A stretch of 25,336 nt of DNA from a virus, in IMG/VR virus record IMGVR_UViG_3300025137_000266, positions 1 to 25,336 of that record; one strand, given 5' to 3'. The notes below the pieces were generated by a model. It worked only from the letters and a program-made list of their open reading frames with translations. It did not search any database and was not told the origin of the DNA. The position numbers and the translations under genes were made by a program. This document shows positions 1 through 25,336 of this stretch, piece by piece. Position 1 is the stretch's first letter; every line of letters begins with the position of its first letter.

Positions 1-285
1 TCTACCTGCAAATCTTGGTTCTATATTCATGCCCAAATCCATCAAGTCTTTGTACGCTTGATAAGAGTCTTCAGAATATTTGTCTATTTCTTCATCATCC
101 GCTAAACCATCAACTTGTGGCAAAGCCGTATCTATTTTGTCTAGTCCTAATTTTTGTTGTATTAATTCATTTGCTTCTAAATCGTCTTTGGTAGATTGGT
201 CTTCAGTAATTTTTTGTGCCAATGTTTCAGGAGTGTCTTCAGCATTGCTTTCTAAATTAAAAATTTCTTCAAGTTTTTTTGTCAT
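1..285 (-). CDS. 16: Terminase small subunit gp16 (N-terminal part, runs off left edge)
   Basis: The reading frame opens with ATG at 285 and stays open for 95 codons to the edge of the window, so only the N-terminal part is present. The visible protein is acidic at first. It then has the stretch LDKIDTALPQVDGL (residues 49-62) and YQAYKDLMDLGMNIEPRF (76-92), a pattern I recognise from small terminase subunits of marine T4-like phages. In that family gp16 forms a ring that recognises phage DNA and stimulates the gp17 motor-nuclease during packaging. The gene starts 5 nt after the gp4 stop and has no clear ribosome site, so it is probably translated by coupling to gp4. gp17 would be expected further left. 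The assignment rests on motif memory only. Confidence 0.7.
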   Translation of the reverse strand, partial: MTKKLEEIFNLESNAEDTPETLAQKITEDQSTKDDLEANELIQQKLGLDKIDTALPQVDGLADDEEIDKYSEDSYQAYKDLMDLGMNIEPRFAGR

Positions 286-290
286 ACGTT

Positions 291-713
291 CTATTTAAAG
301 ATATCAGACTCGGTGATCACACGAAAGCGAATGCCTTTATTTTTGCACCATTTGTTAGCCGCTTCCCATTTTGCTCTATTGACCACATAGGCAGCTTGAT
401 TTTGTTTGTTTTTTCCTACTGATTCGAATTTGGCTTGATTGTTTGGTTTGACTTCTATTAACTCACCTTTTCTGGCGCCTGTTTTATCTTGGTATACTAG
501 AAAAAAATCTGGGACATAGATTGTGTTTCGACCAGTCAATGGATTTCTGTAAGGTATCTGTATAGATTCAGATGCCCATTGCATTATCGCCGGGTTGTTA
601 TCACAGAAACGCATGAATGCCCACTCCCATGATGATCTATATCTTGGGGTTTTTTTGCCTGCATACTTTTCCGGGTTTTTGGGTTGGTATAATCCTTGTG
701 CCCATTTAGACAT
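291..713 (-). CDS. 4: Head completion protein gp4 (gp50), TnsA/PD-(D/E)XK-like
   Basis: This 140-aa protein begins MSKWAQGLYQPKNPEKY and continues with YRSSWE, the characteristic start of T4 gp4 (about 150 aa), so the ATG at 713 is secure. A nuclease-like residue set is visible: Glu30 in SSWE, Asp69 in VPDFF and Glu87-x-Lys89 in ELIEVKP, the PD-(D/E)XK arrangement seen in TnsA-type endonuclease folds. In T4, gp4 acts after DNA packaging to finish heads so that tails can join; whether it cuts DNA is less clear. The start overlaps the stop of the upstream gene as TAATG, which suggests translational coupling, and gp16 follows 5 nt downstream. All putative active-site residues are intact. Confidence 0.9.
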   Translation of the reverse strand: MSKWAQGLYQPKNPEKYAGKKTPRYRSSWEWAFMRFCDNNPAIMQWASESIQIPYRNPLTGRNTIYVPDFFLVYQDKTGARKGELIEVKPNNQAKFESVGKNKQNQAAYVVNRAKWEAANKWCKNKGIRFRVITESDIFK

Positions 714-1156
714 TACGCTATGATGTTTCTAAATACGTGATCCTGTGCATCTCTATCGTTTTTGAAACCTATCACAGAAGTTTTATATCTGTATGCATTC
801 AAGATTTCAGCAACAAGTTGCGATAGGTCAGGTGCCCCAGTTTTTTTCAAAGTGTCTAACACAGTAAAAACATTCGCACCGTCTATTTTTGCTTGTTTCA
901 TTAAGACATATGCAATCGATTCTGCTGATTGTCTATCGTAATCTCTGCTTAAAAAGAATCCAACTGTGGCATCATATTGTGCACCATCTAATTCTGTTCT
1001 GTCTGCTTCCAATCCACTTAAAAATTCAACAATGCTCTGTGTGCCTTGTGCTTTTTTTACGCCCAGATTAGATAACGGTGACTTGCCAGTTGCACCATTG
1101 TTGTTTGTACCGTTGTTTGTACCGTTGCCTGAAGATGCTGTTGGTCCGTATGCCAT
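713..1156 (-). CDS. Small structural-module protein of unknown function
   Basis: I do not recognise this 147-aa protein with confidence. It has a low-complexity N-terminus rich in Gly, Asn and Thr (about residues 8-25), then a compact predicted alpha-helical domain (about 38-147) containing FLSGLEADRTELDGAQYD, an FTVLDTLKK helix and a NAYRYKTSVIGFKND segment. No signal peptide or membrane segment is visible. It sits between a tube-fold protein and gp4 and is joined to both by TAATG overlaps, so it is almost certainly made together with tail and head-completion proteins. A baseplate or tail-connector role is an inference from position. T4 gp53 also lies next to gp4, but I see no residue pattern that supports that identity. 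Confidence 0.6.
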   Translation of the reverse strand: MAYGPTASSGNGTNNGTNNNGATGKSPLSNLGVKKAQGTQSIVEFLSGLEADRTELDGAQYDATVGFFLSRDYDRQSAESIAYVLMKQAKIDGANVFTVLDTLKKTGAPDLSQLVAEILNAYRYKTSVIGFKNDRDAQDHVFRNIIA

Positions 1157-2556
1157 TAGTAAGAGTATCCTGATGATGATGTTACACTGCCAGTTGATGC
1201 ACCAGTTTCAGCATCGTTATTGTTAACAACTGTAGCAGAAGATTCCTGTAATGGTGCTTCTACAAATTTGTTGTATTCGCCAGGAGTGACTTCGTAAACA
1301 TACTGATTATTTCTTATTAATCCTGACAGTACTTTACCTGCATTTGATAGATATTGATTTTGTTCAGCATTAGGCAATGCGCCCCATTCAGTGTCAACAT
1401 CATTTATATCAATACTTGCGTCCAATCGATAACTTACATTTTTTGTAAACTTTAATTTTGCATTGTAATTTTTATTGAGATATATTTCTGCCTGTTTAGG
1501 ATTCAACGCAATTTTTCCTTTTGCTGTTTTTCCTACAAGGACTTTGCCTTGCACATTTTTTTCTATCTGTGTATTTGTTGTGCGTTGTTGTTTTAAATTT
1601 AACGGAAAAGAAACTCCTGGTTTAGATGTTGCGCCTAAGTTGTTGGTTCCGGCTTTAACAGCATCTTTTGCAATGCCTATAATTTCTTCACGAGTACCTC
1701 TAGTAGCCTTGCCTGATTTTATCTTCTGATATGTATTAATAGCACTCAGCCCGGCACCTAAAAAATTGCCAGATTGTAGTAGACTCCCTGTGTTTGTGAT
1801 GCCACCCAGCACACCAAATATACCGTCTCCTCCTGTTTGATTTGGAGAAGGTGAATTATCATAATGGAATGTTGCAAATCCTTGCGGATCGCCGCCAACT
1901 GCGCCGTTACGCATTAATACTCCAGAATAAGAAATAGAAAATCTATGTTCATTTAATCCTTGTCCATCTGCTTGATCCATAGATCCATTTGACCAATCGT
2001 TAACAATAGGATTCATCATTTTGTATTCTGTAAACAGTCCCCTGCTTAGTTGGAAAACAGATATAGAATTAAAAAATCTTGCATCGTTGCCGGTGTCTAA
2101 CCCGTACCTCAGTGGTGGACTGACATTGTCATAACCAGCCATCATGTATCCAGTTTGACCTAGATTAGTGTCTACAATATAGTGTTGGTAATAGGATTTC
2201 CAAAATGCTGTGGCCACATCGCCCATGTCGTCATGCAAAGTTATAGTGACTGGTTGATATGTGATACCTGTTTGCACATAATTTTTGAAGTTGTATTGAT
2301 TTTTTTGTTCAACGTTGAAATTGTATGATGGCAAATCAGTTCGTTTTACAATCATACCCAATTCAATTTTTTCAGAACCGCTCACTGCTGACCCAGTGGC
2401 TGCTGGATTGATGTTAAACACCACATGATATAAAAATTTATTTTTTGGAGACAGTTTGAAAGAATCATCTAGATACAGTCTAGCCGCATGTTGATAATCT
2501 TTCATGGTGTCGCCACCAACTAATTGTTTTAGAAAATTAGAGCGCCAGTTTGCCAT
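1156..2556 (-). CDS. Tail-tube-fold baseplate protein (gp48/gp54-like tube initiator)
   Basis: The 466-aa protein has an N-terminal domain (about residues 20-210) resembling the gp19 tube protein two genes upstream: a strand-rich segment FLYHVVFNINPAA, a YNFNVEQKNQYNFKNY stretch, then TYQPVTITLHDD, which parallels TWDPITINVRDD in gp19. In T4, gp48 and gp54 use this same fold to cap the baseplate and start tube polymerisation, so a tube-initiator role is the best guess. The C-terminal half contains a Gly-rich hydrophobic stretch near 245-275 and ends in a Ser/Thr/Asn-rich tail. The gene has its own late promoter box (CATAAATA) only 6 nt before the ATG and no ribosome site. Its stop overlaps the next start as TAATG. 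Confidence 0.55.
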   Translation of the reverse strand: MANWRSNFLKQLVGGDTMKDYQHAARLYLDDSFKLSPKNKFLYHVVFNINPAATGSAVSGSEKIELGMIVKRTDLPSYNFNVEQKNQYNFKNYVQTGITYQPVTITLHDDMGDVATAFWKSYYQHYIVDTNLGQTGYMMAGYDNVSPPLRYGLDTGNDARFFNSISVFQLSRGLFTEYKMMNPIVNDWSNGSMDQADGQGLNEHRFSISYSGVLMRNGAVGGDPQGFATFHYDNSPSPNQTGGDGIFGVLGGITNTGSLLQSGNFLGAGLSAINTYQKIKSGKATRGTREEIIGIAKDAVKAGTNNLGATSKPGVSFPLNLKQQRTTNTQIEKNVQGKVLVGKTAKGKIALNPKQAEIYLNKNYNAKLKFTKNVSYRLDASIDINDVDTEWGALPNAEQNQYLSNAGKVLSGLIRNNQYVYEVTPGEYNKFVEAPLQESSATVVNNNDAETGASTGSVTSSSGYSY

Positions 2557-2562
2557 TTTAAA

Positions 2563-2570
2563 TATTTATG
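2563..2570 (-). promoter_or_regulatory. Late promoter box CATAAATA, near-leaderless
   Basis: On the minus strand the box is followed by six bases (TTTAAA) and then the ATG at 2556. If initiation follows the T4 late rule (box at -13 to -6), the mRNA starts one base before the ATG. There is no Shine-Dalgarno sequence in between. Confidence 0.65.
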
Positions 2571-2588
2571 GCGTTTAAAAAAGTGGTA

Positions 2589-3215
2589 TTAAATTCCGCC
2601 GCCGGTAGCCGCTGTAGATATTGTTCTTGCTACTGCTGAACCAATTCCTGTTCCTCTAGGAGTTTGGATTGCATTATCGTATCTAACTGACAATGTAATC
2701 TGCACAGGCTCTGATGTTGCATAAGCAAGTGTACCATACTGAACGTTGTCTAAGTAACAACCATATAGTTCATAGGTCTCTAGCACAGTAGGAGTATTTG
2801 CTCCGTTACCACCATCAAGCATTTCAATTCTACCTGTAAATTTGTAGTCTTGTCCTGATGCCGCTGATGACTGTTCAAAGAAATCAAATTGTTTCTGTAA
2901 TTGTTCACCAACAAGTTTTGTAACTTCGTTGTTCACATCGTCTCTTACATTTATTGTAATAGGATCCCATGTGTGTTTACCAGCCATGTATACTCTTGAG
3001 TTATATGCATCAAGTGTAATTTGGTCAAAAGTAATATTTGGTCTTGTAACATCTACAACCTGCTTAGTAAGTTCAGATCTAGGAGTTGATATACCAAAGC
3101 CTTCAAGGATAATTCTAAACCTATATTGTAGTTTAGGCATTAAAAGGCCTTGTGAGCCTGATGATTGATCACTTGCTAGTGGTACTGTAAATTTTGATAG
3201 TGTTGATACTGCCAT
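2589..3215 (-). CDS. 19: Tail tube protein gp19
   Basis: This 208-aa protein matches the gp19 tail tube family in layout and motifs: LQYRFRIILEGFG near the N-terminus, ITFDQITLDAYNSRVYMAGKHTW in the middle, the WDPITINVRDD strand, and a C-terminal strand VQITLSVRYDNAIQ. Tube subunits stack as hexamers inside the sheath and form the DNA channel. It is a little longer than T4 gp19 (163 aa), partly from a Gly-rich C-terminal tail. The start at 3215 is supported by AGGAGA spaced 6-7 nt upstream. The gene lies directly after sheath gp18, the normal T4 order 18-19, but here the portal gene does not follow. Confidence 0.9.
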   Translation of the reverse strand: MAVSTLSKFTVPLASDQSSGSQGLLMPKLQYRFRIILEGFGISTPRSELTKQVVDVTRPNITFDQITLDAYNSRVYMAGKHTWDPITINVRDDVNNEVTKLVGEQLQKQFDFFEQSSAASGQDYKFTGRIEMLDGGNGANTPTVLETYELYGCYLDNVQYGTLAYATSEPVQITLSVRYDNAIQTPRGTGIGSAVARTISTAATGGGI

Positions 3216-3234
3216 TTGTTTCTCCTAGTATGAA

Positions 3235-3242
3235 TATTTACT
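3235..3242 (-). promoter_or_regulatory. Late-promoter-like box AGTAAATA before gp19
   Basis: The minus-strand sequence AGTAAATA is a weaker match to TATAAATA. It lies 19 nt before the gp19 ATG, with an AGGAG ribosome site between them, so this would be a leadered late transcript of about 14 nt. Read-through from gp18 is also possible. Confidence 0.4.
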
Positions 3243-3272
3243 ATTCAATTATTTTTTGCTGTACTTAAACCT

Positions 3273-6200
3273 TTAAAGGCCTAGTGCAGCTATCTCTCCT
3301 GTATTTTTAAGTCTAATCGGAATGAATATAAACTCTACTGCTTTCACAGGCTCAATAGCCACGTCTACATACAGTTCATTCCTGTCTATTCTTCCTGGTG
3401 TGTTGTTTGATTCATCACATACTACAGCAAAGTCGAATAGTGCTCTTTGTGCTGTTAATTCTAACAAGAATGATTCGATTGCTTGTCTAATTTCATTTCT
3501 TGTGAGTGCATCATTTGGCTCAAATATAAACGGTCTTGCAATCTTATCTAATTGCAGTCTTGTAAATGCAACAAGTCTTGCAACGTTTATTCTGTCTAGT
3601 GCAGATGGTGTTAGTTGTCTTGTTTTTTGTCCAAATGCAACTAAGCCTGCTCCTGTAACAAATGAAATTGGATTGATGTGTACACTGTATAGTGCATCTC
3701 TTAATCCTTCTGATACAGCAGTTGTTTCAAACTCGCCTTCTCCGTTAATGAAACCAACTGATGATGCATTATCAATAGCACCACGTCTAATACCTGCTGG
3801 TGCAAACCATGGAAACGCTACCTGATCATTGAATGCAATAGTTCTCATCATCATGTGTGATGAAGGTACAGCAACAGATTCACCGTTAAGGTCAGTGGTT
3901 AATCCCGGAGGATAGTACACACCTGTAAAGGAATCAGTAGTTACAAGTCCATCTTCTCCGTTATCAGCCGCGCCTGCTGTGTTGTTTGCATAGTTTGTAA
4001 TCTCAGTTGATGTTGGAGCCAATCTAAATGGAGTATCACCTAAAACAAATGCAGTGTCTTTTCTGTCTGCATTTAGAGTTTCTAAGTTAGAAATAAGTTC
4101 TGGATAGCCTGGAGCCGCAAGTAGATTGAACTCACGCTGTTCTTCTCTTAGAGCAGTAGTAGACTCAACTGTTGCCTTAAGTGCTGTCACAATCATATTT
4201 CTCTGTGCTTTTCTTCCCATAAATGGTGTACCATCTAATTTTAATCCTGAAACAGTAACCCATGCATCTTTTTCGGTAGGTAGTGTTGGATATGTTACTG
4301 TGCTTGGGAAATTAGTTCTATTAAAGTACTCATTTCTAAATGCTGAGACATTGTAACCTGAACGTCTTAGGTTAAATCCTAACATGCCTTTTGGATACAG
4401 TGCTGGCTCTGGAGCATCAATGTCTAGATATGTTGATGTCAGTAAGTCAGTAATTAAAGTTTCTTCGTTGACCACATCTTTTGTGCCATCTGAATGAAAT
4501 CTAAAGTCTGCAAACAGTATACCATCCTGTGAGGTTTGGTCACCGTTGTCGATTAACACAAACTGTGCGCCATCATTTTGTGATGAATCATATCTGTAAA
4601 GTCTTGGATAGTTTTCTAAGTCAGATGTGTCTAACCAAAGATCTCCATCAACAAGTGCTGTGCCGTCGGACTGTGTTGTTGGCTCTGATGCCGAAATAAT
4701 AGGACCAAGTGGGTCTGTGCCTGATAAATTAAATCCTCTAGCATCTGATGTGACATTTTGATATCCAGTCCAGGCAGAGCCGTTATGAATTAAAATGTCT
4801 ACTTCGTCAACAGTTGTGTTGTACCAATTTTGTAAATCTGCTGGATCTTTTGTAGGCTGATTCAATGACTGTATCGCTGTGTACACTGTGCCACTGTCTG
4901 GTCGGTTTGATACTGGTGTCCAAAGTGATGCCACAAAAGCAAATGTTCTATTTGCCTCAGTTTGATCTGCTGTGGATGAAAAGTCATCTTTATCGCCTGC
5001 TGGTGCAATGTACAAGTTCGCAATTTTCTCTGAAGCTAGATCTAAATTATCACCGTATGTGTTTGCAAAAGTTGTATTGTAACCTAAGTCAGCCATTGCG
5101 GTACCACTTACATCTGAGAAGTAAATTTGACCACCCAGTGCGTGTGATAGAGTAATTCTTTTTGAACTTGCATCATAGTTTGCACTAATGTTTGTAAAAC
5201 CTGCGGCTGATATGGCTGTGACAAAGTCATCTGCATCTTCACCACCGATAGTTACAGTTTTTGTTACTAACTGGTTGCCTGCTGAGATTGATGTGTTGCC
5301 TGTATCAAGAATAGTTTCTGCCATTCTAATTGTATCACCATCTGAAAAGCCTGCCGCGGTCTTTGTTGTTATTTTGCTTGAAGTAATTGCAGTTGCTGAA
5401 CCAACTCCTGCGGCTCTTCTAAAGACCACATAGTCAATTAATTCACCGGAATCTTGTGTAGAATCGTCCCACTCTGATTCACCAGTGTTTACTTGAACAT
5501 ATGTGTCGTTAACAGTAAGATTGATACCGCCACCTATTCTGTCTAACTGTTGAATTGCCTGTTCATGATTTTTGTACACAGGTGTTTCTTGTGATTCAAA
5601 CGCTCCTGCAGTCTCTGAGAATTTTTTCACAGCAAAGTCAGCGCCACCGTTTGGCTCTGTCTGTTGGATCCAAACTGACCCAGAAGGTCTTGGGAATGTG
5701 TCGCTTGTTCTAAAACCGTGATCTTCAGTGTGTTGTCCTATGAATACTTTAGGAATAAAATATCTTCCTGGTGTGATTCCAACATCAGTAAATGCTGTAC
5801 CAGCCACTTCGCTGATGATAATTGAAGACACTACAGCAGTTGTAGATGAGTCATCACCTGATGCTGAAGGAATAGCGTATATTTCCAATTTGCCATCAAC
5901 TGCCGCGGCACTTACACCCGACGCTGAATTATTAATCGCTGTTGCAAATGTTGTTACAGTGGTACCAAGTGTGTCAATTACTATGCCATTGATGCTTACT
6001 GAGTCAGCGTTTGTAACTGTTGGATTTGTTAATGTTCCTGTAACGGTTGCGTGTGCTGTTGCCCAAGATGCATCTGCAGTCGCAGAAGAAGCAGAGCCAA
6101 CCTGTACCCATGTGTTTGATCTTGTTTTGTAAAACAATCTGTTGAATGGATTTGTTGCCACTACAGCATAATCACCAATTGATCCAAAATCTGTTTTTGG

Positions 6201-6722
6201 TGCTGTGCCTGTCACATCGTCTGTGCTGGTTACATATTTTGGTGTGATCACTGTGAATGATTGTGTGGCTTCGTCCCACTCTTTAATTCCAAAAGATGTT
6301 GAAGCAAGGTCTAACCAATAAAATCCATCGCTAGGTGTGCCACCAGGTGCATCTGCTGATCCTGTTAAACTTGCTGTATCTATATTTGCTCTAATTACGA
6401 ATGCTCTGTTTGCGATGCCCAAGAAGGAGTAAGCGGCTTGGAGACCGTATTCATTTAATTCGTAACCTTGTATTGGTGTTCCTGATGCATCCGTGTAGAA
6501 TGTTGGATTACCAAATGTTTGGGTTAATTCTCTCTGTGAAGATATTAAAAATATTTCACCTGCATTTGTGCTCAGCGTACCTGTCGCTGTGCCTGTTCCT
6601 GTGCCTGATGTTTTGTTTTGGGATGTAGCCACTACTACTAGTGGTACTGCTCCTGGGATACCTGGCACATAGAATGATTCATCTACTACGGTAACCTCTA
6701 CTCCTGGTGATATTAAAGCCAT
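3273..6722 (-). CDS. 18: Contractile tail sheath protein gp18
   Basis: The N-terminus MALISPGVEVTVVDESFY and the C-terminus with VDVAIEPVKAVEFIFIPI are hallmark sheath sequences, so the start at 6722 and the end are secure. At 1149 aa it is much longer than T4 gp18 (659 aa). The extra length lies in the middle. Two related inserts are visible at about residues 236-316 and 487-550, each with a FATAIN/FVTAIS segment followed by a (V)(A/S)GTA(F/M)(T/A)D(V/L)G element that resembles flagellar hook IN-type domains. A further stretch near 677-726 has the form LYRYDSSQNDG. Extra domains of this type probably decorate the outside of the sheath. A strong AAGGAG precedes the ATG by 10 nt, downstream of a TATAAATA box. 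Confidence 0.95.
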   Translation of the reverse strand: MALISPGVEVTVVDESFYVPGIPGAVPLVVVATSQNKTSGTGTGTATGTLSTNAGEIFLISSQRELTQTFGNPTFYTDASGTPIQGYELNEYGLQAAYSFLGIANRAFVIRANIDTASLTGSADAPGGTPSDGFYWLDLASTSFGIKEWDEATQSFTVITPKYVTSTDDVTGTAPKTDFGSIGDYAVVATNPFNRLFYKTRSNTWVQVGSASSATADASWATAHATVTGTLTNPTVTNADSVSINGIVIDTLGTTVTTFATAINNSASGVSAAAVDGKLEIYAIPSASGDDSSTTAVVSSIIISEVAGTAFTDVGITPGRYFIPKVFIGQHTEDHGFRTSDTFPRPSGSVWIQQTEPNGGADFAVKKFSETAGAFESQETPVYKNHEQAIQQLDRIGGGINLTVNDTYVQVNTGESEWDDSTQDSGELIDYVVFRRAAGVGSATAITSSKITTKTAAGFSDGDTIRMAETILDTGNTSISAGNQLVTKTVTIGGEDADDFVTAISAAGFTNISANYDASSKRITLSHALGGQIYFSDVSGTAMADLGYNTTFANTYGDNLDLASEKIANLYIAPAGDKDDFSSTADQTEANRTFAFVASLWTPVSNRPDSGTVYTAIQSLNQPTKDPADLQNWYNTTVDEVDILIHNGSAWTGYQNVTSDARGFNLSGTDPLGPIISASEPTTQSDGTALVDGDLWLDTSDLENYPRLYRYDSSQNDGAQFVLIDNGDQTSQDGILFADFRFHSDGTKDVVNEETLITDLLTSTYLDIDAPEPALYPKGMLGFNLRRSGYNVSAFRNEYFNRTNFPSTVTYPTLPTEKDAWVTVSGLKLDGTPFMGRKAQRNMIVTALKATVESTTALREEQREFNLLAAPGYPELISNLETLNADRKDTAFVLGDTPFRLAPTSTEITNYANNTAGAADNGEDGLVTTDSFTGVYYPPGLTTDLNGESVAVPSSHMMMRTIAFNDQVAFPWFAPAGIRRGAIDNASSVGFINGEGEFETTAVSEGLRDALYSVHINPISFVTGAGLVAFGQKTRQLTPSALDRINVARLVAFTRLQLDKIARPFIFEPNDALTRNEIRQAIESFLLELTAQRALFDFAVVCDESNNTPGRIDRNELYVDVAIEPVKAVEFIFIPIRLKNTGEIAALGL

Positions 6723-6746
6723 TTGTCGTTTACTCCTTGTTGCGAA

Positions 6747-6754
6747 TATTTATA
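6747..6754 (-). promoter_or_regulatory. Late promoter TATAAATA for gp18 (leadered)
   Basis: A perfect minus-strand TATAAATA lies 24 nt before the gp18 ATG, with AAGGAG between. The predicted mRNA has a leader of about 19 nt carrying the ribosome site. It is the leadered counterpart of the near-leaderless promoters elsewhere in this window. Confidence 0.7.
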
Positions 6755-6803
6755 GCGATTGGACTGATTTATTAAAAGAAATAAAGAGTGCCAAAAAGGT
6801 GCA

Positions 6804-6811
6804 TATAAATA
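6804..6811 (+). promoter_or_regulatory. Late promoter TATAAATA for the HNH-like gene, near-leaderless
   Basis: A perfect plus-strand TATAAATA is followed by AGTAC and then an in-frame GTG at 6817. The T4 rule puts the transcript start exactly on that GTG. The box would lie inside the coding region if the earlier GTG at 6799 were used, so it decides the start. Confidence 0.6.
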
Positions 6812-6816
6812 AGTAC

Positions 6817-7182
6817 GTGCTTTATTCAAACGGATCAACAAGACCTTTGTGTCAAGAGTGTAATAGCAAGCCGGCTGCCTACAACTACCGTCGAAGCAAT
6901 AAAGTTTATTACAGAAAAAAATGTGATGCATGTATAAGAAAATCCTCCACATCAACAATTACTACTCCGGCATGGCAACGTGCAGGTTATACAAAAAAAT
7001 CAAATTGTGAGATGTGTGGGTTCACAGCACAGCACCCATATCAATTGGATGTACATTACATAGATGGCAATATGACAAACAATGGCAATGGAAACCTTAA
7101 AACTGTGTGTGCAAATTGCAACAGACTCATACATGTAAAAAAACAAAAATGGCGTCAGGGTGATCTGGTTGCTGATCGCTAA
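6817..7182 (+). CDS. HNH-like zinc-binding protein, probably catalytically degenerate
   Basis: This small basic protein (121 aa from GTG 6817) carries four Cys pairs: LCQEC, KKCDAC, CEMC and CANC. The second half reads VHYIDGNMTNN followed by NLKTVCANCNRLIH, the outline of an HNH nuclease zinc finger (usually VHHIDGN...NL..LC..CH). The second His of the HH pair is Tyr and the His after the last Cys is Asn, so the metal-binding scaffold is kept while the catalytic site looks damaged. I recall similar small proteins in marine T4-likes. It may be a structural or DNA-binding zinc protein, or a relic of a homing endonuclease. The frame is also open from a GTG at 6799, but the late box favours 6817. 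Its stop overlaps the convergent gp1 stop by 4 nt. Confidence 0.7.
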   Translation: MLYSNGSTRPLCQECNSKPAAYNYRRSNKVYYRKKCDACIRKSSTSTITTPAWQRAGYTKKSNCEMCGFTAQHPYQLDVHYIDGNMTNNGNGNLKTVCANCNRLIHVKKQKWRQGDLVADR

Positions 7183-7793
7183 AACAACATTGCCGGCATA
7201 AGTTTAAGTTTCATAGATATTTCAACCTGCTTATGAAGATCTTCTAAAGTTGAATTATTATAAATTGTTATGTCAAAATCAGTGTTTGCCCATGCCCATT
7301 CAGATGCATGAATGTCAGTAGGTTCAATATTCTTGTCCTTGTAATCTGTAAACCACTGCGGGTCTTGTCCTCTTTTTACAGTGACCATGTGTCCTTTAAG
7401 TGTTTTGATCATTTTGACTTCATTAGGAAAACGGACATCTGGTATTACCCAATTTTGTTGTGGATGGTCCATAATTTTTTGTTTGACTAGGCTGACCCAG
7501 ATACCATCAAAAAAACCATGTCTCATACATTCAGTACCGAATACTTGTAAAACATATCTTGGTGTTATTTCTTGTTGAAGTTCCTCTGTCCAGAAAGCGT
7601 CAGGCTGTTCTCGCCAATTGCGACCTTCTGCAGTGTCACCTTCCAACATGTCTCTTGGCCAGTTAAACACAGAAGCAACACCATCTTTCAGTTTATCTGC
7701 AAAACTAATTTTTTGGAAATTATGTTTTTCAACAAGAGTGTCCGCAACAGTGCCTTTGCCTGAGCCTATCAAGCCGCATAATCCTATAAGCAT
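7179..7793 (-). CDS. 1: Deoxynucleoside monophosphate kinase (T4 gp1-like)
   Basis: The 204-aa protein starts with a P-loop, GLIGSGKGT (residues 7-15), followed by FADKLKDGVASVFNWPRDMLEG, a lid-like region with YVLQVFGTECMR, and VIPDVRFPNE. This is the pattern of T4 gp1-type dNMP kinases (T4 gp1 is about 241 aa), which phosphorylate dGMP, dTMP and, in T4, hydroxymethyl-dCMP to diphosphates for phage DNA synthesis in the cytoplasm. It lies 31 nt after the gp13 stop on the same strand, so it is probably co-transcribed with late genes even though the T4 enzyme is an early product. No clear ribosome site precedes the ATG (only TAAGA). The 3' end overlaps the HNH-like gene by 4 nt. Confidence 0.85.
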   Translation of the reverse strand: MLIGLCGLIGSGKGTVADTLVEKHNFQKISFADKLKDGVASVFNWPRDMLEGDTAEGRNWREQPDAFWTEELQQEITPRYVLQVFGTECMRHGFFDGIWVSLVKQKIMDHPQQNWVIPDVRFPNEVKMIKTLKGHMVTVKRGQDPQWFTDYKDKNIEPTDIHASEWAWANTDFDITIYNNSTLEDLHKQVEISMKLKLMPAMLF

Positions 7794-7824
7794 GTCTTAG
7801 TATAAAATATTTTAAAAAGAAAGT

Positions 7825-8610
7825 CTAGCCAATTGTGAAACTAAGTGGAGTACCACCTTCTGAGTAATTTCCAATTTCCTGTTCTAGTCTGGTCATTTCG
7901 TTTATTGCTTCATTTTTCAAAGCATCACCATTCAAAGTACCGCCACCTTGTGGCCCTGCAATCTGAGAAAATTTAGATCTGGCTTCGCCTAGTGTATATT
8001 TGGACACTGCTAATGTATACTCTCTGACCCATGGTTTTGCAAATACATCACTTAATAATATAAAGTCTGGACGATAATTGTATTGTTCTATTAAAACAGT
8101 TTCTTTGTGACGTTGTCTTCTAAAAATTGTAAGTCGTCTAGTAGGTTGATCATATTTAAAATTTATAAATCCGCCAAACATTCTTGCCACTAATTCTTGA
8201 TATCCGGCAAACATATCGTATGTGGCCAATCCGCCAATTCTTCCTGTTTGTAAAAGATACACGTTAGTATATGCTAATTCAAATGGATCAAACGATGTGC
8301 CACCTTCTGATCCTGAAGCGCCACCAACAGTTCTTCTGTATATTTTTTTTACATTCATTATTTCTGCTGGCATTACATAGGTGGTTTGATCTGGTTGTAG
8401 ATCTAGAAATCCATATGATTCTTCAACAGAATTACTTGATCTCTGTCTGAATTTATCCACTGCTGTAATAAAGGCATTTTCCAAATGTTTAGGATCAAGT
8501 TCAACTTCGATCATGCCATCGCCAAGTCTTACTTTGACATAATCGTATATTTCTTGTTTTGCCGCGTTTATTTGATTGTCTGTGGCTTCTGATAGTGCTG
8601 TGTCTGGCAT
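7825..8610 (-). CDS. 13: Neck protein gp13
   Basis: This 261-aa protein begins MPDTALSEATDNQINAAK and contains SNSVEESYGFLDLQPDQT, FELAYTNVYLLQTG, YDMFAGYQELVARMFGGF and LGEARSKFSQIAGPQGGG. It ends PLSFTIG. I recognise this as the gp13 neck protein of marine T4-likes (T4 gp13 is 309 aa). gp13 and gp14 form the head-tail connector that closes the filled head below the portal and receives the tail. The family-typical N-terminus places the start at 8610, only 5 nt after a CATAAATA box and without a ribosome site. Its usual partner gp14 is next door but on the opposite strand, which is unusual. Confidence 0.88.
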   Translation of the reverse strand: MPDTALSEATDNQINAAKQEIYDYVKVRLGDGMIEVELDPKHLENAFITAVDKFRQRSSNSVEESYGFLDLQPDQTTYVMPAEIMNVKKIYRRTVGGASGSEGGTSFDPFELAYTNVYLLQTGRIGGLATYDMFAGYQELVARMFGGFINFKYDQPTRRLTIFRRQRHKETVLIEQYNYRPDFILLSDVFAKPWVREYTLAVSKYTLGEARSKFSQIAGPQGGGTLNGDALKNEAINEMTRLEQEIGNYSEGGTPLSFTIG

Positions 8611-8615
8611 AATGT

Positions 8616-8623
8616 TATTTATG
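8616..8623 (-). promoter_or_regulatory. Late promoter box CATAAATA for gp13, leaderless
   Basis: On the minus strand the box is followed by ACATT and the gp13 ATG. T4 spacing puts +1 on the A of the ATG. No ribosome site is present. A second box lies 25 nt further upstream. Confidence 0.65.
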
Positions 8624-8647
8624 GACGTATAGGATCTGGCATTGGGA

Positions 8648-8655
8648 TATTTATA
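8648..8655 (-). promoter_or_regulatory. Second late promoter box TATAAATA upstream of gp13
   Basis: A perfect TATAAATA on the minus strand would start a gp13 transcript with about a 32-nt leader. No AAGGAG-like site lies in that leader, so its use for translation is unclear. Confidence 0.5.
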
Positions 8656-8659
8656 GGCC

Positions 8660-8667
8660 CATAAATA
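8660..8667 (+). promoter_or_regulatory. Late promoter box CATAAATA for gp14, near-leaderless
   Basis: The box is followed by AGAATA and the gp14 ATG at 8674, giving a predicted 1-nt leader. The gp14 start is fixed by its conserved N-terminus. This makes it one of the best cases for leaderless translation here. Confidence 0.7.
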
Positions 8668-8673
8668 AGAATA

Positions 8674-9825
8674 ATGCCTAGGTTGTCTCTATTCAAACCC
8701 GAAAAAGGAAATGATTACACATTCCAAGATCGAAATATTTCTGAAATGTTTCAGATTGGCGGCACAGATGCCTACATTCACAAGTACGTATCTCCAGTTG
8801 ATCAAGGTGAACTTAATGACGCATCACAGCCTCAACGCTCTGGAGATTCACTCAACGAATTAGCAATTCAAGACATGTTGCTTTTGGAAAATAGAGACCG
8901 CAAATACGAGCCAGATGTGTATCACACTCGAGTAATTTACAATGTGTCTGACATAGATTTTGATCTGTCTCAGTTTGGATTATTTTTACAAAATGATCAA
9001 CTGTTTATGACCTTTCATATCAAAGACATTGTTGAAGCGTTAGGAAGAAAAATTATGTCTGGTGATGTAATTGAATTACCACATCTAAAAGATGATCATT
9101 CTCTAGATGAAACAGACACAGAAGCATTGAAAAGATATTATGTAGTTGAAGACGTATCCAGATCAGCTGAAGGGTATTCTAAAACATGGTGGCCACATCT
9201 GTACAGGGTAAGAGTAAAAGGAATCACAGACGCACAAGAGTTTAGAGATATACTTGGCGACAAGGATGAAAATGTATCACAAAAAACTAGAGACAAAGAT
9301 ATAGAAATTAACACAGCAGTGGTCGACCAAGCAGAATCAGATGCACCTCAGTCTGGCTACAACACAAAACAATTACATGTGATGCCTACAGATGAAGAAG
9401 GAAAAGTTGCACTAGTCACAGTAGACGATGATGATTTACTAACAGACACAGGACATATAAATGTTGACAAAGTGTATCAAACACCTCAAGCCAATGGCTA
9501 TCTAGAAGGTTATCTCACAGGAGATGGGATTCCAGCCAATGGAGAAACCTATACAGCGGCTACAACATTTCCGGCCAATCCAGTTGTAGGAATGTTTGTA
9601 CTACGTACTGATTATGCACCAAATAGATTGTTTAGATATGATGGGAAAAGATTTGTGAAAATAGAAGATAACGTAAGACAGACAATGACACAGAGCAGTA
9701 CCAGAAACACACAGAAAACTGGCTTTATCAACAACAACAACACCACTACACTTGCTGACGGATCATCAACTACGCCTGAACGTGTAGCACTTAGCAAGTT
9801 GTTAAAACCACAGGCGGATAATTAA
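8674..9825 (+). CDS. 14: Neck protein gp14
   Basis: The 383-aa protein starts MPRLSLFKPEKGNDYTF and carries FDLSQFGLFLQNDQLFMTFH, IMSGDVIELPHLKDD and WWPHLYRVR, the signature of gp14 neck proteins in marine T4-likes (T4 gp14 is 256 aa). With gp13 it builds the neck on which the tail docks. The N-terminal domain spans about residues 1-200. A linker follows, and then a C-terminal domain with NRLFRYDGKRFVKIED (about 317-332) and a Thr/Asn-rich tail, which account for the extra length. The ATG lies 6 nt after a late promoter box. The stop overlaps the gp15 start as TAATG. The gene is divergent from gp13 instead of co-directional. Confidence 0.9.
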   Translation: MPRLSLFKPEKGNDYTFQDRNISEMFQIGGTDAYIHKYVSPVDQGELNDASQPQRSGDSLNELAIQDMLLLENRDRKYEPDVYHTRVIYNVSDIDFDLSQFGLFLQNDQLFMTFHIKDIVEALGRKIMSGDVIELPHLKDDHSLDETDTEALKRYYVVEDVSRSAEGYSKTWWPHLYRVRVKGITDAQEFRDILGDKDENVSQKTRDKDIEINTAVVDQAESDAPQSGYNTKQLHVMPTDEEGKVALVTVDDDDLLTDTGHINVDKVYQTPQANGYLEGYLTGDGIPANGETYTAATTFPANPVVGMFVLRTDYAPNRLFRYDGKRFVKIEDNVRQTMTQSSTRNTQKTGFINNNNTTTLADGSSTTPERVALSKLLKPQADN

Positions 9826-11306
9826 TGGACCACTTTTATGACGGGCAGGTAAGAAGATACATTTTACAATTTATAAGAATGATGTCTAATTTTTCCTATA
9901 TCACAGGAAAAAATTCTAAAGGTGCCAGTGAGACTTTGCAGGTACCTGTGAAGTATGGAGACATGTCAAGACAGGTTGCACAAATTATTAAGAAAGGCTC
10001 TGAAAATACTTTAATAGCCGCACCACAAATTTCCTGTTATATTACAAATTTTGCATATGATAGAGATAGAATGCAGAATCCTTATCATATTGATAAAACA
10101 AATATTCGTGAAAGAGAATTTGACGATGCAACACAAACTTATACAGGAGCACCAGGCCAGTCTCATACCATCGAAAGAATTATGCCTACACCATTTGAAT
10201 TAACATTCAACGCAGATATTTTTACTACTAATACAGATCAAAAATTACAAATACTAGAACAAATACTAGTATTGTTCAATCCTTCTTTAGAATTACAAAC
10301 CACTGACAATTTTTTGGATTGGACTTCGTTAAGTTTTGTAGAAATAACTAATATTCTTTACACATCAAGAGCAATACCATCAGGTATAGCAGATGACATT
10401 GATGTTGCAACATTAACATTTAGAACACCGATATGGTTATCACCACCTGCTAAGGTTAAAAAGTTAGGCGTTATTACAAATATCATTACATCAATGTTTG
10501 CTGATGATGGTGGGGAAAATACTCTAGAGGAGATGCTAGGCGAATCACTGTCAAGACAAATAACTACTCCAGGCAATTATGCTGTGCTGTTACTGGGCAA
10601 TAGAATGACACTGTTAGGAGAAGCGGGAAATGGTCTCACAACTCATGCTGACAACCGACAAAACAAAGCATTTGAATCGCAATCACAGTATGGCACAAAG
10701 ATCAATTGGCACAAACTAGAAGCACTGTATTCAAAAACAATACTAGGAGGCGCATCTCAAGTAAAACTACAACAATCAGCGACAAATATAAATGGCGATG
10801 ACATTATAGTAAATGTAACTGGCACAGTGGCCATTGATCCACAAGACGAAACAACACTGCTGTTCACTGTTGACGTTGACACAGTACCAACTAACACAAT
10901 GAATGCTGTTGATGCGGTAATAAATCCATTAACTTTTAATCCAGTAAATGCACCAAATGGCACAAGATATTTGCTGACGGAATCTATTGGTAGTGCAAAG
11001 GATGACTCAACTGTTAATGTAGGGCCAAGTGCTTGGGGCAACCTTATTGCAAATGCAAATGACATCGTAGAAAAAGTCGGCAATATTTTTGTTGTAGACT
11101 TTAATGCTGATTTCGATGATGGGTCTACGCAATTACTTAGAGGCAATTTAGATTCTTCATCACTAGGTGACAGCACTTTCAATCAAGTGCATTATGTCAC
11201 TAACCTAACAAGTGGTATTCAATACAAGTGGTTGCCTGAAAACAGCATGTGGGTCAAATCATATGAAGGTTTTTATGAACCAGGCACTTGGACTATTGAA
11301 TTTTAG
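9825..11306 (+). CDS. 15: Tail sheath stabilizer / tail completion protein gp15
   Basis: The N-terminus DHFYDGQVRRYILQFIRMM, then VPVKYGDMSRQVAQIIKKGSENT, TPFELTFNADIFTTNTDQK and ILVLFNPSLELQTTDN, identify gp15. It caps the finished tail at the head-proximal end and holds the last sheath ring for joining to gp13/gp14. T4 gp15 is 272 aa. This one is 493 aa because of a C-terminal extension (from about residue 290) ending in TNLTSGIQYKWLPENSMWVK, a feature I recall from cyanophage gp15. The gene is coupled to gp14 by a TAATG overlap and followed 16 nt later by the Nudix gene. Confidence 0.9.
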   Translation: MDHFYDGQVRRYILQFIRMMSNFSYITGKNSKGASETLQVPVKYGDMSRQVAQIIKKGSENTLIAAPQISCYITNFAYDRDRMQNPYHIDKTNIREREFDDATQTYTGAPGQSHTIERIMPTPFELTFNADIFTTNTDQKLQILEQILVLFNPSLELQTTDNFLDWTSLSFVEITNILYTSRAIPSGIADDIDVATLTFRTPIWLSPPAKVKKLGVITNIITSMFADDGGENTLEEMLGESLSRQITTPGNYAVLLLGNRMTLLGEAGNGLTTHADNRQNKAFESQSQYGTKINWHKLEALYSKTILGGASQVKLQQSATNINGDDIIVNVTGTVAIDPQDETTLLFTVDVDTVPTNTMNAVDAVINPLTFNPVNAPNGTRYLLTESIGSAKDDSTVNVGPSAWGNLIANANDIVEKVGNIFVVDFNADFDDGSTQLLRGNLDSSSLGDSTFNQVHYVTNLTSGIQYKWLPENSMWVKSYEGFYEPGTWTIEF

Positions 11307-11309
11307 AGT

Positions 11310-11317
11310 ATAAAATA
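11310..11317 (+). promoter_or_regulatory. Late-promoter-like box ATAAAATA for the Nudix gene
   Basis: The sequence TATAAAATA (11309-11317) is a TATAAATA box with one extra A. It sits 5 nt before the Nudix ATG at 11323, so the geometry matches the near-leaderless promoters elsewhere in the window. Confidence 0.45.
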
Positions 11318-11322
11318 CTTGT

Positions 11323-11745
11323 ATGAGTGAAATAATTTGTTCTGGCTGTCTGTTCTATGCCAAACTTACAAAAAGATTTTTGTTTCTGAGTCGTTCAGCA
11401 AAACAAAAAGGCACATGGGGCATGGTTGGTGGGAAATCCATTGATACTGAAACTCCATGGCAAGGACTCCAAAGAGAGATTGTTGAAGAGGTTGGCTTTG
11501 CGCCTACAATCTTAAAAACAATACCTTTAGAATTATTTGTATCCAAAGACACTAAATTCAAGTTTCATACCTTTGTATGTGTAGTAGATCAAGAATTTAC
11601 GCCCAGACTGAACCAAGAGCACTCAGGATATGCTTGGGTGTCTATGAATGCATGGCCACTGCCTCTGCATGAAGGTGTTAGAAAAACTTTACAAAACAAA
11701 CAGATTAAAACTAAATTGCAAACTATTTTAGACTTGATAGTCTAA
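11323..11745 (+). CDS. Nudix hydrolase
   Basis: A perfect Nudix box GX5EX7REUXEEXGU is visible: Gly37, Glu43 and REIVEEVGF at 51-59. The 140-aa length fits a single-domain enzyme. Nudix hydrolases cleave nucleoside diphosphates linked to another group, such as oxidised dNTPs, ADP-ribose, Ap4A or RNA caps; the substrate cannot be read from the sequence. T4 has NudE, and marine T4-likes often carry MutT-like genes. The gene follows gp15 by 16 nt behind a TATAAAATA box and has no ribosome site. Its stop codon abuts the stop of the convergent fibre gene with no gap (TAA then TTA), and a 7-bp hairpin covers its last codons. Confidence 0.9.
   Translation: MSEIICSGCLFYAKLTKRFLFLSRSAKQKGTWGMVGGKSIDTETPWQGLQREIVEEVGFAPTILKTIPLELFVSKDTKFKFHTFVCVVDQEFTPRLNQEHSGYAWVSMNAWPLPLHEGVRKTLQNKQIKTKLQTILDLIV
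11728..11745. other. Hairpin at the convergent gene junction (TTAGACT-TGAT-AGTCTAA)
   Basis: A perfect 7-bp inverted repeat with a 4-nt loop covers the last codons and stop of the Nudix gene. No T-run follows on either strand, so it is not a standard terminator. It may stabilise 3' ends or impede read-through. Confidence 0.4.
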
Positions 11746-14700
11746 TTACATCATTGTGATCATGATGTCGATGACATCATTGCCGGCAGTATCTTTACTC
11801 TCTAATGCTTTACCTATCACTGTACCAATAGATGGATTTGCTTCTGCTCTGGCTCTTCCGTTGCCTGCAGATACCAATAAGTCTCCTGGATTGATTGTGC
11901 CAGTCACTTTGCAAGGAACACGTCCAGTCATTGCTAGTTTTACACCAACTGCACCTTCATTTAAAAGGAAGCCTGGTTCTGTGGATATAACACCTGCAAC
12001 AGATGCATGAGCATCTTCATTGCACTTGCCAACTTTTTTGTTGCCGGTAAAATGCACAACATCCCCTGGTTCTAGATTGGTCTCGTCTGTTGGAAATATC
12101 TCAGCCAAGTCAGCATATTGTGCCTGTGTCACAGTACCAGTTATTGTACCTGAGACTCTCAATGCTTCATTTATCAATATTTCTGCAGAGTCAGTTGATT
12201 GAATTATGTTTACGTCTAGCACAGTGGTAACCAAACTGGTACAACTGGCAATCACAGTACCGCCTGATGTGATTGTTAAGTTTGTGTCATCCCCTTCAAT
12301 TTTCTCACCAGCACCAAATACTAAACCAACACTGGTTGGAAGGTGTACATCTGTAGTTGCTGAAAGATTAATTTTTGCACCTGAGTCAATGGTTAAGTCT
12401 GTACCGTCAGATGCTATTTTTTCATTAGCATCAACAAATTGAATTGGTATTCCACTTGGTACAACAACTGCGGCCGCGGCACTCAAATTAATATTGTTGC
12501 CTGCTATTGTAAGGTCTGTACCATCACCTTCTATCTTCTCGCCATCATTGCCAAAAGTCAAACCAATATTGGCAGGTATGTTTATGTCGCCATTTGCACC
12601 TACTGTGATATTCAAGTCAGTGCCGTCTGATTCAATTTTTTCTGCTGTTGCAAAAGTTAATCCTTTACTTGCGGGTATGTTAACGTCTGCTGTTGGTGAT
12701 AGGTTAATATTATTTCCAGTTATGGTTAAGTCAGTGCCATCACCTTCAATTTTTTCTCCGTCATCACCGAAAGTTATACCAATACTTGCTGGTATATTGA
12801 TGTCACCACCTGATCCAACTGTAATAGTCAAGTCAGTACCATCTGATTCTATTTTTTCTGTTGTTGCAAAGGTCAATCCTTTACTTGCGGGTATGTTTAC
12901 ATCTGCTGTTGGTGATAGGTTAATGTTGTTACCAGTTATGGTTAAGTCAGTGCCATCACCTTCAATTTTTTCTGCATCGTCGCCAAAAGTTAAACCAATA
13001 CTTGCTGGTATGTTGATGTCACCACCTGACCCAACTGCAAAAGTAATGTCTGTGCCGTCACCTGATATACTTTCTTCAGCGGCACCTAGTTGTAGTTGTT
13101 TACTTGCCGCAATCTTCAGTGCTGATACATCGCCATCTAATCTAAACACCTCAGTGGCAGCCCCGCCATCATTCACAGTGAATATTAAATCTTTGTCCGA
13201 AGTTGAATTGGCCACAGTCACATCACCACTTGATTGTGTGGCTGTAAATCCTGAAGTCAATGTAAATGCTGTACCAGTAATTGTTCCACCACCAATTGTA
13301 CCTGTGGTTACTAAATTTTCATTGTCGAAGGAAATAGCACCTGTACTGTTCGTAATAGTTGCCGCATTAATAGTTGTTGTACCACCAATCACAGTAGTAC
13401 CGGTTACACTAGTGCCTTCAAGACTTGCAACTATTGTGGCCTGTGAACTATCTGTTACTGATGTTGCTGTTGCAACAGAGTCTGATAATACTGCTTTGAA
13501 TTTATCATCGCCTTCGTTCCAGTAAAACACTGCGGCGTTTCCTGCTGATCCACGTTGAATGAATATACCAGCATCAACATCCGCACCGCCGGAGTTAGTT
13601 TTGTTTAATTCTATAAGTGCATCTGCAACTTCCAAACTTGTTGTGTTCACTGATGTTGTGGTACCTGACACTGTCAAGTTGCCGCCTATTTGTGCATCGC
13701 CACCAACTTCAATGTTGCCAGTCATGCCTAAGTTTCTAATTGTGTCTATGTCGATATCACCGTCTGCTACAAGTGCTTTGTTGGCTGCCGCTGTGCCGTT
13801 TGTGATGCCATCTATTTTTTCAAGATCAGTTTCATTCATATCAGCCGATCCAATAATGAACGATCCTGTTGCTGTTACATTTCTAAATCCTGCTATGTCT
13901 TTGTTAGAGTCAGCAACAACTGCTTTTGATGCCGCCACAGTTCCATTTGTGATGCCGTCTAATTTTTCCAAATCAGTTTCATTAATATCTGCTGATCCAA
14001 TTATAAATGAACCACCTGATGTGACACTGCCTGATGATGTAATTGCACCTGATGTAATTGTACCTGATGTAATTGTGCTGTTGGTTGTAAATGCACCATT
14101 TGCAAACAGTGCTCCTGATATGTTTACTGCATCAGCAATCTGAATTCCAGTTGAGTCATCGGAAGATATTTCATTAATTTTTATAGTTTGGAAGTCGCCA
14201 GTGGCCGCTGTAATTGTGCCAAGTGTGCCAATATCTTTTGACCCATCTACCACAAGTGCTTTATTAGCTGCCGCTGTGCCGTTTGTGATGCCATCTATTT
14301 TTTCGAGATCAGTTTCATTAATATCTGCTGATCCAATGATGAACGAACTGCCTGATGTAATACTGCTTGACGATGTAATTGCACCTGATGTGACAGTACT
14401 GTTGGTGCTGAATGCTCCGTTTGCAAACAGTGCGCCTGATATGTTTACTGCTTCATCTATTTGCAGTGCAGTTGAATCATCTGATTTAATTGTGCCTGCT
14501 ATTATTAGATTATCATTGATTACAATACCTGTGGAATCTTCAGAAGAAATAGAATTCACTGTGGTGATATCTCCATCCATAGCAATGGTCAACACACCAG
14601 TGGATGCAGTTGAAGTGCTTATTCCGTTACCACCTGAAATCTGTAGCACGTCAGTGCCGCCTTGTAGGTATAATCCCACTGAGTCGTCTCCCGACACTTT

Positions 14701-14865
14701 GAAAATTGTTTCTGAAGCAAGTGCGGCTCTAGAGCCTCCTGCGTTGGTACCATCATGCACAACTAATCTATCATCGGTTGTATCAACAGTGATCTCACCC
14801 ACTGCTCCTGTAAATGCATTATTCTGTGCTGTGGTTCCTCTTCTGAATTGGACTGTTGTTGGCAT
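11746..14865 (-). CDS. Large repeat-rich tail fibre / appendage protein with Mtd-like N-terminus
   Basis: The 1039-aa protein starts MPTTVQFRRGTTAQ and GEITVDTTDDRLVVHDG (residues 1-45), the form of the N-terminal domain of phage tropism-determinant and fibre proteins. Three copies of an SFIIGSADINETDLEK-type repeat follow (about 174-222, 287-335, 335-384). Then comes a beta-repeat shaft of EKIEGDGTDLTI and NIPASIGLTF units with a 72-residue period (about 600-860), and a C-terminal domain starting AQYADLAEIFPTDE (915 on) with GRVPCKVTG and GDLLVSAGNG. I recall this tail end from marine phage fibres, where it may fold or trimerise the tip. A distal host-binding role is inferred. An AATAAATA box overlapping the upstream stop lies 4 nt before the ATG. 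There is no ribosome site. Confidence 0.8.
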   Translation of the reverse strand: MPTTVQFRRGTTAQNNAFTGAVGEITVDTTDDRLVVHDGTNAGGSRAALASETIFKVSGDDSVGLYLQGGTDVLQISGGNGISTSTASTGVLTIAMDGDITTVNSISSEDSTGIVINDNLIIAGTIKSDDSTALQIDEAVNISGALFANGAFSTNSTVTSGAITSSSSITSGSSFIIGSADINETDLEKIDGITNGTAAANKALVVDGSKDIGTLGTITAATGDFQTIKINEISSDDSTGIQIADAVNISGALFANGAFTTNSTITSGTITSGAITSSGSVTSGGSFIIGSADINETDLEKLDGITNGTVAASKAVVADSNKDIAGFRNVTATGSFIIGSADMNETDLEKIDGITNGTAAANKALVADGDIDIDTIRNLGMTGNIEVGGDAQIGGNLTVSGTTTSVNTTSLEVADALIELNKTNSGGADVDAGIFIQRGSAGNAAVFYWNEGDDKFKAVLSDSVATATSVTDSSQATIVASLEGTSVTGTTVIGGTTTINAATITNSTGAISFDNENLVTTGTIGGGTITGTAFTLTSGFTATQSSGDVTVANSTSDKDLIFTVNDGGAATEVFRLDGDVSALKIAASKQLQLGAAEESISGDGTDITFAVGSGGDINIPASIGLTFGDDAEKIEGDGTDLTITGNNINLSPTADVNIPASKGLTFATTEKIESDGTDLTITVGSGGDINIPASIGITFGDDGEKIEGDGTDLTITGNNINLSPTADVNIPASKGLTFATAEKIESDGTDLNITVGANGDINIPANIGLTFGNDGEKIEGDGTDLTIAGNNINLSAAAAVVVPSGIPIQFVDANEKIASDGTDLTIDSGAKINLSATTDVHLPTSVGLVFGAGEKIEGDDTNLTITSGGTVIASCTSLVTTVLDVNIIQSTDSAEILINEALRVSGTITGTVTQAQYADLAEIFPTDETNLEPGDVVHFTGNKKVGKCNEDAHASVAGVISTEPGFLLNEGAVGVKLAMTGRVPCKVTGTINPGDLLVSAGNGRARAEANPSIGTVIGKALESKDTAGNDVIDIMITMM
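11762..11780. other. Second hairpin (ATGATGTC-GAT-GACATCAT) at fibre gene 3' end
   Basis: A perfect 8-bp inverted repeat with a 3-nt loop lies in the codons for the last residues (VIDIMITM) of the 1039-aa fibre protein, 16 bp from the Nudix hairpin. No T-run follows on either strand. Confidence 0.4.
12286..13074 (-). repeat. Tandem shaft repeats, 216-bp period, in the fibre gene
   Basis: The segment encodes alternating EKIEGDGTDLTI and NIPASxGLTF units. Nearly identical DNA recurs at an offset of 216 bp (for example TGTTGGTGAT at 12691 and 12907), equal to 72 codons made of 33- and 39-residue sub-units. The two central copies are best conserved and the flanking ones decay. These look like beta-structured fibre shaft repeats. 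Confidence 0.8.
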
Positions 14866-14869
14866 CGTA

Positions 14870-14877
14870 TATTTATT
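14870..14877 (-). promoter_or_regulatory. Late promoter box AATAAATA before the 1039-aa fibre gene
   Basis: The minus-strand box overlaps the stop of the 366-aa gene and lies only 4 nt before the ATG, the shortest gap in the set. The T4 rule would start the mRNA inside the ATG, so initiation must shift by about 1 nt or the box serves a read-through context. Confidence 0.5.
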
Positions 14878-15976
14878 AAGCTCCTACGTGACTCTCAGTT
14901 AAAGCCAAATCTGTAGTGGTTATACTACCAATAGGTTCCATACAGTCATACACTGTTTGTACACCTACACCAAATGCATCTGTGGCTGCTGTGTCACCAA
15001 CTGCGGCATCATTGTCTTGAAAATCTGTGGCTGTAGAGTCATCTGATAAAGGAAATTCTGATTGTGTTGACAGCGGAAAGCCTGATTTTGAAAAATTTTC
15101 CTCTACAAAAGACACAGTAGTTACATCATCTCCAGTGACAGGAGTTTCACTTTGTGTGATTTTTCCTAACACATTAATAGAATCTTCTACCTGTATGCCT
15201 GTGGATGCATCTGCTCTGATAGGGCCACCAACTGTGATGCCATCGTTAAACAGCACACTGGTTGAATCAGCAGATGAAATGGTTTCTGTAACCAAACTGG
15301 ATGAAGTCAGTATGCCAGAAGCAGTAACATTTCTTAAACTTGTAACATCGATGTTGCCGTCAGCAACCACTGCTTTGTTCGCGGCAGCTGTGCCATTTGT
15401 GATGCTATCAAGTTTTTCTAAATCAGTTTCATTTATATCTGCGTTGCCTATGATGAAAGATGTACCTGCTGTGATACTACCTGTGGCCACAGTAGCGGCT
15501 GATGTGATAGTGCCTGCGGCAGTGATGCCGTCATCAGTAATAATATTACCGCTGGAAGTGATTAAGCCTGTAACATTTACACTGTCTTCGATTTGAATAG
15601 CAGTTGATCCGTCTGCTTTAAGCGGCCCTGCTATTATCAAAGCATCGTTAATTAAAATGCCTGCGGAATCTTGAGATGTAATAATGTTTGTGTCTATTTG
15701 ATTGGCGCTTAACACACCTGATATATTCAAATCATCTTGTACTTGAACACCAGTTGAATCTGTAGATGCAATTACATCTATGTCACCTTGATCAGCAAAT
15801 TCTAACCCATTACCTGCAGAGTTTACACGTAATACTTGGCCAACACCGCCGATTGTGAGTGCTGAACCAGTGCCACCATTTGATAAAGGAATTGTCTCAC
15901 CAGATTGAAATTCTCCTAAACCAGTGGCAACGTTGTCTGCGTCGAATACAACTCTGATTGGGGTTTTATCTGCCAT
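14876..15976 (-). CDS. Repeat-rich virion fibre-like protein (366 aa)
   Basis: No enzymatic domain is visible. The N-terminus (about residues 1-65) contains PLSNGGTGSALTIGGVGQVL, a motif common at the base of phage fibre proteins. The body (66-285) is built from DST(G/A)-type repeats such as STDSTGVQVQDDLNISG and one TSFIIGNADINETDLEKLDS repeat (172-221) that also occurs three times in the next gene. The C-terminal 80 residues are acidic and unique. Shared modules and position point to a fibre or appendage component, perhaps co-assembling with the 1039-aa protein. The TATAAATA box 6 nt before the ATG implies a near-leaderless mRNA. No ribosome site is present. Confidence 0.75.
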   Translation of the reverse strand: MADKTPIRVVFDADNVATGLGEFQSGETIPLSNGGTGSALTIGGVGQVLRVNSAGNGLEFADQGDIDVIASTDSTGVQVQDDLNISGVLSANQIDTNIITSQDSAGILINDALIIAGPLKADGSTAIQIEDSVNVTGLITSSGNIITDDGITAAGTITSAATVATGSITAGTSFIIGNADINETDLEKLDSITNGTAAANKAVVADGNIDVTSLRNVTASGILTSSSLVTETISSADSTSVLFNDGITVGGPIRADASTGIQVEDSINVLGKITQSETPVTGDDVTTVSFVEENFSKSGFPLSTQSEFPLSDDSTATDFQDNDAAVGDTAATDAFGVGVQTVYDCMEPIGSITTTDLALTESHVGA

Positions 15977-15982
15977 GAATAA

Positions 15983-15990
15983 TATTTATA
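15983..15990 (-). promoter_or_regulatory. Late promoter TATAAATA for the 366-aa gene, near-leaderless
   Basis: A perfect minus-strand TATAAATA is followed by TTATTC and the ATG at 15976, predicting a 1-nt leader. It is one of the cleanest examples of the spacing rule in this window. Confidence 0.7.
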
Positions 15991-15993
15991 GAA

Positions 15994-17031
15994 CTAAAAT
16001 TGAAACAGTGTGACTGCATCTTGAGTAGTCAGTGTTGCACCGTTAGCCAATTGAAATGTTTGCCCTGCTTCGGTATACACTGCGGCAGTTTCAATGGTGG
16101 CATTGAACTCTAAAGTAACCGCAGGAGTACTGAGTAAAAGTTGTGTATCTGTTAGTGATGTACTGCCGTCTGAGGTGAAAAGTTTTACAAGTTGCACTGG
16201 TCTAGTCGAAGTTTTATCTGTAGTACCATTCAGTGCAATAGAGTTGGTACCAACTTTGGATTCTGCTGGCAAAATAACTCCTGTGGATGCAATTGATATA
16301 GCGCCACTTCCGTCTGATGAAATGGTAGCACCTCCTAGATCAATTGTTTCTGCAGACAAATACGCAGTCTTCCATCGTCTTCCCTCTTTTCCTAAATCAT
16401 ACACACCATCTTGTGCTGGTACTAGATGTCCATCAAATTCAAAACCTGTGTCTGTAGAATCATCTACACTAAAACTGCTACCTACAATTCTAACATTTTC
16501 TATACCAATACCAATACTGCTACTGTCTTGTACAGATAGTTTTGACCCAACAATTTGTAAGTCGCCAAGGTCAGCGCCAGCACTTGCTGTTGAAGATACT
16601 GTGATGGTGCCATCTGAATTGGTTGTTGTTTCAATGCCTGATCCGCCTCTGATGTATAGAGAACCGCCATCTTGAATTGCTAATCCGGCTGAATCATCGC
16701 CTACAAATGTAATGCCTTGTGCTGAAGTACCTGTTGAACTCACTGTGATACTGCCATCTGAATTGGCAGATGTTTGTATACCATCGCCGCCTTGGATGTA
16801 CAAGGATCCTCCACTTGCAATTTCCACAGTGGCCGAATCGTCCGCCACAAACAGAGTAGTACTGCTACCTCCACCTCCGCCACTAGTAGTGACTAGTGTA
16901 CCGCCTGGAGTAACTCCGTCACCAATTCTTAATTGACCTGTAACAGTGTCGTGTGCAAGATAGGTATCTTCGATAACGTGTGTGGATATGTCTTTGTTTT
17001 TGAAGGAGCCTTTTATTTTTCTAAAAGCCAT
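15994..17031 (-). CDS. Virion structural / fibre-like protein (345 aa)
   Basis: The N-terminus contains GQLRIGDGVTPGGTLV (about residues 32-47), similar in outline to the Mtd-like start of the 1039-aa protein. A Gly-rich linker (51-56) follows, then two tandem ~48-residue repeats (61-100 and 109-148), each with DDSA...GGSLYI(Q/R)GG and NSDG(S/T)ITVSS. The middle has VYDLGKEGRRWKTAYLSAET, a motif I recall from marine phage structural proteins. A tail or fibre role is inferred from the repeats and neighbours. The start at 17031 is supported by AAAAAGGAG placed 6 nt upstream, which also overlaps the end of the 135-aa gene, so the two are translationally coupled. Confidence 0.75.
   Translation of the reverse strand: MAFRKIKGSFKNKDISTHVIEDTYLAHDTVTGQLRIGDGVTPGGTLVTTSGGGGGSSTTLFVADDSATVEIASGGSLYIQGGDGIQTSANSDGSITVSSTGTSAQGITFVGDDSAGLAIQDGGSLYIRGGSGIETTTNSDGTITVSSTASAGADLGDLQIVGSKLSVQDSSSIGIGIENVRIVGSSFSVDDSTDTGFEFDGHLVPAQDGVYDLGKEGRRWKTAYLSAETIDLGGATISSDGSGAISIASTGVILPAESKVGTNSIALNGTTDKTSTRPVQLVKLFTSDGSTSLTDTQLLLSTPAVTLEFNATIETAAVYTEAGQTFQLANGATLTTQDAVTLFQF
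16588..16851 (-). repeat. Two tandem ~144-bp coding repeats in the 345-aa gene
   Basis: The repeats encode DDSATVEIASGGSLYIQGG...NSDGSITVSS and DDSAGLAIQDGGSLYIRGG...NSDGTITVSS. The protein copies are about 48 residues apart. A weaker relative (DDSVGLYLQGG) occurs near the N-terminus of the 1039-aa protein. Confidence 0.75.
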
Positions 17032-17034
17032 GTG

Positions 17035-17442
17035 TTACTCCTTTTTAGATTTTTCGTCTTCTTCGTCTTCTTCTTCGTCTTCTTCGTCTTCTTCGTCTTT
17101 GTCTTTGAATTGGCCTTTGTCATCTACAGGTGTTCCGCCTAGCAGTGTCGGCAAAGGAATACTGTCCTGTTCTGCTTCGATGTCTTCTTCATCGGTGATA
17201 TCATCAATGGTATCTGATTGTTTGCCTTGCTCTGCTTTGGCTAATTCTATTTCTTGTTGTAAAGGAAAAGCAACATTTTTTTTAACTGGATCTTCGCTAT
17301 CGAATCCATTGTCATCTGTGGTTTCTTCTTTGTCTGGCTCTTGAACTTTTACCTGGCCACCAAACATGGCTTTGATTGATTCTGCATCATCGTCATTGTC
17401 TAAAGTGCCATCAATTATTATTTTAAAGTCTCGAAATTTCAC
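17035..17442 (-). CDS. Small very acidic protein of unknown function
   Basis: I do not recognise this 135-aa protein. It starts at a GTG (17442) as MKFRDFKIIIDGTLDNDD, with AESIKAMFGGQVKV nearby (about residues 21-34). The rest is highly charged and likely disordered, ending in a run of Asp/Glu (about 112-131) and then SKKE. The acidic tail is encoded by a TCTTCG-type microsatellite on the plus strand. It lies between a small putative virion protein and the 345-aa fibre-like protein, and an AATAAATA box sits 8 nt before the GTG. Roles as a fibre assembly chaperone or a virion-associated protein are possible, but nothing here proves either. Confidence 0.6.
   Translation of the reverse strand: MKFRDFKIIIDGTLDNDDDAESIKAMFGGQVKVQEPDKEETTDDNGFDSEDPVKKNVAFPLQQEIELAKAEQGKQSDTIDDITDEEDIEAEQDSIPLPTLLGGTPVDDKGQFKDKDEEDEEDEEEDEEDEKSKKE
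17053..17106. repeat. Hexanucleotide-like microsatellite (TCTTCG/TCTTCT)
   Basis: The plus strand reads repeated TCTTCG and TCTTCT units, and the minus strand encodes an Asp/Glu tract at the C-terminus of the 135-aa protein. Such tracts tend to change length by slippage. In-frame change in 3-bp units would alter only the length of the acidic tail. Confidence 0.75.
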
Positions 17443-17450
17443 TGCAAAAG

Positions 17451-17458
17451 TATTTATT
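17451..17458 (-). promoter_or_regulatory. Late promoter box AATAAATA for the 135-aa gene
   Basis: The minus-strand box is followed by CTTTTGCA and a GTG start at 17442, giving a predicted leader of about 3 nt. There is no ribosome site, and the match to the late consensus is 7 of 8. Confidence 0.5.
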
Positions 17459-17463
17459 GTACT

Positions 17464-17829
17464 TTACTGTCCGCCGGATAAGTCTGCTGACACATCCATG
17501 AATGATATTAGATACCAATTGGTTCCATCATACACCCAATTGGTTACATCACCTGATGCAGTCACAATGTCAGTTGAACCGCCTTTAAGTGTGGTACTGG
17601 TAACATCATATGTCACTGCGGCAGTGGAAATCACTGTTATAATCTGTCCTGGTGTGCCATCATCGAATGTGGTCAATGTTTGTGTAGAAGCGTGACTCTT
17701 CCAAAGATTGCCTGTAGCGACACTAGGTGTTGTGTCTGTAGCGGCAAATGTACCAAATGTTCCGGCTGTGTTAGCACCAAATTTTGATTGTACTTCTACG
17801 CTTTCTGAATCTCTTAATACTTTTGCCAT
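17464..17829 (-). CDS. Small putative virion decoration / fibre-base protein
   Basis: This 121-aa, strand-rich protein has the form seen in small marine phage appendage domains: TPSVATGNLWKSHAST (about 34-49), FDDGTPGQIITVIS (55-68) and WVYDGTNWYLISF (98-110). No catalytic motif, signal or membrane segment is visible. It is the first gene after the capsid gene terminator and starts 7 nt after a CATAAATA box without a ribosome site, so it has its own late promoter. A capsid decoration or fibre attachment role would fit the position, but I cannot choose between them. The YDGxxW element recurs in gp14 and gp18. Confidence 0.6.
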   Translation of the reverse strand: MAKVLRDSESVEVQSKFGANTAGTFGTFAATDTTPSVATGNLWKSHASTQTLTTFDDGTPGQIITVISTAAVTYDVTSTTLKGGSTDIVTASGDVTNWVYDGTNWYLISFMDVSADLSGGQ

Positions 17830-17836
17830 TGCGTAC

Positions 17837-17844
17837 TATTTATG
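17837..17844 (-). promoter_or_regulatory. Late promoter box CATAAATA for the 121-aa gene, near-leaderless
   Basis: The box lies between the capsid gene terminator and the 121-aa gene. GTACGCA separates it from the ATG, predicting a leader of about 2 nt. Its position directly after a terminator strongly suggests that it starts a separate transcript. Confidence 0.7.
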
Positions 17845-17851
17845 AAGTCAT

Positions 17852-17880
17852 AAAAAAAGGGGGAATAAATCCCCCCTTTT
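17852..17880 (-). terminator. Strong intrinsic terminator after gp23
   Basis: In the minus-strand transcript AAAAGGGGGG, a short loop (ATTTATT) and CCCCC form a GC stem, followed by seven T residues. It begins 14 nt after the gp23 stop. It is the only textbook rho-independent terminator I see in the window, and it separates the head operon from the fibre genes. Confidence 0.9.
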
Positions 17881-17893
17881 AATTTGTTTAGTC

Positions 17894-19075
17894 TTACTTG
17901 AATGATATGTTAGAAACACTAATTCTTGCAAGATAGTCTGCCGCATTACCAAGAGATGATGCTGTGTTTGATAACTCAACATAACCATATCTTGTTAAGA
18001 AGCTTACTACTGGCTCGAATGTAGCCGGATCAAGTACCACACCTGATGACATTAACGGTATGTAAGGACAGTAAAATGCTGGAGCATCTGCTTCTGATGA
18101 ACCTTTGTATCCTACTAATACATCTGTACCACTTGCGGCATAACCGTCAACATACACTCTCATTGAGTTGTTTAAAGTACCCACAAACTTTGTGTTTGTT
18201 GGTGCTTCAAATACGCCCTCAGTTGAACGTGCAAATGCTGATGTTGTTGCTGATTGTAGTATTGTTAATGCTTCTGATGAAACAACTGCATAGTTACCCG
18301 CACCACGTCTTGTTCTTTGTGCGATTAAGTTTGCTTGTTCGTTGATAAGAACTGCCAATGCGGCATGCTCGTCACCTACGAATGTTGCTGTACCTGAAAC
18401 AGCAGACTGATCAAATGCACCAGAGGCTGTACCAGCCAATGTTCTTAGAGATGTTAAAATCTCTTGATCGATCTCAGCAGTAATCTCTTGAGCCAAAGCG
18501 GCCATAATTTCTGCTTCGATGTCGATGCCTTGTTGTGCTTGAGCGTCTTGTGCTGCCTCGAAAGTCCATCTTGCTGATAGCTTTCTTGACTTTGCTTCAA
18601 CAACTTGCTTTAAGATTTGCACGTTTAACTTATTACCGGGCGTACCTTCTAGTGTTGCTGTTGCAGAACCTTTTGCAGGATCTGCGTCATTACCTGAGTA
18701 TGAAGCGGCGATCTTGAAAGGTGATAATGCTTCGTCACCAGTTGCGATGTTTGTTGCACCGCCTGTTGTTGCGTCAGCATATCTTACTCTTAGTGTGTGA
18801 ATCTGTCCAACTGGACCAGTCATTGGCTGTACGCCGACTAGTTCGTTAGCGATCACTGTAGGCATGACCCTTCTGATCACAGGCAAAATAACTCTGTTCA
18901 GAGTAGCAACGTTACCGGCACTAGTTGCGCCAGCAGTAGCTTGTTCTGACAAGTATCTGCGTGTGTTTTCAAGGACCACATCCAAGTTTTTAGCTTTGTT
19001 GCCCTCAACACCTTCCATCAGTGCTGATTTTGTTTCCTGCCATTTGTGTTCTAGCAATTGGGATGTCATTTCCAT
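17894..19075 (-). CDS. 23: Major capsid protein gp23
   Basis: The protein (393 aa) carries the gp23 core signature RRVMPTVIANELVGVQPMTG with the preceding PVI segment, and ends FLTRYGYVELSN...LARISVSNISFK. A gp21-type processing site (L/I-x-E) is visible as LSE at residues 42-44, just before QATAGATSAGN, at the place where T4 gp23 loses its N-terminal piece. The mature shell protein would then be about 349 aa, shorter than T4 gp23 (521 aa full length). AAGGAG lies only 3 nt from the ATG at 19075 but 9 nt from an in-frame ATG at 19069, so the true start is probably 19069 (MTSQLLEHKW). The gene follows gp22 closely and is closed by a strong terminator. Confidence 0.95.
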   Translation of the reverse strand: MEMTSQLLEHKWQETKSALMEGVEGNKAKNLDVVLENTRRYLSEQATAGATSAGNVATLNRVILPVIRRVMPTVIANELVGVQPMTGPVGQIHTLRVRYADATTGGATNIATGDEALSPFKIAASYSGNDADPAKGSATATLEGTPGNKLNVQILKQVVEAKSRKLSARWTFEAAQDAQAQQGIDIEAEIMAALAQEITAEIDQEILTSLRTLAGTASGAFDQSAVSGTATFVGDEHAALAVLINEQANLIAQRTRRGAGNYAVVSSEALTILQSATTSAFARSTEGVFEAPTNTKFVGTLNNSMRVYVDGYAASGTDVLVGYKGSSEADAPAFYCPYIPLMSSGVVLDPATFEPVVSFLTRYGYVELSNTASSLGNAADYLARISVSNISFK

Positions 19076-19077
19076 AT

Positions 19078-19091
19078 TCTCCTTATTTTAT
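19078..19091 (-). promoter_or_regulatory. Stop/ribosome-site cassette ATAAAATAAGGAGA at the gp22-gp23 junction
   Basis: The minus-strand 14-mer contains the last codons of gp22 (ATA AAA TAA) fused to the gp23 ribosome site GGAG. The identical 14-mer occurs at 20156-20169 between gp21 and gp22. It includes TATAAAATA with the preceding T, so a late promoter cannot be excluded. Confidence 0.7.
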
Positions 19092-20150
19092 ACCTGCTAA
19101 TTTACGGATGTTTAATACGTCCGCATCTTGTTTTACTGCCTGTGATGTTGCCTGTGGTTTGTTCCCTGTGTGTTGTGTTTTTGATTCTGATATAATTGAA
19201 GCTTTCTTAACATCTTTCATCACGTGTGGAAGATATTTGTTAAAAGCAGTTTTTAAGTTATCAGTCTGTACTGTTTCTAACAGATTTGACATGACTTCTT
19301 TTTTGTCGCCTGACAGCGGCTGTAGCATTTCGTTGAGAATCTTATCTCTTCTGTGTCTTGATTCAATTTTTGACTTTTGAATTTTTTCTGACTCATAAAG
19401 TTTTGTTTTCTCACTTACTGTGTTGTTAGCTTCGTCGAGTTTCTTTTGCAATTTACGTACTTCAGAAGTCTCGTTAAGGTATGAAGTTAGATACTCTGCT
19501 GAGTATGCTTCAAAGATCTTTCTACCAAAGTTGTTTTCTCTCGCAGTCTTGATGTCCTCTTTGAATTGAGTCATCTCTTTAGTGATATTATCACTTACTA
19601 CGTTTTCAACAATTTTGCTTGCCTTCTTAATGAATGCTGATCTAATTTCTGCAAACTTTGTTTTTGCTTCTTTGACCAGTTTTACACGAGTTTCCACAAC
19701 TGATTTCTTATCGCTTTCGAATTCGTTAAGTTCTTTTGCAAGTGTTGATGTAACAAATGCTTCAAGTGTCTTAACTTGTCCGGCCGCTGTAGTTCTATCT
19801 TTGTGTAACTCTGCCATTTCGTTGGCAAGTGTTTTTGTAATGAACTTTTGAAGTGTTTCCATGTGTGGTCTAACACCTTTTTTGTACATTACTCTTTGAG
19901 CCGCAAGTTGTTTTCTATCTTCTACGAATTCAGCAATCTCTTTCGAAAGTGCTTCGTTCATCATGCGGTCCATTGCTTCTACCATAACAGACTTATCATG
20001 TTCGTATCGTTTTGCAAACTCTTCTCTGACCTCAGTTTTTGCTGATTCTTTGACTTCTGATAACTTAGATTCCCACGCCTCTTCAATAGCGATGCGGTTG
20101 TCTTCTGTTACCAGGTCTTTGTCAAGGAGTTGTTTGATTACGTCTAGCAT
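19083..20150 (-). CDS. 22: Prohead core scaffold protein gp22
   Basis: This 355-aa protein is almost wholly charged alpha-helix with strong coiled-coil character and no globular domain, and it lies between gp21 and gp23, the gp22 position. It is longer than T4 gp22 (269 aa). Recurring units of the type TLAKELNEFESDKK are visible near residues 66 (LSKEIAEFVEDRK), 106 (LANEMAELHKDR), 135 (LAKELNEFESDK) and 187 (ITKEMTQFKED). In T4 the scaffold fills the prohead and is degraded by gp21 before packaging. The C-terminus (about 255-355) is basic and more variable in sequence, ending in VLNIRKLAGIK. GGAG lies 6 nt before the ATG within a cassette overlapping the gp21 stop. Confidence 0.9.
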   Translation of the reverse strand: MLDVIKQLLDKDLVTEDNRIAIEEAWESKLSEVKESAKTEVREEFAKRYEHDKSVMVEAMDRMMNEALSKEIAEFVEDRKQLAAQRVMYKKGVRPHMETLQKFITKTLANEMAELHKDRTTAAGQVKTLEAFVTSTLAKELNEFESDKKSVVETRVKLVKEAKTKFAEIRSAFIKKASKIVENVVSDNITKEMTQFKEDIKTARENNFGRKIFEAYSAEYLTSYLNETSEVRKLQKKLDEANNTVSEKTKLYESEKIQKSKIESRHRRDKILNEMLQPLSGDKKEVMSNLLETVQTDNLKTAFNKYLPHVMKDVKKASIISESKTQHTGNKPQATSQAVKQDADVLNIRKLAGIK

Positions 20151-20155
20151 GTTGG

Positions 20156-20169
20156 TCTCCTTATTTTAT
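20156..20169 (-). promoter_or_regulatory. Stop/ribosome-site cassette ATAAAATAAGGAGA at the gp21-gp22 junction
   Basis: The same 14-mer as at 19078-19091. It encodes the end of gp21 (ATA AAA TAA) and supplies GGAG 6 nt before the gp22 ATG, so termination and re-initiation are physically linked. Confidence 0.7.
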
Positions 20170-20787
20170 TTTGAGATCCTGAATTAACTGGATCACTCCT
20201 TCTTTTAAGTGTCGTTGTGCCTTTTTATCGTGCCTTACTGCCTTTGCAACACCCAACAACTGTTGACCACCTCTCATATTGAGGAGTCCTTCATATATTG
20301 GAGTCGGATAGGCATTAGGTGCTGATGGTTGTGCCACCACATCTACGGTAATGATATCAAAGTCTGATACATTGCCTGAGCCTTCGTCTACGTTGCCTGA
20401 GCCTCTACTTGATACGCCTAGTTTTACGCCTGATTGTAGCATTGTTTCTACAAGCTTACCCATTGGTGTAGGTAATATTTTTAATTTGCCATATCCGTTA
20501 GCGCCATCCATGTACATGCTTGTTAGCATGTGAGACACTCGATCAAGATTGATCTTTAAATCTTCAGGATGGTCAACTTCGCCGAGAACGGAACTGCCCC
20601 CGGCGATTTGATCGGATATTTTTGATACTGCTTTGGCGATCTCGAAAGTAGGATACACTCTTTGGTTTGCATTCTTGACATTGCCTTGAATACAAATACC
20701 TTTCATGTATAACTCCTTACCTTCATGGTTTGATTCAACCACTACTTGTGCTTGATCAAATGTAAGATGTTCACTTAGTACTTGCAT
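20161..20787 (-). CDS. 21: Prohead maturation protease gp21
   Basis: At 208 aa this matches T4 gp21 (212 aa). The herpes-protease-like serine protease motifs are visible: GEVDHPEDL with His73, and LGVSSRGSG with Ser126/127, followed by DIITVDVVAQPSAP (about 144-157). The enzyme is built into the prohead, cuts the scaffold and the N-terminus of gp23 after L/I-x-E sequences, and then digests itself. The start at 20787 has a weak AGGA close upstream. The stop of gp68-like overlaps a TAAGGA sequence, so coupling is likely. All apparent catalytic residues are intact. Confidence 0.93.
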   Translation of the reverse strand: MQVLSEHLTFDQAQVVVESNHEGKELYMKGICIQGNVKNANQRVYPTFEIAKAVSKISDQIAGGSSVLGEVDHPEDLKINLDRVSHMLTSMYMDGANGYGKLKILPTPMGKLVETMLQSGVKLGVSSRGSGNVDEGSGNVSDFDIITVDVVAQPSAPNAYPTPIYEGLLNMRGGQQLLGVAKAVRHDKKAQRHLKEGVIQLIQDLKIK

Positions 20788-20800
20788 ATCCTATGTTTCC

Positions 20801-21688
20801 TTACTTAGATGCAACAGGTGATTTTGCGTTATCAATTGATGCTTCTTTTTCCATTGCCTTTGGAGCAGTTTCCATTGATGCTGATTTCTGACCGGCTGCA
20901 TTCTTAGGTGATATGCTCATTTCTTTTGCTGTATCACCGGCAAGTGCTTTGCCAACACCGCCTTTTTCTTCTGCGCCTGACATAAACTTAACAGCACCAG
21001 CGGATGTGAATGCTTTCTTTTGTGAAGCAACAGGGCCTTTTTTGCTGTCAGCACCTGATTCTTTGCCCATTTTTTCTGCACCATGGCCGTCTTTTACCAT
21101 TTCTGCATACTCTTTAACAATAGTATCAGGATCTTTTGACTCTGCAAATGCATCGTCGACTGATTCTTCTGGCTTGTCATCGTCTGCGTCCATCATTTTA
21201 GCAAACTCTGACTTAAGAGCATCTAACTCTTTTTCTAATGGTTCAAACATATTTTCTGTTTCGCCATCTTGATCGCCATCATCGTCGAAATCACCATCAT
21301 GATCCATGCCGTCTTCGTCGTCCATGTCCATGCCTTCTGCCTCTGCTTCGATATCAGAGATAAGGTCATCAGTTGCGTCTCCGCCGATTTCTTCGATAGT
21401 TTCGTCAGTTGATTCTGCAGGCTCTTCTTCTTCGTCTGCTTCATCTTCCTTCATTTCTTCTTTGTCATCTTTTTTGTCCATTTTCTTCTTGGACTTGTGC
21501 ATTGCTTCGTCAACTTCATCAGCGTCATCTTTGTCTGCTGATTCATCAGTTGCTTCTGCTTCCTCGTCTGCTAGAATGCCTTCGTAGATTGATCTTGATT
21601 TCTCAACAACAATCTCGTGGAATAGCTTTTCAGCTTCATCCTTTTGCTCATTTACTAGCAAGTCAAGGAGTTTTTCAAATTTAGACAT
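20801..21688 (-). CDS. 68: Prohead core protein gp68-like, highly acidic
   Basis: The N-terminal motif EKLFHEIVVEKSRSIYEGIL (about residues 20-39) matches what I recall for the gp68 prohead core proteins of marine T4-likes. The rest is unusual in composition: an Asp/Glu-rich middle (about 40-190) with a short coiled-coil segment EPLEKELDALKSEFAKMMD, then a Lys/Ala/Ser/Gly-rich C-terminal third with two PVAS motifs (PVASQKK and PVASK at the end). At 295 aa it is about twice T4 gp68 (141 aa). It would be part of the internal core removed during maturation. AAAGGAGG lies about 9 nt upstream of the ATG, a strong ribosome site, and the stop joins TAAGGA before gp21. Confidence 0.75.
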   Translation of the reverse strand: MSKFEKLLDLLVNEQKDEAEKLFHEIVVEKSRSIYEGILADEEAEATDESADKDDADEVDEAMHKSKKKMDKKDDKEEMKEDEADEEEEPAESTDETIEEIGGDATDDLISDIEAEAEGMDMDDEDGMDHDGDFDDDGDQDGETENMFEPLEKELDALKSEFAKMMDADDDKPEESVDDAFAESKDPDTIVKEYAEMVKDGHGAEKMGKESGADSKKGPVASQKKAFTSAGAVKFMSGAEEKGGVGKALAGDTAKEMSISPKNAAGQKSASMETAPKAMEKEASIDNAKSPVASK

Positions 21689-21713
21689 GATAATTGCCTC
21701 CTTTTAGTGCTGA

Positions 21714-21721
21714 TATTTAAG
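21714..21721 (-). promoter_or_regulatory. Possible weak late box CTTAAATA before gp68-like
   Basis: CTTAAATA on the minus strand has the AAATA half of the late box and lies 25 nt before the ATG with AAGGAGG between. The geometry resembles the gp18 promoter, but the match is weak. Confidence 0.3.
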
Positions 21722-21744
21722 ATATTGTTACTGAGATGGCCCTT

Positions 21745-22641
21745 TTAAGGACTCTTTTTAGGCATTTTTTGAAGATGTTCTTCGAACTTACTGTAGTTAA
21801 TGTCTATCCAATTTGTTTTTTGTGCTAGTTTATTAGGTGATTTTTGATTATCTGTTACCACATGAAAGAATTTTGCATTAGGATGGGTCGTACAATTGGT
21901 GACCATCTGATTCAGCCAATTGCCAAAATACGTGCGATCACTGCCTGCTTTGCGATAACGAGCATGGCCTTTGAACATATTGTTTAATTTCCTGCCATTC
22001 TTTTCGTTGATCTCTCCGTCAGCAGTTTTGCCAAAGAAGTCCATGCCTAAAATGTAGAGTGTTTTGTACTTTTTGTACTCAAGTGCTATTCTTGTGGATG
22101 TTGGGCCAGAAGACCAACCCCAATCTCTGCTCAAACGTTTGACTCTAGGGTCTTTAATTGCTCCACGTGGGTAGGACCACATCTCTAACTTGTCTGGCAC
22201 TTGTTTTTCATGGTCGCAAATGTACTTCACAGTGGGAATATCCACTGCTATGAGTGCATCTGGCCAAAAATCCTGTGCAATAGGCAACACATTCATGCCA
22301 ATGATGTAGCCTTTGCCTTTTAATTTGTTGAGATCAAATTTTGCTCTTGATTCACCGTTGGCAATAATAAAGCATATGTCATCTGCAGGTTTGTAATCAG
22401 TGTCTTTTGCAGGTATAGGAGGTTGAGGCTCGGTGGGTAGTTTGGGTTTGGGTGGAGCAGGAGTGCGTACATTGATTTTTACTTCAGAGTACTTTTTTAT
22501 TTCTTCTGATGCATTGGCAATCTGTTCTGCAGTAAGCCATCCCGATACTTTGCCGATCTTGTTGAAACATTTTACAGTGTCTTCGCCACGAAGCACTGCT
22601 TCAAGAGCCGCTTTTCTCCATTGTCGTCCTCTTCCTGCCAT
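21745..22641 (-). CDS. MptE/DUF115-like Rossmann-fold protein of unknown role in the prohead operon
   Basis: The 298-aa protein has three parts. Residues 1-55 form a basic helical segment (RGRQWRKAALEAVLRGED). Residues 60-78 are a Pro-rich linker. Residues 85-290 resemble a nucleotide- or sugar-binding Rossmann domain of the MptE/DUF115 type: ICFIIANGESRAKFDL (90-104), YIIGMN (112-117), WPDALIAVDIPTV (126-138), SSGPTSTRIAL (177-187) and LYILGMDFFG (195-204). Proteins of that fold include 6-hydroxymethylpterin pyrophosphokinase and bacterial glycan-related enzymes. No such gene is found between 67 and 68 in T4. It may be a virion or internal protein, a glycan-modifying enzyme or a passenger gene. 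No good ribosome site is visible 5' of the ATG at 22641. Confidence 0.6.
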   Translation of the reverse strand: MAGRGRQWRKAALEAVLRGEDTVKCFNKIGKVSGWLTAEQIANASEEIKKYSEVKINVRTPAPPKPKLPTEPQPPIPAKDTDYKPADDICFIIANGESRAKFDLNKLKGKGYIIGMNVLPIAQDFWPDALIAVDIPTVKYICDHEKQVPDKLEMWSYPRGAIKDPRVKRLSRDWGWSSGPTSTRIALEYKKYKTLYILGMDFFGKTADGEINEKNGRKLNNMFKGHARYRKAGSDRTYFGNWLNQMVTNCTTHPNAKFFHVVTDNQKSPNKLAQKTNWIDINYSKFEEHLQKMPKKSP

Positions 22642-22656
22642 GTACGAAATTAATTA

Positions 22657-22893
22657 TTATAGAGTGGGTTCGGCCGAGTCAGCAACTGATCCACCATACA
22701 TTTTTTGATACAGTTCTCTGTCTTCACGTTGTTCTTTGCGTCTCTGCTGTATGGACTGTCTGAGTTGATTGATCATTTCAAGAGTGAGTCTTGATTTTCT
22801 TGTGTCGTTGTTGAGATCATATGCAGTAGCGTCTTGATCAGTTAGGTGTCTAACACCACTATCCAAAGAATCAAAGAATTCAAATAATTGCAT
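22657..22893 (-). CDS. 67: Small prohead protein in the gp67 position
   Basis: At 78 aa this is the length of T4 gp67 (80 aa), and it lies just downstream of the portal gene as in T4. It carries DTRKSRLTLEMINQLRQ (about residues 30-46), a motif I recall from the small protein after gp20 in marine T4-likes, followed by a charged helix and KMYGGS. gp67 is a minor core protein that affects head shape and is cleaved by gp21. The gene starts 7 nt after the gp20 stop without a clear ribosome site, so translational coupling is likely. Sequence identity to T4 gp67 itself is not evident, so the name rests mainly on position and size. Confidence 0.6.
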   Translation of the reverse strand: MQLFEFFDSLDSGVRHLTDQDATAYDLNNDTRKSRLTLEMINQLRQSIQQRRKEQREDRELYQKMYGGSVADSAEPTL

Positions 22894-22900
22894 GTTGTAT

Positions 22901-24622
22901 TTAAACCGTTACGTCCTCTTCATCGTCAGCATCCAACTCACCTGCTTCTTCATCTTCAATTGGAGCATCTGGTGCTTCTTCAGTTTGTCCTGCAATATCT
23001 GATGCCAGACCGCCTCCAGTAACACCTACGTTACGTAAATCAGCGCCTTGTACTGCATCTTCCTTGGATTCGCCTTTTTCTTCTGCCCACATTTTCTGGT
23101 TGGCTGCAATTTCTTCTTCTGATAGTCCTAAGAAACGCTTGAGAGCAAATCTTTTGCTCAAATATGGTGTTTGTTCTATCTGTGTAAATGCTTGTACACG
23201 TTGATTGTCTAATTCTATCTGTCTGTATGCGGCAAAATTCTGTGGTGATGAGAATTTTAAATCAAATAAAGATGTGTCTATGTTGATGCCTCTGTTTTTT
23301 AGGAACAGTTTGAACTCTTCATTCAGAGGCGGTATAACAATTTCTTGTAATCTTTCACAATATTTGTTAAATCTTAATTCTTGAATGTACGCAGTGCCTA
23401 CTCTGCCATCTGAATACTGTGGATTTGCACCATCATCTGGTCCAGTTGGCAAATATGATGAAGGAATTCTCAATGCACGATATAATTTGTTAGTGAAATA
23501 TCTTAGATCATCTATTTCTCCAAGATTTGTACCACCTGGCAATGTTTCAACTTTTGAACCTCTGCCTTCTGCAGTCTGCGGAAAGAAATAATCCTCATTA
23601 ATGGACAAAGGATTGTATGTGGCATCAATTTGGTTACTGCCACCTGATATAGAAGGAATTCGTCTTTGATGTATTTCGTTTTTCACACGTTCTACAAAAC
23701 CCATGGCCATGTGTGTTGGCATGTTGCCCACATCAATGTAGAACACACGTCTTTCTGGTGCTCTGTGTACTCTGTAAATTATGATTGCGTCTTCAAGCAG
23801 TTCTTTTTGTTTGAATGTTTTGAATACAGTTTCTAATATGGATGTGCCAAAAGGAAAGTTAGAATCTAAACCTTCTGACAGTGACACATGTGCCACATGA
23901 TTTGCATCAATAGCATATTGGTTGATTGTGGTTTCGAATCTTCCGCCCTGTTGACCATATGTGCCAGCAAATCCTGCTCCACCACCTGCACCTCCGCGAC
24001 CACCACCATACTGTGAATCTGCAATGGCAGACGATCCTGGTGATGAGTATGTCACATTAGCCGAAACCTGTGATGCTGACAGAGATTCTAAATTCAAATT
24101 CAAATCTCTAAACACATACTGCTCAGGTTTTTTGCCTTGCGACTCATTCACAATAACTTTGTCACACTTGGATGCAGCCACATGAATCAACTCTTGTGTT
24201 TCTGGGTCTCTGATAAAAAATGAATCTCCATACTTCAAAGTGTTTCTGAACATTCTGAATGCTCGTCTTGACCAATCATTAATGGTGTTAAACTGTTTCA
24301 ATGCGTCTCTAAGAATCAATGCTTCTGATTCTGTGGGTTTGTCTTTGTAGTGAATATCAAATGGAGTTTCTGTGACCTTGTTAGGCTGTGTGCAAAATTC
24401 TGCAATGATGTCTAGTGCCGCATTGACTTCCGAATCTTGATCCATTTGATCATATTGAAAGTATCTTTCCATCCTGTTGGGATGACCTGTGTAAACTTCC
24501 GGAAGATATGATGTGTAGTTTCTGCGTCCCACTGCTGACATGGGATTTGCACTGTTGGTTCCTGACACTGGACTCATTGAACCGTCCGGTGTAACCAAAT
24601 TAAAATATTTTTTCCAACTCAT
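22901..24622 (-). CDS. 20: Portal vertex protein gp20
   Basis: The 573-aa protein (T4 gp20 is 524 aa) contains portal signatures: MERYFQYDQMDQDSEVNAAL (51-70), DIIAEFCTQPN (71-81), FRMFRNTLKYGDSFFI (122-137), VHRAPERRVFYIDVGNMP and YFTNKLYRALRIPSSYLPTG. It forms the dodecameric portal through which DNA enters, nucleates prohead assembly and later binds the neck. A Gly-rich loop (about 206-228) interrupts the chain, and the C-terminus is acidic (EDEEAGELDADDEEDVTV). No ribosome site precedes the ATG at 24622. Instead a sigma70-like promoter ends 7 nt before it. The gene is followed by the gp67-position gene after 7 nt. Confidence 0.95.
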   Translation of the reverse strand: MSWKKYFNLVTPDGSMSPVSGTNSANPMSAVGRRNYTSYLPEVYTGHPNRMERYFQYDQMDQDSEVNAALDIIAEFCTQPNKVTETPFDIHYKDKPTESEALILRDALKQFNTINDWSRRAFRMFRNTLKYGDSFFIRDPETQELIHVAASKCDKVIVNESQGKKPEQYVFRDLNLNLESLSASQVSANVTYSSPGSSAIADSQYGGGRGGAGGGAGFAGTYGQQGGRFETTINQYAIDANHVAHVSLSEGLDSNFPFGTSILETVFKTFKQKELLEDAIIIYRVHRAPERRVFYIDVGNMPTHMAMGFVERVKNEIHQRRIPSISGGSNQIDATYNPLSINEDYFFPQTAEGRGSKVETLPGGTNLGEIDDLRYFTNKLYRALRIPSSYLPTGPDDGANPQYSDGRVGTAYIQELRFNKYCERLQEIVIPPLNEEFKLFLKNRGINIDTSLFDLKFSSPQNFAAYRQIELDNQRVQAFTQIEQTPYLSKRFALKRFLGLSEEEIAANQKMWAEEKGESKEDAVQGADLRNVGVTGGGLASDIAGQTEEAPDAPIEDEEAGELDADDEEDVTV

Positions 24623-24629
24623 GACTTAT

Positions 24630-24658
24630 ATTATATGGTGCTTTACTGTATTTTGCAA
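24630..24658 (-). promoter_or_regulatory. Sigma70-like promoter before gp20 (TTGCAA-17-TATAAT)
   Basis: On the minus strand TTGCAA (24658-24653, 4 of 6 to TTGACA) is followed after exactly 17 nt by a perfect TATAAT (24635-24630). The ATG lies 7 nt further on, so a start at the usual distance would again give an almost leaderless mRNA. The AT-rich background raises the chance of a coincidence. Confidence 0.45.
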
Positions 24659-24662
24659 GTAT

Positions 24663-25336
24663 TTAATACTCAAACTTGGTCTGCCTCTGAATTTGTCTAA
24701 GTGTTTGTTGATCAATTGCCGCAATGGTACGCAAAGTGTTGTTTATATCTTCAAGAGTGATGCCCTCTGCTGTGGCTCGCGGATTGTTGGCTTTGTTGAA
24801 TGCTTGTACTGCTGTTTCCATTGGTTCTGGTGCACTATAAGATTTTACTTCCTGCATGGCTTGCACAATACCACTGGCTGCTGACATGATGTCGTTGGTG
24901 GTGGCATTGTTGATTATTTCTCCGCCTCTGCCAAACCTCATCAGTTCTGGCCCTGCTTCTCCCACCATGCTCAGCATGCCACTGCTGATGCTGCCACCAA
25001 GAAAATTGTTCTTTGCATCTATCTCTCGGCCTTTAGAGTCATATGTTTTGCCATCTGTTTCACCTATGTATATGTCCTCGAATCCTCCTTTACCGTCTTT
25101 GAGTACGTAACGTTTACTTTTTTCGAACTCTTGGCCGGTCTCCGCTTTGAGATTCATTTCCGTTACATCAACACCTGCTTCCTTTAAAATGTCACTAAAC
25201 GCATCAGCTAACCTCACTGCTATATCGCCCAGGCCATCTAAATCCTCTGTCAGAGTGTTGAATGCTGTTTTTTGTATATCGCCTGTAAGGTCTTCTAGGT
25301 TCGCCGCATCTACAATCAGTTTTGCAGTGTCTGTAT
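24663..25336 (-). CDS. Tape-measure-like tail protein, C-terminal part (runs off right edge)
   Basis: The frame is open from the right edge of the window to the stop at 24663, so this is the C-terminal part (about 223 codons) of a larger protein. The GTG at 25217 is internal. It contains SSGMLSMVGEAGPELMRFG, the VGEAGPEL motif found near the C-terminus of many tail tape-measure proteins, and a final helical region with TLRTIAAIDQQTLRQIQRQ. Tape-measure proteins fill the tail tube, set its length and are ejected with the DNA. In T4 the gene before gp20 is tail tube gp19, so this neighbour is unexpected. A baseplate hub or other tail-lumen protein with the same motif is an alternative. Confidence 0.65.
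   Translation of the reverse strand, partial: TDTAKLIVDAANLEDLTGDIQKTAFNTLTEDLDGLGDIAVRLADAFSDILKEAGVDVTEMNLKAETGQEFEKSKRYVLKDGKGGFEDIYIGETDGKTYDSKGREIDAKNNFLGGSISSGMLSMVGEAGPELMRFGRGGEIINNATTNDIMSAASGIVQAMQEVKSYSAPEPMETAVQAFNKANNPRATAEGITLEDINNTLRTIAAIDQQTLRQIQRQTKFEY

Follow-up and report, generated by a model that had tools for sequence, protein, structure and literature searches.

Candidate leaderless late genes in an uncultivated T4-like phage group: late promoter boxes placed next to start codons

Introduction

Late transcription in bacteriophage T4 is a textbook system, in which the late mRNAs are led by Shine-Dalgarno (SD) sites. Its promoters carry a single box, TATAAATA, which is used in a gp55/gp33/gp45-dependent manner with no -35 element, and most of its boxes are found some 17-35 nt ahead of the ATG, with the SD site in between. 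The box occupies positions -13 to -6, and its first base is variable in phages RB49, KVP40 and S-PM2 (PMC1524935). A different mode of initiation is represented by the leaderless mRNAs of Mycobacterium, Lactococcus cremoris and Caulobacter and by lambda cI, in which the start codon coincides with or adjoins the 5' end, an SD site is lacking and intermediate leader lengths are depleted (PMC10986495, PMC4633059, PMC9031893); the leader lengths measured in L. cremoris, for example, fall into two modes, the range of 4-14 nt being empty (PMC10986495).

The stretch of viral DNA analyzed here (IMGVR_UViG_3300025137_000266; 25,336 nt, hereafter the window) shares with T4 the late box and the lack of a -35 element, and with RB49, KVP40 and S-PM2 the variable first base of the box. 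It appears to combine them with a feature absent from T4 and conserved across the relatives of the window, namely a T4-type late promoter fused to the start codon, an arrangement that makes the geometry of the predicted transcription start readable from sequence alone. The resulting mRNAs would resemble the known leaderless ones in the position of the start codon and the lack of SD, but would differ from the bacterial and lambda cI examples in a predicted systematic use by a T4-like phage for structural genes, via both late and sigma70-type promoters. Our literature search found no published description of this leaderless late layout.

Results

A sequence-only reading of the window had listed eight late boxes close to start codons. 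With d defined as the number of nucleotides from the last A of the box to the start codon, all eight are present at the proposed spacing (d=4-8), and the pattern is stronger than proposed, as two further boxes (at the starts 285 and 22893, both on the minus strand) had been overlooked because the first two box bases vary. Altogether, a TAAATA ending 4-8 nt upstream is found at 10 of 24 window gene starts versus 1 of 1001 other window ATGs (binomial P about 2e-21), and the two strands of the window carry 18 TAAATA hexamers, 10 of them located 4-8 nt before a gene start. Eight of these ten genes start with ATG and two with GTG, and T precedes the start codon (position -1) in only two of the ten, which counts against the leaderless reading proposed below.

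The most compact case is the divergent pair encoding the head-tail adaptor gp13 (7825-8610, minus strand) and the virion structural protein gp14 (8674-9825, plus strand). The gp13 box (CATAAATA, 8616..8623, minus strand) ends 5 nt before its ATG, and all 34 homologues have d=5-7 and no SD (0/34). The gp14 box (CATAAATA, 8660..8667, plus strand) has d=6, as do 25 of 26 distinct intergenic sequences, the remaining one having d=7; the layout is kept in 34 of 38 orthologues. Two opposed boxes lie within about 31 nt in 26 distinct sequences. A second, distal gp13 box (TATAAATA, 8648..8655, minus strand, d=37) occurs among the relatives only in L211 and L285, the two loci nearest the window.

The other boxes are found next to tail, fibre-like and less characterized genes, all but one on the minus strand. 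The gp54-like tail protein gene (1156-2556) has CATAAATA at 2563..2570 (d=6; d=5-7 in 7 of 8 homologues, SD in 1), and the 1039-aa fibre-like gene (ATG at 14865) has AATAAATA at 14870..14877 (d=4; d=5 in the three closest homologues). The 366-aa gene (ATG at 15976) is preceded by TATAAATA at 15983..15990 (d=6; d=5-6 in 4 of 6 homologues, and d=5 in an HTVC008M gene with a similar N-terminus), and the 121-aa gene (ATG at 17829) by CATAAATA at 17837..17844 (d=7; d=6-7 in 5/5 homologues); the latter box is located immediately past the gp23 terminator-like hairpin. The two added boxes are both TTTAAATA: one at 292..299 (d=6) before an ATG at 285, in a gene that runs off the window (TAAATA at d=5-7 in 6 of 10 homologues), and one at 22898..22905 (d=4) before the ATG (22893) of a 78-aa gene (d=5 in 9/9 homologues, SD in 0/9). 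The GTG genes are the 135-aa gene (GTG at 17442; AATAAATA at 17451..17458, d=8; d=5-8 in 3/3 homologues) and, on the plus strand, the HNH-like gene (GTG at 6817; TATAAATA at 6804..6811, d=5). All 29 homologues of the latter have d=5-6 and none has an SD site; GTG is kept in 28, and in 7 of these 28 a stop lies ahead of any alternative start. On the other hand, leaderless mRNAs with a GTG start work poorly in E. coli and Caulobacter (PMC9031893), which counts against a leaderless reading of these two genes.

The genome-wide test of box-to-start distance proposed with the sequence-only reading was run on relatives (ten contigs, 1252 genes, called on ATG only) and on reference phages. A distribution no different from random would have refuted the reading; the distances are instead bimodal, far from random and kept between orthologous genes. 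In the relatives, TAAATA occurs at d=4-8 in 126 cases versus about 9 expected, with counts of 2, 0, 1, 0, 13, 54, 29, 20, 10 and 5 at d=0 to 9, i.e. almost none at d=0-3, a maximum exactly at d=5 and sparse occurrence at 9-15. Such a floor at d<=3 and peak at d=5 would be required if transcription started 6 nt after the box and the AUG had to be inside the transcript. The d=4 and d=8 cases require an offset start site, a point against this geometry.

The second distance peak comprises leadered genes, with TAAATA 16-40 nt ahead of SD-led starts in the same genomes. The proposed division of late genes into two classes is borne out: SD-like sites accompany 20 of 126 box-proximal but 95 of 121 box-distal starts (P = 3e-24). 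In almost all leadered genes the gap between box and SD is at least 4 nt, which would independently put the transcription start no more than about 5-6 nt from the box. Leadered boxes of the window, all on the minus strand, are those of the gp18 sheath (TATAAATA, 6747..6754, d=24, then AAGGAG; SD in 29/32 homologues), the gp19 tube (AGTAAATA, 3235..3242, d=19; SD in 12/13 homologues) and the gp68-like gene (CTTAAATA, 21714..21721, d=25, then AAAGGAGG; SD in 53/55 homologues). The gp19 site, read earlier as AAGGAG, is in fact TAGGAG. Low-copy virion parts tend to have the leaderless layout, and gp23, gp18, gp19 and gp22 are SD-led; consistent with this split, the two-class layout may set protein ratios.

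The signal is specific to one hexamer. One-mismatch neighbours and other TAA-hexamers, those containing an SD aside, are far less enriched than TAAATA (119 versus 8.3 expected). As some decoy hexamers overlap the box with a shift of one base and owe their high counts to this, we relied on the distance profile in place of a decoy comparison. Overlap of the boxes with TAA stops of upstream genes was considered and rejected, as TAA-hexamers are not comparably enriched except for SD-containing ones and, more weakly, TAAGTA. Terminator runs just upstream are weakly more frequent at leaderless boxes (14/126 versus 43/1005).

A second promoter type is similarly placed. The 'TATAAAATA' before the Nudix gene, proposed earlier as a late-box variant, is better read as a sigma70-type -10 element (TAAAAT, 11311..11316, plus strand, d=6 to the ATG at 11323), as TAAAAT or TACAAT stands at d=6 in its homologues, none of which has TAAATA. 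The dNMP kinase gene (ATG at 7793) has TATACT at 7799..7804 (minus strand, d=5); its homologues have TATAAT or TATACT at about d=5-7, with a nearby TAAATA in 0/40 and an SD-like site in 7/40. The portal gene, gp20, has TATAAT at 24630..24635 (minus strand, d=7) with TTGCAA (24653-24658) at 17-nt spacing, and this TATAAT layout is common to the relatives. TATAAT indeed shows a maximum at d=6 in the relatives (21 versus 1.6 expected), forming a promoter TTGACA-N17-TATAAT (spacer range N16-18) 6 nt before the ATG. At least four of six TTGACA matches are present in 67% of this class versus 30% of controls, and at late boxes no -35 element was detected by the same measure (15% versus 14% of control positions). 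T at -1 of the ATG is found in 69% of one leaderless class and 67% of the other versus 32-33% of other genes, which fits a pyrimidine-purine initiator at the A of the ATG. Since sigma70-type promoters also sit 6 nt before ATG, leaderless initiation is probably not confined to late genes; the sequence-only reading, which covered late promoters, was too narrow in this respect.

Among reference phages, TAAATA at d=4-8 is found 0-1 times each in Syn9, PA5oct, phiM12, Cr30, Phosso and Vibrio phage 2.275.O, and not at all in T4, whereas about a tenth of all genes in the group studied here have a box fused to the start codon. Cyanophage Syn9, Sinorhizobium phages phiM12 and Phosso, PA5oct and Vibrio phage 2.275.O share the T4-like late box and a gp55 homologue, but their late boxes are leadered. 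The fused layout does occur in SAR11 phages, HTVC008M (15 cases) and Mosig (7). It is found at gp2, gp3, gp4, gp13, gp48 and gp53 of pelagimyophage HTVC008M, at gp2, gp3 and gp53 of pelagimyophage Mosig and at gp2 of methylophage Melnitz, the genes of the last two being partly named by N-terminus similarity. Unlike the window group, these three belong to a separate lineage (Kyanoviridae) in which the spacing is held more tightly, at d=5, and HTVC008M differs by its NATAAATAGTA consensus. The annotation of HTVC008M includes a gp45.

The window is a fragment not covering gp55; homologues of this late sigma are found in relatives G001-G006 and in the reference phages.

Discussion

From the boxes, their spacing and conservation, the lack of SD sites, the bimodality and the gp55 homologues of the relatives, we infer that the mRNAs most likely begin at the start codon, or at most about 3 nt away, with SD-independent translation, an explanation that we hold, as a whole, with considerable confidence. 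T4-type late promoters, recognized by a gp55-type sigma with no -35 element, would place the transcription start at this position (by promoter geometry, the expected leaders are about 0-3 nt long), leaving the mRNAs with no usable leader and no SD. Translation would then proceed by leaderless initiation, with ribosomes binding a 5'-terminal AUG or, rarely, GUG, and the second set of late genes would use SD-containing leaders or coupling to the upstream gene. Sigma70-type promoters would act equally, taking the leaderless design beyond late genes. The possible benefits are very compact promoters, a modest output suited to low-copy virion parts and the silence of read-through transcripts: if these carry no SD for leaderless genes, only transcripts from a gene's own promoter would make protein.

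Among the alternatives, it is unlikely that the late sigma of this group starts at a distance from the box somewhat unlike that of T4, giving leaders of a few nucleotides rather than zero. The spread of d=4-8 and the group's gp55, a distant and longer homologue, would agree with this, but the peaks of the two classes, d=6 for TATAAT and d=5 for the late boxes, are in each case the spacing that gives a zero leader with the respective promoter geometry, and both classes share the T at -1. Quite unlikely is the possibility that the proximal boxes are real late promoters of a minor transcript, with translation mainly from longer mRNAs initiated upstream. The distal gp13 box of the window and the position of the start at 285 (minus strand), directly behind same-strand upstream genes, speak for it; however, such transcripts would be poorly translated, since SD-like sites are largely missing in the box-proximal class, any other promoter for gp13 and gp14 would need to lie inside the opposite coding sequence given their short shared region, and, apart from the window, only the two loci closest to it have the distal gp13 box. 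A/T-rich, unstructured upstream regions are known to aid initiation on SD-less mRNAs, so that TAAATA might be an enhancing or low-structure element of a longer leader rather than a promoter. We regard this as very improbable: the signal is one exact hexamer identical to the T4 late box, which also precedes SD-led genes of the same genomes at a distance, the hard floor and peak in d would be left unexplained, and reference phages of similar A+T content lack the signal.

Similarly, there is very little chance that the calls place the start codons too far upstream, the real ones being preceded by ordinary leaders with SD. The starts were called from sequence only, but the earlier argument that conserved N-termini fix them stands in part, namely for gp13 and gp14, whose conservation begins at residue 1 in dozens of distinct sequences; moreover, the N-terminal alignment of the 1039-aa protein to phrog_9648 also begins there, and the independent HTVC008M annotation agrees on the starts.

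If leaderless initiation is indeed employed, a single phage would use two translation modes for its virion genes. A broader proposal, tentative and to our mind slightly short of an even chance, is that this uncultivated and widespread T4-like group and, in another lineage, SAR11 phages use leaderless initiation genome-wide via sigma70-type and late promoters, sorting virion genes by need, with low-copy neck, baseplate and fibre genes leaderless and high-copy capsid, sheath, tube and scaffold genes SD-led. The fused layout could plausibly explain why a search for late promoters in metagenomic pelagimyophage genomes was unsuccessful (PMC7029224). It also offers a large natural set of predicted leaderless genes, with orthologues leadered in other phages, suited to testing the use of leaderless initiation, and may aid gene-start calling in abundant environmental phages.

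Phage-encoded bS21 and IF3 were considered as enabling factors and rejected: they are missing from relatives G001-G007 and occur in several phages that lack the layout, a distribution that shows no link to it. Contigs matching the HTVC008M bS21 came for the most part from unrelated planctomycetes. For the host as a possible driver of the layout, a pattern-only count in 21 SAR11-related genomes gave TATAAT-N6-ATG at about 1.3 times, and TATAAT-N11-ATG at about 1.2 times, the level of the reversed-pattern control.

Late Boxes at Gene Starts in the Window and Its Relatives

The window comes from an IMG/VR record and covers 25.3 kb of the genome of a T4-like phage that has not been cultivated; it encodes a gp23 with 65–70% identity to the gp23 proteins of Sinorhizobium phage Phosso, of PA5oct and of the GAP32 group. 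PHROG matches identified gp23, a gp22-like gene in the scaffold position, protease gp21, portal gp20, adaptor gp13, virion structural protein gp14, sheath gp18, tube gp19, a gp54-like tail protein and a sheath-stabiliser-like gene, as well as dNMP kinase, Nudix and fibre-like genes. Of only 18 TAAATA boxes in the window, 10 lie 4–8 nt before one of its 24 gene starts (d, counted from the last A of the box to the start codon), and just one of 1001 other ATGs on both strands is so preceded. The starts concerned are 285 (−, d = 6), 2556 (−, d = 6; gp54-like), 6817 (+, GTG, d = 5), 8610 (−, d = 5; gp13), 8674 (+, d = 6; gp14), 14865 (−, d = 4), 15976 (−, d = 6), 17442 (−, GTG, d = 8), 17829 (−, d = 7) and 22893 (−, d = 4).

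The sequence-only reading had proposed near-leaderless late mRNAs, and a scan of box-to-start distances in related large contigs, read in stretches (G001–G005 found via gp23, G015–G019 via gp14), supports this. All gene starts are calls from sequence; the 1252 genes of the relatives were called as longest non-overlapping ORFs from the first ATG, which makes the calling blind to boxes. TAAATA, one of the top three hexamers at d = 4–8 alongside Shine-Dalgarno (SD) hexamers, occurs there 126 times (9.2 expected), the counts for d = 0 to 9 being 2, 0, 1, 0, 13, 54, 29, 20, 10 and 5; at d = 10–15 they are 1–5, and a second rise then marks a broad leadered class. Some relatives share ancestry (e.g. 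G015 and G017), so the per-gene counts are not independent events, and removal of duplicates alters little (119 vs 8.3 expected). TAAGTA, perhaps a variant late box, is also in excess at d = 4–8 before ATG in the relatives (21 vs 2.1 expected).

Sequence Signs of Probable Leaderless Transcription

T4 late boxes span −13 to −6 (PMC1524935), and the predicted leader length is therefore d minus 5. Four signs in the sequence fit a transcription start at or beside the start codon. In the relatives, boxes peak at d = 5 and are near-absent at d ≤ 3; a closer box would leave the AUG outside the transcript. In leadered genes of the relatives the SD nearly always begins at least 4 nt after the box, which would place the start site within ~5–6 nt of it. 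SD-like sites precede 95 of 121 box-distal starts vs 20 of 126 box-proximal starts in the relatives (P = 3e-24), in support of the earlier claim of two late-gene classes. Finally, T at −1 of the ATG, found in 69% of the putative leaderless class vs 32–33% of others, fits a pyrimidine-purine initiator whose purine is the first base of the ATG.

Measured leaders of Lactococcus cremoris include none of 4–14 nt (PMC10986495), a gap matching the few boxes at intermediate d in the phage relatives, where leaders are predicted from sequence. Phage transcripts have been described, in general terms, as often leaderless (PMC5312081). We found no description of the start-fused late box in the open-access papers searched.

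Conservation at Orthologous Starts

Window proteins were compared by tblastn with all fetched loci, and conservation was counted over distinct upstream contexts. Homologues of gp13 carry the box at d = 5–7, without SD, in 34/34 contexts. The box is likewise kept before gp14 (34/38), the HNH gene (29/29, with a GTG start in 28), the 78-aa (9/9), 121-aa (5/5) and 135-aa (3/3) genes and the gp54-like gene (7/8); an SD precedes gp23 in 84/91 contexts, gp18 in 29/32, gp19 in 12/13, gp22 in 78/80 and gp68-like in 53/55.

The divergent gp13/gp14 region is the most telling case. Its 26 distinct sequences from 76 loci, mostly 30–32 nt long, have one box per strand, placed toward gp14 at d = 6 (once d = 7) and toward gp13 at d = 5–7 in 23 of the 26; the three exceptions probably reflect a spurious upstream codon picked by automatic start choice. 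The window's own region, of 63 nt, has an additional TATAAATA box (8648–8655, −) that faces gp13 from further away; all other distinct regions measure 24–44 nt and have only one box on each strand.

Directly 5′ of its late box, the HNH-like gene keeps an AAAAGGT-like sequence (window 6793–6803, +, and homologues). Many of these homologues have an out-of-frame ATG between box and GTG, which a transcript starting at the G of GTG would exclude. A terminator-like G/C stem and T-run (17850–17885) follows gp23 and adjoins the putative leaderless promoter of the 121-aa gene; because it directly precedes this promoter, the gene is probably its own transcription unit. Asp, Glu and Lys are abundant in a low-complexity stretch at the end of the 135-aa GTG gene (17035–17442, −); the 345-aa fibre-like gene lies closely 3′ of this gene.

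Sigma70-Type Promoters at Start Codons

TATAAT is found at d = 6 in the relatives 21 times (1.6 expected), as compared with 3 vs 2.6 in the reference phages. These start-proximal sites have strong −35 matches, many of them full TTGACA at 17 nt, and −35 matches of the late-box class in the relatives are no higher than background. TTGACA-N17-TATAAT stands 5–8 nt, mostly 6, before ATG in G001–G005 and G015–G019, and is predicted to define, beyond the late genes, another leaderless class. As zero-leader spacing is d = 6 for sigma70 and d = 5 for the late promoter, both promoter types would converge on one start point. Sigma70-type promoters are probable at three genes of the window: gp20 (TTGCAA-N17-TATAAT-N7-ATG), the dNMP kinase (TATACT, d = 5) and Nudix, whose TAAAAT at d = 6 had been taken for a late-box variant.

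Distribution of Putative Leaderless Genes and of the Layout

In the window's clade gp13, gp14, the gp54-like gene and fibre-like genes are predicted to be leaderless, and gp18, gp19, gp22 and gp23 are SD-led. By the depositors' gene starts, the box-proximal class of SAR11 phage HTVC008M comprises gp2, gp3, gp4, gp13, gp48, gp53, the tape measure and a fibre-like gene, gp18, gp19, gp20, gp21 and gp23 being SD-led. In T4 the parts of the leaderless group are present in few copies per virion and the SD-led group consists mostly of abundant parts. The split fits the earlier suggestion that the two classes could set protein ratios. Read-through mRNA of the putative leaderless genes would go untranslated because the SD is missing, which would tie expression to the gene's own promoter.

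Counted as for the relatives, TAAATA at d = 4–8 occurs 0 times in T4, Syn9, phiM12 and Cr30, once each in Phosso, PA5oct and Vibrio 2.275.O, 4 times in P-SSM2, 3 in methylophage Melnitz, 7 in SAR11 phage Mosig and 15 in HTVC008M, most sites of the latter two being at exactly d = 5. These counts show that the layout belongs to certain lineages and does not follow A+T content. For Melnitz, the methylophage paper gives totals of 31 early and 15 late promoters (PMC9004378); in the pelagimyophage paper, prediction of middle and late promoters failed (PMC7029224).

A gp55-like late sigma is present in G001–G006, G015, G019 and every reference phage tested. Among relatives and reference phages, the layout shows no link to the presence of a phage gene for bS21 or IF3. 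IF3-like proteins are encoded by the large phages Phosso, Atu_ph07, Vibrio 2.275.O and GAP32, and bS21 by Phosso, Atu_ph07, 2.275.O, PA5oct, HTVC008M, Mosig and Melnitz. In HTVC008M (locus L375), gp2 (18916, −) and gp4 (18943, +) are divergent and 26 nt apart, and each has a late box at d = 5, the two boxes lying on opposite strands and overlapping; this resembles the gp13/gp14 arrangement of the window's clade, but at a different gene pair.
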